From Neolewinella aurantiaca (GTDB lineage Bacteria > Bacteroidota > Bacteroidia > Chitinophagales > Saprospiraceae): DNA of 64,000 nucleotides. The notes below the pieces were generated by a model. The model was not told the origin of the DNA, searched no databases, and worked only from the letters and a program-made list of their open reading frames with translations. Shown here in pieces: positions 1 through 64,000 of the stretch (its first letter is position 1; each line of letters begins with the position of its first letter). Made by a program: the position numbers and the translations under genes. The stretch covers positions 1-64,000 of the forward strand of contig NZ_VOXD01000009.1 of NCBI RefSeq assembly GCF_008014675.1, in the 5' to 3' direction.

Positions 1-201
1 CTCCAAGCGGTCCTCTGCGATATGCGCAGCAGCTTCGCCTTGAAGAGTAGCATTAACCATCGCCTGGAGCATCTCAGCGAATCCACCGCCACGCTCTAAA
101 ATCGGTTTGCCGGAGTAGAGGTGGCTCTGCATGCGCTTGAGTTGCTCCGAGTCGGTAAAAAGCTCTTCCAATGAGCGTGTCTTTTTGGTTTTCTTTGCCA
201 T
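1..201 (-). CDS. IS256-family (mutator type) transposase, N-terminal part, cut by window edge
   Basis: The first 67 codons of a gene that continues left of the window. The peptide starts MAKKTKKTRSLEELF and contains LYSGKPILERGGGF followed by MLQAMVNATLQGEAAAHI. This is the layout of the N-terminus of IS256/mutator DDE transposases, where a short basic lead is followed by a GKPLL-type segment and a helix ending in a GE.EAHL motif. The catalytic DDE residues lie outside the window, so activity cannot be judged. The start is the ATG at 199-201. Identification rests on N-terminal resemblance only. It sits just upstream of the tandem repeat array and points away from it. Confidence 0.7.
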   Translation of the reverse strand, partial: MAKKTKKTRSLEELFTDSEQLKRMQSHLYSGKPILERGGGFAEMLQAMVNATLQGEAAAHIAEDRLE

Positions 202-255
202 AATAATCGTATCTAACTGTAAAGTAATGTAGACACACTTAGATGAACAGTCTCT
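202..255. other. Probable outer end of the IS256-type element
   Basis: A short AT-rich leader between the transposase start and the first tandem repeat. Read on the minus strand it carries TAAGTGTGTCTACATTACTT, the kind of sequence found at IS256-family inverted ends. The other end is outside the window, so neither the inverted repeat nor a target duplication can be confirmed. Confidence 0.3.
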
Positions 256-866
256 GAGCAAGCGCAGCGCAGCGAACGGTACTTGCGGCAGCGACTCCAG
301 ACTCCCGACTCCCGACTCCTTAGTCAGGCGTCACTGTACTATACATGCTTGTGCAAGGTGAGCAAGCGTAGCGCAGCGAACGGTACTTGCGGCAGCGACT
401 CCCGACTCCCGACTCCCTGACTCCCGACTCCTTAGTCAGGCGTCACTGTACTATACATGCTTGTGCAAGGTGAGCAAGCGCAGCGCAGCGAACGGTGCTT
501 GCGGCAGCGACTCCTGACTCCCGACTCCATGACTCCCGACTCCTTAGACAGGCGTCACTGTACTATACATGCTTGTGCAAGGTGAGCAAGCGTAGCGCAG
601 CGAACGGTACTTGCGGCAGCGACTCCAGACTCCCGACTCCATGACTCCCGACTCCTTAGTCAGGCGTCACTGTGCTACACATGCTTGTGCAAGGTGAGCA
701 AGCGTAGCGCAGCGAACGGTGCTTACGGCAGCGACTCCCGACTCCATGACTCCCGACTCCTTAGACAGGCGTCACTGTGCTACACATGCTTGTGCAAGGT
801 GAGCAAGCGTAGCGCAGCGAACGGTGCTTGCGGCAGCGACTCCCGACTCCATGACTCCCGACTCCT
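256..866. repeat. Tandem array, six copies of a ~104-112 bp unit
   Basis: Copies begin with GAGCAAGCG at 256, 360, 472, 584, 696 and 801, giving spacings of 104, 112, 112, 112 and 105. Each unit holds AGCGCAGCGAACGGT, then GCTTGCGGCAGCGACTCC, then a run of GACTCCC sub-repeats, then a TTAGTCAGGCGTCACTGT block and ATGCTTGTGCAAGGT. The length differences come from the number of GACTCCC sub-repeats. The sixth copy is truncated where it meets the stop codon of the HMG-CoA lyase gene. GCAAGC and GCTTGC within a unit can pair, as can GCTTG and CAAGC across the unit junction. The open frame across it has no recognisable protein. Confidence 0.95.
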
Positions 867-1734
867 AATACGTGAATACTGCTTCCGAGGCGCGCATTGC
901 TTCGGAGAAAGCAGCCTCATCAACGCCGGTGGGCTCAAAGCCGAAGTGGGCAAAAAGATTCTCGGTTGGCATGTTGCCCGTCAGATCATCTTTTGCCATC
1001 GGGCAGCCTCCGAACCCGCGGATGGCCCCGTCATAGCGACGGCATCCGGCTTCTGCGGCGGCGGTTATTTTCTCCTCCCAGGTGGTTGGCGTGGTGTGCA
1101 GGTGCGCGCCGATGTCGAGGTTCGGATAGCGTGGGATCAGGCTGTTGAACAGGTAGCTGATACTCGCTGGGGCACTCACCCCGATGGTATCCGAAAGCTG
1201 GAAAATGGTGATGTCCAGCGCCGAAAGCTTGCTGACCCATTGTTCCACCACTTCCACATTCCAGGGATCTCCGTAAGGGTTCCCGAAGCCCATACTCAGG
1301 TAGAGCACCATTTCTTTGCCGGCAGCGACCGTCAGTTCCTGAATTTGCTTCACCCGCTCCAGGCTCTCCTCCAGGGTAGCGTTGGTGTTGCGCAGCTGAA
1401 ACGTTTCGCTCACACTGAACGGATAGCCGAGATACTGGATCTCGGGATGTTCCAGCGCGGCCACTGCGCCGCGGCGGTTAGCTACGATAGCCAGTAGTTT
1501 GGTATCGGTAGCGCTCAGGTCAAGCATACCGAGTACTTCGGCCGTGTCCCTCATTTGAGGAATAGCTTTCGGTGATACGAAACTGCCAAAGTCGAGGGTA
1601 TCGAACCCACAGGCCAATAGCTTCTGGATGTAGGCAGCTTTTTCGGCGGTGGGGATAAAAACCTTGCGCCCCTGCATGGCATCGCGGGGGCATTCGATGA
1701 TCTTGATTGAATTCGTGGTGGTGGACACGGGCAA
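865..1734 (-). CDS. Hydroxymethylglutaryl-CoA lyase
   Basis: Cleaves (S)-HMG-CoA to acetoacetate and acetyl-CoA, the last step of leucine breakdown, in the cytoplasm. The 289-residue protein has the family length and a single DRE-TIM-like barrel. IIECPRDAMQG near residues 12-22 carries the substrate and metal-binding region. The diagnostic signature AIRGFGGCPMAKD holds the catalytic cysteine near residue 244. The metal-binding HLHTTPTTW lies before it. The start MPVSTTTNSIKIIECPRD is chosen because no better ATG precedes the conserved core. The stop codon abuts the tandem array. No other leucine-catabolic gene is next to it here. Confidence 0.93.
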   Translation of the reverse strand: MPVSTTTNSIKIIECPRDAMQGRKVFIPTAEKAAYIQKLLACGFDTLDFGSFVSPKAIPQMRDTAEVLGMLDLSATDTKLLAIVANRRGAVAALEHPEIQYLGYPFSVSETFQLRNTNATLEESLERVKQIQELTVAAGKEMVLYLSMGFGNPYGDPWNVEVVEQWVSKLSALDITIFQLSDTIGVSAPASISYLFNSLIPRYPNLDIGAHLHTTPTTWEEKITAAAEAGCRRYDGAIRGFGGCPMAKDDLTGNMPTENLFAHFGFEPTGVDEAAFSEAMRASEAVFTY

Positions 1735-1841
1735 TGTGGTTAGGAGAATAAAAAATCGTGGTGGTGGGCACTGACGGCATGTGCTAAAGCTACAACCGTG
1801 TAAAAAAATCGGTTATTCTCGCAACACCACAGCCGGCGACG

Positions 1842-1849
1842 TAGTTTTG
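1842..1849 (+). promoter_or_regulatory. Candidate -7 box TAGTTTTG
   Basis: Matches the Bacteroidota sigma-A consensus TAnnTTTG and lies about 28 bp before the ATG of the small membrane protein at 1877. That fits a short leader. No clear TTTG -33 box is seen at the usual distance. Confidence 0.4.
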
Positions 1850-1876
1850 CGATCAGAGAAATCAAACTTCTAAGCC

Positions 1877-2098
1877 ATGATCAAACACGCCACCACCATC
1901 ACCGTAATCGGGTTTATTCTCCTCATCACTGGCGTGATGACGCTTGTGCTCAATCTGGTAGGGGTCGACTTTATCCTTTTTGAATGGATCTACCGCTACA
2001 ACGTAGCCCTGTCGCTGGTCTTCCGCTTCATCCTTATCGTGACCGGATTCATTATGATCTATGTCGGGCAGACCGACTGGGACCGGGAAGAGGCATAA
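1877..2098 (+). CDS. Small two-helix membrane protein, unknown function
   Basis: A 73-residue protein made almost entirely of two hydrophobic segments, about residues 7-30 (ITVIGFILLITGVMTLVLNL) and 46-65, joined by a short loop FILFEWIYRYN and ending in an acidic tail. I do not recognise a family. Good codon use, a plausible promoter box just upstream and a hairpin just downstream support it as a real gene. It is likely an inner-membrane protein. Confidence 0.65.
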   Translation: MIKHATTITVIGFILLITGVMTLVLNLVGVDFILFEWIYRYNVALSLVFRFILIVTGFIMIYVGQTDWDREEA

Positions 2099-2106
2099 CC
2101 AGTCAA

Positions 2107-2152
2107 AGAAGAACTGTCGCACGGGCCTGCGCCCGTACGACAGTTGTACTTC
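2107..2152. terminator. Hairpin between convergent genes
   Basis: AACTGTCG-ACGGGC pairs with GCCCGT-CGACAGTT around a CTGC loop, with one bulged mismatch. Outer AGAAG/CTTCT can extend the stem. It lies between the small membrane protein (plus) and ilvE (minus) and may serve both. There is no clear T-run. Confidence 0.6.
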
Positions 2153-2162
2153 TCTTGTTTGG

Positions 2163-3224
2163 CTACAGCTTAACGATCCAGCCGAACTTATCTTCCACCC
2201 GGCCGGTGCGGAGGCCGTCGATGTATTTTTTCAGCATCGGGCCAACTTTACGTTCTGCTACGTCGGGCAGTACCATCAGCTTATCCTTGTATTGCAACTC
2301 AGCAACGTGGCTGACTACAGCCGCTGTTCCCGCGCCAAACATTTCTTCCAGTTTGCCGGCGTCGTATGCTTCGACGATTTCGTCGATGAGAATTTTCCGT
2401 TCGGTCACCTTGTAGCCCTGATCGCGCAGGATGGTGATGAAATTTTTGCGGGTAATTCCCTTCAGAATAGCGCCGTCAGTTGCGGGTGTGATCACTTCCC
2501 CATCGATGACGAAGAAGATGTTCATGGTTCCTACCTCCTGGATTTCGGTCATATCGGGGCCTCCCATCCATACTACCTGGTCAAAACCTTTCTGGTTGGC
2601 TTCGAATGCAGGGCGCAGGCTGGCGGCGTAGTTGCCGGCGGCTTTAGCTTCGCCCGTTCCGCCGGGGACCGCTCGGACGTAGTTCTGCTCCACCACCAGG
2701 CGTACCGGCTTAGCGTAGTACGGGCCTACGGGAGCGGTGAAGATGCAGAAGCGGTAGCTCTCACTCGGGCGAACGCCGATGAACTCATCGGTAGAGAACA
2801 TGTAAGGGCGCAGGTAGAGTGCGCTGCCTTCGGCTGGCGGAATCCAGTCGCGGTCCAGAGAGACCAACTGGCTTACGGCTTCTACGAAGCGGTCTTCGGG
2901 GAATTCGGCCATCATCAGACGGCGGGCGCTGGCGTTGAGGCGTTTTGCGTGCTCAATCGGGCTGAGCAAGGCTGGTGTTCCGTCTTCCAGCTTACTGGCT
3001 TTCATCCCCTCGAAGATGGCCTGACCGTAGTGGAGAACCATGCTGGCGGGGTGAATGGTAAAGTGACCAAAGGGGATGATTTCACCATCGGACCATTTCC
3101 CGTCTTTGTAGTCGGAAACAAACATGTGATCAGAGAAAATTTTCCCGAAGGGGAGGTTGTCCCAGTCAACGTCTTTTACGCGACTCTGTTGTACTTTTTC
3201 GGTACGGAATGTGCTATCGACCAT
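2163..3224 (-). CDS. ilvE: Branched-chain amino acid aminotransferase
   Basis: A PLP-dependent fold-type IV transaminase that transfers amino groups between Leu/Ile/Val and 2-oxoglutarate, in the cytoplasm. The 353-residue protein is of the longer mitochondrial/BCAT-II type. Supporting segments are the PLP-lysine region GEAKAAGNYAASL, the downstream EVGTMNIFFV loop, YLRPYMF, and a cofactor-phosphate region near GITRKNFI. The start MVDSTFRTEKVQQS fits the family. It is transcribed alone, toward the small membrane protein, with the hairpin at 2107-2152 between them. Confidence 0.95.
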   Translation of the reverse strand: MVDSTFRTEKVQQSRVKDVDWDNLPFGKIFSDHMFVSDYKDGKWSDGEIIPFGHFTIHPASMVLHYGQAIFEGMKASKLEDGTPALLSPIEHAKRLNASARRLMMAEFPEDRFVEAVSQLVSLDRDWIPPAEGSALYLRPYMFSTDEFIGVRPSESYRFCIFTAPVGPYYAKPVRLVVEQNYVRAVPGGTGEAKAAGNYAASLRPAFEANQKGFDQVVWMGGPDMTEIQEVGTMNIFFVIDGEVITPATDGAILKGITRKNFITILRDQGYKVTERKILIDEIVEAYDAGKLEEMFGAGTAAVVSHVAELQYKDKLMVLPDVAERKVGPMLKKYIDGLRTGRVEDKFGWIVKL

Positions 3225-3359
3225 GAGGTTCTCAATTTATGGTTAGGGGTAAAATAAAAGGCATCAGCGGTGGTGAAAATACGCTTTATGAATTGGTTAG
3301 ATTCAAATGCCCCTGAAATCAGGTTCGGATGTACGGCATTCAGCGCACAAAAATCCGGG

Positions 3360-3377
3360 GGCGCGGCCGCAGGTGCA
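3360..3377 (-). repeat. Dispersed TGCACCTGCG repeat, copy 1
   Basis: On the minus strand: TGCACCTGCGGCCGCGCC, intergenic. It forms an inverted pair with copy 2, 179 bp end to end. Confidence 0.9.
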
Positions 3378-3520
3378 ATGAAAAGCTAACGTATGGCAAA
3401 GTTGGGAATTTTTACAGATTAGTGCCGAATTTAATTTCGGCCTCCTCCGGCGGGGATCGCCTTACTCCGATTATGCACGACCGGGTTGAGCCGTTGCAAC
3501 TCTCCCTGAGACTCCTCCCC

Positions 3521-3538
3521 TGCACCTGCGACCGCGCC
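3521..3538 (+). repeat. Dispersed TGCACCTGCG repeat, copy 2
   Basis: TGCACCTGCGACCGCGCC followed by CGAAAAC, a 3' flank shared by several intergenic copies. Confidence 0.9.
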
Positions 3539-3585
3539 CGAAAACAGTTTGTTCCCGGCGGAATTACAGCAGCGGGTCGCTGCCA

Positions 3586-5361
3586 CTAAAATTCGTACCG
3601 CTGCCGCGCTACGTTCCACCTCACGCCCAGGTTGATGATGGTTGTTTCCTGATCATTGGCGGCAGCATCAGAATCTTTGCTCCGCGAGAAGTATTCCGCT
3701 TCGAGCCACAGATTGGGTTTAAGCTCGTAACCCGCCGTCAGAGAGATCAGGGTGTTGTCGTACCCGATTCCCTGCCCGATTTCGTTGCCGAAGTCCATCT
3801 CGCGTAAACCGTTGGGGCGGTTCAGGTTTTCGCCCACTACGAGGTCGTCGGTTCCTTCCCCCTGCGTAATCAGATACAGACGCCCTCTAAGGTGCAGCCG
3901 GGGAAGCGGACGGTACTCGATTGCCAGTAGATTTTCCTTGAAGTTCGCCCCCAAAGGGTGCGCCAGCGGCATCGCAAAGTGGGTGTAATTGCCCAGGCCA
4001 CGGTGGGTATAGGTGTAAGGGCGTACGTAGTTGCGCTCCACGGTGATGTCTAATTGATCGAGCCCGAATGCGTCTGCGTAGCGCGCACCGAGTTGATACC
4101 CGAATTTGTTGGCCCACCAACCCCGCTGCTCACTGAAGAGCTCGTCGAACTTGAACTCATCAATAATCAGCTGACCGTAGAGCTCTACCCGAAACGGCGT
4201 GCGGTACCGCCCGGTCAGGCCAACGATGGCGTTATCCGGGCTCCCGACGCTCTGCTCGATGGTGCGGTAAAGAATGATGGGATTGAGGTAAGCGAGGTCG
4301 AAGCCATCTTCGCGGCTCATCACGACCGATTCAAACAGACCGAAAGTAAACCGCCGGCCAAGGTTGATGCTCAGGTAGTGCGAAGCCATGTATTTTTTGG
4401 TCAGGGGTTGCCCCGATGCGGTCGCTCGTGCCGGACCAGAAGTAAGCTCAGCAAAGATGTTGCGGTAATGAAATTTCCAGATACGCCAGTTCAGTTCGAG
4501 ATAAGGATAGTTGTTGCTGAAATCGGACAAAAGCAACGAGCGTTCTCCGTCTCCGATGAAGTGCCGGCCGTAGCCCAGCCGGGCGCCTACGTGCTTCGTG
4601 ATGTCCGCCGAGAGATAGCCCTGCCCGTTGAGGTAATCCGTTCCACTTTCTACGTTGGCGATGTCGAGTGAGTATCTTTTATTGAAACCGGCTCCGGGCA
4701 CCGCATCAAAACGGTTACGAAAATCACGTACGAAATTGGGCAACCCCGCCTGGGTTTCCAAAATCTCGAAGTTGAGGAAAATACGATCGTCCAGGCCTGC
4801 CCTCAATTTCACCCCCCGACGATTGAAGAAGTAATCTTCGGTGTCGTCCTGTTGCTTTCCGTAACGGAAATCGAGCACGGGATTAAAGCGGAGGTAAAAG
4901 TCGGGCCGGTTCACTTCAAACATGTGTGCCGGCGTGGGGTAGAACACGTTGAGAATCTGATCCTGCGCCCGGTACAGCGGGCTTTCGACCGACTTCAGGG
5001 CGAAGTCATCACCACTCCAGAACGATGCCTGGTCCGGGTCCTCAGTGGCGGCGTACGGTTCGAGTGCCAGCCATTCGTTGTTATCGTCGTAAAACCGCTG
5101 CAGGCGGTAGTTGTCGGTTTTACTGAACTGGTCGCCGTAGATTTTCTGGTAGGTTTTGGCCAACCGGACAAGGCCTCCCCTGCTGGTGGGCCGCAGGCCC
5201 AGATCGGTTGCAGGCTGCTCAAAACCATCGTACCCGTAGCGGAGGCTAAGCCGACGAATCAGGTCATAAGTTTCGGTGTCCTCTACCGGCAACGGGCTGC
5301 CCTGAGCAACTAGAAAAGAACAACAAGCAAATAGAAAACAGGAAAAAAATACAATGCGCAT
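3586..5361 (-). CDS. Wzi/RemB-like outer-membrane beta-barrel
   Basis: A 591-residue secreted protein. From the ATG at 5361 it begins MRIVFFSCFLFACCSFLVAQ, a clean signal peptide, so I reject the longer frame up to 5472. The body contains many alternating aromatic beta-strands, with an early FYLRFNPVLDFRYG strand and a central GYGRHFIGDGERSLLLSDF block. That block is typical of the capsule-assembly Wzi family and of RemB, a Flavobacterium gliding-associated protein of similar layout. It ends in a beta-strand with aromatic terminus (RQRYEF). The likely place is the outer membrane, with a role at the cell surface. The exact role, polysaccharide attachment or motility, cannot be told from sequence. 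Confidence 0.75.
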   Translation of the reverse strand: MRIVFFSCFLFACCSFLVAQGSPLPVEDTETYDLIRRLSLRYGYDGFEQPATDLGLRPTSRGGLVRLAKTYQKIYGDQFSKTDNYRLQRFYDDNNEWLALEPYAATEDPDQASFWSGDDFALKSVESPLYRAQDQILNVFYPTPAHMFEVNRPDFYLRFNPVLDFRYGKQQDDTEDYFFNRRGVKLRAGLDDRIFLNFEILETQAGLPNFVRDFRNRFDAVPGAGFNKRYSLDIANVESGTDYLNGQGYLSADITKHVGARLGYGRHFIGDGERSLLLSDFSNNYPYLELNWRIWKFHYRNIFAELTSGPARATASGQPLTKKYMASHYLSINLGRRFTFGLFESVVMSREDGFDLAYLNPIILYRTIEQSVGSPDNAIVGLTGRYRTPFRVELYGQLIIDEFKFDELFSEQRGWWANKFGYQLGARYADAFGLDQLDITVERNYVRPYTYTHRGLGNYTHFAMPLAHPLGANFKENLLAIEYRPLPRLHLRGRLYLITQGEGTDDLVVGENLNRPNGLREMDFGNEIGQGIGYDNTLISLTAGYELKPNLWLEAEYFSRSKDSDAAANDQETTIINLGVRWNVARQRYEF

Positions 5362-5555
5362 TATCATGGGCGAAAGGTACGGGCTTTGAGGCTGATTTTT
5401 TGTGTAAGCCGCAAACTCACCACCCGGCGGGAGTAACCCGAAAGCCGTTGACTTATTACCGGCTCCGGGCAAAGCCCCGCAGCGGCGATGAAATAACTTG
5501 GCACCAAAAAGAGTTTTTCAGGTCCCCACTTTTTCTCCAAGATTGAATCCTGACA

Positions 5556-6272
5556 ATGTCGAATATTTTTTCTCTTCACCTCATGGTCCTGGTTTTGCTT
5601 TTCACCTCAGTCGCGCTCAGCGCACAGACGTATGAGCGTTCCTTCGGGCTCGAAATTGCTCCGCACAGCGGAGGTAACCGCATCACGTCCAGCGGCGGAA
5701 CCCTGATTACAGCATTGGAAGTGCAGGACAGCATCGAGAGTGGTCTCGGAGGCTACGGCATCGGGTTGCTGTACGAGAGCCGGGCCGACAAGGTGGGGTT
5801 CACTACCGGGATTCGGTACCTCCGTACTGGTTACGAAGTAGTTGAAAACGATTTGGACGGACCTACCGTTGGGCTGGACACCAGAGATGAAGTTACCGCT
5901 CAGTACCTGGAGCTGCCGTTCGAATTTAATTTCCACCAGGACATGTCTGAAAAAAGCAGCGTTCACTTTATGCTGGGAGTAGCCGCCAACCTGCACCTGA
6001 GCACTAAAACCGAACGCTCCACCCGGCTCGACGGCGTGGAGCAGGGTACGACAGAACTTCCCGACGATCCTGAACGTGAATTTCGTCCGGTGGTGGCTTC
6101 CCTCAATACCGGTTTGGGATACGACCGTAAACTGGGCGAGAACTGGGCCATTCGGGTACAGCCGTACTTTCGGTTCTTTCTTCAGGGCAACCTTAAGACC
6201 AACTTCGACCAGCTCAATCGTAATTATTACCAAACCGGCGTGCGGGTGGCGATCCGCAGGGTCTTTTTATAA
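5556..6272 (+). CDS. Outer-membrane beta-barrel protein (PorT-like fold)
   Basis: 238 residues with an N-terminal signal peptide ending near LSAQTYERSF. The mature part is rich in amphipathic strands (FTTGIRYLRTGYEV, YLELPFEFNFH, VRVAIRRVFL) and ends in an aromatic strand, as in the small eight-strand barrels common in Bacteroidota. The YLELPF motif is widespread in that superfamily. It is divergent from the Wzi-like gene, with starts 194 bp apart. No specific function can be assigned. Confidence 0.75.
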   Translation: MSNIFSLHLMVLVLLFTSVALSAQTYERSFGLEIAPHSGGNRITSSGGTLITALEVQDSIESGLGGYGIGLLYESRADKVGFTTGIRYLRTGYEVVENDLDGPTVGLDTRDEVTAQYLELPFEFNFHQDMSEKSSVHFMLGVAANLHLSTKTERSTRLDGVEQGTTELPDDPEREFRPVVASLNTGLGYDRKLGENWAIRVQPYFRFFLQGNLKTNFDQLNRNYYQTGVRVAIRRVFL

Positions 6273-6369
6273 GATGGCGGATACCACCGCAAACCGGATT
6301 TGAGCCGAAGTGATAGAAAAGAGCGAAAAAACACAATGCTACGTCAGCGCGTACCGGCTGTTTTGATTT

Positions 6370-6915
6370 CTAGATCAGATCGTCGTCATCCTCTTCCACT
6401 TTGCGGGGCTTACGCCCTGGCTTCTTGCGCTTCTTCTCCACTTTGCGTGGGGGTGGTGGCGGCTTTTTGATCTTCGAGATGATCTTGTTGGGCCCTTCGC
6501 GGCGTTCAATCGCACGACGGGCGATGTCCTGCGCAGTAATATCCAATTGGCCACTTGCTTCCAGTCGCATGCCCTCAAGGGACTTGATCGTGGTGGGGAC
6601 AGCATCCAGACGCTGCTTATCGATCAGGTTCCCCGTCACGCTACAAACGCCGTAGACTTTATTCTTGATCCGGAGCATTGCGTTTTGCAGGTCCTGGATG
6701 TGATCCCGCTTACGCAGAACCTGTTCTTTAAGCAATTCCAGGCGGCTCACTGAGCTACTGTCTTCGCCCATATCGGCGCCGAAGCCTTCCGACATGGTAT
6801 CGTTGAGTTCCGTAACCTGATCGCGGAGCATTTGAAGCTCCGTCTTAGCAAGCTGGTAGTCTGATTTGATGCGCTCTGCAAATTGTGCGAGCTCTTTTTC
6901 ACTATATCTTTCCAT
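6370..6915 (-). CDS. DksA/TraR-like protein with charged C-terminal tail
   Basis: Residues 1-125 match the short DksA-like proteins of Bacteroidota: MERYSEKELAQFAERI, a long coiled-coil helix pair, then RIKNKVYGVCSVTGNLI and RLDAVPTT. Classical DksA has four zinc cysteines, whereas this protein keeps only one (YGVC), as usual for its Bacteroidota relatives. Residues about 145-181 are an added low-complexity tail of PPPPPRKVEKKRKK, GRKPRK and an acidic EEDDDDL end, which could bind nucleic acid. It may modulate RNA polymerase. The function is inferred from the fold family only. Confidence 0.8.
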   Translation of the reverse strand: MERYSEKELAQFAERIKSDYQLAKTELQMLRDQVTELNDTMSEGFGADMGEDSSSVSRLELLKEQVLRKRDHIQDLQNAMLRIKNKVYGVCSVTGNLIDKQRLDAVPTTIKSLEGMRLEASGQLDITAQDIARRAIERREGPNKIISKIKKPPPPPRKVEKKRKKPGRKPRKVEEDDDDLI

Positions 6916-7390
6916 GGGTAGTTTGGTGTATCAGCCCGGTAAAGGTGCCAGGAACATTTTTGTTGTTCCGAACATCCAATGATACATAAATTATTCAGTT
7001 ATACAAAGTACGGGGTATTTAAGCCCTGCTGGTTTAAGACGAAGCACTTTTGAAATTGTAACAATTCCCCTTATTACGCGGACAATTAACGGCCCGAAAG
7101 GTCAAAGTGTTCTTCTGCCCCTTCCCCCCACCCTCCAAACGCATGACAACGGTAAAGTTTCAGGTAAGGAAAAGCTCCGAAGGTCAACACCAAATCGTAC
7201 TGTTTCTAAGAACACAACCCGGGTGCAAAACGTATCGGCAACCACAATCTTATTACCTCCGGGGTAATAAATAAGATGGTTCGACACCAAAAATCCTTCG
7301 TAGAGGGCCGCAAAAATAACCGAATTACGGACATTTGCAACCGGAGTTCCCGTATTTCCCGAATTACCTTACTAAGAAAATAGTAGATAG

Positions 7391-7408
7391 TACACCTTTT
7401 GTGGTGTA
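7391..7408. promoter_or_regulatory. Inverted repeat TACACC-N6-GGTGTA overlapping a -7 box
   Basis: A perfect 6-bp inverted repeat whose right arm shares its last two bases with the box TAATTTTG at 7407-7414. The position is right for an operator that blocks RNA polymerase. Confidence 0.4.
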
Positions 7409-7414
7409 ATTTTG
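7407..7414 (+). promoter_or_regulatory. Candidate -7 box TAATTTTG for the ferredoxin gene
   Basis: Exact match to TAnnTTTG. Transcription would start near 7421 and leave a leader of about 150 nt before the ferredoxin ATG at 7573. Confidence 0.45.
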
Positions 7415-7572
7415 CCCTCCAACAAGTCAACCAGGGTTAGCCCGTACAGGTTGTTAATTCAGTACCACCATGTTCAGGTACGGCCTCACGGCTCATTTTC
7501 ATTCAACCAAGGCATGGTTCATTGGTTTGAACTAAGGAACCAGAATAGCAAAGAATCAAAAGACCAAGATAA

Positions 7573-7920
7573 ATGGCAATTTTCATTACCGACGACTGTA
7601 TCAACTGCGGAGCCTGCGAACCCGAATGCCCTAACACCGCAATTTACGAAGGCGGCGTAGAGTGGAAAATGTCTGAAGGCACCACCATCTCCGAACCTTA
7701 CAAAATCGAAACCGGCGACGTCATTGAGCCGGACGCCGAGCAGGAGCCGGTCAGCGATGAGTTTTACTACATCGTGCCCGACAAATGCACCGAGTGCGTA
7801 GGTTTTCACGAAGAGCCACAGTGCGCTGCAGTTTGTCCCGTAGACTGTTGTGTTCCTGACCCCGAGCGCGAAGAAGAAGAAAGCGTACTCGCTGCCCGTC
7901 AGATCACACTGCACTCCTAA
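7573..7920 (+). CDS. 2[4Fe-4S] ferredoxin, Allochromatium type
   Basis: Cytoplasmic electron carrier of 115 residues. The first cluster motif is [12 protein letters not shown] near residues 11-22. The second is [18 protein letters not shown], with the long Cys2-Cys3 spacing that marks the Alvin/YfhL type, whose clusters have very low potentials. Compared with the ~80-residue proteobacterial forms it has about 30 extra acidic residues between the two motifs (around [17 protein letters not shown]), a layout seen in Bacteroidota relatives. It is a single gene followed by a strong terminator. The redox partner is not visible nearby. Confidence 0.92.
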
Positions 7921-7952
7921 ACAGCAATCCTGATTTCAGGCAACTATAACTG

Positions 7953-8008
7953 ACCGCCGTACGGCGGAAAGCACAACTCTGCTTTCCCGCCTGCGGCGGT
8001 TTTTTTTA
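7953..8008 (+). terminator. Rho-independent terminator of the ferredoxin gene
   Basis: A long GC-rich stem, ACCGCCGTACGGCGGAAAGC pairing imperfectly with GCTTTCCCGCCTGCGGCGGT, is followed directly by eight Ts. It also separates the convergent phosphoesterase gene. Confidence 0.9.
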
Positions 8009-8035
8009 CGCCAGTGCCGCCTTTATAAAGCGACT

Positions 8036-9295
8036 TCAGGCTTTTCTGAGCGTGAGTACCGAAATCTCAGGCAGGATGCCTACCCGCCCGGGGTAGCCCA
8101 AAAAGCCCAGCCCGCGGTTCACGTAAAGGTGTTGGTCGCCTTCTTTGTACAAGCCAGCCCATTGTTTGTAAAGGTATTGAGCCGGGCTCCATTTGAACCC
8201 CGGAATTTCGATCCCGAACTGAAACCCATGTGTATGCCCGCTCAGTGTAAGGTCGATGTCGGGGTACCCGGGACGGATCTTAGCATCCCAGTGCGTTGGG
8301 TCGTGGCTCAGCAGAACTTTACAGTCACAGGCGTCTGTTCCTGCGGTTGCTTTCGGTAAATCCGCCTTGCGGGGAAAGCGGAAAGCCGAGCCCCAGTTTT
8401 CCACACCGAGGATGCCGATTTTGTGTCCGTTTACATCGAGTATCCGGTTTTCATCGCGCAACAGGTCCCAGCCGAGGGCTGCATGGTGACCGTAGAGGCG
8501 CTCCATGTTGGCGGCGATGGCAGCCTTTTCCTCCTCGCTGCCTTTGGGGAAGCCCCAGTCGTGGTAGGTTCCATAATCGTGGTTACCGAGAATACTGAAC
8601 ACTCCGTATTTACCCTTCACGTTTTTGAAGATATCGATGAAGGGCACGATCTCATCCGCCTCGCTGTTCACCAGATCACCGGTAAAGCAAACCACATCGG
8701 CTTCTTCGGCATTGATCATGGCCACCGCATTTTTCAGCGGCTCAGAACGTGTCCAGCTACCCGAGTGCATATCGGAGATCTGAACAATTTTGAACCCCTC
8801 AAGTCCGGCAGGAAGGTTCTTCACAGGAACGTCGGTCGCAAAGCGCCGGTAGCGGTAAGCATTGCGTACGATCCCGTAGGTGAGCGTTGCCAGTGGTACC
8901 CCACCGGCAATCAATGCCGTCTTCGCCATAAAGCGAGAGCGACTGGTATCCCGTTCCGTTACGGGGCTGATACGATTGGCCAGCCAGCTTATACCACGGC
9001 GCAGATCGTCGATCCCCAGCAGCAGGATGATCGGCAGTTTACAAACCCAGAACAGGAAAAGACTGACCCGAACGATGAGTTGTGCGTTTTTGCCCCACCC
9101 GTCCACAATTTCAAGAACGTTCAGCAGCAGGAAAGTGAAAGCAAGCAGCGACAGTCCCCAGTAGACTGCGTAACCAATCCGTCGGGCCGTCGCTTTGTAA
9201 GGACTTAGCCAGCTGCGGATAGCCTGGAAGGCGTATACATCCAGTGCAAGAAGAGTAACCAGTAAGAAGATAAGGCGTAAGGTCATGCGTTGCAT
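8036..9295 (-). CDS. Membrane-anchored metallophosphoesterase (YkuE-like)
   Basis: From the ATG at 9295 the protein has 419 residues. About four hydrophobic helices fill the first 130 residues (MTLRLIFLLVTLLALDVYAF onward), and a calcineurin-type phosphoesterase domain follows. The metal-binding motifs appear in order: ISDMHSG, TGDLVNS, GNHDYG, SHDPTHW and GHTHGFQ. It probably acts at the membrane on a phosphorylated lipid or nucleotide, but the substrate is unknown. The frame stays open to an ATG at 9367, but those extra residues are not signal-like and the start at 9295 or 9286 leads straight into the first helix. It points away from the gene at 9393. Confidence 0.88.
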   Translation of the reverse strand: MQRMTLRLIFLLVTLLALDVYAFQAIRSWLSPYKATARRIGYAVYWGLSLLAFTFLLLNVLEIVDGWGKNAQLIVRVSLFLFWVCKLPIILLLGIDDLRRGISWLANRISPVTERDTSRSRFMAKTALIAGGVPLATLTYGIVRNAYRYRRFATDVPVKNLPAGLEGFKIVQISDMHSGSWTRSEPLKNAVAMINAEEADVVCFTGDLVNSEADEIVPFIDIFKNVKGKYGVFSILGNHDYGTYHDWGFPKGSEEEKAAIAANMERLYGHHAALGWDLLRDENRILDVNGHKIGILGVENWGSAFRFPRKADLPKATAGTDACDCKVLLSHDPTHWDAKIRPGYPDIDLTLSGHTHGFQFGIEIPGFKWSPAQYLYKQWAGLYKEGDQHLYVNRGLGFLGYPGRVGILPEISVLTLRKA

Positions 9296-9367
9296 AACGT
9301 GTCGAACCGGCTGGTGGTTGCCATAAATTTCAACCTTGCCCCACACTGCTCTTTCAGGGCTACTCAT

Positions 9368-9385
9368 TGCACCTGCGTCAGCGCC
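9368..9385 (+). repeat. Dispersed TGCACCTGCG repeat, copy 3
   Basis: TGCACCTGCGTCAGCGCC followed by ACGGAAAC, intergenic, just upstream of the phosphoesterase. Confidence 0.9.
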
Positions 9386-9392
9386 ACGGAAA

Positions 9393-10202
9393 CTATCGTA
9401 AAGAATCGATTCCGAAGTATGTTCTCGGGTAATCCTCTCCCACCAAAACGTAGGGTTTTATCCATTGCGAATCACGGAATACCTCGATGTTATGGGTGTC
9501 AGCAACGGCAAAAAGACGGATGGTTGCAAAGTATTTTTCGCGGTCCATCACTTCGTCGAAATAATCAGCATACGCCGGCAAATCATCAGGCGCGGTCGCA
9601 GGTGCAACGAACGTTTTTGCGAGCCGGGGAACTTCTTCTGCAGGAACTCTCCACAGCAAAGAATCGTGGAAACTCACCGTAATGCTGTCCACTTTTTCCG
9701 TTGCGACTTCCAGCGATCGTCTCCCACGGTAAGCATCGAAACAAAGCATTTTCTCCAGGGGTTCCCTGACGCTGGCCGGCAGCGCGAAAAGGTCGCCTGT
9801 GGCACCGACCTGTACAACGGGCGGCCCCTGAAGCGGGAAGCGAAAACTAAGTTCTTCCCGTTGCCCTCCTTCTCCCACCAGGATTACCGACGGGCCATGA
9901 ACCGCCGAAGACCGGCGCATCACGGAATCGGTTTGCAGGTTGTTCAGGATTTCGATCAGCCGGTCGGCTGCTTCGCTTTGGTCGTACAATTCGATGGCGT
10001 CCTGCTTAACGATCCAGCCGCCCTCTTCGCCCCGAAAGATCCGGAACCCGCGGCGATCGTTGGTTACCTTCAGCTCACGCAGCGTATTGGTATTGGTCAG
10101 CAGCAGGTTTTCGCGCAGGGGCTGATCGGTAAACGATTGCAGGTAGAACCAGCCGGCGTAAGCCATAGCTGCCAGGATCACTAAAGGAATCAGGGTACGC
10201 AT
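9393..10202 (-). CDS. Membrane-anchored or secreted protein, DUF4340-like, unknown function
   Basis: 269 residues. A single hydrophobic N-terminal segment (LIPLVILAAMAYAGWFYLQS) is followed by a soluble extracytoplasmic domain. Segments such as RELKVTNDRRGFRIFRGEEG and GGWIVKQ resemble the repeated beta-units of DUF4340 proteins (WxV-type strands after a short anchor). I assign no function. One dispersed repeat copy lies in frame and encodes VAPATAPD near residue 200, in a loop-like stretch. It shares the strand of the phosphoesterase (start 9295) and rdgB (stop 10290), and could be cotranscribed. Confidence 0.65.
   Translation of the reverse strand: MRTLIPLVILAAMAYAGWFYLQSFTDQPLRENLLLTNTNTLRELKVTNDRRGFRIFRGEEGGWIVKQDAIELYDQSEAADRLIEILNNLQTDSVMRRSSAVHGPSVILVGEGGQREELSFRFPLQGPPVVQVGATGDLFALPASVREPLEKMLCFDAYRGRRSLEVATEKVDSITVSFHDSLLWRVPAEEVPRLAKTFVAPATAPDDLPAYADYFDEVMDREKYFATIRLFAVADTHNIEVFRDSQWIKPYVLVGEDYPRTYFGIDSLR
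9589..9606 (-). repeat. Dispersed TGCACCTGCG repeat, copy 4 (inside a gene)
   Basis: Minus strand TGCACCTGCGACCGCGCC. It is read in the DUF4340-like gene as GCA CCT GCG ACC GCG CC. Confidence 0.9.
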
Positions 10203-10289
10203 AGATCGGGGCTAAAGGGGGAAGCGTGCAAAGAGCAGAAATCAGGGCCAAATGCTGTAATCTGGTCTCCGCATTTTACACTTTACTTT

Positions 10290-10874
10290 CTAGTTTTCGC
10301 GCAGAAAATCCTGCAGTTTGGTCATGGCCCGGGCGCGGTGGCTCATACTCCGCTTTTCCTCGCCGGTCATTTCTGCGAAGGTACGCCCATCGCCGTCGTC
10401 GGGAATGAAAATGGGATCATAACCGAAGCCATCCGTCCCGTTGCTTACTGCTTCGCTGATGCGGCCTTCGCAGCGGCCCTCGAAGAGGTGTTCTTCGCCG
10501 TTCATGATCAGGCAAAGGAAGGTACGGAAGCGGGCCGTCCGATCGGATTTGCCTTCCAGCCCGGCGAGGATTTTGGCGTTATTGGCTTCAGCACTTCGCT
10601 CCGGGCCCGCGTAGCGGGCCGTGATGACACCCGGCGCACCGCCGAGCGCATCTACTTCCAGGCCGGTGTCTTCGCTGAAACAATCGTGTCCGTAGTTTTC
10701 CTTTACGTAGCGGGCTTTTTGCTCGGCGTTCCCGGCAAGGGTCGGCTGTGTTTCCGGGATGTCCTCGTGGCAGCCGATGTCCTCAAGGCTCAGAAAAGTG
10801 TACTGGTCGCCCAGTTGAGCTTTGATCTCAGCGATTTTGTTCTTGTTGTTGGTAGCAAAGACTAATTGGGACAT
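10290..10874 (-). CDS. rdgB: Non-canonical purine NTP pyrophosphatase (RdgB/HAM1)
   Basis: Hydrolyses dITP, XTP and ITP to monophosphates and pyrophosphate, keeping deaminated purines out of DNA and RNA. The length of 194 residues is typical. The N-terminal substrate motif FATNNKNKIAEIKAQL, the central FSEDTGLEVDALGGAPGV with the catalytic acidic residues, and the C-terminal GFGYDPIFIP and SHRARAM segments are all present. Start MSQLVFATNNKN is at the usual place. It is a cytoplasmic enzyme. Confidence 0.96.
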   Translation of the reverse strand: MSQLVFATNNKNKIAEIKAQLGDQYTFLSLEDIGCHEDIPETQPTLAGNAEQKARYVKENYGHDCFSEDTGLEVDALGGAPGVITARYAGPERSAEANNAKILAGLEGKSDRTARFRTFLCLIMNGEEHLFEGRCEGRISEAVSNGTDGFGYDPIFIPDDGDGRTFAEMTGEEKRSMSHRARAMTKLQDFLREN

Positions 10875-10969
10875 GATACGAAAGGTAGTTTATGGCGTTA
10901 ATTGTGTTAGGCGCAAACCAGATTGTGTTCTTGATTCATCTGCTGGACATACTCAGGTGCTGACAGCTT

Positions 10970-11419
10970 TCACCCCTTCATGAAACTTGCCTTCACACCG
11001 CGCCACAGAGCGCCGGCGGGGCCGTTGTCACCTTTATTTTTGGCTTCGGAGATCGTTGCCGCCGAAGGATTACGCATGTAATTCACGCCGCCGACTTCCA
11101 CGGGAAAATAATCGGCGACCTGAAAGTGCAGGCCGAGCGACTTCATGTCCTGGCCAAAAAGCAAGACGCGTTTTATTTTCAGGTGGCGGATCAAACCGGT
11201 AAGGTCCAGCGGCCCGGCGGCGGGGGACCACTCCAGCAAGTGAAGTTGAAGTTTTGGATCGTCGTACCCCGCCGCAGCGAGCACCCTTTCCAGGAAATCA
11301 TAGTCGGAGTCGTAGACGATCAGCAGGTCAACGCCATCGACGGCATTGGGAGATAACTGACGGATCGCTTCGGCATATCCGGGTTGTCCGATGAGTTCGA
11401 TGTCGGGAAAAATGGCCAT
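10970..11419 (-). CDS. Conserved hypothetical protein
   Basis: 149 residues from the ATG at 11419 (MAIFPDIELIGQPGY). The frame extends to 11509, but the extra residues are low quality and unlike a protein start. It has alternating beta/alpha character (GVDLLIVYDSDYDFLERVL, KRVLLFGQDMKSLGL) and a terminal block YMRNPSAATISEAKNKGDNG. I do not recognise a family with confidence; a small nucleotide- or replication-associated protein would fit the shape but is only a guess. It lies behind rdgB on the same strand. Confidence 0.55.
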   Translation of the reverse strand: MAIFPDIELIGQPGYAEAIRQLSPNAVDGVDLLIVYDSDYDFLERVLAAAGYDDPKLQLHLLEWSPAAGPLDLTGLIRHLKIKRVLLFGQDMKSLGLHFQVADYFPVEVGGVNYMRNPSAATISEAKNKGDNGPAGALWRGVKASFMKG

Positions 11420-11584
11420 GGGGCTAAGGTAGCACGTAAGTTCGTTATGCTGTCTCTGGATTCCTGCTTCTCTCTCCCCCGGCGGCTGTCGTCGGGCGAG
11501 GAGGGGCAACGCAATTGCTAAGGGTATCGAGTCCTTCCGGATACGTTTGGATCAGCGGCGAATCCCCGGACAAACAACCTGCCC

Positions 11585-11602
11585 GGCACCTGCGTTCGCG
11601 CC
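11585..11602 (+). repeat. Dispersed TGCACCTGCG repeat, copy 5
   Basis: GGCACCTGCGTTCGCGCC followed by CCCGAAAC. The first base differs from consensus. It is intergenic, upstream of the S9 peptidase gene. Confidence 0.85.
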
Positions 11603-11701
11603 CCCGAAACGAGGTTTTAGGTTACCCAAAAGACATTCCCCCCACATCGGGCCAAACGTACTCTGTTAAGTTCTGTATCTTGAAACCTCAAACCCAACCA
11701 A

Positions 11702-14125
11702 ATGAGAAACCTCCTTTTCCTGTTTTTTATCGGCTGCATCCTGCCGCTGACCGCCCAGAACCTGGGCTACCAAAAACCACACAAAGCAATCCTCGACCTT
11801 GTAGACGTCCCGCTTGCACCGGGTGTCATGATGGATGACGCTCACGAATTCATGGTCCTGACCTACCGCGACGCCTACAAATCCATCGAAGACCTCAGCC
11901 GTCAGGAAATGCGCCTCGGCGGCCTGCGCATCGACCCGGCCACCAACATCGGAAGCCGGACGAACTACTCCAACAAAATTGCCGTACGGCGGGTAACCGG
12001 CAAAACGGACCTGATGGAAGTGATGGGCCTGCCCGACAACCCAAAACTTTCCAACTTCACCTGGAGCCCGGACCAGACGAAAATTGCCATGACCCACACC
12101 ACCGCCGACGGGGTCGAGGTATGGTTTCTCGACGTAGCCGCAGCTTCCGTAAAACGGGTTACCGATGCATCGGTTGATCCGATCAACGCCAACCTCGGCG
12201 ACGTTATCAACTGGTTCGATGACAGCCAGAGCATGCTCCTCAAGTTTCTTCCTGCCGACCGCAAAGAACTGATCAACGGTGCCACTGCCGTTCCTACCGG
12301 CCCCACCATTTCGACCGCTGACGGCAAAAAGGCTCAGAACCGCACCTACCAGGACCTCCTCAAGAACCCCAACGATGAGCACAACTTCGAGCAACTCGCA
12401 CGTTCTACCATCTCCCGCGTCCGGCTGAATGGTACGAAAGAAGAATTTTTGCCAACAAACATGTACCGGAGTATCAGTTTCAGCCCGGACGGAGAGTACG
12501 TCATGGTAACCAATATCGAACGACCATTCTCTTATCTCGTACCTTACTACCGCTTTCCTTCCGTCACGACGGTGTACACCAAAGAAGGGAAGAAAGTCAA
12601 CACAGTCAATACGGTTCCGCTGATCGAAGACCTCCCCAAAGGCTTTATGGCGACCCAGCCGGGCAGACGGAGCGTCAGCTGGCGCTCCGACCGCGCCGCC
12701 AGCCTCATCTACGTCGAGGCGCTGGACGAAGGAGACCCTGCCAACGAAGTTGAATACCGCGATCAGGTATTTACGCTCCCCGCTCCGTTTGCCGGCAAAG
12801 GAAGCCCGCTCGTAAAAACCATCAATCGCTTTTCCGGCATCCGCTGGGGCGACGATAAGACCGCAGTTCTCTACGACCGCTGGTGGGATACCCGCAACGC
12901 AAAAACCTATGTGTTCGATCCTTCTGCCCCGAATAAGAAAGCCCGCATTCTTTTTGACCGCAATTATCAGGACACCTACAGCGATCCTGGTAATTTCGTA
13001 TCGAAGCGGAACAAATGGGGCCGCTCGGTACTCGCCCTCAAAAACGGAAACGCCTTCCTGCTGGGTGCCGGCTTTTCGGACAAAGGCCAGTTCCCTTTCC
13101 TGGACCGGATGGCTCTGGAATCAGGAAAAACAGAACGCCTTTATCAGTCTGAATACACCGATAAAGTTGAAAGCCTGCGGGATTACGACGTAGAATCCAA
13201 CCAGCTGATGGTGCGCATCGAGTCACCGACGGAGTTCCCCAACTACGCCTTTCGCGATGTTCGTTCGGGAAAAGTAACCCCGATTACTGAATTTGAAAAC
13301 CCGTTTGCGGCGCTCGGCAGCGTCCACAAGGAAGTCATCAATTACAAGCGCGAAGACGGGCTGGACCTTTCCGGTACACTCTACCTTCCTGTCGGTTACG
13401 AGGAAGGAAAGAAATACCCGATGATCCTGTGGGCCTACCCGCGCGAGTACAAAGACAAAGCCAGTGCCAGCCAGACCACCAGTAACCCCAACAGTTTTAT
13501 TTACCCCTACTACGGCAGCCCCGTTTACTGGGTTACCCGTGGTTACGTTGTGCTCGACGCAGCCGCCTTCCCGATCGTTGGCGAGGGAGACACCGAGCCT
13601 AACGATTCGTTCCGCAAGCAACTGGTTAGCAACGCCAAAGCAGCCATTGACGCAGTAGATAAACTAGGCTACATCGACCGGGAACGCGTTGCCGTTGGTG
13701 GCCACAGCTACGGAGCCTTCATGGTGGCCAACCTGCTGAGTCATTCCGATCTCTTCGCTGCGGGCATTGCCCGCAGTGGTGCGTACAACCGGACGCTGAC
13801 GCCCTTCGGGTTCCAGTCTGAACAACGCTCGTACTGGGATGCCCCTGAGGTATACAACACGATGTCTCCCTTCATGCACGCCGACAAGATGAAGACGCCA
13901 CTTCTTCTCGTCCACGGCGAAGCCGACAACAATTCGGGCACCTACCCTCTCCAGTCAGAGCGCTACTTCAACGCCCTGAAGGGGCTCGGTGCTACCGTTC
14001 GCCTGGTAATGCTGCCCAAAGAAAGCCACGGTTACCGCGCAAAGGAATCCATTCTGCACTTGCTCTGGGAGCAGGATCAGTGGATGGACAAATACGTTAA
14101 GAACAAAGGAGTTATCCGGCCGTAG
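11702..14125 (+). CDS. Secreted S9 serine peptidase (prolyl oligopeptidase family, glutamyl endopeptidase-like)
   Basis: 807 residues. A signal peptide (MRNLLFLFFIGCILPLTAQ) shows export. The N-terminal half is a beta-propeller (repeated SFSPDGEYVMV-type strands). The C-terminal half, from about residue 560, is an alpha/beta hydrolase with GGHSYGAF (nucleophile near 669), HGEADNNSG (aspartate) and KESHGYRA (histidine near 777). This arrangement and the HGEADNNSGTYPLQSERYF stretch resemble the S9D group that includes plant chloroplast glutamyl endopeptidase. It likely degrades peptides in the periplasm. It is followed by a hairpin. Confidence 0.9.
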   Translation: MRNLLFLFFIGCILPLTAQNLGYQKPHKAILDLVDVPLAPGVMMDDAHEFMVLTYRDAYKSIEDLSRQEMRLGGLRIDPATNIGSRTNYSNKIAVRRVTGKTDLMEVMGLPDNPKLSNFTWSPDQTKIAMTHTTADGVEVWFLDVAAASVKRVTDASVDPINANLGDVINWFDDSQSMLLKFLPADRKELINGATAVPTGPTISTADGKKAQNRTYQDLLKNPNDEHNFEQLARSTISRVRLNGTKEEFLPTNMYRSISFSPDGEYVMVTNIERPFSYLVPYYRFPSVTTVYTKEGKKVNTVNTVPLIEDLPKGFMATQPGRRSVSWRSDRAASLIYVEALDEGDPANEVEYRDQVFTLPAPFAGKGSPLVKTINRFSGIRWGDDKTAVLYDRWWDTRNAKTYVFDPSAPNKKARILFDRNYQDTYSDPGNFVSKRNKWGRSVLALKNGNAFLLGAGFSDKGQFPFLDRMALESGKTERLYQSEYTDKVESLRDYDVESNQLMVRIESPTEFPNYAFRDVRSGKVTPITEFENPFAALGSVHKEVINYKREDGLDLSGTLYLPVGYEEGKKYPMILWAYPREYKDKASASQTTSNPNSFIYPYYGSPVYWVTRGYVVLDAAAFPIVGEGDTEPNDSFRKQLVSNAKAAIDAVDKLGYIDRERVAVGGHSYGAFMVANLLSHSDLFAAGIARSGAYNRTLTPFGFQSEQRSYWDAPEVYNTMSPFMHADKMKTPLLLVHGEADNNSGTYPLQSERYFNALKGLGATVRLVMLPKESHGYRAKESILHLLWEQDQWMDKYVKNKGVIRP

Positions 14126-14138
14126 GCAGTAAAAAGTT

Positions 14139-14185
14139 AGTGCCGCACCTACCTGCGGGGGTTCCCGTCGGGTAAGTGCGGCACT
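14139..14185. terminator. Hairpin between convergent S9 peptidase and acyl-CoA ligase genes
   Basis: AGTGCCGCAC pairs perfectly with GTGCGGCACT, and ACC/GGT may extend it. No long T-run follows. Confidence 0.6.
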
Positions 14186-14218
14186 TCACTATTGATACAC
14201 GGCCTTTTTGAGGAATGC

Positions 14219-15886
14219 TTAATCCCGCAGCATCCGCCGCAGGATCTTACCTACGTTGGATTTTGGCAGTTCCTCGCGGAACTCGACGGCTTTAGGTACT
14301 TTATAGCCCGTAAGATTTTCGCGGGCGTAGGCGATGACTTCATCTTCGGTAAGCGACTTATCCTTTCTCACCACAAAAACCTTGACTATTTCACCGGATT
14401 TCTCGGAGGGAACACCGACTGCGGCCAATTCGAGAATTTTGGGATGCCCGGCCAGTACGTCTTCGACCTCGTTGGGGAAGACGTTGAAGCCGGAGACCAG
14501 AATCATGTCCTTCTTGCGGTCAACGATGCGGAAGAATCCATCTTCGGACATCATACCGATGTCTCCCGTTTTGAGCCAACCATCGGCGGTGATAACCTCT
14601 GCGGTATCTTCAGGCCGGTTGAGGTAACCCTTCATTACCTGAGGGCCTTTGATGTGAATCTCGCCTCTTTCGTCCGGAGTGGCGACCCGGTTTTCTTCCT
14701 CATTCCAGACGCGCATATCGGTGCTGGACATCGGGATTCCGATGGTGCCATTGCGTTCGGTGCCATCCAGCGGGTTCATGCTTGCACAGGGGCTTGATTC
14801 AGTGAGGCCGTACCCTTCGGTCAGCGGGACACCGGTTAGCTTCTGCCAGGCTTCCGCCACGGGGCGCTGGACCGCCATACCGCCGCCAACGGCGGCGCGG
14901 AGATGACGGAAATCGAGCTTCTTGAAACCGGAATTGTTCAACAGGCCGTTGAAGAGCGTATTGACGCCGGTTATTCCGGCGATTTTGTTGTCCTTGAAAG
15001 CACTGTTGATGGTACTCATATCACGGGGATTGGTGATGAGTACGTTACAAACACCGTGCAGAAACAAGCCAACTGCGTTTACCGAAAAGGCAAAGATATG
15101 GTACAGCGGCAACGGGCAGAGCATCGCGCCTTCTCCACCTTCCTCGAATTTATCTTTCAGCCAGGCTTTTGCCTGCAGGCCGTTGGCGATCAGGTTTTTA
15201 TTTGAAAGCATTGCGCCCTTAGACACACCGGTCGTTCCGCCGGTGTACTGCAGCGCGATGGTGTCGTCGTGTTTGCTCTCAAAGGTTGGGAGTTTGTACT
15301 TTTTACCTTCTGCCAGCGCCGTTTTAAAAGTAACCGAACCGGGGAGATTGAACTTCGGCACCATGTTTTTCACGTTCCGGACAACGAAATTGGTGATTCC
15401 TCCTTTCAGAAAACCGAGCAGCTCCCCGATACTGGTGGTAACGACCGTTTTGATTTCGGTTTCGTTGATAATTTTCTCCAGATTGGAAGCGAAATTCTCA
15501 GCGATGATGATCGCCTTAGCGCTGCTGTCGGTAAACTGGTGCTTCATCTCCCGCGGGGTGTAAAGCGGGTTAGTGTTGACGAGTACGAGCCCTGCCTTAA
15601 GGATGCCGTGTACCACAACCGGATACTGCAAGAGGTTAGGCATCATTACGGCAACGCTGTCTCCGGGCTGCAGGCCCCGGTAGTGGAGGTAGGCTCCGAA
15701 GGCGTTCGACATTTTGTCGAGTTCGTTGTAACTGATTGCCTTACCCATACATTTGAAGGCAGGTTTGTTTTTATATCTCTTAGTTGCTTCGCTGAGCAAA
15801 TCATTTAGCGAAGCATAGGCGTTGGTGTCAATATTGGCGGGAATTCCGGCGGGGTACTGTGCCAGCCAGGGGCGCTGATCGGACAT
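14219..15886 (-). CDS. fadD: Long-chain-fatty-acid--CoA ligase
   Basis: Activates fatty acids with ATP and CoA for beta-oxidation or lipid synthesis; cytoplasmic or membrane-associated. The 555-residue protein is standard for FadD. The ANL-superfamily motifs are clear: LQYTGGTTGVSKGAM (P-loop-like AMP-binding), EGYGLTESS, GWLKTGDIG, and the C-terminal domain lysine in a GKILRRMLRD end. Start MSDQRPWLAQYPAGIP matches the family. Upstream lies an intergenic region with an inverted repeat pair and the divergent mreB operon. Confidence 0.94.
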   Translation of the reverse strand: MSDQRPWLAQYPAGIPANIDTNAYASLNDLLSEATKRYKNKPAFKCMGKAISYNELDKMSNAFGAYLHYRGLQPGDSVAVMMPNLLQYPVVVHGILKAGLVLVNTNPLYTPREMKHQFTDSSAKAIIIAENFASNLEKIINETEIKTVVTTSIGELLGFLKGGITNFVVRNVKNMVPKFNLPGSVTFKTALAEGKKYKLPTFESKHDDTIALQYTGGTTGVSKGAMLSNKNLIANGLQAKAWLKDKFEEGGEGAMLCPLPLYHIFAFSVNAVGLFLHGVCNVLITNPRDMSTINSAFKDNKIAGITGVNTLFNGLLNNSGFKKLDFRHLRAAVGGGMAVQRPVAEAWQKLTGVPLTEGYGLTESSPCASMNPLDGTERNGTIGIPMSSTDMRVWNEEENRVATPDERGEIHIKGPQVMKGYLNRPEDTAEVITADGWLKTGDIGMMSEDGFFRIVDRKKDMILVSGFNVFPNEVEDVLAGHPKILELAAVGVPSEKSGEIVKVFVVRKDKSLTEDEVIAYARENLTGYKVPKAVEFREELPKSNVGKILRRMLRD

Positions 15887-15991
15887 ATGCTTGATCTTTT
15901 TAATTGAAAACTGGGAGCAAAGTACGAAAGTTTAGAGTTGTCGGCCCTCAAGACTTCCCGCGCGCGTTTCTGTTTTGTGCCGAAATAAGCA

Positions 15992-16009
15992 GGCGGGGCC
16001 GCAGGTGCA
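15992..16009 (-). repeat. Dispersed TGCACCTGCG repeat, copy 6
   Basis: Minus strand TGCACCTGCGGCCCCGCC. Inverted pair with copy 7, 102 bp end to end. Confidence 0.9.
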
Positions 16010-16075
16010 AGGCTGAGATTTCCGGAAAGGAGCCCCACAGGAAGGCCAGCGACCTCCTCTTCAGAACCCTCTCTT

Positions 16076-16093
16076 TGCACCTGCGTCAGCGCC
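16076..16093 (+). repeat. Dispersed TGCACCTGCG repeat, copy 7
   Basis: TGCACCTGCGTCAGCGCC followed by CGAAAAAC, intergenic. Confidence 0.9.
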
Positions 16094-16281
16094 CGAAAAA
16101 CGCTCAGAGAATAACTTAATTCGGAAGTACCAACAATAAACGACCGATTCCGATGGTTTACGGGTACTTTTTACGACTTTTGCGGAAACCAAAGAAGTCG
16201 ACGTCAGATGTTACTATAAGGTTGGGACCAAGATGCCTTCCCTTCGAGACTTCCGGCGACCTTCACGATACAAATATTCAA

Positions 16282-17319
16282 ATGAGGTTTTTCAGCCTAT
16301 TTCAACAAAACTTAGCCATCGACCTGGGAACAGCCAATACGCTGATTATCCAGAACGATAAAGTGGTGGTCAACGAGCCATCCATCGTAGCCATCAACCG
16401 CAAGACGGAAGAGACCATTGCCGTTGGCCGCCGTGCCATGCAGATGCACGAAAAAACACACGACACCATCCATACGGTTCGTCCGCTCAAAGATGGGGTT
16501 ATTGCAGATTTCCGTGCCGCAGAACACATGATCAAGGGGATGATCGACATGATCGGCAACCGCCGTTCGTTCTTCACCCATCTGAAGATGGTGATCTGCA
16601 TCCCTTCCGGCATCACCGAGGTGGAGAAGCGCGCTGTATTCGAATCTGCCGCACGGGTAGACTCAAAAGAGACTTACCTGATCTTTGAACCGATGGCTGC
16701 CGCCCTCGGTATTGGTCTTGACGTGGAAGAGCCTGTAGGCAACATGATCATCGACATAGGCGGAGGGACAACGGAGATCGCCGTAATTGCACTCTCGGGT
16801 ATTGTTTGTGACCAGTCCATCAGAACGGCCGGCGACGAGTTCACCGAGAACATAGTAAACTACATGAAGCGGCAGCACAACATCCTGATCGGAGAGCGTA
16901 CCGCCGAAAAGATCAAGATTGCTGTTGGCTCTGCCCTTCCGGAACTCGACGACCCGCCCCCACCCTACGCCGTCAACGGCCGCGACTTGCTGAACGGTAT
17001 TCCGCGGCAGATTACGGTTACTTACCAGGAAATTGCCACCGCTCTGGACGAAAGCATCGTCTCTATCGAAGAAGCTGTGATCCGTGCCTTGGAAACCACT
17101 CCTCCGGAGCTGGCTTCCGACATCTACTCTACCGGTCTTTACCTTACTGGTGGCGGAGCCCTGCTGCGTGGCCTCGATAAGCGCCTGAGCGCCAAGACTC
17201 AACTGCCCGTTCACGTAGCTGAAGACCCTCTGAGTGCCGTAGTTCGAGGCACCAGTAAGGCCCTGAGCGACACACAACGGTTCCGGGCAATTCTGGTTCC
17301 GAGCAGCAGCGTGAGCTAG
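16282..17319 (+). CDS. mreB: Rod-shape-determining actin-like ATPase MreB
   Basis: The membrane-associated bacterial actin that organises lateral cell-wall synthesis. 345 residues from the ATG at 16282 (MRFFSLFQQNLAIDLGTANT), which is the normal MreB start and length. The frame is open further upstream but that stretch is not conserved. Nucleotide-binding motifs are seen: AIDLGTANT (phosphate-1), IDIGGGTTEIAV (phosphate-2) and LTGGGALLRGLD (adenosine). The N-terminal MRFFSLF hydrophobic patch may serve as membrane anchor. First gene of mreB-mreC-mreD-mrdA. Confidence 0.98.
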   Translation: MRFFSLFQQNLAIDLGTANTLIIQNDKVVVNEPSIVAINRKTEETIAVGRRAMQMHEKTHDTIHTVRPLKDGVIADFRAAEHMIKGMIDMIGNRRSFFTHLKMVICIPSGITEVEKRAVFESAARVDSKETYLIFEPMAAALGIGLDVEEPVGNMIIDIGGGTTEIAVIALSGIVCDQSIRTAGDEFTENIVNYMKRQHNILIGERTAEKIKIAVGSALPELDDPPPPYAVNGRDLLNGIPRQITVTYQEIATALDESIVSIEEAVIRALETTPPELASDIYSTGLYLTGGGALLRGLDKRLSAKTQLPVHVAEDPLSAVVRGTSKALSDTQRFRAILVPSSSVS

Positions 17320-17373
17320 TTGAAGCCTGCAGTAAAGAGCGCGGATTTTAAGAACCCGGTGCTGTTTACCGCC

Positions 17374-17390
17374 TGAATAACTTTTATTCA
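17374..17390. other. Small perfect hairpin between mreB and mreC
   Basis: TGAATAA-CTT-TTATTCA. It could shape or attenuate the mre message. No T-run is seen. Confidence 0.4.
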
Positions 17391-17448
17391 ATAAACATTT
17401 TGCCTGTCGTGGCCCAGCGCGGCGGGCAGTCTCTAACCTCCAACTTGC

Positions 17449-18267
17449 ATGGAGCAGATACTCCGCATATTTTATAAAAACGGCAGCTTTTTCACCTTTG
17501 CTGGTTTACAACTTTTGTGCCTGTATCTGATCGTAAATTTCAACTCTCCGCAAAGTGCAATTGCCGTCGAGACCGCATCGATCTTCACCGGAAGCGTAAA
17601 AAGTGGTGCGGGCACCGTTGAGGGCTACCTCAACCTTGCGGAGGAAAACGAAATTCAGCGGCGGGAGATAGCCGACTTGCGCAGCCGGCTGCCCGAAGCC
17701 GGCTATTCAACGACCCTGGAGACGGACAGCATCGAGGATAAGACCTACGCTCAGCGCTTCATTCACCTAACGGCCAACGTGATTAACCGTTCTCCTTTTT
17801 CTCCCAACAATACCCTCGTTATTGACCGGGGGACGGGCCAGGGCGTTGCAGCTGGCCAGGGGCTGGTGGGCAGAGAAGGACTCATCGGGATAGTAGACCT
17901 GCCTACAGAAAACTTCTCACGGGTAATTTCGATCCTTCACCGTTCGGCGCGCATCAGTGCGGGGCTGCGCAATAACGCCTACGGCACCCTGCAATGGGAT
18001 GGAACCGATCCACGCCGGATGATTCTTACCGACATTGCCGACTACCTGACCGTAATGGAGGGAGACACTGTTTTCACGACCGGGTTCAGTAATGTGTTCC
18101 CTACCGGGCAGGTGATCGGGACCGTTGAGAGCAGTGAGGTTCAACCGGGAACGGGCAGCCAGAACCTTATCGTCAGGCTGATCAACGATCCCTTGCACAC
18201 CAATAACGTCTTTGTAGTCAGGGACCTGTTCAAAGACGAACTGGCCAAACTAAAACCGCTTAAATAA
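17449..18267 (+). CDS. mreC: Rod-shape-determining protein MreC
   Basis: Periplasmic scaffold of the elongasome linking MreB/MreD to PBP2. 272 residues: short cytoplasmic tail, one transmembrane helix near residues 14-32 (FAGLQLLCLYLIVNFN), a coiled-coil segment near 60-80 (EENEIQRREIADLRSRL), then two beta-barrel subdomains with VIDRGTGQGVAAGQGLVG, a typical MreC landmark, and a VFTTGFSNVFPTGQVIG strand pair. The stop codon overlaps the mreD start by one base, so translation is coupled. Confidence 0.96.
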   Translation: MEQILRIFYKNGSFFTFAGLQLLCLYLIVNFNSPQSAIAVETASIFTGSVKSGAGTVEGYLNLAEENEIQRREIADLRSRLPEAGYSTTLETDSIEDKTYAQRFIHLTANVINRSPFSPNNTLVIDRGTGQGVAAGQGLVGREGLIGIVDLPTENFSRVISILHRSARISAGLRNNAYGTLQWDGTDPRRMILTDIADYLTVMEGDTVFTTGFSNVFPTGQVIGTVESSEVQPGTGSQNLIVRLINDPLHTNNVFVVRDLFKDELAKLKPLK

Positions 18268-18791
18268 TGGGAGGTGTAGACTCGGTCAGTAATATCATCA
18301 GGTTTTTCATCCTGCTCTTTCTGCAGGTATTCATTTTCCGGCAGGTGAGCCTGGGCTGGGGAGGTGCAGAATACATCTTTGTATTTATTGCTCCGTTATT
18401 TATTGCCCTGCTCCCGCTACGAACGCCCAAGCCGCTCGTTGTTATCTTTTCTTTTCTGTTTGGCATCAGCACCGATTTCTTCTACGAAACCCTGGGGGTT
18501 CATGCTGCGGCGGCCACCTTTTGTGGCTACATCCGCCAGTTCGTGCTCGTAATTCTTGAGCCACGCGATGGCTACAAAGTGAAAGCCAGCCCGGACGGTA
18601 AAGACCTCAGTCTTAGCTGGTGGTTTTCTTACCTGGCCTACCTGGTGGTCGCGTACACCGTCTTCTACTTCAGTATGGAAGCCTTCAGCCCGGTGTTTTG
18701 GAAACAGATTACCATCAAGAGTTTGCTAACTGCTCCTGTTTCTCTACTGCTTTGCGGGATTTTGGTTACCTTTTTGCGACCACGGATATAA
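18267..18791 (+). CDS. mreD: Rod-shape-determining membrane protein MreD
   Basis: Polytopic inner-membrane partner of MreC. 174 residues with about five hydrophobic helices, including IIRFFILLFLQVFIFRQV at the start and the paired LFIALLPLRTPKPLVVIFSF segments. The family is poorly conserved, so the call depends on size, hydrophobicity and its place directly after mreC. The ATG shares its A with the last base of the mreC stop codon. Confidence 0.92.
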   Translation: MGGVDSVSNIIRFFILLFLQVFIFRQVSLGWGGAEYIFVFIAPLFIALLPLRTPKPLVVIFSFLFGISTDFFYETLGVHAAAATFCGYIRQFVLVILEPRDGYKVKASPDGKDLSLSWWFSYLAYLVVAYTVFYFSMEAFSPVFWKQITIKSLLTAPVSLLLCGILVTFLRPRI

Positions 18792-18823
18792 GCCATCGGG
18801 TTTTAAGTTCGTTAGTCTGTTGT

Positions 18824-18831
18824 TACCTTTG
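18824..18831 (+). promoter_or_regulatory. Candidate internal -7 box TACCTTTG before mrdA
   Basis: Exact TAnnTTTG match 14 bp before the mrdA ATG at 18845. It implies a very short leader and possible separate control of PBP2 within the mre cluster. The -33 element is weak (TTTTAAG near 18801). Confidence 0.45.
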
Positions 18832-18844
18832 GGACGAACAAGAA

Positions 18845-20734
18845 ATGCAGAGCCTTCAAAACACTACAAATCTGGACAATCGGGGCGCTATCATCAGGGT
18901 TATCTTCCTGATGGTGGCTGCACTCTTGTTGGGCAAAGCAGCTCAGTTGCAGCTTTTCGATGCCGAGTTCAGAGCACGCGCAGAGCGCGTGGGCTCAGGC
19001 AAGGTAACGCTCTACCCCGCCCGCGGGCTGATGGTGGACCGCAACAATAAAAGGCTTACGGTAAACGAGCCGGTGTACCAGATCGAAATGACCTACCGCG
19101 ATTTCGCGAAGCATTCTGCGACCTTCGACACCACGGCCTTCTGCGAATTACTGCGCATCACCCCGGAGTATTTTGTAGAAAGCATCCCCAAAGTATGGGG
19201 ACATAAGTACACCGAGCGCAAGCCTTTCATCTTTTTGCCCAACGTACCTCCGCACGTTTACGCCACCTTTCAGGAGAACCTGTTTCGGTTCCCCGGCTTT
19301 TCGGCGAGTCTACGAAGCATGCGTGGCTACACGCACCGGTCTGCCGCCCACATCCTGGGTTACATGAGCGAAGTAAACCAAAAAGCCATCGATGAAGGCG
19401 AAGGTCGCTACGTCACTGGTGATTATCACGGGCTCTCCGGCCTCGAATACCAGTACGAAGAGATGCTGCGTGGCGAGAAGGGAGAAAAATGGCTGTACCT
19501 TGATCGGCTCGGCCGCGATGTGGGCAACGTCCAAAACGAAAACGAAGCCGTCGTAGGTTCTGACCTGATGACGACCATCGACCTCGACCTTCAGGAATAC
19601 GGCGAAAGCCTAATGGTCAATAAGGTTGGCGCCGTGATTGCCATTGAACCCGCCACGGGGGAAATCCTGTCGATGATCTCGGCCCCTACTTATGACCCCA
19701 ACGCGCTGCGCATCGGTCGTGGCAGAGGACAGGCCTTCACTTCTTTACAACGGGACACCCTCCAGCCACTACTCAACCGGGCCATCAACGGGAAATATGC
19801 TCCGGGGTCGCCGTTCAAGACCCTGGTAGCTCTTATCGGTCTTCAGTCAGGAACACTCATCCCCGACCGCGGCATGGCGTGTAACGGCGGATTCTGGAGT
19901 GGCGGAAAGATGCTCCTCGGCTGTCACCACCATCCGTATATCAACAACGTGGAGCAGGCCATCGCCCAGAGCTGTAACAATTACTTCGTAACGGCATGGC
20001 TCGAAAACGTGAACCGCCACGGATCGGATCAATCCACTAAGGGGTTAAAAGAGTTTAATGATTACCTCTATCAATTTGGTCTTGGCCAAAAATTGGGTAT
20101 TGACTTTCCCGGAGAGATAAAGGGCTTCATCCCCGACAGTGCTTTCCTTCACAGCCAGCACAGCGAAGAGCGCCGCTGGAAAGCCATCTGGAACCGTTCC
20201 CTGGCCATCGGCCAGGGCGAATACGAGATGACGAGCCTCCAGATCGCAAACTTCATCGCTGCCATCGCCAACCGGGGCCATTGGTACACCCCTCACCTGG
20301 TGAAAGGTGCCCGGGTGGGCAACGACCGCGAGCAACAGCGCCTGAACATCGAGCGCCACGACATTGCCATCGACCGCCAGCACTTCGAGACCGTTGTATC
20401 CGGAATGCGGCAAACAGTCCTCAACGGTACTGCGCGCATCGCCCAAATCCCCGACATCGAAATCTGCGGCAAAACCGGCACGGTACAAAACTGGAAAGGA
20501 AAAGACCATTCCGTATTCACTGCCTTTGCGCCTATGCATGACCCTAAAATTGCTATTTTGGTCTACATCGAGAACGGCGGCTTCGGTGGTACCATCGCCG
20601 CGCCCATCGCGTCACTCATGACCGAGCGTTACCTGAACGGCAAGATCGCGGACAACCGCAAATGGCTGGAACAACGGATGCTTGACACCGATATGACCAG
20701 CCGGGGCGAGACTTCCATTCGTGAGGTTAAATAA
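18845..20734 (+). CDS. mrdA: Penicillin-binding protein 2 (elongasome transpeptidase)
   Basis: Cross-links peptidoglycan during lateral growth; anchored in the inner membrane with its domain in the periplasm. 629 residues from the ATG at 18845. One N-terminal helix (IIRVIFLMVAALLLGKAAQL) is followed by the pedestal domain with YPARGLMVDRNN and GYMSEV, then the transpeptidase domain. Active-site motifs: SPFK (GKYAPGSPFKTL, nucleophile serine), SCNNYF (SxN) and CGKTGT (KTG). It is the fourth gene of the mre cluster, but rodA, its usual partner, does not follow; an antiporter gene does. Confidence 0.96.
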   Translation: MQSLQNTTNLDNRGAIIRVIFLMVAALLLGKAAQLQLFDAEFRARAERVGSGKVTLYPARGLMVDRNNKRLTVNEPVYQIEMTYRDFAKHSATFDTTAFCELLRITPEYFVESIPKVWGHKYTERKPFIFLPNVPPHVYATFQENLFRFPGFSASLRSMRGYTHRSAAHILGYMSEVNQKAIDEGEGRYVTGDYHGLSGLEYQYEEMLRGEKGEKWLYLDRLGRDVGNVQNENEAVVGSDLMTTIDLDLQEYGESLMVNKVGAVIAIEPATGEILSMISAPTYDPNALRIGRGRGQAFTSLQRDTLQPLLNRAINGKYAPGSPFKTLVALIGLQSGTLIPDRGMACNGGFWSGGKMLLGCHHHPYINNVEQAIAQSCNNYFVTAWLENVNRHGSDQSTKGLKEFNDYLYQFGLGQKLGIDFPGEIKGFIPDSAFLHSQHSEERRWKAIWNRSLAIGQGEYEMTSLQIANFIAAIANRGHWYTPHLVKGARVGNDREQQRLNIERHDIAIDRQHFETVVSGMRQTVLNGTARIAQIPDIEICGKTGTVQNWKGKDHSVFTAFAPMHDPKIAILVYIENGGFGGTIAAPIASLMTERYLNGKIADNRKWLEQRMLDTDMTSRGETSIREVK

Positions 20735-20742
20735 GCCTTCTT

Positions 20743-20760
20743 TGCACCTGCGTTCGCGCC
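20743..20760 (+). repeat. Dispersed TGCACCTGCG repeat, copy 8
   Basis: TGCACCTGCGTTCGCGCC, starting 8 bp after the mrdA stop codon. Confidence 0.9.
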
Positions 20761-20996
20761 TCGGCGGACCATTCGGCTTGTGCTGCCCTTCCACTGTGTG
20801 GCAACTAAACTGCTTATCAATATCCTGTAGGCCCGCGCTTCAGCCGGAGCCTTAAATCGATAAGCCAGCGGCTCTTTGGTCCAGGAACGCCACAGCTTTC
20901 CCATACCTGAAAGGAAATGTTTAGCTTGTGCCGTCCTCCAACGTGCGGCAGCAAAATCGCCCATCGCATATTCCTAATCGTTTACCGCTTACCCAT

Positions 20997-22484
20997 ATGG
21001 CAGAATCTCTAGGCATCCTCACCCTCCTCCCGCCCCTTGTGGCCATCATTTTGGCCATCGTGACCCGTCAGGTTTTCATATCCCTCATTGTGGGTATTTT
21101 CATTGGTTACGTGATCATGGCCGGAGGCAACCCCTGGCTTGGCTTTCTGGACACGATGCAGGGTCTGGTAGACGTATTTGCGGACGCGGGGAATACCCGG
21201 ACCATTATGTTTTGCGCGCTCGTTGGGGCACTTATTGTGTTCATGCAGCGCTCCGGCGGCGTGGCGGGGTTCATCGCTTTCGTTGAACGAAAACTCAGGA
21301 AATACGAGAACCGTCAGGACGGATCCGGGCGGGTTGTGGTTCAGCTTTTAGCCTGGCTGACGGGCGCCTTAATCTTCGTAGAAAGCTCCATCAGCGTTCT
21401 TACCGTCGGCACGCTGTACCGGCCCATCTTTGACAAAATGGGAATCAGCCGGGAAAAGCTCGCTTACATCGCAGATTCCAGTTCGGCTCCTAGTTCCATT
21501 CTCATCCCCTTCAATGGTTGGGGCGCCTTCATCATGACTTTACTCGTAGCAGAGGGCTTTGCGGACCCGTTCAGCACGATGATCAAGGCGCTTGGCTATA
21601 ACTTCTACGCTATCCTGGCGCTCCTGCTGGTTCCGGTGGTAATTCTCTCGAAGCGCGACTTCGGGCCGATGAAAAAAGCAGAAGAACGCGCCCGCCGGGG
21701 GCAAGTGCTCAGCGAAGGAGCAACCCCGGTGGTTGACACAGAACTTACCGACATTGCAGCCAAAGACGGGGTGACGCCTAACCTGTGGAACATGGTCCTG
21801 CCCATCGTAATTATGGTCTTGGCGATGCCACTAATGCTCGCCTACACCGGTTGGGAAACTGCACGGGACGCACTGGGCGCGGACGCAGGTGCAGGGGAAG
21901 TTTTCATGCTCGCGATCGGTAAAGGTTCCGGTTCCACCTCTGTTCTGGTTGCTGTTGCGTTGTCTATACTCGTGAGCATGGGCTTTTACAAAGCGCAGGG
22001 CATATTCGGCATTCGTGAGAGCGTTGACCTGGTGCTCAAGGGTATCGCCGGGCTGATTCCGCTGGCGCTGCTCATGCTACTCGCTTTCGCGATCGGCTCG
22101 CTTTGCAAACAGCTCGAAACCGGCATCTACGTTGCCGACGTAGCCAAAGATTTCCTCTCTCCCGGCCTCGTCCCCTTCATGGTATTTGTGGTCACTTGCT
22201 TCATCGCGTTCAGTACGGGCTCAAGCTGGGGTACCTTCGCCATCATGATTCCCATCGCCGTCCCTATGGCGAACCAGATGGATGCCAACGTACTGATGGC
22301 CATCGCTGCCGCCCTCGGCGGCGGGGTTTTCGGCGACCACTGCTCTCCAATTTCAGACACAACCATTTTGTCGAGTATGGCCTCGGCTACCGACCACGTA
22401 GACCACGTCAAGACGCAGCTTCCCTACGCCGGCATTGCCGGCGGCCTGGCGGGCCTTACCTATCTGATACTGGGCCTCATCTGA
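20997..22484 (+). CDS. NhaC-like Na+/H+ antiporter family protein
   Basis: An integral membrane transporter of 495 residues with about twelve hydrophobic segments. I choose the ATG at 20997 (MAESLGILTLLPPLVAIIL), which leads directly into the first helix. The frame is open to 20928 but the extra residues are polar. The segment GGGVFGDHCSPISDTTILSS near residue 450 is diagnostic for the NhaC/antiporter family, as is FVESSISVLTVGT earlier. It likely exchanges sodium for protons, in keeping with a marine lifestyle; organic-acid exchange is an alternative. One dispersed repeat encodes GADAGA in a loop between helices. It converges on the next gene with a 2-bp gap. Confidence 0.85.
   Translation: MAESLGILTLLPPLVAIILAIVTRQVFISLIVGIFIGYVIMAGGNPWLGFLDTMQGLVDVFADAGNTRTIMFCALVGALIVFMQRSGGVAGFIAFVERKLRKYENRQDGSGRVVVQLLAWLTGALIFVESSISVLTVGTLYRPIFDKMGISREKLAYIADSSSAPSSILIPFNGWGAFIMTLLVAEGFADPFSTMIKALGYNFYAILALLLVPVVILSKRDFGPMKKAEERARRGQVLSEGATPVVDTELTDIAAKDGVTPNLWNMVLPIVIMVLAMPLMLAYTGWETARDALGADAGAGEVFMLAIGKGSGSTSVLVAVALSILVSMGFYKAQGIFGIRESVDLVLKGIAGLIPLALLMLLAFAIGSLCKQLETGIYVADVAKDFLSPGLVPFMVFVVTCFIAFSTGSSWGTFAIMIPIAVPMANQMDANVLMAIAAALGGGVFGDHCSPISDTTILSSMASATDHVDHVKTQLPYAGIAGGLAGLTYLILGLI
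21876..21893 (-). repeat. Dispersed TGCACCTGCG repeat, copy 9 (inside a gene)
   Basis: Minus strand TGCACCTGCGTCCGCGCC, the exact consensus. In the antiporter gene it is read as GGC GCG GAC GCA GGT GCA. Confidence 0.9.
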
Positions 22485-22486
22485 TC

Positions 22487-23944
22487 TTACCGGTTCACCA
22501 GCCGGTAGGCCCACCGCAGGATTTTCGGGACCGGCCCGCTGGTGAGCATATCTGAGGCGCCCTGCCGGGCGCCTTTCTGCACGATCCGGCTGGCGACCGG
22601 GTAAGGATAGATCATATTCGTTAGCGCCGAGTACTTCTTGCCTTCGGTTTGCAGGTAGTGCAGCGTCTGGATCATTTCTCCGGCAGCGGGGGCGGCCAAT
22701 GAGCCGCCCAGGACTTTGCCTCCTCCCCACCAGCCCTTGCTGAGGTAAACGATGAGGTGACCGCCGCGAAAATCGGCAGCGATGGCCCGGTCGTCGTCCT
22801 TAAGGGAGAGCTCGCGGGTTTCGAAGTCGATGCCTTTTTCCTTAAAGCGTTTGGGCGTCATCCCGAAGGTGGCGATCTCCGGATCGGTGAAGGTTACCCA
22901 GGCAAACTTATCGAGGTTGTGTTTTTTCTTGATCGGACTGATGAGGTTGTTCCACAGTTGGGTATTGTGAAACTCGGCGCCGTGGCTAAACTGCTCGCCG
23001 CCCCAGGCGTCGCCGATGGCATAAACCGAAGAGTTGGTGGTTCGGTAACGATCGTCGGTGACGATTTTCCCCTTTTCGACCTTTACCCCGCCCTGCTCCA
23101 GGCCGAGCCCTTCGGTACGGACTTTACGCCCGATCGCAACGAGAAGGTGGGTAAATTCAAGTGTACGTCCGGCGTTCCCTGCACCTGCGGCCCCGCCATC
23201 TTTCAACAATGCAGTAGTTGCATTAGTGAACGAGCCGATCTCGGTGTTGAACCTGATATCCACTCCTTCTTCTTCCAGCTTTCGGGCCAGGATGTCGCCC
23301 ATCACTTCGGGGTCTTTCTCGTTGAGGCGCTCCCCGCGGACCAGCAGCGTCACTTTGCTTCCCAACCGGGTAAAAGCCTGACTGAGTTCGCAACTGATCG
23401 GTCCGCCACCTACTACCAGCAGGTGTTCGGGGAGCTCGTCGAGCTCCCAGAAGACGGATTCGTTGTCCCACTGTTTTACCTGATCAATTCCCGGCACCTC
23501 CATTTTGCGGGGTACCGATCCCGTTGCGAGAACGATGTTCGGAGCGGTCAGTTTTCGACCGTTCACGGATACTTCGTTGCGGCCGGTCATTGCAGCTGTA
23601 CCGACAATGGTTTCGGTTCCGAATTCTTTAGCGAAATACTCAGGTGTTTCGTGCGCCCTGATCACTTCCTGCCGGCTGTGTACATATTCCATCACCTTTT
23701 TGAAATCTGCCTTTCCTTCCGTTTTCAGGCCAAAGGCTTCTGCTTCTTTGCCACCCGCAAAGAGGCTCGCGACGTGAAGAATGGCTTTGCTCGGCACGCA
23801 GCCGTAGTTGAGGCAATCTCCGCCAAACGCCTTGGCAGTTTTGTCGATCAGGGCAACATTGAGGCCGATAGAAGAGCCGAATCCGGCACAGCCGAGGCCA
23901 CCGGAACCAGCACCGATTACGATGAGGTCGTGAGTATAATTCAT
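22487..23944 (-). CDS. FAD-dependent pyridine nucleotide-disulfide oxidoreductase (dihydrolipoamide dehydrogenase/MerA-like)
   Basis: 485 residues. FAD site IVIGAGSGGLGCAGFG at the start, redox-active disulfide FGGDCLNYGCVPSK near residues 40-53, NAD(P) site LLVVGGGPISCELSQAF, and FAD-binding VYAIGDAWGG. The C-terminal dimer domain lacks the HPTxxE acid-base pair of true lipoamide dehydrogenase; the matching place reads MIYPYPVASR. It therefore probably acts on another disulfide, quinone or metal substrate. One repeat copy encodes a Gly/Ala-rich insert (GGAAGAGN) near residue 250, at a domain surface. Convergent with the antiporter, 2 bp apart. Confidence 0.85.
   Translation of the reverse strand: MNYTHDLIVIGAGSGGLGCAGFGSSIGLNVALIDKTAKAFGGDCLNYGCVPSKAILHVASLFAGGKEAEAFGLKTEGKADFKKVMEYVHSRQEVIRAHETPEYFAKEFGTETIVGTAAMTGRNEVSVNGRKLTAPNIVLATGSVPRKMEVPGIDQVKQWDNESVFWELDELPEHLLVVGGGPISCELSQAFTRLGSKVTLLVRGERLNEKDPEVMGDILARKLEEEGVDIRFNTEIGSFTNATTALLKDGGAAGAGNAGRTLEFTHLLVAIGRKVRTEGLGLEQGGVKVEKGKIVTDDRYRTTNSSVYAIGDAWGGEQFSHGAEFHNTQLWNNLISPIKKKHNLDKFAWVTFTDPEIATFGMTPKRFKEKGIDFETRELSLKDDDRAIAADFRGGHLIVYLSKGWWGGGKVLGGSLAAPAAGEMIQTLHYLQTEGKKYSALTNMIYPYPVASRIVQKGARQGASDMLTSGPVPKILRWAYRLVNR
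23180..23197 (+). repeat. Dispersed TGCACCTGCG repeat, copy 10 (inside a gene)
   Basis: TGCACCTGCGGCCCCGCC within the oxidoreductase gene, where it encodes part of GGAAGAG. Confidence 0.9.
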
Positions 23945-24050
23945 AAAATATCAGGAGTTGGCTTTATAGCGAAAGCGGACACACCCGATCAATGTTCAAT
24001 CTTCACCCTCCGATTGTCTGCGTATGCAGGATGGCGTCACTTAGAGGTGC

Positions 24051-26177
24051 TTAGAAGCGCCAGATGGCCTGTGCCCCCATTTCTGTTCTGCGAGGCAGGC
24101 CTGTTTCCTCCAATCCGCTGCCGGCAACGGTACCGTCGGTATAGAACGTTTGGGCGATCCGGCCTTCGAGCGTCAGCCCGCGGATCCCCTTATAACGCAC
24201 CAGAAAAAAAGCACGGGTTCCCCGGTTGTAGTACGGTACTACGCGGGCATTGTAGAGCAGACCATTTTCGTACTGGTAGAAACGTACGTTGAAACCGTCG
24301 GTATCGAAGAAGGCCATTCTGGTACTGAAACTAAAGGCGCCACGGGGGCGGTAATGCAGGTCCTGGTAAACCATGAAGCCCTTTTCACGACCGTTGAGTT
24401 CATCGTCGGTGAAGCCGGCATCGATGCGGCTACGCCACTCCAGAAATGAATTGATCTTGTAACCGAAGTGCAGACGCGCCTGAAAACGGGTTCGTGGTAC
24501 TACCGGGTCCAGGTTTGTGAAAACGGATTCATCTCCGTCGGTACCGAAACCTTTGGTTTCGGAGCGCAACTCCAGATAAGTTTCCAGCTTTCGTTTTTGC
24601 CAGTAAGTGACCCGGAAACGGTATTCGTGGCCCTCGCTCGGTGCGTCGATGTTGAAGCGGAGGTAAGGGAAGCGGAAAACATCGTAGTAAGCATTAACAC
24701 GCCAGTGCTTGCCGGGCCGTAGCTCGAGGCCGAGGTACATACCGTTTTCGTTGCGCCCTCCGCTGGTTTCTCCGAAGGGACGGGCGTTGAGGGCCTGGTA
24801 ATCGACACCGTAATTGCGGTACACGAGGGAAACGTCGACGAAGCGGTCCAGCCCCATCATCAGGCCATGTATCTGGGCGACTCCTCCGTTGTCGGAACCA
24901 GCCAGCTCACCGAAGAACGTAAAGTTACGGTAGCGGTAACGGTAATCCAGGCTTGCGTTCAGAAGGTCAGTGCCCTGAAAAAAGAAACGGTTGTAAGCCT
25001 GATCGTTTAGGTTGAGCGGCTGGCTTAGGTTAGTGCCCAGTACGTTCAGTCCGACCTGCAGACGCTGATTCGCGCGGTACCTCAGGCTGCCTCCATAGTT
25101 GATTTCAGTGATAGAGTTCCGGTCTTCTACCTCATTCGGTGTACGGTTCAGGCCGGAGATATTGAGGCTCGTAACGCCAAGGTCTTCTGCTTCCACATCG
25201 AGGGTATCGGTTACCGTAATGAGGTTTGCCGTTCTGCCTTTCCGGCTACCGAAGACGGATAGTTCCAGTTTATCACCGAAGGCGAGGGTCGTTCCGGCTC
25301 CGCGCATGAAGCTGGCCTCATTCACGCTGGTGTAGGGCCGCAGTACCGGCCCGCCGCGGGCAACGTTTGTGGTCTGGCTGCTCTTTCCGAACCCGAAGCC
25401 CGTGTACAGGATCAATCCCTGCCCGAAGCTTACGGCAAAATCACCGAGAGCCACCGCCTTCACCGTCCGGTTCACATTCCCTAAAAAGAAGTGAGCGCTG
25501 TAAAAGTCGAAGCCTCGTTTTTTATTGTTTTCTGCAAAAAATGCCTCACCGGGGTCTTTCTCGGCGGTAATACCGAAGCTGAGGTTCTTAGAATACCGCT
25601 GCCGGAAACGGGTGTATATCCTGTCCGGGCTTCCGAGGTAATAACTGGTTCCATCCTCGGGTCCGAGTTCATAGCCCCGGGCGGTTTCCAGCCTCCGCTG
25701 CCAGCGTACATACAGCTCGCGGTCGCCTTCGGCGAGCATGCGGCCAAGCGGAATTTTGGCATCATCTAGGTCTCCCCCTACGCGAACGAACTGTGCCAAA
25801 CGACGGACAGACTCCATGTCCATCCCCGGAATTACCTGTAATTCGTAGACACTCAGCAGTCCCCCCATCCGGTCCCGGTAATCGATCAGCTGGCCAATCT
25901 GAATGGGAGAAAGCAACAGCGTTTCTTCCAGTTCTTCATAGGTGGCTTTGTTGATATTGAGTGGTCGCCGGCGGTAGGTTTCCAGCAGGTCAAAAGCAGC
26001 GTTGAACGAGAATTCGTCCGTTTCATCTTCCGTATTCGCGAGTACGTCTTCGATGAGTTGCTGCTGGAACTCGTCGTCTTCCCCGATTCCGGGCGGGAGC
26101 GTGTCCTTTTGAGCATGAAGCATTGTTCCCCAAACGGCCAGGGTCAACAGAATGATCAGGCGGGGACGCAGGTGCAT
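24051..26177 (-). CDS. Outer-membrane beta-barrel protein with N-terminal helix-hairpin-helix (ComEA-like) domain
   Basis: 708 residues from the ATG at 26177 (MHLRPRLIILLTLAVWGTML), a signal peptide; an ATG six codons earlier is possible. Residues about 70-125 form a ComEA-type helix-hairpin-helix unit: PLNINKATYEELEETLLLSP, then GQLIDYRDRMGG and YELQVIPGM. The remaining ~550 residues are amphipathic beta-strands ending in AQAIWRF, a barrel with the C-terminal aromatic. HhH units bind DNA non-specifically, and ComEA is the periplasmic DNA receptor of competence, so a role in DNA handling at the envelope is possible but unproven. The start codon itself is formed by a dispersed repeat copy. Confidence 0.78.
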   Translation of the reverse strand: MHLRPRLIILLTLAVWGTMLHAQKDTLPPGIGEDDEFQQQLIEDVLANTEDETDEFSFNAAFDLLETYRRRPLNINKATYEELEETLLLSPIQIGQLIDYRDRMGGLLSVYELQVIPGMDMESVRRLAQFVRVGGDLDDAKIPLGRMLAEGDRELYVRWQRRLETARGYELGPEDGTSYYLGSPDRIYTRFRQRYSKNLSFGITAEKDPGEAFFAENNKKRGFDFYSAHFFLGNVNRTVKAVALGDFAVSFGQGLILYTGFGFGKSSQTTNVARGGPVLRPYTSVNEASFMRGAGTTLAFGDKLELSVFGSRKGRTANLITVTDTLDVEAEDLGVTSLNISGLNRTPNEVEDRNSITEINYGGSLRYRANQRLQVGLNVLGTNLSQPLNLNDQAYNRFFFQGTDLLNASLDYRYRYRNFTFFGELAGSDNGGVAQIHGLMMGLDRFVDVSLVYRNYGVDYQALNARPFGETSGGRNENGMYLGLELRPGKHWRVNAYYDVFRFPYLRFNIDAPSEGHEYRFRVTYWQKRKLETYLELRSETKGFGTDGDESVFTNLDPVVPRTRFQARLHFGYKINSFLEWRSRIDAGFTDDELNGREKGFMVYQDLHYRPRGAFSFSTRMAFFDTDGFNVRFYQYENGLLYNARVVPYYNRGTRAFFLVRYKGIRGLTLEGRIAQTFYTDGTVAGSGLEETGLPRRTEMGAQAIWRF
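26159..26176 (-). repeat. Dispersed TGCACCTGCG repeat, copy 11 (at a start codon)
   Basis: Minus strand TGCACCTGCGTCCCCGCC. Its first two bases are the TG of the ATG at 26177, so it encodes MHLRPRL. Confidence 0.9.
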
Positions 26178-26195
26178 AGAAGGTTGGAGAAGCAT

Positions 26196-26310
26196 GACCG
26201 CAAAGATAGTGGGTAGTGGGTAGAAAGTAGTGGGTAGTTGCTCCGGGAATTGGAGTTAAGAATGCTCACTTCGGCCGTAGCGGCACTACCCGCTATTTTC
26301 TGCTGTTTTA
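26196..26310. repeat. ACTACCCAC-type dispersed repeat, inverted pair (copy A)
   Basis: A minus-strand copy (26207-26241, AGTGGGTAGT repeated) faces a half copy on the plus strand near 26281-26301 (CGGCACTACCCGCTATTTTC). Similar sequences occur near 54.4 kb and 55.3 kb. It lies between galE and the HhH gene. Confidence 0.75.
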
Positions 26311-27318
26311 TTAAAGGCTTTGTTCCCACGCCCAGGCTGTGCTCATGATTTCCTCTACCCCCCGCGAAGGTTCCCAGCCCAGCTCGTTGGTCGCCCGGCT
26401 CCGGTCGGCATAAACCGCAACCACATCTCCCGCACGGCGCGGCCCCAGTTCGTAGTTTAGCTTAACACCGCTCACTTTTTCGAAGGCATTGATTGCCTCC
26501 AATACGGTGAGACCTTCCCCGATCCCGAGGTTGAAGAGTTCCGGGTTAGCGTTCCCCTTACCGGCCAGCAGGTACTGCAACGCCAGGGTATGAGCGTGAG
26601 CGAGGTCCTGAACGTGAATGTAGTCGCGCACGCAACTGCCGTCGCGGGTGTCGTAATCGGTACCGAATACGGTCATTTTATCCCGTTTGCCCGCTGCTAC
26701 GCCGGTGATTACCGGTACCAGGCTGGTAGCCGGGTTGCTGGGGTCTTCGCCTATTTTTGCACTTTCGTGCGCTCCGGCGGGATTGAAGTACCGCAGCAGT
26801 ATTGCCTTGAAGTCAGGCATCGCTTTGCAGTAATCCGTAATCATGTCTTCTCCCATCTGTTTGGTCAGCGCGTAAGGGCTTTCGGCTACTTTCCGGGGAG
26901 TAGCTTCCGTTACGGGGAGCTCATCGGCGTTTCCGTATACCGAGCAGGAGCTGGAAAACACCAGATTGCTGCTGCCCTGGCGGCGCAGGCCCTCGATGAC
27001 GTTGAGCAGGCTGTTCGTATTGTTCCGGTAGTACTCCAGAGGCTTCCCTACACTCTCCCCCACCAGTTTGTAGGCAGCGAAGTGGATGGCTCCGTCAAAT
27101 TTCTCTTTATCGAACAGTTCCAGTGTTGCTTTGCGGTCGGCCAGATCAATATTGTAGTTCTTCACCCGCACTCCCGTGATGGCCTCGATCCCGTCCAGAG
27201 CAGACGGGCGCGAGTTGTGGAAATTATCGGCCGAAACGACTTCAAAGCCGTTTTCGATCAAGTCAACGATGGTATGTGAACCGATGTAACCGGTGCCTCC
27301 TGTAACTAGAATTTTCAT
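26311..27318 (-). CDS. galE: UDP-glucose 4-epimerase
   Basis: Interconverts UDP-glucose and UDP-galactose for sugar use and surface polysaccharide. 335 residues, usual length. Extended SDR signature: NAD-binding GGTGYIGSH at residues 7-15, SSSCSVYG with catalytic serine, YALTKQMGE with the Tyr-x3-Lys pair, and the substrate region RYFNPAGAHESAKIGEDP. It starts at the ATG that gives MKILVTGG. It is on the same strand as the MutS-like gene (57 bp gap) but no functional link is apparent. Confidence 0.97.
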   Translation of the reverse strand: MKILVTGGTGYIGSHTIVDLIENGFEVVSADNFHNSRPSALDGIEAITGVRVKNYNIDLADRKATLELFDKEKFDGAIHFAAYKLVGESVGKPLEYYRNNTNSLLNVIEGLRRQGSSNLVFSSSCSVYGNADELPVTEATPRKVAESPYALTKQMGEDMITDYCKAMPDFKAILLRYFNPAGAHESAKIGEDPSNPATSLVPVITGVAAGKRDKMTVFGTDYDTRDGSCVRDYIHVQDLAHAHTLALQYLLAGKGNANPELFNLGIGEGLTVLEAINAFEKVSGVKLNYELGPRRAGDVVAVYADRSRATNELGWEPSRGVEEIMSTAWAWEQSL

Positions 27319-27374
27319 GATTCTCTGGGTTTAGGCGGCAAGATAGTAACTGAGTCGCTGAGTTGATCACCAAC

Positions 27375-29198
27375 TCATTTGTGGTGTAGCCGGATTTCCT
27401 CGTCGGGGATATCGATTCCCATGCGCGCCATCAGGGCGGTAGCATTGAAACTCTGGCACACCCCGGGGTGAAGTTTATAGTCGAAAACGAGGTCACCGGA
27501 AGCGGAGACCTGCACTTCCATCGCGTAATTTTCGACGTGGCTGCCGGGTTCGGCTTCCAGGGCTCCCAGTTCAAGGTCGTGGGTGGCGATGATGCCCGCT
27601 CCGCGCTCACGGATGAGTTGGCGGATGAGGGCCCGGCTGCCGGTGTGCCGATCGCGCGAGTTGGTTCCTTTCAGGATTTCATCGAGGAGGAAAAACACTT
27701 CCTGATCGGGGCTGCTTACGGCTTCGATGATGGCTTTGAGGCGCTTGAGCTCGGCGTAGAAGCTAGAGGTGGATTCGCTCAGGTCGTCCTGCGTTCTCAT
27801 GCTCGTCCATACTTGCAGATTTGGGCGCGTACGCAGGATGCCGGGTGAGGTAACGGGAGATTCGTCGCTACCGGAGAGCGCGCAAACCGGTCCGCCGGCG
27901 TTGGCCAGTACCAGGTTGATCCCTACCGTGCGTAGCCAGGTAGATTTCCCCGCCATATTGGAGCCGGTGATCAGGTGAATATGGCCGTCGGTATTGATGC
28001 TGAAGTCGTTCGTGATCCGGCCTCCGGGGGCCAGAAGCGGGTGCCCAAGCCCGGTGGCTTCCACTATGGGCTCATTGGTGAAGACGGGGTCCGTCCATTC
28101 CGGGTGGTTGTACCGCAGGGTTGCCCAGCTTACGAGTGCGTCGGTTTCAGACAACGCAGCGAGCCAGCCGGGGAGGTCGGCTTTGTGCTCTTCGCGCCAC
28201 GCGTCGAGCCGGCGCAGTTTATTGAGGCTCCAGAGGGTGCTCACTTCGAGCAGAATAGAAAACGGATTGTACCGCACATCCAGCTGACTGATCAGAAAGG
28301 ACAACCGCTGCAGTGCGCGCTGCGGCGCACCCGTAAGTTCAATGCCTCCGGGGCGGGTTTCGGCGTGCTCGAGCAAAGCGGCGTAGGTTTTCAGCAAGTT
28401 GCCCATCGCGGCGGTATGAGCGTGCTCGGCGGCCGTCACTTCCTGGTATTTACGGATGAGCCAGATGGCGGGCAAAAAACCGATCACGCCCAACTGCCAG
28501 GGCGTCATGAAGAGCATCCAGGCGATGGAAGCCAGCGTGAGTACGGGAGCGATGAACAGCAGAACCCGCGTCCAGTCGGTCGGTGCAACGGCTGGCCTGT
28601 CTAGCCAGCCCAGCAGGCGGTCGAAATTACCGATTTCGTCGTTGAGGTCGTGGCCGAGGGTTCGGAAACGTAGGCACCAGTCGGGGCTGGCTTCCATATC
28701 CTTGCTTTGCACCCGCGTCCGCGCCGCCTGCCCTTCGTCGTGGTAGCCGAGCAGCGCATCCGCCAGACGAGACCTCCCGGGTGCCGTCACGGTACGGTTG
28801 ATGAACTGAAACAGCGATTGCCGGCCAAAGATGTCGAGATCTACCGCGTAAGGATGGGCGGATTCAAGAAAGTCTGCGCCGCCATCGAAATGTTCAAAAT
28901 CATGTTCGAGGGCCCGAAGTTCGCCTTCGGCCAGGCCAGCCAAAACAGCGGCCTCTTCAGCCTGTTTTTGGATATTGAGATGCCAGCGGACGCCGTAGGC
29001 CACCGACGGCAGGCTACCCACAAACACCGCCAGCCCGATCAGGAAATTATTGCTGAACAAGACGATCAACAGGGCCAGCCAGCCGATAAAAACGACAAGG
29101 CGCACCAGTGCGAGCCGGTCGTAACAGCTTTGCAGTGTTTTGGCTTTTCCCGCATTATCGATAGACGTTTGCTGGTAAAAATTATCAGGGTTTTGCAT
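27375..29198 (-). CDS. Membrane-anchored MutS-family ATPase
   Basis: 607 residues from MQNPDNFYQQ at 29198; the frame reaches 29246 but the extra residues are not protein-like. Two transmembrane helices near 30-72 and two more near 210-250 surround a MutS core-like helical region. The C-terminal 200 residues are a MutS ATPase domain: ITGSNMAGKSTWLRTVG (Walker A), FFLLDEILKGTNSRDRH (Walker B and signature) and IIATHDLELG. The mismatch-binding N-terminal domain of MutS is absent. These membrane-attached MutS relatives are frequent in Bacteroidota and have no established role. One dispersed repeat encodes RTRVQ. Confidence 0.82.
   Translation of the reverse strand: MQNPDNFYQQTSIDNAGKAKTLQSCYDRLALVRLVVFIGWLALLIVLFSNNFLIGLAVFVGSLPSVAYGVRWHLNIQKQAEEAAVLAGLAEGELRALEHDFEHFDGGADFLESAHPYAVDLDIFGRQSLFQFINRTVTAPGRSRLADALLGYHDEGQAARTRVQSKDMEASPDWCLRFRTLGHDLNDEIGNFDRLLGWLDRPAVAPTDWTRVLLFIAPVLTLASIAWMLFMTPWQLGVIGFLPAIWLIRKYQEVTAAEHAHTAAMGNLLKTYAALLEHAETRPGGIELTGAPQRALQRLSFLISQLDVRYNPFSILLEVSTLWSLNKLRRLDAWREEHKADLPGWLAALSETDALVSWATLRYNHPEWTDPVFTNEPIVEATGLGHPLLAPGGRITNDFSINTDGHIHLITGSNMAGKSTWLRTVGINLVLANAGGPVCALSGSDESPVTSPGILRTRPNLQVWTSMRTQDDLSESTSSFYAELKRLKAIIEAVSSPDQEVFFLLDEILKGTNSRDRHTGSRALIRQLIRERGAGIIATHDLELGALEAEPGSHVENYAMEVQVSASGDLVFDYKLHPGVCQSFNATALMARMGIDIPDEEIRLHHK
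27824..27842 (-). repeat. Variant dispersed repeat word, GGCATCCTGCGTACGCGCC
   Basis: A 19-mer resembling the TGCACCTGCG repeat with one inserted base; an identical 19-mer occurs at 45062-45080. Both are inside genes. Confidence 0.5.
28708..28725 (+). repeat. Dispersed TGCACCTGCG repeat, copy 12 (inside a gene, variant)
   Basis: TGCACCCGCGTCCGCGCC, one change in the core. Read in the MutS-like gene as part of ARTRVQS. Confidence 0.8.
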
Positions 29199-29319
29199 CG
29201 GCGCAAAAATAAGGATAGAATAACCGAATCGGGAGGATAAGTGCACCAGCCGTTTGTCCTCCTCGTTGCAGCAGACGATTTGCGAATCTGCTTATCCGCC
29301 GATTCACTAACTTCGCCCC

Positions 29320-30375
29320 ATGCTCAGTCCTTATGTCTTTCAAGTAGCCACCCCCTTCAGTACCGGTACCGGTGTGTACCTGCCGGAATACGGATTGGTG
29401 ATTACAAACGAACACGTCGTGCGCGACAATTCCACGGTGGTAATTGGCAGCGAGACGACTCCTGAGCAACTCGCCGAAGTAGTTTATCTCGATCCGTATT
29501 ACGACCTTGCTTTCCTTAAGCCGGAGCTCAACCCCGAGTTGCCACCACTTCCCCTGGCTACCAGCCCTCCGGCCGTAGAAGAGGCCGTTACTGCGATAGG
29601 CCAGCACTTTGGTCATCCCCTGCGGGTAAGCGACGGTCAGGTGCTGGAACTGGAGCACGAGCATCACGGCATCGGATTCATAATGCACGATGCGTGGCAG
29701 GAAGCGGCTCACTCGGGAGGGCCGCTCTTCAACGCGGCCGGAGAGTTGGCCGGCATCAATATGTACGACATTCAGGAAGGTAAAGGCCGGGCGCTGAGCC
29801 TGCCCGCTTCTGTAGTCCGGCAGTGCCTGGAGGATTATGTTGAGGGGAAAGGAAAAGCCTCCTCGCGGTGCTTCAATTGCCAATCGGTTATCTACGAAAC
29901 GGAGGTAAACCCTTCCGGCTACTGCCCCAACTGCGGGTCTGAGCTCACCCTGCCCGGCATGGTGGAGGACTACCAGCCCACCGGTGTTTCGGCTACGGTG
30001 GAGGCCATCATAAAATCAGCGGGGCACGCTCCCCCCATGGCACGCCGGGGCCCCAACCTGTGGAGTATCCGCCAGGGCAGCGCCATCATTCAGCTGGCCT
30101 ACCACGAAGACTCCGGGCTTGTGACGGGTGATGCCTACCTCTGTTCCCTGCCAGAGCTGCCCAACGCCGAACTGTTTGCGTTTATGCTGCGCGAAAACTG
30201 TAAGCTCCGGCAACTTACTTTCTCCACCTTTGGCCGCGACATTGTACTTTCGTTGTTGATCTACGACCGCTACCTGACCGTAGAGACAGCGCTGCCCAGG
30301 TTTGAGCACCTCTTTGCTAAAGCAGATGAGTACGACGACCTTCTGGTAGAAAAATTCGGAGGAAAGTGGCTCTGA
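29320..30375 (+). CDS. Cytoplasmic trypsin-like protease with zinc ribbon and YbjN-like C-terminal domain
   Basis: 351 residues, no signal peptide. Residues 1-175 are a chymotrypsin-fold protease of the DegP/S1C kind: NEHVV (His32), YYDLAFL (Asp62) and AAHSGGPL (Ser132), all three catalytic residues present. Residues 183-206 are a zinc ribbon with Cys184, Cys187, Cys202 and Cys205 (CFNC, CPNC). Residues 220-351 resemble YbjN/type III chaperone-like domains (DYQPTGVSATVEAIIKSAGH, VTGDAYLCSLPELPNAELFAFML). The combination suggests an intracellular protease or a sensor linked to protein quality control. Function unknown. It starts divergently from the MutS-like gene, 121 bp away. Confidence 0.75.
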   Translation: MLSPYVFQVATPFSTGTGVYLPEYGLVITNEHVVRDNSTVVIGSETTPEQLAEVVYLDPYYDLAFLKPELNPELPPLPLATSPPAVEEAVTAIGQHFGHPLRVSDGQVLELEHEHHGIGFIMHDAWQEAAHSGGPLFNAAGELAGINMYDIQEGKGRALSLPASVVRQCLEDYVEGKGKASSRCFNCQSVIYETEVNPSGYCPNCGSELTLPGMVEDYQPTGVSATVEAIIKSAGHAPPMARRGPNLWSIRQGSAIIQLAYHEDSGLVTGDAYLCSLPELPNAELFAFMLRENCKLRQLTFSTFGRDIVLSLLIYDRYLTVETALPRFEHLFAKADEYDDLLVEKFGGKWL

Positions 30376-30577
30376 CAGAACTGAGTTGACCAAAAAAGCA
30401 CCGGTAAAACTTCTCCCTAATCCTCCGCGGCACATCTGGCTTATTGTACATCCCACCTCTGCAGAAAGAAGTGAGATAACCCAGTACCTGCAAAGCAGCT
30501 TACAAAACCACTACCAACAACTGATCGTGCAGCGATAACAAACTGCTTATCTTCGCCGAAATCACAAGCTCACAACT

Positions 30578-32014
30578 ATGAAGAATCTTTTTTTACTACT
30601 GATTTGTGCCTTCGCCACTACCCTTTCCGCTCAGGATGTTGTGGATTTCGAAGTTCAGGACGTTCAGTCTAGATTCATCCTCGGCCTTGCGGTCCCTTAC
30701 CCAGCGCAATACGATGTGCAGAGCTACAAGGTCCTGTACACTACCACGGATGCATTCGGCCAGCCCGATACCGCCAGCGGACTCGTCACGGTCCCGATCA
30801 CCACCCAGGATTTCCTGTTTCCCCTGGCGGTGTACAACCACGGAACAGTAGGTGAACGGGAGGCTGTACCCAGCCGGCCAACCGTTCAGGAACGCCTGGT
30901 TGCTGCCGCAATTTCTACTGCCGGTTACATCACCATCGCTCCGGATTACATCGGACTGGGCGACAGCGAGGGGCCCCACCCCTACGTTCATGCTGCCACC
31001 GAAGCTAGTGCCGGCCGCGACATGATCATTGCGGTAAAGAAATGGCTTACCAACGAGAGTATTTCTGCTTTCAACGACCAACTCTTCATCACGGGCTACA
31101 GCCAGGGTGGCCACGCTGCTGCGGCTCTTCACCGCGACATTGCAACCAACCCCGGCGACGATGGTCTGGTGGTGACTTCCGCCTCTCACCTGTCTGGTCC
31201 GTACAGTATTTCCGAGGTGATGGTCGGCACCCTTTTTCAGCAGGGAAACGCCACCCTGCCGGGTTACATCGCGTATACTTATATCAGCTATGATTATGTC
31301 TACGGACTCTTCGACAGCCTCTCCCAGGCATTTGTGGAACCTTACCTGGAGCCTATTGAGCGCTTCGCCAACGAAGAGACAACCCTGGACGAGTTTAACG
31401 ACGAGCTGGACCAGCTACTGAGAAACAACAACGCGCGCCTGAACGCCATCTTTCAGGACTCTATCCGCGCAGTGCTGCAGAGCGGCGACCCCACCCACCC
31501 GATCAATATTGCGCTGGCAGACAACGACACCTACGACTGGGCCCCGGAGGAGCCTACCCTTATTTACTACTGTACGGCCGACGAGCAGGTTCCTTTCCGG
31601 AACGCGATCCTGGCCGACTCGGTGATGCGGGCAAACGGATCAACAAGCATCACCCTTGAATCCGGCGGTGCGCAAACGCACGGTAACTGTGTCTTCCCCG
31701 CCCTGATTCGTACCATCGGCTTTTGGGAGGAATACGCAGAAGTGATCAGCAGCCTTGGTGTGCCCGTTGAACGGGCCGACCTAACGCTTTCCCCTAACCC
31801 TGTTTTTGCCGGACAAGACCTGACCCTTGCCGGACAAGAAACAGCGATAGCTCCTTACAGCATCTACGATGCTTCCGGCCGGGAGGTGAGCACCGGGACG
31901 ACCGGAGCCGCAGGAAGCCTTCGCATACCCGCACACCTCCAGAGCGGATTGCACGTACTCAGGGTCGGTCTGCCCGACGGTACTTCTGTAGTGCGCAGAG
32001 TGGTCGTACGCTAG
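30578..32014 (+). CDS. Secreted alpha/beta hydrolase (lipase/esterase-like) with type IX sorting domain
   Basis: 478 residues. Signal peptide MKNLFLLLICAFATTLSAQ. Hydrolase domain about 30-395: oxyanion-region YNHGTVG, nucleophile GYSQGGHAA, acid in CTADEQVPF and histidine near GAQTHGNC. Residues about 405-478 are a type-A Por secretion tail (LTLSPNPVFAGQDL, YDASGREV, LQSGLHVLRV, ending in VVRRVVVR), which directs passage through the type IX secretion system and attachment at the surface. The nearest known group is secretory lipase-like enzymes. Substrate not determinable. Confidence 0.88.
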   Translation: MKNLFLLLICAFATTLSAQDVVDFEVQDVQSRFILGLAVPYPAQYDVQSYKVLYTTTDAFGQPDTASGLVTVPITTQDFLFPLAVYNHGTVGEREAVPSRPTVQERLVAAAISTAGYITIAPDYIGLGDSEGPHPYVHAATEASAGRDMIIAVKKWLTNESISAFNDQLFITGYSQGGHAAAALHRDIATNPGDDGLVVTSASHLSGPYSISEVMVGTLFQQGNATLPGYIAYTYISYDYVYGLFDSLSQAFVEPYLEPIERFANEETTLDEFNDELDQLLRNNNARLNAIFQDSIRAVLQSGDPTHPINIALADNDTYDWAPEEPTLIYYCTADEQVPFRNAILADSVMRANGSTSITLESGGAQTHGNCVFPALIRTIGFWEEYAEVISSLGVPVERADLTLSPNPVFAGQDLTLAGQETAIAPYSIYDASGREVSTGTTGAAGSLRIPAHLQSGLHVLRVGLPDGTSVVRRVVVR

Positions 32015-32058
32015 TGGGCTAGCCAGTGCCTTATCAAGCAGGTTTCGTCCGCTGCCGC

Positions 32059-33354
32059 TTACCGCATTCCTTCGTAGTATTCCACTACTGCGGGGTCTAC
32101 CATTACGTCGCGGGGCGTGAGCGGGTTGCGTAAAACGATACCCTGCAGCGTACGGCAGCGGCTGAGGGCTACGTACGTCTGGCCATGCTCGAAAGCCCCC
32201 CGGCCGAGATCGATGATGATTTTGTCGAAGGTTTTACCCTGAGATTTGTGAATCGTAACGGCCCACGCCAGGCGAACGGGTATTTGCTTGTATGTCCCCA
32301 GAGTTTCCGTTCCTATTTTAGTTTCTTCTTCGGTCCCCGTTGCGGTATAACGGATCACATCCCACTCTTCGTAACCCACTTCGATTTCGCGGGGCTTTCC
32401 GTCTTCGCTGACCAGAATAACGACCGACTCGGGTTTACACTCAATGATGGTCCCGATGGTTCCGTTGACGTATTTTTTATCGTTGTCATTACGAACGGTC
32501 ATCACCTGAGCTCCGACCTTTAGTTTCAGTGCTGCAGGCACTGGGAACAGTTTTTCGGAGAAGCCACCTTTCACTTTGCCGAGATAGAGCATTTCCGGAG
32601 TATCCAATTGGGCCAGTTTGGTTGCGTTGATGCCATTTACGGTAGCATTGCGGGCGGCAAGCGTCAGGTAGTTCTCGCCTTCTTCCGGCTGAAAATCGGG
32701 GATGTGGCGTTCGTTCAACGACTCCAGCTCGTCGTAGTCTACCGTTGCGTTACGGATGGCCTCGAGCAGCCGCAGGAAGTGGCGACTGTCCTGACGGTAC
32801 ACCTGCCGGAGTTCGATCATTTCCATATCGATCATATCGAGGCAGTCGGCGGCAAAGAAGTAGGCACTGGTGTACCGCTGCCGGAAGTAGAACTTTTCTT
32901 CCTGGCTACTCACAATCGGAGGAAGTTGGTAGAGGTCTCCGAAAAGGATAATCTGGACGCCGCCAAAGGGCCGGCTGCTGCTCCGGTTCATGCGCAGCGC
33001 AATGTCTATGGCCTCCATCACATCGGCCCGGACCATACTTATCTCATCGATAATCAAGGTGTCCAGGTTTTCGAACAGCCGGCGGTAACGGCGGTTGGGC
33101 TTTACGTTTTCGGGCATGATCAGCCGGGGCGGGAACCCGAACAGGCTGTGAATAGTCTGCCCCTGCACGTTGAGCGCCGCCACCCCCGTTGGGGCCAGCA
33201 CCACCACATTCTTTGTGGTGCTCTTTCGGAAAATCTGCAGAAGCGTAGACTTTCCCGTACCCGCCCGCCCCGTGATGAAGAGGTGATCTCCGGATTCCAT
33301 ACGCTTGAGCGCATAATTGAAGTCGTCAGACAGTTGTAATGGTTCGAGGGGCAT
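32059..33354 (-). CDS. PIF1-type superfamily 1B DNA helicase
   Basis: 431 residues. An ATP-driven helicase of the PIF1/RecD group. Motifs in order: FITGRAGTGKST (Walker A, residues 27-38), VVLAPTGVAAL (Ia), TLIIDEISMVRAD (II), ILFGDLYQLPPI (III), and TIHKSQGKTFDKIIIDLG with YVALSRC (V/VI). The family acts on G-quadruplexes, forks and recombination intermediates. Compact length and no accessory domains. Convergent with the T9SS hydrolase gene. Confidence 0.92.
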   Translation of the reverse strand: MPLEPLQLSDDFNYALKRMESGDHLFITGRAGTGKSTLLQIFRKSTTKNVVVLAPTGVAALNVQGQTIHSLFGFPPRLIMPENVKPNRRYRRLFENLDTLIIDEISMVRADVMEAIDIALRMNRSSSRPFGGVQIILFGDLYQLPPIVSSQEEKFYFRQRYTSAYFFAADCLDMIDMEMIELRQVYRQDSRHFLRLLEAIRNATVDYDELESLNERHIPDFQPEEGENYLTLAARNATVNGINATKLAQLDTPEMLYLGKVKGGFSEKLFPVPAALKLKVGAQVMTVRNDNDKKYVNGTIGTIIECKPESVVILVSEDGKPREIEVGYEEWDVIRYTATGTEEETKIGTETLGTYKQIPVRLAWAVTIHKSQGKTFDKIIIDLGRGAFEHGQTYVALSRCRTLQGIVLRNPLTPRDVMVDPAVVEYYEGMR

Positions 33355-33662
33355 GGGGGCAAGTTAGGCAGTCAGGTGTTTAGATCGTTAGCTGATGGGC
33401 TAAAAACCATCGCGGACCTGTTAATCGCGGTTAAAACCTGTACATAGATCGTTAAGTTTTTTAATGAGGACCTCCGGTTCAAAATGGCGTTTGCTGCGCA
33501 AACGGTAAACTTTCTACCTCACAAACGCGCATTGTGGTTGGCATGAGAGCAGTACTATTAACGTTTAGGTCTTTTCCTTTCACATTTAACAGCGTTCCGG
33601 AAGCCGATCTTAGCGGCACCAGGCAGGGTTCTTTCCCTGCGCAACCCCATAAACCTCACACG
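33355..33662. other. 308 bp gap between divergent helicase and barrel genes
   Basis: Holds a direct repeat TAGATCGTTA (33381 and 33445) and repeated ATCGCGG words near 33412 and 33424. No clear promoter or ORF; the frame from 33534 into the barrel gene is not protein-like. Confidence 0.45.
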
Positions 33663-34217
33663 ATGAACTTCTTTAAAAACCTACTTTGCACCTGCGCCCT
33701 CGCCCTTTTATCTCTTACTGCTTCTGCCCAGATCGACGCGAAGCTGAACGGAGGCTCTTTAGTCACCGGAGGGATCAACATTGTGGCAGATTTTGCGATC
33801 AACTACAACAGTTCTCTGGCAATCGGTATCGGCCGGGCCAACACAAAGCTTACCGTCAACGAAAATCAATACCAGTACCTCCGGTACCGGATCATCCCCG
33901 AATACCGCCACTATTTCGATCCGCAGAACGGAGCTGACGGGCTGTTTGCCGGCGCCTACGGTCGTTTGGCCTTCTTCGAGGGCGAGGCCGTATCGGAAGG
34001 AGAGAACGTGAGCGGCACCCGCCTTGCTCTGGGCGCTATGTTCGGCAACAAATGGGCCTACGACAGCGGGTTCGTACTGGAGCTGAACGCAGGGGCCGGC
34101 TACGGGACAGCCTTTGGCAACAAGGAAAGCGCGCAGGTCACCACCGCTTTTTACCAGGCCCTTCCTGGTCTTGATCTGCGTCTTGGCGTACTGGTCGGGT
34201 ACCGCTTCAACCGGTAG
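33663..34217 (+). CDS. Small outer-membrane beta-barrel protein (DUF3575-like)
   Basis: 184 residues from the ATG at 33663 (MNFFKNLLCTCALALLSLTA), a signal peptide ending near TASAQIDAK. The body has alternating strands (YLRYRIIPEYRHYF, GLFAGAYGRLAFF, GTRLALGAMFGNKW, LGVLVGYRFNR). The YRFNR end and RYRIIPEYRHYF strand are typical of DUF3575/OmpA-like small barrels. The signal peptide hydrophobic core contains a copy of the dispersed repeat (LCTCALAL). Confidence 0.75.
   Translation: MNFFKNLLCTCALALLSLTASAQIDAKLNGGSLVTGGINIVADFAINYNSSLAIGIGRANTKLTVNENQYQYLRYRIIPEYRHYFDPQNGADGLFAGAYGRLAFFEGEAVSEGENVSGTRLALGAMFGNKWAYDSGFVLELNAGAGYGTAFGNKESAQVTTAFYQALPGLDLRLGVLVGYRFNR
33687..33704 (+). repeat. 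Dispersed TGCACCTGCG repeat, copy 13 (inside a signal peptide)
   Basis: TGCACCTGCGCCCTCGCC, read as TGC ACC TGC GCC CTC GCC. Confidence 0.88.
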
Positions 34218-34233
34218 CGGCACAGGAACATAC

Positions 34234-34251
34234 TGCGCGAACGCAGGTGCA
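34234..34251 (-). repeat. Dispersed TGCACCTGCG repeat, copy 14
   Basis: Minus strand TGCACCTGCGTTCGCGCA, intergenic, 17 bp after the barrel stop codon. Confidence 0.88.
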
Positions 34252-34313
34252 GGGTGAGCGGACCGCTGAGCGATACAGCCCTCATCTTGCGGCTCCGCCC
34301 TACCTTTACGTCT

Positions 34314-34760
34314 ATGAAAAAGAGATCGAAAAAGCTGGCAGCCCAAACCAAAGCCCGGGGCGGCGAGCGTACCGAGTTTGCCCGGGAGATTCGCCGTCAG
34401 TACATCGCAGGAGAGCTGGAACCCGCCCGCACCAATGCGGGTCTGGGCTTCGTCATCCACGAACAGGGCGAAGGCAAACCCGCCAAACGCAATAAAATTG
34501 CGGAGGTACACTACATCGGGCTACTCGCTAAAGATGGTTCCCTTTTCGACGATTCTTTCCGGGGCGGACGCCCCATCAAATTCCGGCTCGGGCAGGGAGA
34601 AGTGATCGGCGGCTGGGACATCGGCATCGGCCTCCTTAGCGAAGGAGACCAGGCGACCCTCTTCATCCCGCCCGAACTCGGTTACGGATCGGAAGGTGTG
34701 GAAGGCATCCCTTCCCGCAGCGAACTCATTTTTTACGTCGAGCTGGTAAGTATTTCCTGA
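34314..34760 (+). CDS. FKBP-type peptidyl-prolyl cis-trans isomerase
   Basis: Speeds proline isomerisation in proteins. From the ATG at 34314 (MKKRSKKLAAQTK) the protein has 148 residues: a basic N-terminal helix of about 45 residues, then an FKBP domain with VHYIGLLAKDGSLFDDSF, GGWDIGIGLLSEGDQ, FIPPELGYG and a terminal ELIFYVELV. These contain the usual active-site aromatic and aspartate positions. No signal peptide, so probably cytoplasmic. The upstream extension to 34254 overlaps the intergenic repeat and is rejected. Confidence 0.92.
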   Translation: MKKRSKKLAAQTKARGGERTEFAREIRRQYIAGELEPARTNAGLGFVIHEQGEGKPAKRNKIAEVHYIGLLAKDGSLFDDSFRGGRPIKFRLGQGEVIGGWDIGIGLLSEGDQATLFIPPELGYGSEGVEGIPSRSELIFYVELVSIS

Positions 34761-34876
34761 TGGGATAGCCAATACGACACATATGGCTACGCACCTAATC
34801 CACCCGGGCTTGTAACAAACAAAGCACGTCGAAAAGGAGTTTCATCACCAAACGGAACAAACTCCCATACCCCAAC

Positions 34877-36343
34877 ATGATCAACTGGCTACTGATAGCG
34901 CAAGGCATCTACCTCACCATTCTGGTGGCCACCATGATTCGGATTATTTACGACACTACGGTACCCTCCAAGACTTTTGCCTACCTGATGCTCGTGGTGA
35001 TCCTGCCGGTAGTGGGTATCGTTTTCTACTATGCCGTTGGCACCAACATGCGTAAGCGACGGTTGTACGCCGACAAACTGATCGGAGACGGGAAGGTGCG
35101 GCAAAAACTGATGGCCGAAGCCGAAAGGCACACCGGTGGGCTGCTGGCGACAAGGCAGGAACTTGGGCCTTATAAAAAGCTCATCAACCTGATGCAGCAC
35201 ACCAACCTGAACCCTCTGACCGCTGACAACTCGGTCGACATATTGGTGAACGGCGAGCACAAATTCCCCCGCGTGAAAGAAATGCTCCGCAGGGCGGAGC
35301 ACCACATCCACATCGAATACTACCGGTTTGAGGACGACCTCGTGGGCCGGGGCCTGGAAGAAATCCTCCTGGAACGAGCCCGTGCCGGCGTGAAGATCCG
35401 CCTGATCTACGACGACTTCGGCAGCCGGAGCATCCGCCACAAGATGGCCCACCGACTCCGGGAGGCCGGCGCAGAAGTGATGCCCTACTATCGGATGACG
35501 GCAACCACCTTCCTAAGCCGGTTCAACTACCGCAACCACCGAAAAGTGATCGTGATCGATGGCCACACCGCCTTCGTGGGCGGTATCAACGTAAGCGAAG
35601 CTTACGATAACGAGATCGGTAAAAACAAAAACACACCATTTTGGCGGGACACCCACATGATGGTGAAAGGCTCTGCGGTTCATCAGCTCCAATACCTGTT
35701 TCTGAACGACTGGAACTTCTGTACCAAAGATCAGAAAGTGAGCCTGGAGGAAGCCCGCCAGCACTACTTCCCTGAAATCACGAAGCCCCCCGGGAACATC
35801 GCCATGCAGATCGCTGCCAGCGGGCCCGACTCCAAAGCCCCCGCGATCCTTTACTCCATCCTGCAGGCCATCGATCTGGCCGAAGAGGAATTACTGATCA
35901 CGACGCCGTACTTCATCCCGGGGCAAAGCCTGATGGACAACATCTGTATCGCCGCGGGTACGGGGCTTGATGTCCGGTTAATGGTCCCCCGCAAAGGAGA
36001 CAGTAAAGTAGTGAGCAAGGCCGCAGCATCCTATTACCAGCGCCTGCTGGAAGCAGGCGTTCGGATATTCGAGTACGAGAAAGGCTTCGTTCACGCTAAA
36101 ACGCTGGTTGTGGACCGGGCGCTTTCCATCGTCGGGACGGCCAATCTGGACATCCGCAGTTTCGACCTCAACTTTGAGGTCAACGCTATCGTCTATGACC
36201 AGACGACCGGCAGCCAAATGGCTGCAACCTTTTTCGACGACGCCGAAGAAGCAACGGAGCTCACCCTGGAAGAGTGGATGAAACGGGGAAAACTTACCCG
36301 CTTTATCGAAAAACTTGCCCGCCTGATGTCTCCGGTTCTCTAA
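34877..36343 (+). CDS. cls: Cardiolipin synthase (phospholipase D family)
   Basis: Makes cardiolipin from two phosphatidylglycerol molecules at the inner membrane. 488 residues. Two N-terminal helices (LLIAQGIYLTILVATMIRII and LMLVVILPVVGIVFYYAV), then two HxKx4D phosphodiesterase motifs, HRKVIVID near residue 220 and HAKTLVVD near 405, each followed by GG or GTANLD. Length and layout fit the ClsA type. It appears to be a single gene. Confidence 0.95.
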   Translation: MINWLLIAQGIYLTILVATMIRIIYDTTVPSKTFAYLMLVVILPVVGIVFYYAVGTNMRKRRLYADKLIGDGKVRQKLMAEAERHTGGLLATRQELGPYKKLINLMQHTNLNPLTADNSVDILVNGEHKFPRVKEMLRRAEHHIHIEYYRFEDDLVGRGLEEILLERARAGVKIRLIYDDFGSRSIRHKMAHRLREAGAEVMPYYRMTATTFLSRFNYRNHRKVIVIDGHTAFVGGINVSEAYDNEIGKNKNTPFWRDTHMMVKGSAVHQLQYLFLNDWNFCTKDQKVSLEEARQHYFPEITKPPGNIAMQIAASGPDSKAPAILYSILQAIDLAEEELLITTPYFIPGQSLMDNICIAAGTGLDVRLMVPRKGDSKVVSKAAASYYQRLLEAGVRIFEYEKGFVHAKTLVVDRALSIVGTANLDIRSFDLNFEVNAIVYDQTTGSQMAATFFDDAEEATELTLEEWMKRGKLTRFIEKLARLMSPVL

Positions 36344-36365
36344 CCAAACTTTTATTAGCGTTCAT

Positions 36366-36383
36366 TGCTCCTGCGACCGCGCC
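36366..36383 (+). repeat. Dispersed TGCACCTGCG repeat, copy 15 (variant)
   Basis: TGCTCCTGCGACCGCGCC, one change in the core, 22 bp after the cardiolipin synthase stop codon. Confidence 0.8.
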
Positions 36384-36571
36384 CGGCCTGACCTGGTGAG
36401 CGTGCCGGGGCATTTTCAAAACGCATATCGGTTTTTCCTGTACCTGGGAAAAATCTTAGACTTTACGCTTGATACTAAGCCCCAGGAATTACCGCAATCA
36501 GGGTCTTATTTATTTTCAGCCCTGCACCGGCAGGGGCCGATTAGCACTTTCCCCAAAAAGCAGAACTCGAT

Positions 36572-36589
36572 GGCGGGGACGCAGGTGCA
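36572..36589 (-). repeat. Dispersed TGCACCTGCG repeat, copy 16
   Basis: Minus strand TGCACCTGCGTCCCCGCC, intergenic. Confidence 0.88.
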
Positions 36590-36728
36590 GGGTCTGGTTA
36601 AGAGAAAGAGCGTTGATCCAGAAAGCAATCAACTTGCTGAAAATAAATTCTCCCGGCCTGTCCTGTTTTTTGCTTCCCGTTCGTAATAGAGTTGTAACCG
36701 AATTTGTAACTGCAAAAAAACAACTACT

Positions 36729-37073
36729 ATGCAGGACTTTATGATGCTTTTCCGCAGCGAAGAAAACCCAACCGAACGCCCCTCCCCCGAAGCCCTTCAG
36801 GCGGAGATCAAACTCTGGGAAGCCTGGATTGGCGGCATCGCCGCCCAGGGCAAATTCCTTAGTTCAGAAGCCCTTGACTACACCGGAAAAACCCTGATGG
36901 CAGACGGTACGGTAACCGATGGCCCCTACACCGAGCTCAAAGAGATTATTGGCGGGTACATCCTCCTGAAGGCCACCGACTGGGACGATGCGGTCGCGCT
37001 GGCCAAAGGCTGCCCCGTACTGAGCGCTCCGGGCGGCAAGGTGGAGATTCGCCCCATCATGGACCTGGGCTAA
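36729..37073 (+). CDS. YCII-related (DGPF) protein
   Basis: 114 residues with a ferredoxin-like alpha/beta fold of the YCII superfamily: FMMLFRSEENP at the start, the ADGTVTDGPYTELKEIIGGY segment containing the DGPF-type motif, and VEIRPIMDLG at the end. The biochemical role is unknown. Proteins of this type are regularly encoded beside ECF42 sigma factors, and the next gene here is one, so the pair is most likely a sigma-partner unit. Confidence 0.9.
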   Translation: MQDFMMLFRSEENPTERPSPEALQAEIKLWEAWIGGIAAQGKFLSSEALDYTGKTLMADGTVTDGPYTELKEIIGGYILLKATDWDDAVALAKGCPVLSAPGGKVEIRPIMDLG

Positions 37074-37196
37074 AATTCAAGGGCCGTTAGCCCGCAGAGC
37101 GCCGAAGCATTAGTAGTTTGTGGCCGCTAATGCTTCGTGGGGGCAATCGCACCTTCGCTTTGTGGGCCAACGGCCCTCCTTTTCAACCATCCGCAA

Positions 37197-38423
37197 ATGC
37201 TACTTCCCAATCTTTTCCGGACCGAGTACGGAAAAATCGTTGCGGTACTCGTTCGCTCGTTCGGCATCGCCCGGGTTGGGATAGCCGAAGACATCGCCAG
37301 TGACACCTTTCTGATCGCCGCAGAAACCTGGGGAACCAAAGGCCTGCCCGCAAACCCAACCGCATGGCTCTATACCACCGCAAAAAACCGGGCCTGCGAC
37401 CTCCTGCGCCGGGAAGGTGTTTTTGTCAACAAAGTGCAGCCAGAACTACAGCGAGCCCCAACAACCTGCGGAATTGACGAGCCCGACTTTTCGCCGGCCG
37501 GTTTCAAGGACAGCCAGCTGCGGATGATTTTTGCGCTCTGTCATCCTGAACTGAACACCGAAACCCAGGTAGCGCTGTGCCTGCGCATTTTGTGTGGTTT
37601 TGGTGTCGGGGAAATTGCAGCGGCCTTCCTGACCAGCAAAGACACCATCAATAAACGACTGAGCAGGGGTAAAAACCGGTTACGCAAAGTGATGACCAAC
37701 CTTGAGCTGCCAGCCGACTCCGAATTGCCCACCCGGCTTGACGGCGTACTGACCACTATTTACCTTCTTTTCAACGAAGGGTATTATTCCACCGGAACAG
37801 CAACTAACTTCAGGCGGGACCTTTGCGCGGATGCCATCCGGCTGACCCTGATGCTCACCCGAAATGACCTTACCGACCAACCGCGGGTCAGCGCACTGCT
37901 TGCTCTGATGTGCTTCCATACCTCCCGTTTTGATGCAAGGCTAACTGACAACGGAGACCTGATTGATTACGACGACCAGGACCGATCGCTCTGGGACGAA
38001 CGGCTCGTCCGACAGGGAAGCCGGTATTTCGAGCGGGCAACCGCCGGAGGAGCCGTCGGCCGCTACCAACTCGAAGCAGCCATTGCCTTTATGCATACCT
38101 CTCCCAACCCGGGGCCAGATAAATGGCCTAACATCCTGGCGTTGTACAACCGCTTGCTTATGAAAGCTTACTCTCCCGTTGCAGCATTGAACCGGACCTA
38201 CGCCCTGAGCAGGGTTCATGGAGCCCAAGCAGCGCTGAACGAAGCCCTTAAAATTAATCTTCGGGGTCACCTTGGCTACCAGCTTTTGCTGGGCGAGCTT
38301 TACGTACAGCTGGAGGACGAAAAACTGGCGCAGTATCACTTCAACCGTGCGCTCACCCTGACGAGAAACCCGGCGGTCCGCCGGCGAATTACGGCAAAGC
38401 TGGCAGGTTGCAACCAAGCCTGA
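37197..38423 (+). CDS. ECF sigma factor of the ECF42 type (with C-terminal extension)
   Basis: 408 residues from the ATG at 37197 (MLLPNLFRTEYGKIVAVLVR); the frame extends to 37137 but the added residues are not conserved-looking. Residues 1-170 hold sigma region 2 (ASDTFLIAAETW, NPTAWLYTTAKNRACDLLRR) and region 4 (EIAAAFLTSKDTINKRLSRG). Residues about 180-408 form the helical DUF6596/TPR-like extension characteristic of ECF42 (YLLFNEGYY, RLTLMLTRN, YQLEAAIAFMHT, LNRTYALSRVHG). The extension is thought to control activity in place of an anti-sigma factor; none is seen here. Follows the YCII gene by 123 bp. Confidence 0.93.
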   Translation: MLLPNLFRTEYGKIVAVLVRSFGIARVGIAEDIASDTFLIAAETWGTKGLPANPTAWLYTTAKNRACDLLRREGVFVNKVQPELQRAPTTCGIDEPDFSPAGFKDSQLRMIFALCHPELNTETQVALCLRILCGFGVGEIAAAFLTSKDTINKRLSRGKNRLRKVMTNLELPADSELPTRLDGVLTTIYLLFNEGYYSTGTATNFRRDLCADAIRLTLMLTRNDLTDQPRVSALLALMCFHTSRFDARLTDNGDLIDYDDQDRSLWDERLVRQGSRYFERATAGGAVGRYQLEAAIAFMHTSPNPGPDKWPNILALYNRLLMKAYSPVAALNRTYALSRVHGAQAALNEALKINLRGHLGYQLLLGELYVQLEDEKLAQYHFNRALTLTRNPAVRRRITAKLAGCNQA

Positions 38424-38433
38424 AAGAGTTCCC

Positions 38434-38451
38434 TGCACCTGCGTCCGCGCA
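38434..38451 (+). repeat. Dispersed TGCACCTGCG repeat, copy 17
   Basis: TGCACCTGCGTCCGCGCA followed by AAAAGAG, intergenic, 10 bp after the sigma factor stop codon. Confidence 0.9.
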
Positions 38452-38526
38452 AAAAGAGATAAAACGGGCGATTATGAAACCCAGCCTGTATTGTTGCGTT
38501 AGCCCTACAAACGCAAAGACCATCCC

Positions 38527-40341
38527 ATGCAGATTCTTGTAATAAACGCTGGCTCCTCTTCCGTAAAAGCGGCCGTGATTGATCCTGAAACCGGCAAACG
38601 CAGCCTGGAGATGAACGCCGAGCGCTTGCTCGACGCCCCCTTGATCGAGTTTTCCGATGGCACCAAAATCGAACTGGAAAGCAAAGGCCCCGAACGCGCT
38701 ATTGCTGTCTGCCTCGAAGCTCTGAAAGATAAACTCAAAGACACGCCCATTGCGGGAGTAGGTCACCGCGTTGTTCATGGGGGAGAAGACTTTGACCGGG
38801 CCGCGCGTATTGACGAAGAAGTGGAAGCAAAAATCGAAGCACTGGAGAAGCTCGCTCCGCTGCACAACCCCATCAATCTTCGGGGCATCCGCGCCGCCAG
38901 GGAACTCTTTGCGGACGTAAGCCACTTTGCGGTCTTCGATACAGCTTTTCATCAGAGTATGCCCCGGCGGGCCAAAACGTACGCGCTGCCCAAAGACCTG
39001 ATGGCCGAGCACGGCATCCGGCGTTACGGGTTCCACGGCACAAGCCATAAATACGTTGCGGCAGAAGCCGCCCGCTACCTTGGTGCTCAGCCCAAAGACC
39101 TCCGCATCATTACCTGCCACCTGGGTAACGGCTGCTCGGTAGCCGCCATCGAGTTCGGACGCTCCGTAGAAACGAGCATGGGAATGACCCCACTCGAAGG
39201 TCTCGTGATGGGTACCCGCTCGGGTGATCTCGACCCCGGCATTATCCCTTATCTGCACGAGCAAACCGGACTACCCCCCGAAGAGATCGATGAACTGCTG
39301 AACCGCCAGAGCGGGCTAAAGGGCCTCACCGGAGTAGGAAACGATATGCGGACGATCCTGGATGAGTCGACCAAAGGGAACGCCGACTGCCAGCTGGCCG
39401 TGCAGGTATTCACCCACCGGTTGCGCAAATACATCGGTGCCTACGCCGCCATCATGGCCGGAGTAGACGCAATCGTTTTTACCGGTGGCATCGGTGAAAA
39501 CAGCCCCATCATCCGCCACCGGGCCAGTCAGCGACTCAGCTACCTCGGCGCTATCATCAACGAAGACAAAAACGCAACGACCCGGTTATCAGAAACCGCT
39601 CCGGTGGTGGATTTCAGTATGCAGCACAGCCGGGTAAAACTCCTTGCCGTAAAGACCGACGAGCAACTCGCGATCGCCCGCGAGTGCGGAAAGCTGATCG
39701 AAAAGGCAGACGCGGTGAATACGTTACCGACCATCCCCGTAGCTATTTCTGCCCGCCACATTCACCTTCGCCGGGAAACAGTTGACGCACTCTTCGGCCC
39801 CGGGTACGAACTGAAGGTAAAAAAATGGCTCAGCCAGCCAGGGCAGTTTGCCGCCGAAGAGACCGTAACCGTAGTAGGGCCCCGCAATACCATCGAGCGG
39901 GTCCGCGTACTCGGGCCGGTACGGAGTAAGGATCAGCTGGAGATCAGCCGGACAGATGAGTTCTTCCTTGGCATCGATGCGCCCGTCCGGGAATCGGGGA
40001 AAGTTGAAGATACTCCGGGTTGTAAACTGATTGGCCCGGCCGGAGAGTTCCTGCTTGAGGACGGTGTGATCTGCGCCTGGCGGCATATCCACATGACCCC
40101 CGAAGACGCAGCTGTTTTTGGCGTCCAGGACCGGGACATCGTCGAGGTAGCGGTAGGCAGTGGGGAGCGCAGCCTCGTTTTCGGGAACGTACTGATCCGG
40201 GTATCCCCGAAGTACAAATTAGAAATGCACATCGATACCGACGAGGGTAACGCTGCTGAAATCAATACCGGAGAAGAAGGCGTCTTACAGGAGACCTCGG
40301 GCTCAGGAACCCTCCGCAAACGCAGAGTCATGGAAGCTTAG
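38527..40341 (+). CDS. ackA: Bifunctional acetate kinase - phosphate acyltransferase (AckA-PduL fusion)
   Basis: 604 residues, about 200 longer than acetate kinase. Residues 1-395 are acetate kinase: MQILVINAGSSSVKAAVID, GHRVVHGG, FDTAFHQSMP, RRYGFHGTSHKYV, CHLGNGCS and FTGGIGENSP. Residues about 405-590 are a PduL-type phosphotransacylase with its zinc-binding histidine motifs: VAISARHIHL, CAWRHIHMTPEDA and LEMHIDTDEGNAA. The two halves catalyse consecutive steps, acetyl-CoA to acetyl phosphate and acetyl phosphate to acetate with ATP (reversible). A fused pair could pass acetyl phosphate directly. No encapsulation peptide is seen, so not a microcompartment protein. Next to an Lrp regulator and threonine-catabolic genes. 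Confidence 0.93.
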   Translation: MQILVINAGSSSVKAAVIDPETGKRSLEMNAERLLDAPLIEFSDGTKIELESKGPERAIAVCLEALKDKLKDTPIAGVGHRVVHGGEDFDRAARIDEEVEAKIEALEKLAPLHNPINLRGIRAARELFADVSHFAVFDTAFHQSMPRRAKTYALPKDLMAEHGIRRYGFHGTSHKYVAAEAARYLGAQPKDLRIITCHLGNGCSVAAIEFGRSVETSMGMTPLEGLVMGTRSGDLDPGIIPYLHEQTGLPPEEIDELLNRQSGLKGLTGVGNDMRTILDESTKGNADCQLAVQVFTHRLRKYIGAYAAIMAGVDAIVFTGGIGENSPIIRHRASQRLSYLGAIINEDKNATTRLSETAPVVDFSMQHSRVKLLAVKTDEQLAIARECGKLIEKADAVNTLPTIPVAISARHIHLRRETVDALFGPGYELKVKKWLSQPGQFAAEETVTVVGPRNTIERVRVLGPVRSKDQLEISRTDEFFLGIDAPVRESGKVEDTPGCKLIGPAGEFLLEDGVICAWRHIHMTPEDAAVFGVQDRDIVEVAVGSGERSLVFGNVLIRVSPKYKLEMHIDTDEGNAAEINTGEEGVLQETSGSGTLRKRRVMEA

Positions 40342-40349
40342 CATTGCGG

Positions 40350-40814
40350 TCAGATGTTCAGAGAGGAAGTATGCTTGATGTCTTTCAGAACAAAAGTTGA
40401 GTTGAGCTCTCCGATGTTTTCAATTTTGGACAGCTTGTACTTGATGAAGTTGTGGTAGTCCTCCAGACTCCGGCTATTGATTTTAAGAATGAAATCTACC
40501 CTGCCGGCCATGTGATAACACTCCTGGACTTCCTCGAGGGCTTGAATTTGTTCTTCGAACTTCTCGATGAATGTTTTGTCGTGGTACCGCATGGAAACCT
40601 GGCAGAAGGCAGTCACCGGCAGGTCGAACTGTTTTTTGTCGAGCAAGACAACGTACTTCCTGATTACGCCGCTTTTTTCGAGCCTTTTGATTCGTTCGTA
40701 TACCGGTGACGCCGTAAGATTGAGATGCGCAGCAATCTCCTTCGCCGTTTTTTTGGAATCCTCCTGTAGAATACGGAGGATGGTCAGATCCGTTTCGTCA
40801 ATTTTCTGAGACAT
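40350..40814 (-). CDS. Lrp/AsnC family transcriptional regulator
   Basis: 154 residues from the ATG at 40814 (MSQKIDETDLTILRILQEDS); the frame extends 12 codons further but this is the family start. Residues 1-60 are the winged helix-turn-helix (KTAKEIAAHLNLTASPVYERIKRLEKSGVIRKY). Residues 65-150 are the ligand-binding RAM domain (ECYHMAGRVDFILKINSRSL). It is divergent from tdh, with palindromes in the intervening DNA that suit Lrp binding. Likely senses an amino acid and controls tdh-kbl and itself. Its stop faces the AckA-PduL gene, 8 bp away. Confidence 0.94.
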   Translation of the reverse strand: MSQKIDETDLTILRILQEDSKKTAKEIAAHLNLTASPVYERIKRLEKSGVIRKYVVLLDKKQFDLPVTAFCQVSMRYHDKTFIEKFEEQIQALEEVQECYHMAGRVDFILKINSRSLEDYHNFIKYKLSKIENIGELNSTFVLKDIKHTSSLNI

Positions 40815-40865
40815 CGGCACAAGAATTTTTACTGATTGTTGGTGCGACAAGTATTTCGGAACAGC

Positions 40866-40902
40866 AAAAAAACCTGTTTATTTTCAAAAAACCGTGTTTT
40901 TT
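40866..40902. promoter_or_regulatory. Putative Lrp-type operator, two adjacent palindromes
   Basis: AAAAAAC-CGT-GTTTTTT (40886-40902) is a perfect 17-bp palindrome, preceded by AAAC-CT-GTTT (about 40870-40879). They sit in an AT-rich stretch between the divergent lrp-like and tdh genes, where such regulators commonly bind. Confidence 0.5.
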
Positions 40903-41027
40903 ATCTGATTCATGCAAAAAGTAGCGTCGATTTACGGCAACTACTAATTTTACTGGTAACGGAGCGTCTTTATCCGGCTCCTGAATGAAGAGATTGAGCC
41001 AAGCTCATTTGACCAAAAACAGTAAGC

Positions 41028-42008
41028 ATGAAACCGATCATCTTAGTAACCGGAGCCAATGGCCAGTTGGGAAGTGTGCTCATTCCCGCGCTGCGAAACC
41101 GTTATGGCACCGACAATGTCATTGCCTCCGACCTACGCGGGCGTACCGACCAGGAAGAACGCTTTGAAGTTCTCGATGCCACCGATGAAGACCGGATGAC
41201 GGAGATCGTCCGCAGGTACGGGGTTACCCAGATTTATCATTTGGCGGCGATCCTCTCGGCCAACGGTGAAAAAAATCCGGTACGGACCTGGGACGTGAAC
41301 ATGCAAGCCTTTCTGAACGTCCTCGAGGTTTCCAGAAAAGAAAGAATAGAGAAGGTCTTTTACCCCAGCTCCATAGCGGTATTCGGGGAGAGTGCTCCGC
41401 TGGAAAACACGCCGAACGACGCCTTCCTCGACCCGCTGACCTCCTACGGCATCAGTAAAGCCGCCGGAGAAAACTGGGCAAAGTACTATTTCGTCAAGTA
41501 CGGATTAGACGTACGCTCCGTTCGCTACCCCGGCGTGATCGGCTACCAGTCGGACCCGGGAGGTGGCACCACCGACTACGCGGTGGAGATTTTCCACTAC
41601 GCCGTCAGAGAACAGCCTTTCAGCTGTTTTCTCAACCCCGACGAGAAGCTGCCGATGATCTTTATGGACGACGCCATCCGGGCCACCATCGAGCTGATGG
41701 AAGCACCGAAAGAAAGCATCACCAACCGCAGTTCTTACAACCTGGCCGGACTCAGCTTCTCCCCCGCTGAGCTGACCGCCGCTATTCAAAAACATTGTCC
41801 TGACTTTCGGGTCAGTTACACCCCGGACGACCGACAGAACATCGCCGCCAAATGGCCTAACAGCATCGACGACTCTGCCGCCCGCACCGACTGGGGCTGG
41901 GAACCCGAATATAAAATGGAAGAGCTGGTGGAAACCATGCTGACGAACCTCCGAAAGAAATACGAACACGAAAAGACGAGGTTGAACCAACTAACGGCAG
42001 AAGTTTAG
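41028..42008 (+). CDS. tdh: L-threonine 3-dehydrogenase, short-chain (SDR/epimerase-like) type
   Basis: Oxidises L-threonine to 2-amino-3-ketobutyrate with NAD+. 326 residues. Extended-SDR features: ILVTGANGQLGSVLIPAL (NAD site), YHLAAILSANGE, SSIAVFGE with the catalytic serine/threonine, and YGISKAAGENW with Tyr-x3-Lys. The GVIGYQSDPGGGTTDYAVEIF segment is diagnostic for SDR-type TDH as opposed to GalE-like epimerases. kbl follows 115 bp downstream on the same strand, completing the pathway. Confidence 0.95.
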   Translation: MKPIILVTGANGQLGSVLIPALRNRYGTDNVIASDLRGRTDQEERFEVLDATDEDRMTEIVRRYGVTQIYHLAAILSANGEKNPVRTWDVNMQAFLNVLEVSRKERIEKVFYPSSIAVFGESAPLENTPNDAFLDPLTSYGISKAAGENWAKYYFVKYGLDVRSVRYPGVIGYQSDPGGGTTDYAVEIFHYAVREQPFSCFLNPDEKLPMIFMDDAIRATIELMEAPKESITNRSSYNLAGLSFSPAELTAAIQKHCPDFRVSYTPDDRQNIAAKWPNSIDDSAARTDWGWEPEYKMEELVETMLTNLRKKYEHEKTRLNQLTAEV

Positions 42009-42123
42009 CTTACTTTCCGTGAACCACTGGCTTTATAACAGTTTCTAAACTTCGGCACCGCTGCATAAAGCCTGTACGCAATGCCCGCGCACCAACCACT
42101 AACCAACCTCAAAAAATTATACC

Positions 42124-43311
42124 ATGTACAACATTAAGGAAGACCTTCAGCAAGAACTGAACGAGATGCGCGAAGCCGGCGTATTCAAAGAAGAGCGCGT
42201 TATCACAACCCCACAGGGCGCCGAAATCGATACGGTGAGCACCCCGCACGTACTCAACTTCTGCGCTAATAATTACCTCGGCCTGTCTTCTCACCCGGAA
42301 CTGCTGAAAGCAAGTAAGGACACCATCGACAGTCACGGCTTCGGCCTGTCATCGGTTCGCTTCATCTGCGGCACTCAGGATATCCATAAAGAACTTGAAC
42401 GCAAAACCGCCGAGTTCCTCGGCATGGAAGATTGTATTCTCTACGCCGCCGCCTTCGATGCCAACGGCGGACTCTTCGAACCCATCCTAACCAAAGAGGA
42501 CGCCATCATTTCCGATGCGCTCAACCACGCCTCCATCATCGACGGTATCCGCCTGTGTAAAGCACAGCGCCACCGGTACGCCCACAACGACATGGCCGCG
42601 CTGGAGGAAGAACTCAAAAAAGCATCCGGCGCCCGCCGCAAACTCATCGTTACCGATGGTTCCTTCTCGATGGACGGCACGATCGCTCAACTCGACAAAA
42701 TCTGTGACCTCGCCGACAAGTACGACGCGATGGTGATGGTCGACGAATGCCATTCCACCGGTTTCATCGGTAAGACCGGCCGGGGCGTCCACGAATACCG
42801 CGACGTGATGGGACGTATTGACATCATAACCGGCACCTACGGCAAAGCGCTTGGTGGCGCCTCCGGCGGCTTCACCGCCGCCCGCAAGGAGATTGTGGAC
42901 ATGTTGCGCCAGCGCTCCCGCCCCTACCTGTTCTCCAATACCGTTGCGCCCAGCATCGTCGGGGCCTCCATCCGGGCTATCGACATGCTCACCGAGTCGA
43001 CCGATCTGCGCGACAAGCTCGCCGCCAATACAAAATACTTCCGCGAGGGTATGACCGCCGCCGGCTTCGACATCATCCCCGGAGATCACCCGATCGTGCC
43101 GATCATGCTGTACGAAGCGCCGTTGGCGCAGCAGTTTGCCAGCCGCTTGCTGGAAGAAGGGATTTATGTTATCGGTTTCTTCTACCCCGTAGTACCCAAA
43201 GGCAAAGCCCGGATCCGGGTGCAGCTTTCTGCCGGACACGAGACGGAGCACCTAGACAAAGCCATCACGGCCTTCGTGAAGGTTGGAAAAGAACTCGGCG
43301 TTGTTGAATAA
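42124..43311 (+). CDS. kbl: Glycine C-acetyltransferase (2-amino-3-ketobutyrate CoA ligase)
   Basis: PLP enzyme that splits 2-amino-3-ketobutyrate with CoA into glycine and acetyl-CoA. 395 residues, alpha-oxoamine synthase family: [47 protein letters not shown], the PLP-lysine motif [13 protein letters not shown], and the terminal [19 protein letters not shown]. Works directly after TDH. Followed by a perfect hairpin. Confidence 0.96.
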
Positions 43312-43354
43312 GGAGTAAAGTAACTTCATCAGACTACCTTTCCGCGAATTCGAT

Positions 43355-43390
43355 GAAATGACCGCAGAAGCAAGCTTCTGCGGTCATTTC
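43355..43390. terminator. Perfect 17-bp hairpin after kbl
   Basis: GAAATGACCGCAGAAGC and GCTTCTGCGGTCATTTC are exact inverse complements with a 2-base centre. A short TGTTTC follows instead of a long T-run. It ends the tdh-kbl unit. Confidence 0.75.
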
Positions 43391-43430
43391 TGTTTCAAGA
43401 TGATGCTATCGTACTCCACGATTCAGTCAC

Positions 43431-43593
43431 TATACCTAAGCCGGAGTGGTTTGGGACAATTAGCGCGAAGCTAACGCGGTTCCTGACAAGGCAAAAAACG
43501 TAGCCGAAGCCTTAGCTTCGGTGAGGCTTTTTAACGAAGTCAGGGATCGCGATAGCGAGTGAAAAAGTCCCAAACCATTCTGACTTAGGTATA
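43431..43593. mobile_element. MITE-like element with 27-bp terminal inverted repeats
   Basis: 163 bp. The left end (43431-43457, starts TATACCTAAG) and right end (43567-43593, ends CTTAGGTATA) are inverse complements with three mismatches in 27. Inside, TTCCTGAC/GTCAGGGA and GCCGAAGC/GCTTCGGT form nested stems, so the whole element can fold into one structure. No coding capacity. The right end supplies the last codons and stop of the amine oxidase gene. A single related end is at 50071. Confidence 0.8.
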
Positions 43594-44652
43594 CCCCCAT
43601 TCCGGTCGTTCTATCAATCTGACCCCGCTCTCTACCGCCCCATCCATATACCCGGGATAGCTCTCGGCCGTCTCCGCCCCTGCGAAGAACAAACGTCCAT
43701 TCAGGTAGGCATCCCGAAAAAGAGGATGACCGTTGTGCTGATGCGGCAGCACGTGGCTGTCGTAGTCCGAAAAAGTATGAGGTTCCTGACGCCAGACGCC
43801 TTCTTCGTAAGCTAGGTAATCGTCCACTACTTCGCCGTAGTATTTCCGGAGTTGGGTGAGTACCAGATCGCGGCGTTCTTCCCTCGTCAGGGAGTGGTAG
43901 GTTCCGTTAAGGAAGCCCTTCAGGGCGTACTTACTTTCTTCGATGTTGGTGTGGTCATACATTTCGGAGACGGGGCCGACGTTGCTGAAGATCGTACCGC
44001 CCGGGGCACCGTCTTCTCGCCAGAATGGCTGCGCGTAGCGCAGCCCCACTTTGATCGATTCCCCCATCCAGGTGTGGGTCTGGCGCGCGAGGGCCACCAG
44101 CTGATCCGGCAGGGCCGGGCTGACGGCAATCTTCGAAACAAACAGATTGGGGGGCAAAGTAGACACCACGCGCCCGGCCCGGCAGGTTCCTTTATCGGTG
44201 GTTACTTCTATGTGGTCCGGAGTTCCCCTCAGGGCGATCACCTGCTCGTTCAGTTGGACGGAAGCGGCTGGTATTTTGCTGCGCAACTCACGGGTCAGCA
44301 TGCTGCTGCTGCCCGCGATGCGGTAGCTTGGCTCGTCGTTGTGGGGCAGGTCCACCACCTGAGCGGGGCTCAGAGAGCTGGCTTCGTAGATCGCTCTTCC
44401 CCCGGTGACCTGCGGGAATACGCCGATACCCAGTTCGGCCAGCAGGCTGATCAGATTGCGGTGTTTTTTGCCCAGCCAGGTAGCGCCTAGTTCTATCGGT
44501 GCGCCAGCATCGGTCCGGGACGTCATGATACGGCCACCGATGCGGTCGCGGGCCTCGATGAGCAGGAAAGGCTTACCGGCTTCATGAAGCTTATAGGCGA
44601 TGGTCAGGCCGGAGAGGCCGGCACCGATGATGAGCGTTTCGGTTGTTGTCAT
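43585..44652 (-). CDS. Flavin monoamine oxidase family protein
   Basis: 355 residues. FAD-binding IIGAGLSGLTIAYKLHEAG at the N-terminus with the following LLIEARDRIGGRI; substrate-domain ELGATWLGKKH; and the C-terminal FAD contact GRLFFAGAETAESYPGYMDGA, all typical of MAO/PAO-type amine oxidases. It is shorter than eukaryotic MAO, as in many bacterial relatives. The reaction is oxidative deamination of an unknown amine. The last residues (GYT) and the TAA stop come from the inverted repeat of the adjacent MITE-like element, so the original C-terminus may have been altered. Confidence 0.88.
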   Translation of the reverse strand: MTTTETLIIGAGLSGLTIAYKLHEAGKPFLLIEARDRIGGRIMTSRTDAGAPIELGATWLGKKHRNLISLLAELGIGVFPQVTGGRAIYEASSLSPAQVVDLPHNDEPSYRIAGSSSMLTRELRSKIPAASVQLNEQVIALRGTPDHIEVTTDKGTCRAGRVVSTLPPNLFVSKIAVSPALPDQLVALARQTHTWMGESIKVGLRYAQPFWREDGAPGGTIFSNVGPVSEMYDHTNIEESKYALKGFLNGTYHSLTREERRDLVLTQLRKYYGEVVDDYLAYEEGVWRQEPHTFSDYDSHVLPHQHNGHPLFRDAYLNGRLFFAGAETAESYPGYMDGAVESGVRLIERPEWGYT

Positions 44653-44727
44653 GGCCGAAGAACAACACGGATTCCTTAAAAGATGAAAGCCGGCACATCA
44701 GGCCACGACACCTTGCTTCAAAAACCA

Positions 44728-46170
44728 TTATTGCACCTGCGTCTGCGCCTCCTGATCATCCCCGGCCGGATAAAACGGCGGGCGGATTTCGGCGTTCATC
44801 TCTTCCTGCAATTTGCCGATGAGTCTTTCTAACTCGTCCGCTTTTTCGGGAAACTTCTCCGCAACATTGTACTTTTCGGCGGGGTCTCCGTGCAGGTCGT
44901 ACAGTTCCAAACCAGTGGTTGTGTAGGCGTAGCCGCCGCGTATGCCATCGTCTCCTACTTCGTCAACGAAGCGGAAGCTGTGGGGAATATGCAATTTCCA
45001 TTTACCCAGCCGTACGGCCTCGATTTTGCCCGAACGATAGTAACAAAACGGCTCTTTATCAGGCGCGTACGCAGGATGCCGAAAATCGGTAAAAAGAGCA
45101 GAGATGTCTTGCCCGTCGATTTTAGCAACGGGCAATTCGGCGGCGCTCAGCGCCGCAAACGTAGGCAGGATATCCATCAGTGAAGCCGTGCGGTGGCTGA
45201 TGTTCCCGGCGTCGATCTTTGCCGGCCAACGCGCAATCATCGGTACCCGCATCCCTCCTTCGAAAGTGGTCCCTTTGCCTTCGCGGAAGGGGCCGGCGGA
45301 CCCGGCCTGGTTTCCGTACGTTAGCCAGGGACCGTTGTCCGAAGTGAACACCACCAGGGTGTTCTCGTCCAGATTCAGGCGTTTGAGCTCGGCGATGATG
45401 GTGCCTACCGAACCATCTATTTCCTCCACAACGTCGGCATAGACTCCTTGCCGGCTACGATCGGCGTAAGCATCACCGGTGAACAACGGGATGTGGGGCA
45501 TGGAATGTGCCAGGTACAGAAAAAAGGAAGTGTCTTTGTTTTCCCTGATAAAATCGAGCGATCGTTGGGTGTACCACTGAGTGATCAGCGCCTGATCTGG
45601 GTTGTACGCTACCGGCTTTTCGTCGTCGTACACCGGAAGGTCGGGGTATCCATCCTCAGGGAGCATATCGTTGCTGTAAGGCAGCCCGAAGAAGAAGTCG
45701 AACCCCTGCCGGCGGGGCATGGTTTCCGGCCAGTGGCCGAGGTGCCACTTACCGACCATCCCCGTTGCGTAGCCTGCCGTTTTCAGGACTTCGGGCAGCG
45801 TTGTTTCGTCGGGGTGCAGCCCGTACTGAACGTGTGAGGTCCATGCCGGGCCGGTTGGGCCGATTACGTTTGGAATGCCAACCCGTGGAGGGTAGCACCC
45901 CGTCATCAGAGCTGCCCTGCTCGGGGAGCAAGACGGAAAGGCATAGAAATTGGTAAACTTCAGCCCTTCGGCCGCCATCCGGTCCAGGTGCGGAGTATGG
46001 ATACGGTGCGAGCCGTAGCAACTGAGATCGCCGTACCCAAGGTCATCCGTCAGGATGACAATCAGGTTGGGAAGACCAGGCCCGGGAGCCGTTGTCTTTG
46101 CGGGTTCCCCGCAGTTGCTGAGGGAAAGAAGTACGGTACTGAGTATTACCGTTCGGATGAGACCTTGCAT
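44728..46170 (-). CDS. Sulfatase (arylsulfatase A-like), putative lipoprotein
   Basis: 480 residues. An export signal with lipobox LSLSNCGEP suggests a lipid-anchored periplasmic or surface enzyme. The alkaline-phosphatase-fold core has LTDDLGYGDLSCYG (metal site) and CSPSRAALMTGCYPPRVG, whose CxPSR cysteine is the residue converted to formylglycine by a sulfatase-maturing enzyme (not in this window). It also has MVGKWHLG and SDNGPW. It likely removes sulfate from algal or marine polysaccharides. The last seven residues, EAQTQVQ, are encoded by a dispersed repeat placed right at the stop codon. Confidence 0.93.
   Translation of the reverse strand: MQGLIRTVILSTVLLSLSNCGEPAKTTAPGPGLPNLIVILTDDLGYGDLSCYGSHRIHTPHLDRMAAEGLKFTNFYAFPSCSPSRAALMTGCYPPRVGIPNVIGPTGPAWTSHVQYGLHPDETTLPEVLKTAGYATGMVGKWHLGHWPETMPRRQGFDFFFGLPYSNDMLPEDGYPDLPVYDDEKPVAYNPDQALITQWYTQRSLDFIRENKDTSFFLYLAHSMPHIPLFTGDAYADRSRQGVYADVVEEIDGSVGTIIAELKRLNLDENTLVVFTSDNGPWLTYGNQAGSAGPFREGKGTTFEGGMRVPMIARWPAKIDAGNISHRTASLMDILPTFAALSAAELPVAKIDGQDISALFTDFRHPAYAPDKEPFCYYRSGKIEAVRLGKWKLHIPHSFRFVDEVGDDGIRGGYAYTTTGLELYDLHGDPAEKYNVAEKFPEKADELERLIGKLQEEMNAEIRPPFYPAGDDQEAQTQVQ
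44732..44749 (+). repeat. Dispersed TGCACCTGCG repeat, copy 18 (at a stop codon)
   Basis: TGCACCTGCGTCTGCGCC. On the gene strand the stop TAA follows directly after the repeat. Confidence 0.9.
45062..45080 (-). repeat. Variant dispersed repeat word, second identical 19-mer
   Basis: Same 19-mer as at 27824-27842, here in the sulfatase gene (HPAYAPD region). Confidence 0.5.
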
Positions 46171-46283
46171 ACAAATCGCTTAAGTTGCTGGCTTAAATGT
46201 AGAGGAAAACGGCAAGAGATCAGCGGGCTGATCAAAGTAATAACCCAAATAAAACCAAAGCCGAAGGCCTGCGTTAATGTTTC

Positions 46284-46478
46284 ATGAAACTCGGTCTCCC
46301 CCTTCATATGCAGGTTTTACTTATCGGCGCCAGTCTTTACGCTCTGGTGGTGATTTTTATGTCGATAACCGACTACCTGCCCTCCGAAAGCAACTGGGTG
46401 ATTGCAGCTTACATTTGCCTTACGTTTGTCAACCTCGTTATCCTTTGGCGCAGGAGGCAACAAAAATCTTTTGAATGA
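46284..46478 (+). CDS. Small two-helix membrane protein
   Basis: 64 residues: helices about 9-28 (MQVLLIGASLYALVVIFMSI) and 37-55 (WVIAAYICLTFVNLVILW), then a basic WRRRQQKS end that predicts a cytoplasmic tail. No recognised family. The stop overlaps the SlyD start (ATGA-type, 4 bp), so the two are cotranscribed and probably translationally coupled, which supports it as a real gene. Confidence 0.7.
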   Translation: MKLGLPLHMQVLLIGASLYALVVIFMSITDYLPSESNWVIAAYICLTFVNLVILWRRRQQKSFE

Positions 46479-46975
46479 CCATCGACGATCACACCATAGT
46501 AACCCTCACCTACGAAGTTCGCGACGGCGACGAAAGTGGGCCGCTGATGGAAAAGATGGACCGGGATCACCCCTTTGTCTTTATGTTCGGCGTAGGCAAA
46601 ATGCTACCAGCCTGGGAGCGCCGCCTTTTCGGGTTGAAACCCGGTACCGGGTTCGCCTTCAAACTCGCCCCTGAAGACGCCTACGGCGTAGCAAGCAAGC
46701 AACACATCCTTACGATGCCGATCCACCACTTCCAAAACGATAAGGGAGAAAACAACCCGGACCTTCTCGTGGCGGGCCACTTTATTACCCTTACCGGATC
46801 CGACGGCAAACCCGTACACGCGAAGATTTTGAAATGGGACGACGAAAGCGTCACCCTGGACGCCAACCACGCACTGGCGGGCAAGACGTTGTTCTTTTCC
46901 GGGGCCGTGCTGTCGGTCCGGGAAGCCACCGTCGATGAACTGGTACAGAAAACGGTCCTGACCGCCAGCCATTAG
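46475..46975 (+). CDS. slyD: SlyD-like FKBP peptidyl-prolyl isomerase
   Basis: Chaperone and prolyl isomerase of 166 residues. The split FKBP domain is seen in VTLTYEVRDGDESGPLME and PFVFMFGVGKMLPAWERRL, then LAPEDAYG, with the inserted IF chaperone flap between (about residues 75-125), and the closing DANHALAGKTLFFSG, which is the SlyD hallmark. The histidine/cysteine-rich metal tail of E. coli SlyD is absent. Starts inside the stop of the small membrane protein gene. Confidence 0.93.
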   Translation: MTIDDHTIVTLTYEVRDGDESGPLMEKMDRDHPFVFMFGVGKMLPAWERRLFGLKPGTGFAFKLAPEDAYGVASKQHILTMPIHHFQNDKGENNPDLLVAGHFITLTGSDGKPVHAKILKWDDESVTLDANHALAGKTLFFSGAVLSVREATVDELVQKTVLTASH

Positions 46976-47002
46976 AAACGATTGCTGAGTAAGGCAAATC
47001 CA

Positions 47003-47557
47003 TCACCTCTTTTTCATTCGTTTGGGGCCGTACCACAGCCAGAACCCGGTAACGGTAAACAGTACGAGTGCTGCGCCCATAAGTGTGTTGTAGAACACTT
47101 TGAAAAGGCCGTAGGGTACGCCGAGCCAATCGTCGATGATGGATCCATCGTGCACCTGCTCGATCCAGTCGTTGTGGCGCCGGCCAACACTGAGCGTCTT
47201 CCCGGTGGCAGCGTCGAGTTGAACTTCCAGCCGCTGGTGTTTGAAAAGGAATTTCATGCTCCCTTTCCCCGCCCGAACATCGATTCGGTCTATTTCAGAC
47301 AACACTCCAGCATCCTGGTACAGCGCTTCGGTCGCCAGCAAACTCAGGGTATCGAGTGGTAACCACCGGGTCATTTCATCCGTGGTGCCTGCGTAAGTGT
47401 CCGGCATTATCAGTTCCCCGCTGTGCTTCTTCCAGCCCAGCAGGATGCCGGTTACGGCCATAATGAAGAAGAACACGAACAGACTGATCCCCGACACGCG
47501 GTGCAGGTAGCGGGCCTTACGGATTATCCGGGCTTGTTGTTGGCGGCGAGTCGACAA
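47003..47557 (-). CDS. PepSY-associated transmembrane protein
   Basis: 184 residues. Basic N-terminus, first helix GISLFVFFFIMAVTGILLGW, a periplasmic PepSY-like part (LATEALYQDAGVLSEIDRID, LEVQLDAATGKTLSVG), and a last helix GAALVLFTVTGFWLWYGPKR with the LWYGP motif common in these proteins. Conserved histidines flank the helices (YLHRVSG). Relatives are linked to iron/siderophore reduction, but this short form has no such neighbour. Function unknown. Confidence 0.82.
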   Translation of the reverse strand: MSTRRQQQARIIRKARYLHRVSGISLFVFFFIMAVTGILLGWKKHSGELIMPDTYAGTTDEMTRWLPLDTLSLLATEALYQDAGVLSEIDRIDVRAGKGSMKFLFKHQRLEVQLDAATGKTLSVGRRHNDWIEQVHDGSIIDDWLGVPYGLFKVFYNTLMGAALVLFTVTGFWLWYGPKRMKKR

Positions 47558-47678
47558 AATATTGATTTTCTGCGGTCTGCTCTACGGGTACGCGGAGTCA
47601 TAAAGATTGAAACACTGACGGACCCTTTTGGTCCCTCTCCGGTATGATGGAGACGAGACAAAGTCTCCTCACGCATGC

Positions 47679-47720
47679 AGCATTCAGGCAGCCATGCAAT
47701 AGCGGGCTGCCTGAATGCTT
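47679..47720. terminator. Strong hairpin downstream of the M20 dipeptidase gene
   Basis: AGCATTCAGGCAGCC pairs with GGGCTGCCTGAATGCTT across a 10-base loop. It lies 17 bp beyond the dipeptidase stop on the minus strand. No T-run; a second stem GGAGAC/GTCTCC is nearby at about 47649-47668. Confidence 0.6.
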
Positions 47721-47736
47721 GCGTTGCGGAACGGTG

Positions 47737-49128
47737 CTATGCCTGTTTTTTCATTTCAGCATATTTAGTGTAAAATCCGGGGATGGTTTCGATTCCTTTG
47801 TAGAAGTTCCAGACGCCCAGGTGTTCGTTGGGGCTGTGCAGTCCGTCGGTATCGAAGCCGAAGCCCATTAGGAGGGTTTCGATCCCGAGTACACGTTTGA
47901 ACTCAGCGATAATGGGAATAGAACCACCTTCGTACATCGGCACGGGGACCACACCGAAAGATTCTTCGAAAGCGGCCGAAGCAGCTTTGTATTCGGGGCT
48001 GTCCGTTGGGGTCACGTAGGGGTTTCCGCCGTGATGGGGTGTTACCTCCACCTTCACTCCTTCGGGAGCGAGCGAGGTGAAGTGCTCGGTAAACTGCTCG
48101 GTGGCTTTATGCCAATCCTGCTTGCTTACCAGACGCATGCTGATCTTGGCGTTGGCGACTGCGGGAATTATCGTTTTAGAACCTTCCTCCGTGAAGCCTC
48201 CCCAAATGCCGTTGCAATCCAGGGTTGGCAGGATACCGGTACGTTCGTAGGTATGGAAGCCTTCCTCGCCATCGAGCGCGTAAACGCCGGGGCTATCCAT
48301 GTACTCCTCTGCGTTGAAGGGAGCATTGCGCATCATGTCCCGCTCTTCGTCGGAAGGGAAAACCACGTCGTCGTAGAAACCGGGAATGGTGATGTGTTTC
48401 TTTTCGTTTTTCAGCTTCGCCACCATTTCACAGAGGGTATTGATGGGGTTCAGGACAGCACCTCCGAAGAGTCCGGAGTGCATATCGGCGCGGGCCGTGG
48501 TGATCTTCACATCGAGGTAGGTCAGGCCACGAAGACCAACGGTAATGCTTGGTGCTTTCTTTGCCAGCAGACTGGTATCTGAAACAATGATCACATCTGC
48601 CGCTACGAGGTCTTTGTACTCCTGGAGGAAAGGATATAGGCTGGGGCTTCCCACTTCTTCCTCTCCTTCGATCATGAACTTCACGTTACAGGGCAGGCTG
48701 TCGGTCTGGATGAGGGCTTCTACCGCTTTGACGTGGATGAACATCTGTCCTTTGTCGTCGGTAGCGCCACGGGCGAAGATGGCACCATCGGGGTGGATTT
48801 CTGTTTTACGGATTTCCGGTTCGAAAGGCTCGCTTTTCCATTCGTTGAGTGGTGCGGCGGGCTGCACGTCGTAGTGACCATAAACAAGCACGGTTGGGAG
48901 CGCCGGGTCGATGATCTTGTCGGCGTAAACGATGGGGTGACCTTTAGTTGGGTAAAGGCTCACGTTCTCGAGGCCCGCCTTCACGAGGTAGGTCTGCACC
49001 AGAACGGCACAATCGTGGGTATCCTGATCGTGATCTTTGTTCGTGCTCACGCTGGGAATGCGCAGCATTGCGAATAGTTCTTCGAGGTAACGCTCCTTGT
49101 TTTGGTCGATGTAAGCTTGGGTAGTCAT
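47737..49128 (-). CDS. M20 family dipeptidase (carnosinase-like)
   Basis: 463 residues from the ATG at 49128 (MTTQAYIDQNKERYLEELFA); a longer frame to 49275 runs through a dispersed repeat and is rejected. Two-metal aminopeptidase core: VYGHYDVQP (first metal histidine), RGATDDKGQM (bridging aspartate), EGEEEVGSPSL (catalytic and metal glutamates), with a dimerisation domain inserted after TARADMHSGLFGG. Matches the CNDP/dipeptidase C group that splits dipeptides in the cytoplasm. No signal peptide. Confidence 0.94.
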   Translation of the reverse strand: MTTQAYIDQNKERYLEELFAMLRIPSVSTNKDHDQDTHDCAVLVQTYLVKAGLENVSLYPTKGHPIVYADKIIDPALPTVLVYGHYDVQPAAPLNEWKSEPFEPEIRKTEIHPDGAIFARGATDDKGQMFIHVKAVEALIQTDSLPCNVKFMIEGEEEVGSPSLYPFLQEYKDLVAADVIIVSDTSLLAKKAPSITVGLRGLTYLDVKITTARADMHSGLFGGAVLNPINTLCEMVAKLKNEKKHITIPGFYDDVVFPSDEERDMMRNAPFNAEEYMDSPGVYALDGEEGFHTYERTGILPTLDCNGIWGGFTEEGSKTIIPAVANAKISMRLVSKQDWHKATEQFTEHFTSLAPEGVKVEVTPHHGGNPYVTPTDSPEYKAASAAFEESFGVVPVPMYEGGSIPIIAEFKRVLGIETLLMGFGFDTDGLHSPNEHLGVWNFYKGIETIPGFYTKYAEMKKQA

Positions 49129-49186
49129 TATTTGGTTCTTTGGTTTACTTGGTTCTTTGGGTGGTTGCGAAGATACTGTTTTCCGG

Positions 49187-49204
49187 GGCGCGGCCGCAGG
49201 TGCA
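49187..49204 (-). repeat. Dispersed TGCACCTGCG repeat, copy 19
   Basis: Minus strand TGCACCTGCGGCCGCGCC followed by CCGGAAAAC, the fullest form of the extended consensus. Intergenic. Confidence 0.92.
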
Positions 49205-49279
49205 GTGGAAGCTAAAAGGGACTGCTCCACGACCTTCTTGCGGTTGCCTTCCGGCCTGCGGGCCAGGCTGTGCAACAGA

Positions 49280-49921
49280 CTATATTTCTCCTTTGATCTT
49301 TTTCTGTACCACCTCCATTTTGGAGTTCACCCGGAGTTTCCGGTAAATGTTCTTGATGTGATCACGTACGGTTTCGATGCTGATGTCGAGCCGCTCCCCG
49401 ATTTCGCGGTAGGAAAGGTTGTCGACCAGCCCCTGCACGATGTCTAGCTGCCGGGTAGTCAGCTGGGTAGTCGGGTCCGTTGTTTTCTTGATTCGTTGCT
49501 GGTTGTGGTAGGCAACTACCTGACGCGCGATGCTCGGGCTCATGTAGGATCCTCCCCGATGAACGGTATAAACGGCATCGCGGATGATGTTGGGGTTCAT
49601 CCGTTTTTTGCTAATGTACCCGAAGGCTCCCGCTTGCAGCGCACGAAAGATATTGTCGGAGTCGTCGGAATTGGTAAGCATAATGATATCCAGGTCCGGC
49701 CATCTTTCCAGCAGGCGGGGAATACCGACGATTCCGTTCATGCCCGGCAGCATTATGTCTAGCAACAGGGTATTCAGAGGTTTTTCTTTTGGCATACCGG
49801 CCAGAAAGTCTTCAACACTGGTTGCAGCAAGCTCAACCTCAACGTCGCGGCTGGCCTCAAAGCATTCCTCGACGCTGGCGAGCATAATGGGTTCGTCTTC
49901 TATTATTCCGAGGTGGATCAT
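49280..49921 (-). CDS. NarL/LuxR-type response regulator
   Basis: 213 residues. Receiver domain 1-120: acidic pair Glu8-Asp9, phosphorylation site Asp55 in LLLDIMLPGMNG, and the conserved lysine in YISKKRM. DNA-binding LuxR domain about 150-210: LTTRQLDIVQGLVDNLSYRE, IGERLDISIETVRDHI and KNIYRKL. No histidine kinase gene is next to it, so its sensor is elsewhere. Targets unknown. Confidence 0.95.
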   Translation of the reverse strand: MIHLGIIEDEPIMLASVEECFEASRDVEVELAATSVEDFLAGMPKEKPLNTLLLDIMLPGMNGIVGIPRLLERWPDLDIIMLTNSDDSDNIFRALQAGAFGYISKKRMNPNIIRDAVYTVHRGGSYMSPSIARQVVAYHNQQRIKKTTDPTTQLTTRQLDIVQGLVDNLSYREIGERLDISIETVRDHIKNIYRKLRVNSKMEVVQKKIKGEI

Positions 49922-50004
49922 GGATGCATTTTGGTGGGTTGCAATATACGTTCAACGTACCGGCTTGATTAAAGATTGATCCGAAGCCATGAATAACTTC
50001 GCAT

Positions 50005-50022
50005 TGCACCCGCGTTAGCGCC
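50005..50022 (+). repeat. Dispersed TGCACCTGCG repeat, copy 20 (variant)
   Basis: TGCACCCGCGTTAGCGCC, intergenic, upstream of the response regulator. Confidence 0.75.
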
Positions 50023-50070
50023 CCATTCCGGCCCGTTCTTCAGAAACTTAACCAGGCTTCATCGCCCGGA

Positions 50071-50096
50071 TATACCTAAGCCGATGTGGCTAGGCA
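50071..50096 (+). mobile_element. Solo terminal repeat related to the MITE-like element
   Basis: TATACCTAAGCCGATGTGGC and the next six bases match the left end of the element at 43431 with about four differences. No opposite end is seen nearby. Confidence 0.5.
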
Positions 50097-50104
50097 TAAC
50101 ACCA

Positions 50105-50467
50105 TCAGCCCATCAAAAAGGCAACAATGATTACCAGAACGGCCAGGGCGGCAAAAAGCCGGACTCTTTCGGACCGTTTCTCGTCCTCCCTTTGCTTTTT
50201 GCGCTGGAGATTGAGCGGCGTTTCCACCTCGTAGTTGATCCGGCAATCGTAGCTGAAATTTTCGCCACCGGTATGATCGATCGATACTTCGCAGAGCTGC
50301 TGGTCGAGAAAAATCGTGTACGTTTTAGACTCTTTCACTCCAAAGTCAATTGCAACGACATTGTTGTTGCAATGCACGACGACGTGGTGCGTTTTCTCGC
50401 CGTGGAAAAGACCTAATTTGTAGGTGTTCCCATGGTGCCCCGTGATGTTCCAGGCGTGTTGGGCCAT
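50105..50467 (-). CDS. Hypothetical tail-anchored protein
   Basis: 120 residues from the ATG at 50467 (MAQHAWNITGHHGNTYKLGL); an earlier ATG at 50506 is less likely. N-terminal ~80 residues are a beta-rich soluble part (THHVVVHCNNNVVAIDFGV, KTYTIFLDQQLCEVSID). Then comes a charged linker (QRKKQREDEKRSERVR) and a single C-terminal hydrophobic helix (LFAALAVLVIIVAFLMG). It looks like a cytoplasmic domain attached to the membrane by its tail. No family recognised. Confidence 0.6.
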   Translation of the reverse strand: MAQHAWNITGHHGNTYKLGLFHGEKTHHVVVHCNNNVVAIDFGVKESKTYTIFLDQQLCEVSIDHTGGENFSYDCRINYEVETPLNLQRKKQREDEKRSERVRLFAALAVLVIIVAFLMG

Positions 50468-50692
50468 GAGGACGTGTAGGTTGAGTTCAGTCAAATGGAA
50501 CAACAAGCCAATCGACTGCTATTCAAGGTAAAAGGTAACGAAAAAATTTGGAGTCTCCATAATTTTAACACCTCCTGCGGAGACTTTGACGCTTAAAAGA
50601 CAGCAGCTCCTGCCCGGCCCCGGAGAAACCCTTCGGGCAGGGATTCACCAAACCTGTAAGGAGCCCCTCCCGTTACCCCAAAAAACGTTTTT

Positions 50693-51391
50693 ATGAAATA
50701 CCTGATCATTGGCTTTTTGGCCACCCTATTCTTCGCCTGCAGCCCGAAGGCAACCACCAGTTCTGCACTAAACACCCTCACTTTTTGGGTCGACGGCATG
50801 AAAGTTCCCTGCACCGGCGCCGGGCCTCAGTCCTGCCTGCGCGTCAAAAAAGGCGAAGACTTCAACTCCGCAGAATGGGAGTTGCTCTACTCAGGTATAG
50901 AAGGATTCGATTACGAGACGGGTTACGTTTACCAACTCAAAGTCAGCGAAACCCGGCTGCCGCCCGCACAGGTTCCGGCCGACGCTTCTTCCATAAAGTA
51001 CACGCTCGTTGAGATCGTCGATAAACGCCCTGACCCGAAAACACGCCTCCACGACATTTGGGCTCTGGAAGCCATCAACGGAGAAGATGTGGATTTCGAC
51101 AACGCACAGGCGCCGGCCCAACGCCCGACTCTGGAAATCAACCTGACGGAACAGCGCGTATTCGGAACCGATGGCTGCAATGATTTTTCGGGATCGCTGA
51201 CGTCGGTAACGGACACAGAGCTCCGTATGGGTGCTCTCGCTGCAACGCGTAAAGCCTGCATCCGCCCGGTGGTACCGGGCCTGGTCAACGCGGCAATGCA
51301 GGAAGTCACCGGATATGAACTCGACGGGCTGAAACTCTCCCTCACCAATGATGCGGGTCGGGAAGTACTCAGGTACCGGAAAGTGGACTAG
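50693..51391 (+). CDS. Lipoprotein with DUF4377 and META (HslJ-like) domains
   Basis: 232 residues. Signal peptide with lipobox LATLFFACSPK. Residues about 28-112 resemble DUF4377 (TFWVDGMKVPCTGAGPQSCL, WELLYSGIEGFDYETGYVYQ). Residues about 118-230 are a META domain as in HslJ (DIWALEAINGEDV, LEINLTEQRVFGTDGCNDFSG, RKACI). The DUF4377-META pairing is known among Bacteroidota lipoproteins. HslJ is associated with heat shock and novobiocin resistance in E. coli; the role here is unknown. Confidence 0.87.
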   Translation: MKYLIIGFLATLFFACSPKATTSSALNTLTFWVDGMKVPCTGAGPQSCLRVKKGEDFNSAEWELLYSGIEGFDYETGYVYQLKVSETRLPPAQVPADASSIKYTLVEIVDKRPDPKTRLHDIWALEAINGEDVDFDNAQAPAQRPTLEINLTEQRVFGTDGCNDFSGSLTSVTDTELRMGALAATRKACIRPVVPGLVNAAMQEVTGYELDGLKLSLTNDAGREVLRYRKVD

Positions 51392-51691
51392 TGCTGCGTC
51401 AAACTGACTTTTTTAGGTAAAATCACTGATTTTACCTGAAAATCTTAGCTTGACATACCACTAGTGGTGCGGGAGTCGACAGGTAAAACGAGGCGGAAGT
51501 CGACAGGCCAACTTTTATCCGGCTTCGCCAGGCTAAAAGAATTGGACTGGCGACCCGCCACTCCACCAACCAATCGCGAAATCAGAAGCCTGATGCTGAT
51601 CATTAATGCGCAGCTACTTTTTCCGGGGGCGGGAGATGATTCGGGAGTCGGCAGGTAAAAGTTGGCCTGGCGACTCCGGCATCATCCGTCG
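51392..51691. repeat. Intergenic repeat block built from GGGAGTCGACAGG-type units
   Basis: 300 bp without a gene. It starts with a perfect hairpin AGGTAAAATC-ACT-GATTTTACCT (51415-51437). Units GGGAGTCGACAGGTAAAAC (about 51471), GGAAGTCGACAGGCCAACTT (about 51494) and GGGAGTCGGCAGGTAAAAGT (about 51644) follow. The last forms a stem with CCTGGCGACTCC. CTTTTA/TAAAAG and CAGGCCAA/TTGG also pair. It separates convergent genes. Confidence 0.75.
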
Positions 51692-52411
51692 TTAACGAAA
51701 GGCGGATAGATCGGTGTCTCCCCACTTTCCTTTGACCTCCAGAACTTTGAAACGGGTAAACATCTCTTCTTTGTACCAGCCGCGCTCTCGCGTGAGTTTG
51801 ACCACCTCGGCGTGGTGCTTGCTTTTGTAGGCAAAATCGCGCATGGCTTTGCCGCTGGTCCACAGGCTGAAGGTAGCCTGCATGAAGACCGGGTACTCCC
51901 CCACCCCGATGCTCAGTTTGCGTTCGGGGTGCTCGTAGACCGAGGCACTGGTTTGGGGAACGTAGCGCCAGAAATCTGCCAGTTTTCGGGCGCGGATGGT
52001 CGCGCGGGTGATCACCGCTACGGGCGCAGCCGAGTCGTGCTTATCCGGTTGGGGGACGAAAGGTTTCTGCCCGCCCCACTCCCCGTGGGTCATGGTGGCT
52101 TCGAGGTAAAAGGTTGCCGATTCGTGCAGTTGTTTTTCGTTGCCGCGCCACCACGGGTGCGCAGCAAAAAAACGGTCTGCTGCCGCCCGGTCCTGCCAGT
52201 GCCCCATGAAAGCATAAACTCCGAAATTAGGCTTGAGCCCGAAGCCGTTATCCGCTCCACTGCCCATCAGCCGGCCAAACAGTAAGCCTTCGGTGCCGGC
52301 CAGCGGGCTCGGGAAGGGGAAGCCCGGCATCAGGCCCATTTGCGTAAAGATCCATGCTTTGGCACGGACGCTTCGGTAACGGAGTAGTGTGACGGTGGTT
52401 ATTTGCGACAT
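51692..52411 (-). CDS. CrtA-like (spheroidene monooxygenase superfamily) protein
   Basis: 239 residues from the ATG at 52411 (MSQITTVTLLRYRSVRAKAW); the frame is open to 52534 through a dispersed repeat and is rejected. The arrangement YRSVRAKAWIFTQMG, GLKPNFGVYAFMGHW and the terminal YKSKHHAEVVKLTRERGWYKEEMFTRF is that of CrtA and its relatives, which carry heme and oxidise carotenoids in phototrophs. No other carotenoid gene is close, so the substrate here is open; the fold family is the firm part of the call. Confidence 0.75.
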   Translation of the reverse strand: MSQITTVTLLRYRSVRAKAWIFTQMGLMPGFPFPSPLAGTEGLLFGRLMGSGADNGFGLKPNFGVYAFMGHWQDRAAADRFFAAHPWWRGNEKQLHESATFYLEATMTHGEWGGQKPFVPQPDKHDSAAPVAVITRATIRARKLADFWRYVPQTSASVYEHPERKLSIGVGEYPVFMQATFSLWTSGKAMRDFAYKSKHHAEVVKLTRERGWYKEEMFTRFKVLEVKGKWGDTDLSAFR

Positions 52412-52465
52412 ACACCATGGTCTAACGCAATTCAAAAGATCAGGTTGCACAAACAGGTGGTTCCG

Positions 52466-52483
52466 GGCGCGGCCGCAGGTGCA
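52466..52483 (-). repeat. Dispersed TGCACCTGCG repeat, copy 21
   Basis: Minus strand TGCACCTGCGGCCGCGCC followed by CGGAACC, intergenic. Inverted pair with copy 22, 162 bp end to end. Confidence 0.9.
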
Positions 52484-52570
52484 AAGTCCGGATATTGAGG
52501 AGCAGGGGAACCGAATGCCCGTGCTCTCCGGCATCCTGATTTATAGGCGGGAGTTTCTATCTTGCGCCCC

Positions 52571-54268
52571 ATGCGAGCCAATTTACTCTGCTTCCTTATC
52601 CTGTTGCTTTGCACCTGCGTCCCCGCCCAGATGGACGCACAGAGCACCTCAGAACTCATTGAAGCCCTCGACGACGCCGACACCGATGCCGAGCGCTACG
52701 GGATCCTGTATGACCTGACCGGGCAGCTTCTGGAATCCGGGCGCAAGGAAGATAAAGCCCTGGCAGTCACCTTCAGTAAGCAACTTTACACTACCGCCAA
52801 GCGCCTGCCGGACACGAAACTGGTCGGGCCGGCAGCCTACACCCTGGCGCTGGCGTACCGCAACCAGCGCGACGACCGCAATACCGATAAGTTCATGGCC
52901 GAGGCCGTTACCGCCGGCATGAAAGCCGGCCAGCCCGACCTCATCATGATGGCGGTTGCCGAACGCAACCGCCTGGCCACTAAGGCCCGCAATTACCGCG
53001 AAGCAGCGGCCATAAGCCAGCGCGCACTCGATTATTTCACCAAAAACGGGGACGACCGCAGCCTCTCGGCCCTGCGCGCCCAACTACAGCGCGAACAAGC
53101 CGCATTGCAACGCAGACGGCGAGAAATAGAAAACGAAACCCGCCAGCTTGCCGGCGAAATCGATCGGCTGCAAAGCGAGAAAAACCAGCTCAGCGGCTCC
53201 AATCAGGAGCTGAAAGGGACCAACCAAAAGCTCAAAAAGGAGAACCTTACCAGAGCGGAACAACTCGCCCAACGAGCACAGGAACTGGAAGAAAGCAACC
53301 GGGAACTCGCCCAGACCCAGGAAGAAAAAGCCGTAGTGGAAGCCCGCGTTGCCGAAAGCAAAAAAGAGATAAGCGCCCTGAGCCGCGAAGCACTCGAGCA
53401 AAGAATGCTTGCTACCGAAACCCGTGAACAACTCGTAGAAGCAGAACTTATACGCCAGGAAGCAGAAATGAAGGCCGAGCGCCAATCCACCCAGCTCTAT
53501 ATGGCCCTGGGGGCCGGGGCTGCGCTTCTTCTTCTGGTCCTTACGGTCCTGTCGCGCCTGAGGGTAAAAAAGCGCAGCGCCGAAAAACTGAAAGCGGCCA
53601 ACAACGATCTCGATGCCGCCCGGCAACAGTCCGACGATCTGCTCAAAAACATCCTCCCCGTCGAAATCGCCGAGGAACTGAAAGCGACGGGCAAAGCCCG
53701 TGCCCGGCGTTTCCCCGACGCAACGGTGCTGTTTTGCGACTTCGTGAACTTCACCAAAACGGCAGAGCGCCTGGGCGCAGAAGCGCTCGTGCAGGAGCTC
53801 GACGTTTGCTTCAAGGCTTTCGACAAAATAATGGACAACTATCCCGGCGTCGAGAAGATTAAAACCATCGGCGATGCCTACATGGCAGCTTCGGGCCTTT
53901 CGTCCCGGAAGACGCTCCCGAACGACATCATCCGGGCAGCGCTCGACATGCAGAAATTCCTCAACGACGAGGGTAAGAAGCGGGCTGAGCTCGGGCTTCC
54001 GTTCTTCAGTGGTCGGATTGGCCTGCACACCGGCCCGGTTGTGGCCGGCGTGGTGGGTGCCCGTAAGTTCGCCTACGACATCTGGGGAGACACCGTCAAC
54101 GTAGCCAGCCGGATTGAAGGTAAAAGCGAGCCCGGCCGGGTCAATATTTCAGAATCTACTTACGACCGGATCAAGTACAAGTTCCGCTGTACCTACCGGG
54201 GCAAGGTAGAGGCCAAAAACAAAGGTCTCATTGAGATGTACTTTGTTGAAGAAGAGTTTAGTTCGTAG
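52571..54268 (+). CDS. Membrane-bound class III adenylate cyclase with periplasmic helical/coiled-coil domain
   Basis: 565 residues from the ATG at 52571 (MRANLLCFLILLLCTCVPAQ), an export signal. Residues 25-170 are helical TPR-like; 173-306 a long coiled coil; 309-332 a transmembrane helix (LYMALGAGAALLLLVLTVLS); 365-560 the cytoplasmic cyclase domain. Catalytic features: metal aspartate in LFCDFVNFTKTAE, second metal aspartate in IGDAYMA, adenine-selecting lysine in EKIKTIGD and aspartate in FAYDIWGD, and transition-state NVASR. It should make cAMP from ATP in response to a periplasmic or membrane signal. The signal peptide contains a dispersed repeat copy. Confidence 0.92.
   Translation: MRANLLCFLILLLCTCVPAQMDAQSTSELIEALDDADTDAERYGILYDLTGQLLESGRKEDKALAVTFSKQLYTTAKRLPDTKLVGPAAYTLALAYRNQRDDRNTDKFMAEAVTAGMKAGQPDLIMMAVAERNRLATKARNYREAAAISQRALDYFTKNGDDRSLSALRAQLQREQAALQRRRREIENETRQLAGEIDRLQSEKNQLSGSNQELKGTNQKLKKENLTRAEQLAQRAQELEESNRELAQTQEEKAVVEARVAESKKEISALSREALEQRMLATETREQLVEAELIRQEAEMKAERQSTQLYMALGAGAALLLLVLTVLSRLRVKKRSAEKLKAANNDLDAARQQSDDLLKNILPVEIAEELKATGKARARRFPDATVLFCDFVNFTKTAERLGAEALVQELDVCFKAFDKIMDNYPGVEKIKTIGDAYMAASGLSSRKTLPNDIIRAALDMQKFLNDEGKKRAELGLPFFSGRIGLHTGPVVAGVVGARKFAYDIWGDTVNVASRIEGKSEPGRVNISESTYDRIKYKFRCTYRGKVEAKNKGLIEMYFVEEEFSS
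52610..52627 (+). repeat. Dispersed TGCACCTGCG repeat, copy 22 (inside a signal peptide)
   Basis: TGCACCTGCGTCCCCGCC, read as TGC ACC TGC GTC CCC GCC (CTCVPA). Confidence 0.9.
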
Positions 54269-54527
54269 TGGGCAGAGTGAGTAATACGACCGCATACTAC
54301 AAGCACTGAAGGCGTTACAGGTAATGAAACTGACAGAGCTGACATTACAAGAAAGTGTACCTGTTTTTTTGCCTTTTCAGACAATGAAACTGAACGAACG
54401 GAGCGAACATTCACACTATAACGCACGGCAGCACTACCCAATACATTCTACCCACTACCCAATAAATGCCCCTTCCCAACGTTTTTTTCCGTTATTTTAC
54501 CGCCCACAGTAAAAGTTATCCAAGTCC
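54269..54527. repeat. Gap with an ACTACCCAC-type repeat (copy B)
   Basis: 259 bp between the cyclase and hydrolase genes. GGCAGCACTACCCAATACAT and then CTACCCACTACCCAAT (54427-54463) match the repeats at 26.2 kb and 55.35 kb. Two AATGAAACTGA words lie at about 54323 and 54384. Confidence 0.65.
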
Positions 54528-55307
54528 ATGGCATTACAGATGAAGCAAGAAGGCAAGTTCGAATACCTGGAAACAGGCGGACCGGGCGAACCCATCCTCC
54601 TGTTGCACGGTTTGTTCGGCGGCCTGAGTAATTTTGAGGACCAGATCAGTTTTTTCCGCGATCGCTACAATGTGATCCTGCCCACCCTTCCCATCATGAC
54701 CTTGCCGCTGCGCAAGGTTTCCCTTGCGGGTTTGGTTGATCACCTCGAAGACTTCGTGAAGCATAAGAGCCTCGCCCCGGTACACATCGTCGGCAACAGC
54801 CTCGGTGGGCACGTTGCCATCCTTTATGCTCTGGCCCACCCCGATCGCATCGCTACAATTACCCTCTCCGGCAGCAGTGGCCTTTTTGAAAGTGCAATGG
54901 GCAATACCCTGCCGCCACGGAAGAACTACGAGTTCATCAAAAAGAAGACCGAATCGACCTTCTACGACCCCGCAGTTTCCACTAAAGAGCTGGTGGACGA
55001 GGTCTTCGCCACCGTCAACGATCGGAACAAAGGCCTGCGGATCATCATGACCGCCAAGTCGGCCGTACGCCACAACCTCGGGCACAAGCTCGACGGCATC
55101 AAGGCTCCTACTCTGCTCATCTGGGGCAACCAGGACACCATCACGCCTCCCTTCGTCGGCGAGCAGTTCAACGAGCTCATCTCCGACTCCGAGCTGCACT
55201 TCATCGACAAGTGCGCCCATGCGCCAATGATGGAGCGGCCCGAAGAGTTCAATACTCTGATGGACAGCTTCCTGACCAGGGTAGCGGAGCGGGAAGTTGT
55301 TGTCTAG
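54528..55307 (+). CDS. Alpha/beta hydrolase
   Basis: 259 residues, cytoplasmic. LLLHGLFGGLSNFEDQ (oxyanion region), GNSLGGHVAI (nucleophile serine near residue 92), WGNQDTITP (aspartate) and DKCAHAPMMERP (histidine) give a complete triad. A cap of helices lies between about residues 120 and 190. The family covers esterases, C-C hydrolases and others, so no substrate is named. Codons and start (MALQMKQEGKFEYLETGG) look normal. Confidence 0.92.
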   Translation: MALQMKQEGKFEYLETGGPGEPILLLHGLFGGLSNFEDQISFFRDRYNVILPTLPIMTLPLRKVSLAGLVDHLEDFVKHKSLAPVHIVGNSLGGHVAILYALAHPDRIATITLSGSSGLFESAMGNTLPPRKNYEFIKKKTESTFYDPAVSTKELVDEVFATVNDRNKGLRIIMTAKSAVRHNLGHKLDGIKAPTLLIWGNQDTITPPFVGEQFNELISDSELHFIDKCAHAPMMERPEEFNTLMDSFLTRVAEREVVV

Positions 55308-55316
55308 GAGAGAGTG

Positions 55317-55396
55317 TAGTTAGTAGTGGGTAGTGCTTCCGCGAGGGATAAAGTGCGGCAGCACTACCCACCACGTTCTACCCACTACCTACTACT
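55317..55396. repeat. ACTACCCAC-type repeat as an inverted pair (copy C), acting as hairpin
   Basis: GTGGGTAGTGCT (55326-55337) pairs with AGCACTACCCAC (55360-55371), and TAGTTAGTA/TACCTACTA extend outward. It lies between convergent hydrolase and Omp85-like genes and may terminate both. Confidence 0.75.
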
Positions 55397-56690
55397 AAAA
55401 ATACTGCCCAAAACCAGCCACAAAACCTCGTTCCCGGGAGTGGCGCACATCCACCCCGTAATCAAGGCGGAGCACGGCGTTGTAAGCCTTCAGGCTGATA
55501 AAGCGAAGACCGCCGCCTACGAAATGGCGGAAGTTGCGTTCGTCCCAGATGTCGGAGATTTCGCCGCCGGGGTTGCGCCAGCTGCCCAGGTCGGAGAAGC
55601 CGACGGCCTGCAGGGCGAAGCGATCTTTCTGGTCTTTCAGAGCAGTGAGGCGGTACTCCAGATTGAGGATGAGCTGGGCGGTTCCGCGGTCGATCCGGTT
55701 GCCGGAGCCACGGATGTTTACCTGGCTATCCAGGACGAAAGGGGCGAAAGGGCTGTTGTTGTTGGTAGACACCCCGGCGCGCAGCCTCACGGCCAGGTTC
55801 GTCGCTTTGCCAACCATGCGGTAATACCGGAAATCGTGCCAGGCGATGAGGAAGTTGTCGTCGGTTCCGTTAAAGGTACGGACGGCCTGAAAGACGGTTT
55901 CGTTGGCGGTACCCGCCAGTCGTTCCCAGTGATAATCGAGTTTTCGGCGGCCATGACTCAGCTTCAGGAGGCCTTTGTTGAGTTTTAGCTCCCGGGGACC
56001 GGGAGAACCGGGTTCAGCCTCTGTTTTTCGGTAATCTTCGTAGAAATTGCTGAGCCCGAAGCGGAAGACGTGGCGGTTCGGGGTAGTGTAACTGATCCCC
56101 GCCCCAAAATTCAGGTTAGAGTAGATGTAACGGACAGTCTCGGGGAAATACAACGGCTCGATGGCGGCGTAACGACGACTCTCAAGCTGATAGCCCCAAC
56201 GGGATCCGTTGAGGTTCGGATTCGTAAAACTGAGGTAGTAATTGTGCTGGCCGTCGATGTTTTGGTAGAACGCCGTGATGCTTTGGCCACGGCCACGAAA
56301 GTGCGAATCGGTAAAGCCGAGCAGGTAGTAAAAATTCCCCTTCACGCCGCCAAGGTCGAGCAGCGGAAACAGGGTCCGGGCTTCTTCGATGTCCCATTCT
56401 ACAGATAGGTTTTCGCGGGAAGAATCGATGGTAAAGCTCGCCCGGGTGATGGCGGGCAGATTGATCAGATCTTGCCGAAGACCGGTCAGGGCATCCGTCA
56501 GTTGCTGGCCCGGCGGCAGGTGCAAGGCAAGGTTTTCGGGCGAGGTACCGGCTTGCAATACTTTGCTCTTCGCATCCAAATACTGCACCTGCGTGCGCGC
56601 CAGACCCGTGAAGTACTGGGGTATTTGTGCGTACAGAGTGATCGGCAACAATAAGTTTAAAAACAACAGGCAGCGAAAGGAAAACATCAA
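55395..56690 (-). CDS. Omp85/BamA-like outer-membrane barrel with a short N-terminal region
   Basis: 431 residues. Signal peptide MMFSFRCLLFLNLLLPITLY(AQ). Residues about 30-110 could hold only one POTRA-like unit (ALTGLRQDLINLPAITRASF). The rest is a barrel with DLGGVKGNFYYLLGFTDSHF, GYQLESRRYAAIEPLYFP, and VNIRGSGNRIDRGTAQLILNLEYR, the last resembling the VRGY-type lid strand of Omp85 proteins. It ends in GQYF with the aromatic terminus. It is too short to be the main BamA. Two dispersed repeat copies lie inside the region after the signal peptide. Confidence 0.72.
   Translation of the reverse strand: MMFSFRCLLFLNLLLPITLYAQIPQYFTGLARTQVQYLDAKSKVLQAGTSPENLALHLPPGQQLTDALTGLRQDLINLPAITRASFTIDSSRENLSVEWDIEEARTLFPLLDLGGVKGNFYYLLGFTDSHFRGRGQSITAFYQNIDGQHNYYLSFTNPNLNGSRWGYQLESRRYAAIEPLYFPETVRYIYSNLNFGAGISYTTPNRHVFRFGLSNFYEDYRKTEAEPGSPGPRELKLNKGLLKLSHGRRKLDYHWERLAGTANETVFQAVRTFNGTDDNFLIAWHDFRYYRMVGKATNLAVRLRAGVSTNNNSPFAPFVLDSQVNIRGSGNRIDRGTAQLILNLEYRLTALKDQKDRFALQAVGFSDLGSWRNPGGEISDIWDERNFRHFVGGGLRFISLKAYNAVLRLDYGVDVRHSRERGFVAGFGQYF
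56507..56524 (-). repeat. Dispersed TGCACCTGCG repeat, copy 23 (degenerate, inside a gene)
   Basis: Minus strand TGCACCTGCCGCCGGGCC, two or three changes. Pairs with copy 24, 95 bp end to end. Confidence 0.55.
56584..56601 (+). repeat. Dispersed TGCACCTGCG repeat, copy 24 (inside a gene)
   Basis: TGCACCTGCGTGCGCGCC. In the Omp85-like gene it encodes part of LARTQVQ. Confidence 0.88.
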
Positions 56691-56844
56691 GAATAGTTAG
56701 TGCTGCAAGGTACGGCTTAAACCGGGCTCTGGATCTCCAGACAAGGCTGATGTTGCCATCCAACCTCAAATAAGCGTTTAAACACGATACGGGGACCAGC
56801 CCCTCACCTTCAACAGGCCGACTGTCTTTGCGTCTCGCGGTCCG

Positions 56845-58503
56845 CTACAGGTTCACCCGAATCCCCAGGTTTACGGTCCCGGCGTTACCATCTACTGAAT
56901 TCAGAAATTCAGTTTCGAAAGCCACCGCCAGCAATTCCACCTCAAAATTTGGAGTAAACTGGTACTTGGCTCCCACACCAAGCTGGTAGAAATAGTCGTA
57001 ATCTTCCTGCCAGTACGGAGCATAGCTGGCCAATCCGTAAAGCGTCGCTTTGGGCGTTGGGAAGTAACTCAGAATCCCCGTCAGCGGGGTGGAGAAGCGG
57101 TTGGCGTCGGTGTCTTCACTTCCGATATCCTCGAGGGTGAAATCCACTTCTGCAAACAGACTGAAGTTACTGCCAATCGGGAAGTCGTTGAATACCTGCG
57201 TAAACCACGTTGGTTTGTTCCAGTCGGTGAAGCGTCCTCCCTCGTTTCCTTCCAGATCGTCGGCCAGGGGAATCCAGAGTGCTGACTGGATCGAGAAATT
57301 CGGCAGGTTGTTGAACGGAGCGATACGCACCTTGGGGCCAAAGCCAGAGATGGCCGTCCGGCTGAAGGTTCCACCATCACTCAGCACCGCAAAGTTAGAA
57401 ACGGCCCCGGCTTCATCGTACCGGACGCGCCGGTAACGGAGGTCGATCCCCGCATTGAAGCGGTTCGTCACACCATATAGTGCACTCAAACTGGCGGTAA
57501 AGAAAGAAGACCGCTCACCGGCGGCCTCCTGACTGTAAAGGTTATTGAATAATTTGATCTCTGCACTTCCCTTCCTGATGGTGGACGAGACAACGTAACG
57601 GGCGGAGTTGTTCCCTCCTCCGGGAGGGCTGGAGAGGGAGTTCTGTAGTGGCTGTTCCAGTCCCATTCTCTCCTCCATGTCCATTTCACCGCGCCCTTCG
57701 GTGCCTTCGGCAAGTGCTTCTTTTTCCATCGCGTCGATGGCCTCCATCTTTTCTTTCTTCTCCGCTGCGGCCCGGCCCGAGGTCTTGTTCAGGGTCCAGT
57801 CGTACTCGTAGTAGCTTACTTTCGCGTTGGCTGGCACTGCTTCATCGCGGTACTTGTTGATGAAGGCGATTACGGCTGCTTTATTACCGCCGAAATCACT
57901 GGCGTACCATTCGAATATTTTGGACAACGCGGCTTTGTCTCCGTTCACCCGCAGGAAAGAAGGATTATTGAGGGCCAGTTGAGTTTGTTTAGTGAGCTGG
58001 GCTTCCAGTCGGTCCGGAGTATATGCGAAGTTGGTGATCGGGGGGCAGCCAAGCGCCCCGCAGACGAGTACAAAGTGAAGGCGGGCGTCTTTGAATTCTT
58101 TCAGCAAGAGGTCTTTCTCTAACTGGTTCAGGGTCACCTTGCGGCCGCCAACCGTCTGCTTCTTAGCATCGAAGAAGCCATTTACGTCGAGCACCGACGC
58201 CAGAGGGTAGTTCTCCAGGACCTGATTGATCACCAGCAGATTGTAAGCATTAATAAGGAAGGCTTTTTTAGCATTCCCCTTCAAAGAAGCCAGGTCAGTC
58301 TGGGCAATTTTGCTGATCAAAGGCTTCAGGTCATCAGATGCTTTGATACCGGTATAATCGATACGCCCCTGCTTCACGTAGCGCTTAAGTAAGGCATCGG
58401 TATCGGCAATAAAATCGCCCTGCAGGCGCTCGGGGCTGCCCGCCACAAGCATCGTACCGAACATGAAGAACATCAGGATTGAAGTTAGAAAGGATTTAAA
58501 CAT
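56845..58503 (-). CDS. DUF547 domain fused to a C-terminal outer-membrane-type beta-barrel
   Basis: 552 residues from the ATG at 58503 (MFKSFLTSILMFFMFGTMLV), a signal peptide. Residues about 25-235 are DUF547: VKQGRIDYTGIK, KKAFLINAYNLLVI, HFVLVCGALGCPPITNFAY and YEYDWTLN. A charged linker follows (EKKEKMEAIDAMEKEAL, GEMDMEERMG). Residues about 290-552 are amphipathic strands (GIDLRYRRVRYDEAG, SALYGVTNRFNAG, LGVGAKYQFTPNFEVELLAV) ending in LGIRVNL. DUF547 has a conserved Asn-Cys-His-like set suggestive of a peptidase or transglutaminase-type fold. The fusion resembles a periplasmic domain tethered to its own barrel. Confidence 0.82.
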   Translation of the reverse strand: MFKSFLTSILMFFMFGTMLVAGSPERLQGDFIADTDALLKRYVKQGRIDYTGIKASDDLKPLISKIAQTDLASLKGNAKKAFLINAYNLLVINQVLENYPLASVLDVNGFFDAKKQTVGGRKVTLNQLEKDLLLKEFKDARLHFVLVCGALGCPPITNFAYTPDRLEAQLTKQTQLALNNPSFLRVNGDKAALSKIFEWYASDFGGNKAAVIAFINKYRDEAVPANAKVSYYEYDWTLNKTSGRAAAEKKEKMEAIDAMEKEALAEGTEGRGEMDMEERMGLEQPLQNSLSSPPGGGNNSARYVVSSTIRKGSAEIKLFNNLYSQEAAGERSSFFTASLSALYGVTNRFNAGIDLRYRRVRYDEAGAVSNFAVLSDGGTFSRTAISGFGPKVRIAPFNNLPNFSIQSALWIPLADDLEGNEGGRFTDWNKPTWFTQVFNDFPIGSNFSLFAEVDFTLEDIGSEDTDANRFSTPLTGILSYFPTPKATLYGLASYAPYWQEDYDYFYQLGVGAKYQFTPNFEVELLAVAFETEFLNSVDGNAGTVNLGIRVNL

Positions 58504-58819
58504 GGTTGGATTAATTCTATAGTTCTGTCTTATTGACGCAGCAAAGTTGGGGGTTATCGGAATGGCAAACCTCACAAATTTATCCCGAAGGTTTATCAAT
58601 TTTACCTCTTCTCTCCCTTTAGACATCATTTCAGGACGATTCTGGTCGACCTCTGACATTTGGCACCGTAGGTGACGATAAAGGTCGTTTTTAACCTAAA
58701 CTTCAAACAGGCCCCTCATGCTTAACAATATGATTACGCCACGGTGAGATGAATTAAGAGTGGCTTGGCACGGGCTTAAAATACAGAGCGGACCTTTGGG
58801 GGGTAAAGCGTAACAGACG
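58504..58819. other. 316 bp gap between divergent DUF547-barrel and phoD genes
   Basis: AT-rich. I looked for a Pho box before phoD and found only weak candidates (TTTTAACCTAAACTTCAAA, near 58688). No ORF or RNA is supported. Confidence 0.45.
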
Positions 58820-60373
58820 ATGCGGTGGTATTTCTTTCCTATCCTTTTTGTAGTATTTGACGGATGTCCGTCGGTTCGCGCGCCCCACAGTATCAGCGTG
58901 TTGTCTTCCGGAGCTTTTATGCTTCCGCAAGACCTCCTCCCCGCAGCAGAGGTTGGTTCGGAGAACTTTCCTTACGGCATCGCCAGCGGCGACCCCCTTG
59001 CTGATGCCGTCATCATCTGGAGTATGCTGGATACAGCGGCCGCGGCAAAAGACAGTCTCGTTGTCTGGCAAATGAGTAAAACGCCGGCCTTCAAGAAACC
59101 AACCAGCGGAAAACTGACCGCACGTACAGCCAACCGATTCAGCATTAAAGTAGACGTTACCGGCCTCGAACCGGATACCTATTATTATTACCGTTTCATG
59201 AATGCCGGCAGGTGGTCGGAAACAGGCCGGACACGAACCCTCCCCGCTAAATACGACGCGGGAGATGTAAAACTGGCCGTAGTGAGTTGCAACGCGCTGG
59301 AGTGGGGATACATGAATGCCTTTGGCCGGATTAGTGACCGGAACGATCTCAACGCCGTTGTTCACCTGGGAGACTACATCTACGAATACGCCAGCGGAGT
59401 TTACGGAGACACCACTCTCGGCCGCTTTCACGAACCCCGCCACGAGATCGTCACCGCCGACGATTACCACACACGGTACGCCCAGTACCGCCGAATGCCC
59501 CAGCTAAGGGCTGCTCATCAGCAACATCCTTTTATTTGTGTCTGGGATGACCACGAGGTAGCCAACGACAGCTACCTCAGCGGAGCCGAGAACCACAACC
59601 CCGAACAAGAAGGAGATTACCTGACCCGGATGACTTCCGCCAAACAGGTTTACTACAACTGGATGCCCATTCGTGAATCCGGCGACGGCGCCATTTACCG
59701 CCGTTTCCGCTTCGGGGAAATGGCCGAGTTACACATGCTGGACGAGCGGCTCGCCGGCCGCGATGCGCCCGCCACCAGCTTCGACGTCACCGAACTGGCC
59801 GACACCTCCCGCCGGATGCTGGGCGAAAAACAGTTCAACTGGTTGTGCGAAGGACTGGCTACCAGCGATGCCCGCTGGCAGTTGCTCGGTAATCAGGTTT
59901 TGTTTGCCCGCCTCGACCTGAGTAAGATTCTCCCCCAGTACGCCGTCAACCTCGATGCCTGGGATGGGTACGCGTACGAACAGCAACGGCTTCAGGACAG
60001 CCTGAAGGCCTACGGCAACCCCAACACCATTTTCCTGACCGGAGACACGCATTGCAGCTGGTACTTCGACATCGAGAAAGACGACGAGCACCTCGCTTAT
60101 GAACTCGCAACACCGAGCGTCAGCAGCGCAAATTACGATGAGCTCATCGGTGGGTGGGACACCCTCACCGTAGCACGTTACCGCCTGTACCGCGATAACG
60201 ACCACCTCAACTATACCAACATCAAAGACCACGGCTACCTGCTCTTAGACCTCAAGGCTGAGGGCACCACTGCCGAATTCCACTATAGTGAGAGCATACG
60301 CTATTCAACCGACAAGGAAAGGTCCGTGAAAACATTCAATCTACCATATGACTACCCTCGCTCCGCCCGCTAA
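58820..60373 (+). CDS. phoD: PhoD-type alkaline phosphatase/phosphodiesterase, exported
   Basis: 517 residues. A hydrophobic N-terminus (MRWYFFPILFVVFDGC) exports it; the cysteine could be a lipidation site but the lipobox is weak. Then the PhoD N-terminal beta domain (FPYGIASGDPLADAVIIWSM, GLEPDTYYYYRFM) and the metal-dependent phosphatase core: VVSCNAL, VVHLGDYIYEY, WDDHEVANDS and LTGDTHCSWYFD. Releases phosphate from phosphodiesters in the periplasm. It overlaps the next gene by 26 bp if that gene starts at 60348, so the pair is one transcript. Confidence 0.92.
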   Translation: MRWYFFPILFVVFDGCPSVRAPHSISVLSSGAFMLPQDLLPAAEVGSENFPYGIASGDPLADAVIIWSMLDTAAAAKDSLVVWQMSKTPAFKKPTSGKLTARTANRFSIKVDVTGLEPDTYYYYRFMNAGRWSETGRTRTLPAKYDAGDVKLAVVSCNALEWGYMNAFGRISDRNDLNAVVHLGDYIYEYASGVYGDTTLGRFHEPRHEIVTADDYHTRYAQYRRMPQLRAAHQQHPFICVWDDHEVANDSYLSGAENHNPEQEGDYLTRMTSAKQVYYNWMPIRESGDGAIYRRFRFGEMAELHMLDERLAGRDAPATSFDVTELADTSRRMLGEKQFNWLCEGLATSDARWQLLGNQVLFARLDLSKILPQYAVNLDAWDGYAYEQQRLQDSLKAYGNPNTIFLTGDTHCSWYFDIEKDDEHLAYELATPSVSSANYDELIGGWDTLTVARYRLYRDNDHLNYTNIKDHGYLLLDLKAEGTTAEFHYSESIRYSTDKERSVKTFNLPYDYPRSAR

Positions 60374-61574
60374 TCCATCCGGCACCCAAACTTCTCCCCC
60401 AACGGCCTATCCTCCCCGCAAGCGCACCGCTGTCATGAAAGACTGGCTCTTCGAGAAGGTACACGGCAACAAACTCGTGTACAACACCTGCTGGGAAGAT
60501 CCTCGTTGCGACCGGGCGCTGCTTGACCTGAACGCGGAGAGTGACGTAGTGATGATCACCAGCGCAGGAGACAACGCCCTGGCTTACCTGCTCGACGGCC
60601 CCAAAAGAATCAACTGCATCGACGTCAATCCCCGGCAAAACGCGCTGTTGGAGCTCAAAATCGCTGCGTTGCAAACACTCGACTGGCCCAACTTCTTTCA
60701 GCTTTTCGGTGAAGGCCGCCAGCCGGATTTCCCCGGCTTGTACACCCGCCACCTGCGGCCGGGCCTGAGGCCCGAGAGCCAGCAGTACTGGGACCGGCAG
60801 CAGCACTACTTCAATCCCAAAGGCGCCCGTGCGGGTTTGTACTTTCACGGCGGCAGCGGTCTGTTTGCCTGGTGCGCCAGCCGGCTGCTGGGCATCGGCG
60901 GGTCGCTCCGTAAGGATATTGATCGCTTGCTCGACGCAAAGGATCTGACCGAACAGCGCGAACGGTACTTCGCGCTCGAAGATCGCTTGCTCAAGCGGCT
61001 GCTCGGCGGTAAATGGCGGCAGAACGTAAGTCTCAGCCTCGTCGGTGTTCCCGCCAGTCAGCGTGAACTCATCGATCAGGAACACGAAGGATGTGCGGGA
61101 TACGTACGGGCCGCTTTCCGCCAGGTATTTACCGAACTGCCCATTGCCGACAACTACTTCTACCGCCTTTACCTCCACGGCAAATACACCACCAGTTGCT
61201 GCCCCGACTACCTGATGCAAGAGAATTTCCAGCAACTGGGAGCCGCTTCCGACCGCATCGATCTCCACACCACAACCATCACCCGGTTCCTGCAGGAACA
61301 ACCCGGCGCTTACTCGCAGTTTATTCTGCTGGACCACCAGGACTGGCTGGCCGCCAACGCTCCGGCAGCCCTGCAGGAAGAATGGGAACTCATTATGGCC
61401 AACAGCCGCCCGGGAACCAGAATTTTGCTGCGGTCAGCGGCCTCACGGCCCGAAACCGTACCTGATTTTGTCCGCCAACGCTGCCGCTTCCGCAATGACC
61501 TGACCGCCCCACAAGCGAAGCTCGACCGGGTAGGCACCTACGCCGGAGTATTCCTACTTGAGGTAACTAAATAA
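60348..61574 (+). CDS. btaA: BtaA-like 3-amino-3-carboxypropyl transferase (DUF3419), betaine lipid synthesis
   Basis: Transfers the aminocarboxypropyl group of S-adenosylmethionine to diacylglycerol, giving diacylglyceryl-homoserine. 408 residues, close to Rhodobacter BtaA. Key blocks: LVYNTCWEDPRCDRALLDL, VVMITSAGDNALAYLL (SAM-binding), RINCIDVNPRQNALLELKIA, YFHGGSGLFAWC and FILLDHQDWLA. Start could be 60348 (overlapping phoD) or the ATG at 60435 (MKDWLFEKVHG), which still keeps every conserved block. Followed 5 bp later by a methyltransferase of BtaB type, which supports the assignment strongly. Confidence 0.88.
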   Translation: MTTLAPPANPSGTQTSPPTAYPPRKRTAVMKDWLFEKVHGNKLVYNTCWEDPRCDRALLDLNAESDVVMITSAGDNALAYLLDGPKRINCIDVNPRQNALLELKIAALQTLDWPNFFQLFGEGRQPDFPGLYTRHLRPGLRPESQQYWDRQQHYFNPKGARAGLYFHGGSGLFAWCASRLLGIGGSLRKDIDRLLDAKDLTEQRERYFALEDRLLKRLLGGKWRQNVSLSLVGVPASQRELIDQEHEGCAGYVRAAFRQVFTELPIADNYFYRLYLHGKYTTSCCPDYLMQENFQQLGAASDRIDLHTTTITRFLQEQPGAYSQFILLDHQDWLAANAPAALQEEWELIMANSRPGTRILLRSAASRPETVPDFVRQRCRFRNDLTAPQAKLDRVGTYAGVFLLEVTK

Positions 61575-61579
61575 CCGTA

Positions 61580-62221
61580 ATGAGCGAGCATCAATCCATT
61601 CTAAGCCCGGAGACAGAGCATCCGCTTAGCACTTACTACAAATTCCAGTCGCGCATTTACGACCTGACGCGTTGGAGCTTCCTCTTTGGCCGCAGGTACG
61701 CCATTCGGCAAATACCATTTGCTGCAACCGACAACCTGCGCATCCTGGAAGTAGGTTGCGGAACCGGCCACAACCTCGTCTCCCTCGCCGAACGCTTCCC
61801 TGCTGCCGAAATAACCGGCATCGACCTTTCACAGGATATGCTGAGCATAGCCCGCAAGAAACTCCGCCGGTTCGGCGGGCGCGTAAGCATTGTTCACGGG
61901 GCCTTCGGAAGCGACAGTTTCCGGGAACAATTCGATGTCGTACTGTTCAGTTACTGCCTCACGATGGTAAATCCCGGCTGGGACACCCTCATCGAGGTGG
62001 CTACCGCTTCTTTGCGCGACAACGGTGTACTCGTTGCGGTGGATTTCCACGACAGTGCGGTACCCGCCTTCAAGAAACACATGGCTGGCCACCACGTCCG
62101 TATGGATGGCCACGTACTGGCTAAGCTCAGGTCGCACCTGCAGGAAGACAAAGCCGAAGAACACCGCGCCTACCAGGGCGTATGGCGTTGGTTCTCTTTT
62201 GTTGGCCGCCGGAGAAGTTAA
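61580..62221 (+). CDS. btaB: BtaB-like SAM-dependent N-methyltransferase, betaine lipid synthesis
   Basis: Adds three methyl groups to diacylglyceryl-homoserine to give the betaine lipid DGTS. 213 residues, the size of Rhodobacter BtaB. N-terminal FQSRIYDLTRWSFLFGRRYA resembles the IYDLTR segment of BtaB; then motif I LEVGCGTGHNLVSLA, ITGIDLSQDML, and the late motif VLVAVDFHDSA. The position 5 bp after btaA fixes the likely substrate. Phosphatidylethanolamine methyltransferase is the alternative for an isolated copy. Followed by a strong terminator. Confidence 0.85.
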   Translation: MSEHQSILSPETEHPLSTYYKFQSRIYDLTRWSFLFGRRYAIRQIPFAATDNLRILEVGCGTGHNLVSLAERFPAAEITGIDLSQDMLSIARKKLRRFGGRVSIVHGAFGSDSFREQFDVVLFSYCLTMVNPGWDTLIEVATASLRDNGVLVAVDFHDSAVPAFKKHMAGHHVRMDGHVLAKLRSHLQEDKAEEHRAYQGVWRWFSFVGRRRS

Positions 62222-62248
62222 TCCTCAGCTCACTTTACGAACGATACG

Positions 62249-62295
62249 GAAAAAGCGAAGTCCGGCAGATCTAAGCTGTCGGACTTCGCTTTTTT
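62249..62295. terminator. Bidirectional rho-independent terminator
   Basis: AAAAAGCGAAGTCCGGCAG pairs with CTGTCGGACTTCGCTTTTTT around a 7-base loop; A-run on the left and T-run on the right serve both directions. It closes phoD-btaAB and the converging BatA-type gene. Confidence 0.93.
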
Positions 62296-62296
62296 A

Positions 62297-64000
62297 TCAG
62301 GCCCGCCAGAAGCGAAGCAAAAGAACCTCCACGAGGAAGAAAGCCAGTGCGCCCCAGATGAAGTACCGCCAAAGCGGGGTTCCTTCGTTTCGTTCCCGGA
62401 TGTCGCCGATCAGACTGGCTTGGTTGTCGGCATCGAGAAGCGCAACGTTGGGGATGCTGGCCAGTTCGGCCAGTTCATTCGCATCGAGGTAAGAAAGATC
62501 GGATTCTTTGCGGTCATAGTTGAAAGCAAAAGCATCCACTATTTCATCGCCCAGAACGAGGTCGTAAGTGCCCGCTTCGGGCACCTGGTTGTTGAGGCTA
62601 AGCAGTACCCGGTTATCCACCACTCTTTGCTCGGGGATGAACTCTCCGTTCTTACCGCGCAATTTGAAAACGATGTCTGCACCTGCGCCCCGCCTGCTGG
62701 TTTGGATTACCTCGTCCTGCCCGATGGTGTAAGCGGCCTGACGTCTGCGTCCGCTGCTGATGCCCATTTTGTAGAGCATGGGAATGAAGATTTCGGCGTT
62801 GAGGGCGAGGTTGTTGATCTCGTTATCGAGCGGAGCACTGGAAAGGTAAACGTTTCCTTCGCCGAGCGTATACTTGGCCAGTGCCGTAGAGCCGTCGCGG
62901 TAGGTCAGTAATGATTCCTGCTGACGGCTTCCTACGCGCCCGATGGGGAAATTGCCCGTCGTTGCGGGCAACCGCAGTGCACTTGAGCGGTTGCGGAACA
63001 CGTCACGGAAAATGAATTCCCGGCGGTTCAGTCCGCTCACTTCGCGGTTCTGCTCCACGAATGCATCCAGCCGGTCGGAGCCAACGCGGGTCAGGAAAGT
63101 ATTGTAACTGTTCACATCAGCGTTTGCGGGCGGGAAGATGAGGATGTTACCACCGTTTTCCACGTAGAGCCTCAGTTGCTCGGCCAGGCCGGAGCCGACC
63201 GAAACCTGATCGGTCAGTACAATCAGGTCGTTTTCTGCCAGCGATCCGTAATCGATGTTACGGCTACCGACGTAGTTGGCCGCGAAGACGGAGAGCCCGC
63301 CCAGCGCTGCGCGCAGGTTGCGCTGCGGTTGCCCGTCGTCGTCGATATTGAGCACTTTCACCTTGTCGGCGGTACGAAAAGTGAGGTGGTAGACGTCGTC
63401 GAACTGAACGGGGAAGTCGGTGATCCGAAGTTCTGCGCGTCCGATGCCAGGCTCGGAGATATTGAGGTAAACCGAATCGGTGACGTAGCTGCGGGCGGGG
63501 ATGCTCAGTGTTCCTTCCGGTTTGCTTTGCCCCAGGTAGTTCTGGCTGAGGCGCACATTGTCGAGGTCTTCGTTTCCGTAGTTACGGATGCGGACCAGCA
63601 GCAGGTTGTTTTGGTTCAGCTGCGGCACCGGAGCCTCGAACCATACCGAATCGATCCCGACGTTGCGTTCCCGGACGCTGGTGAGCGGCACAAGGTTTAC
63701 CTGCACGGAAGTCTCCAGTTTTTCTGCGGAGAGGTCCACCACATTACGCTGAAAATCGGAGACCAGGTAAGTGATTTTATTCTCAATGTTTTCGGTGCGA
63801 AGCGCCGAACGCTGGCGGCCGTTCACCACCGAAAGACGGCGACTGGCGGGGGCCACTTTTATGTCTTCGATGAGTTCCAGCGCTTCTTCCTGACCAACCA
63901 GGCGCTGGTTCCGGCCTCTGAAATCGTTATCGACCACCTGGAAGCGGTCTTCAACTCCGTAGGCATTCACGATATCCCGGGCACGATCCTTGGCAATCTG
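62297..64000 (-). CDS. BatA-domain membrane protein, C-terminal part, cut by window edge
   Basis: 568 codons visible; the frame continues past the right edge (IAKDRARDIVNAYGVEDRF reads through), so the N-terminal BatA region with its two usual helices is missing here. Visible parts: a beta-sandwich region (LNQNNLLLVRIRNYGNEDLD, VYLNISEPGIGRAELRITD), a flavodoxin-like or DUF4159/GATase-like region (KVLNIDDDGQPQRNLRAAL, YVENGGNILIFPPANAD), and a C-terminal helix YFIWGALAFFLVEVLLLRFW. Such proteins occur next to aerotolerance (Bat) operons and have no proven function. A repeat copy encodes RRGAGAD. Confidence 0.78.
   Translation of the reverse strand, partial: QIAKDRARDIVNAYGVEDRFQVVDNDFRGRNQRLVGQEEALELIEDIKVAPASRRLSVVNGRQRSALRTENIENKITYLVSDFQRNVVDLSAEKLETSVQVNLVPLTSVRERNVGIDSVWFEAPVPQLNQNNLLLVRIRNYGNEDLDNVRLSQNYLGQSKPEGTLSIPARSYVTDSVYLNISEPGIGRAELRITDFPVQFDDVYHLTFRTADKVKVLNIDDDGQPQRNLRAALGGLSVFAANYVGSRNIDYGSLAENDLIVLTDQVSVGSGLAEQLRLYVENGGNILIFPPANADVNSYNTFLTRVGSDRLDAFVEQNREVSGLNRREFIFRDVFRNRSSALRLPATTGNFPIGRVGSRQQESLLTYRDGSTALAKYTLGEGNVYLSSAPLDNEINNLALNAEIFIPMLYKMGISSGRRRQAAYTIGQDEVIQTSRRGAGADIVFKLRGKNGEFIPEQRVVDNRVLLSLNNQVPEAGTYDLVLGDEIVDAFAFNYDRKESDLSYLDANELAELASIPNVALLDADNQASLIGDIRERNEGTPLWRYFIWGALAFFLVEVLLLRFWRA
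62678..62694 (+). repeat. Dispersed TGCACCTGCG repeat, copy 25 (inside a gene, one base short)
   Basis: TGCACCTGCGCCCCGCC, a 17-mer with the full 10-base core and one base lost from the variable part. Confidence 0.82.

Follow-up and report, generated by a model that had tools for sequence, protein, structure and literature searches.

What kind of signal is the short DNA word that recurs through this part of the Neolewinella aurantiaca genome, and is it read on double- or single-stranded DNA? The window, i.e., the whole stretch of 64,000 nucleotides from contig NZ_VOXD01000009.1 that was analyzed, holds 20 exact copies of TGCACCTGCG, compared to a mean of 0.11 and a maximum of 1 in 100 dinucleotide shuffles. 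With five variants, the total comes to 25 words, 15 on the plus and 10 on the minus strand, and 14 are intergenic according to gene calls made by our own codon-model script rather than a standard gene finder; a looser match at 61358 was judged to be due to chance and left out (Table 1). This recount reproduced the figures of a first-pass annotation of the same DNA, and the shuffles agree with its estimate of about 0.1 chance copies per 64 kb. The bipartite form described there, a 10-mer followed by four variable bases and CGCC, is true of most copies, with N4-CGC following 96 of the 108 TGCACCTGCG matches in 459 kb of the genome. The variable middle bases form a loop of 3 to 6, mostly 4. Conserved flanking bases were also borne out, while their description as CGGAAA-like has been replaced by a fuller consensus, which is pyrimidine-rich from -18 to -13, has AA at -10/-9 and C at -7 and -3, and continues 3' of CGCC with C and A-rich bases.

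Table 1. Words in the window, with strand and genomic context.
Feature	Coordinates	Strand	Context
Word TGCACCTGCG-GCCG-CGCC	3360..3377	-	Intergenic
Word, loop ACCG	3521..3538	+	Intergenic; head-to-head with 3360
Word, loop TCAG	9368..9385	+	Intergenic
Word, loop ACCG	9589..9606	-	Sense, within CDS 9393-10202
Variant word GGCACCTGCG-TTCG-CGCC	11585..11602	+	Intergenic
Word, loop GCCC	15992..16009	-	Intergenic; head-to-head with 16076
Word, loop TCAG	16076..16093	+	Intergenic; aligned words in G003, G008, G005
Word, loop TTCG	20743..20760	+	Intergenic
Word, loop TCCG	21876..21893	-	Antisense, within CDS 20997-22484; word or near-word in 6/9 aligned relatives, absent in 3
Word, loop GCCC	23180..23197	+	Antisense, within CDS 22487-23944, length-variable linker; aligned words in G018, G005, G002; gap in G014, G019
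Word, loop TCCC	26159..26176	-	Close to start of CDS 24051-26195; aligned words in G003, G008, G005
Variant word TGCACCCGCG-TCCG-CGCC	28708..28725	+	Antisense in CDS 27375-29198; aligned word in G008, one-base-off form in G005
Word, loop CCCT	33687..33704	+	In frame, signal-peptide-like region ..LLCTCALALL.. (translated by eye)
Word, loop TTCG, end CGCA	34234..34251	-	Intergenic
Variant word TGCTCCTGCG-ACCG-CGCC	36366..36383	+	Intergenic
Word, loop TCCC	36572..36589	-	Intergenic
Word, loop TCCG, end CGCA	38434..38451	+	Intergenic
Word, loop TCTG	44732..44749	+	Antisense, 3' end of CDS 44728-46170
Word, loop GCCG	49187..49204	-	Intergenic
Variant word TGCACCCGCG-TTAG-CGCC	50005..50022	+	Intergenic
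Word, loop GCCG	52466..52483	-	Intergenic; head-to-head with 52610
Word, loop TCCC	52610..52627	+	In frame, signal-peptide-like region ..LLLCTCVPAQ.. (translated by eye)
Compensated variant TGCACCTGCC-GCCG-GGCC (C-G for G-C)	56507..56524	-	Sense, within CDS 55395-56687
Word, loop TGCG	56584..56601	+	Antisense, within CDS 55395-56687; head-to-head with 56507
Word, 3-base loop CCC	62678..62694	+	Antisense, within CDS 62297-63970

The genome-wide count that the first-pass annotation had proposed returned 1134 exact copies of TGCACCTGCG, i.e., one per 5.3 kb and far over chance, with 0 forward and 2 reverse copies of a reversed-letter control. The lack of strand bias noted in the window extends to the whole genome (553 forward and 581 reverse), and whereas a segregation site of the KOPS, matS, or parS type would be skewed or confined to one chromosome region, the words show no strand skew and lie on the many contigs listed. 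Conservation stops approximately 25 bases out, so no longer repeat unit contains the copies; a longer mobile repeat, including the single multi-copy element with longer homology that had been considered at the outset, was accordingly rejected. Viral contigs contain scattered word matches, nearly all of them single among the matches listed.

In the local spelling, the word strand can pair GCN with N'GC on either side of a short loop, and compensatory changes preserve this pairing. Among words of the form TGCACCTGC-N-NNNN-N'-GCC, all four Watson-Crick pairs interchange at N/N', and the N/N' pair is compensated in 42 of the 46 non-G words of this genome. Over seven genomes, compensated non-G words numbered 92 of 116, with a shuffle maximum of 63; one covariation count took in 6 of the 20 relatives, picked among the word-rich ones. 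Fewer of the non-G words pair in some single genomes (1 of 9 in G012 and 5 of 9 in G005), and in the alternative spelling TGCTACTTTG a stem, which might be GCT/AGY, is unsupported, where 13 seventh-base and 2 third-base variants lack compensation. The stem of about 3 bp is predicted to fold weakly, isolated words are predicted to fold no better than shuffles, and one of four local-spelling oligonucleotides is predicted to fold some other way; the covariation fits a palindromic hairpin. The word looks like a signal that is read on one strand in folded form. Since the stem covaries, a methyltransferase site or an ordinary duplex-binding nucleoid site, the alternative originally offered, is unlikely.

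Stem covariation would also fit an RNA element, such as a leader hairpin, working in transcripts, and the words located up to 300 bp upstream of genes more often point into the gene than away from it (85 versus 50; p 0.003). However, the 137 genic words of 325 (42%) are sense and antisense alike (64 and 73), words between same-direction genes share the gene orientation 24 times and oppose it 23 times in G000 (18 and 11 times in G011), and no known RNA family matched the window at the Rfam gathering threshold; we consider an RNA role very improbable. Words are over-used in divergent gaps (66 versus 47.5 expected) and not in convergent gaps (26 versus 30.1). Edge words lacking two neighboring genes were dropped from three placement counts (2/108, 2/133, and 3/328).

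Copies are spaced per strand, and a second copy on the same strand within approximately 2 kb is avoided. With matches up to 10 bases from another on the same strand left out, only 2 same-strand pairs were closer than 2 kb in G000, G005, and G011, pooled from three species, compared to 76.0 expected. Opposite-strand words exhibited no such exclusion and were in excess below 250 bp (29 versus 9.7 expected). The 101 weaker words outside this count also avoid strong words on their own strand, with 0 versus 11.7 expected below 500 bp and 7 versus 35.1 at 500 to 2000 bp. Same-strand gaps are regular, with a coefficient of variation of 0.58 to 0.63, and none of 226 control 8-mers dropped to 0.1 of expectation, the lowest reaching 0.18. 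Direct repeats can delete, and the exclusion might be mere direct-repeat instability of a word with no single-strand role; yet other direct repeats (at least 14 bases, 100 to 2000 bp apart) are kept in the same DNA, at 101, 234, and 146 versus 11, 29, and 4 inverted repeats, some coming from repeat-rich genes or arrays. This account, which also leaves the covariation unexplained, is scarcely credible.

The strand-specific redundancy also fits a polar recombination signal like Chi, which an end-processing enzyme would read on the unwound strand from one side, so that each strand needs its own copies. Exact words, at one per 5.3 kb, are about as dense as Chi sites in E. coli. Known Chi sites are 5 to 8 linear bases, usually skewed to one strand, whereas the Neolewinella word covers about 18 bases with a foldable, covarying stem and flanks, is unskewed, and is spelled differently in a congener; a Chi-like role is rather improbable. 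A replication, repair, or nucleoid site required at intervals on each strand would match the regular spacing. Against it, a fork-linked site should show strand skew, and no strand skew was detected across four long contigs (43/40, 49/40, 21/16, and 28/27); a spelling that alters between species is moreover hard to square with a core function, and we regard such a site as quite improbable.

The spelling does differ between species of the genus: in one congener this word occurs 11 times and TGCTACTTTG 1344 times, the latter balanced between strands (675/669). Genome G018 contains 578 words, and G004 contains 61 exact copies versus 15 for the control, with no replacement word in 120 kb. In genomes of other genera (G021, G022, G023, G027, G033, and G034), k-mer counts over up to 80 kb each revealed no word of this make, G024 being excluded because its sequence was too short; the frequent words in G021, G034, G016, and G001 resemble repeats of other sorts, such as local arrays. 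The word was kept in 50 of 87 word/orthologue alignments, species with another spelling among them; these alignments come from about 10 independent sites, with part of G005 counted twice and within-genome HSPs dropped. In the clearest aligned gene (site 21876), the word varies by in-frame substitution. Since the word is gapped in 13 of the 37 losses at aligned sites, insertion is conceivable at some of them.

Such gaps are in keeping with a rival reading, in which the word is a REP-like target for an HUH (Y1) transposase of the RAYT type. It would then be a small hairpin whose foot is conserved and which is copied or recombined as single strands, its close same-strand copies (within about 2 kb) being lost by excision of the interval. 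A folded single strand and one-strand interference are what such enzymes would give, and the word resembles REPs in being a short dispersed element that may form a hairpin and in the excess of close inverted pairs. RAYT-like genes occur in the genus: Y1_Tnp matches were found in 20 of 21 genomes, and two of those in this genome score 59 and 72 bits against NCBIfam REP_Tyr_transpos, under the cut-off of 80. In G011, 27 bases separate the start of a word from the 3' end of the sole Y1_Tnp match, with a second, inverted word near; apart from this close case there was no clear excess, and a general link of the word to transposase genes was rejected. Word and Y1_Tnp copy numbers do not track each other, and the word-rich G018 has no Y1_Tnp match, although a miss is possible in an assembly that is 95% complete in 880 contigs. 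The 22 RAYT-like loci (46 kb) contain 15 loose matches to the word, about the genome density by a rough estimate with no formal test. The constant GTAG/CGTC tag is absent from the consensus, GTAG appearing solely when the G011 spelling is read on its complementary strand. The genic share and the in-frame substitution at the clearest genic word also speak against a REP-like target, as does placement: REPs prefer unidirectional and convergent gaps close to 3' ends (PMC3733652), whereas the word favors divergent gaps. We consider a REP-like target unlikely.

Our best explanation, at somewhat below even probability, is that the word may be a genome-wide self tag acting on single-stranded DNA, by analogy to the uptake words of Neisseria and Haemophilus. 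The abundance of the word and its confinement to the genus speak for this reading, as do the covariation, the same-strand exclusion, the species spellings, and the balance between strands. Uptake through the DUS of Neisseriaceae and the USS of Pasteurellaceae depends on type IV pili, and Neisseria has a GIY-YIG single-strand nuclease. The uptake-sequence reading of the first-pass annotation stands in part. As in DUS and USS, there are about a thousand or more copies on both strands, within and between genes, with dialects, and words are retained at orthologous sites; unlike DUS and USS as described, the word has a covarying stem and a strand-specific 2-kb exclusion, and the N_methyl pilin domain (PF07963, the sole pilin test) was found in 0 of 21 genus genomes versus 8 of 14 controls. 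One ComEC gene was found, but ComEC is likewise present in 10 of 14 control genomes, among them E. coli. Two families, Neisseriaceae and Pasteurellaceae, are established as having genome-wide uptake words; these words act in both orientations and are non-palindromic (PMC1939737), with dialects in related species (PMC3630211). By title, literature searches gave nothing on Bacteroidota words for DNA uptake sequences in Bacteroidetes, nothing about such a repeat among the matches listed for TGCACCTGCG as text, nothing related for Lewinella palindromic repeats, and nothing on a Neisseria-type GIY-YIG single-strand nuclease, and no paper came up on uptake sequences in Hymenobacter; no competence report for Neolewinella was found in these searches, which were made under other names.

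For such a self tag, we propose that, as DNA is exchanged, a protein would bind the word in its folded form on one strand, the bound strands being imported, loaded, or recombined and the local spelling being favored. The RAYT-like genes and a ComEC-linked surface protein are candidates for this binder. A single word would suffice on strands a few kb in length, while the opposite strand would need its own; because one word would be enough, extra nearby copies on the same strand would bring no gain. Preferential exchange of word-bearing strands would spread and maintain the word, a molecular drive of the sort suggested for uptake words, acting mostly where sequence can change freely, for instance in signal peptides, linkers, and the DNA between genes. 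Uptake itself would need a pathway independent of type IV pili. The more specific proposal, a code on folded single-stranded DNA with its own hairpin series on each strand and species spellings, serving pilus-independent self-recognition for strand exchange in Bacteroidota, would be of an undescribed kind, and we consider it possible yet doubtful. The orientation preference upstream of genes has no account under an exchange word.

If the word is of the uptake type, it would be a third, unrelated case, in Bacteroidota, and would show that codes of this kind have emerged more than once. Both the covariation of the stem and the strand-specific exclusion zone can be measured, and both suggest that the word is read strand by strand, so the purpose of such words, be it uptake, recombination, or self-recognition, becomes testable in a new setting, and the word offers a handle on the genetics of a little-studied group. 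In the same phylum, Riemerella columbina favors its own DNA: no functional word was identified, the frequent k-mers listed are A/T-rich, and competition shows own-DNA preference (PMC7965970).

The word, TGCACCTGCG-loop-CGCC in its local form, is species-specific, spaced separately on each strand and, in the local spelling, carries a covarying stem. The window holds 20 exact copies of TGCACCTGCG, compared to 0.11 expected, and the counts of the first-pass annotation were reproduced: 25 words, five of them close variants, 15 on the plus and 10 on the minus strand, with 14 intergenic by our own gene calls. The over-representation noted there extends to the whole genome (5.996 Mb in 104 contigs), with 553 and 581 exact copies on the two strands and 0 and 2 copies of a reversed-letter control. 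The consensus was derived from 108 exact copies in 459 kb made up of the window, contig C1, and 80 kb of C2; it runs from a pyrimidine-rich stretch at -18 to -13 through AA at -10/-9, C at -7, C at -3, and Y at -1 into TGCACCTGCG, the loop, CGCC, C, and then A-rich bases. Conservation ends about 25 bases out, and the longer shared homology expected of copies of one larger element is absent.

The exact 10-mer occurs 11 to 1193 times across 20 same-genus genomes. Outside the genus, counts are 0 to 35 elsewhere in the family (16 genomes) and 0 to 22 in the rest of the order (23 genomes). When named genomes were scanned with the extended pattern, 66 among the 80 matches listed, tallied by hand, were titled Neolewinella or Lewinella; the remainder were titled Bacteroidia bin (9), Saprospiraceae bacterium (3), or otherwise (2). 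The same-genus relative G011 contains 11 copies of TGCACCTGCG but 675 + 669 of TGCTACTTTG, a word found no more than 12 times in any of the other 20 genomes. Its word, RRC-N-Y-TGCTACTTTG-N(1-2)-AG[CT]C-A-rich, has in common with the local one C-N-Y-TGC, a freely varying seventh base, and a GCC/A-rich ending. Relative G001 favors a six-base loop, ACCTGCG-NTCCGN-CGCC (235 copies; 57 in G007, 53 in G015, 14 in the own genome), and at one aligned site this form stands opposite the four-base-loop form in G004. G013 carries GGCACCCGCG 11 times within 80 kb, while G004 has 61 exact TGCACCTGCG copies compared to 15 of the control, with no alternative frequent word within 120 kb.

Variants of the local word leave the seventh core base free (TGCACC[ACG]GCG). 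Among TGCACC-anchored words with a four-base loop in the 459-kb sample, the stem was GCG/CGC in 119, GCT/AGC in 5 (with differing flanks), and GCC/GGC in 2; rarer combinations (GCG/GCG 4, GCG/GTC 4, GCT/AAG 3, GCG/GCC 3, others 1-2) include some words with a longer loop. Genome-wide, 46 words of the form TGCACCTGC[ACT]-N4-N-GCC comprised 42 Watson-Crick pairs (T-A, C-G, and A-T), 2 wobbles, and 2 mismatches, and only 2 words had the form TGCACCTGCG-N4-[AGT]GCC. In six of the 20 relatives, picked for high word number, paired non-G words amounted to 14/15 (G002), 19/23 plus one wobble (G003), 6/7 (G018), 5/7 plus one wobble (G006), 5/9 (G005), and 1/9 (G012). Pooled with the own genome, 92 of 116 were paired (20,000 shuffles: mean 37.6, maximum 63), or 48 of 71 with each sequence counted once per genome (mean 21.2, maximum 36); the loop is GCCG in 29 of the 43 T-A words, so the words are not all independent. 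Because a protein dimer on duplex DNA needs no compensation, we read this covariation as pairing within one strand in the local spelling. We infer that the word is read on single-stranded DNA. Of four isolated local-spelling oligos, three had the expected predicted fold (-1.2 to -4.8 kcal/mol) and the A-T oligo a different one, none with an energy clearly better than shuffles; so weak a fold would have to be held by a protein. The variants of the G011 spelling did not support a stem there: in 13 with a changed seventh base the tail is unchanged, against CT/AG, and in 2 with a changed third base compensation is missing, against GCT/AGY.

Spacing was analyzed in samples of the own genome (G000, 459 kb, 125 words), G005 (400 kb, 77), and G011 (540 kb, 126). 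Same-strand pairs closer than 2 kb numbered 2 compared to 76.0 expected (0 vs 32.9, 0 vs 14.1, and 2 vs 28.8, respectively), those at 2-3 kb 13 compared to 37.7, and expectation was attained from 3 kb. The exclusion also holds for 101 weaker words found by weight matrix, outside the main pair count. Control 8-mers present 60-160 times (226 in all) never fell to 0.1 of expectation. The same DNA abounds in other direct repeats of at least 14 bases, 100-2000 bp apart (101, 234, and 146, part of them from repeat-rich genes); general repeat instability was therefore rejected as the cause and retains hardly any probability. Opposite-strand pairs were in threefold excess below 250 bp (29 vs 9.7), were mainly head-to-head below 500 bp (28 vs 10 otherwise), and elsewhere ran at 0.57-1.18 of expectation, with the minimum at 1-1.5 kb. 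Neighboring words alternate in direction above chance (90/122, 55/75, and 85/124). As readings of the word, a Chi-like signal is unlikely and a replication or nucleoid site quite improbable. The longest word-free stretch of the G011 sample, 26.5 kb, bears a defence-like cluster of TOTE conflict-system proteins, an OLD-like TOPRIM ATPase, and GmrSD; of the 13 genes called there 10 were scanned, and those outside the cluster are ordinary.

In the pooled samples, 188 words lie between genes and 137 within them, with 22% of bases intergenic. Divergent gaps hold 66 words (47.5 expected by length), convergent gaps 26 (30.1), and same-direction gaps 96 (110.4). At most 300 bp upstream of starts, 85 words point into the gene and 50 away (P = 0.003, same three genomes), a bias that contrasts with the unbiased words inside genes (64 sense, 73 antisense) and for which we offer no explanation; that the word acts as an RNA element is very improbable. 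In a first tally, sense in-frame exact copies all lay 29-65 bases from a start (8/8), and the two of these in the window, translated by eye, resemble signal peptides.

Comparison with orthologues yielded 87 alignments from about ten independent sites. The word was retained in 50, 24 of them without a gap nearby. Of the 37 losses, 16 involve no gap, 13 a gap inside the word, and 8 a gap close to it. The clearest case is the word at 21876-21893, antisense within a conserved reading frame, with the word or a near-word in 6 of 9 relatives and absence in G001, G004, and G011; over the 18 bases the only gap, one base long, occurs in one G011 alignment, and G004 carries an insertion beside them. As this site aligns essentially gapless, the word there does not appear to be an inserted element; words at other sites, including intergenic copies, could have originated by insertion. 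The linker around the word at 23180 varies in length and shows gaps in G014 and G019.

A target of a RAYT-type (REP-associated HUH, Y1) transposase seems a somewhat unlikely reading. The Y1_Tnp domain is matched in 20 of 21 genus genomes, and two own-genome proteins resemble RAYTs with scores below the NCBIfam REP_Tyr_transpos cut-off; 22 RAYT-like loci contain 15 loose word matches, about the number given by density on a rough estimate. In G011, two words, inverted relative to each other, adjoin the only Y1_Tnp gene found, and one of the two begins at a distance of 27 bases from its 3' end.

The most likely reading, held tentatively, is that the word serves as a self tag in DNA exchange, which molecular drive would keep up. 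By analogy it may work like the DUS/USS uptake words of Neisseriaceae and Pasteurellaceae to which the first-pass annotation had likened it, but two tested features of that family as defined are lacking, so it is not a member. The own genome has one ComEC gene, ComEC being likewise present in 10 of 14 control genomes, and the N_methyl pilin domain was found in 0 of 21 genus genomes. For transformation of Riemerella anatipestifer, the passages of PMC8459023 consulted name comEC and dprA as required, together with a helix-hairpin-helix protein and a protein of the outer membrane that has a carboxypeptidase-regulatory-like domain; no type IV pilus gene is among those they describe. In the own genome, the gene directly after comEC encodes a protein of 1326 residues that combines a domain of the same carboxypeptidase-regulatory-like kind with a weak T9SS sorting tail; its likeness in domain to the Riemerella protein is a lead only.

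Coordinates of features discussed (L-numbers denote stretches of contigs)
Feature	Location	Strand	Copies
Local array of GAGTCGGGAGTC	window 300-864	minus	13
Local array, CTGGAGCTCC-type, G001	L052 3737-5511		
Local array, CCGATTGACC-type, G021	L190 11603-11913		
Local array, AATCTGCG-type, G016	L185 15500-16310		
RAYT-like Y1 transposase genes across the genus	L218 1159-1863; L219 1183-1836; L521-L540		
Y1_Tnp gene, G011	L521 535-1576		
1326-residue protein after comEC	L048 14212-18192		
Word-free stretch, G011	C60 29-56 kb (L253 9350 to L254 15697)		

Other repeats were also noticed, among them local arrays in the window and in relatives. Smaller clusters of GAGTCGGGAGTC lie on the own contig C1 near 6.0-6.3 kb and 284.8-284.9 kb. 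G034, from another genus, contains AGACGTTAGA at dispersed positions along with further frequent words (stretches L200, L202, and L203), which may represent another short repeat family.
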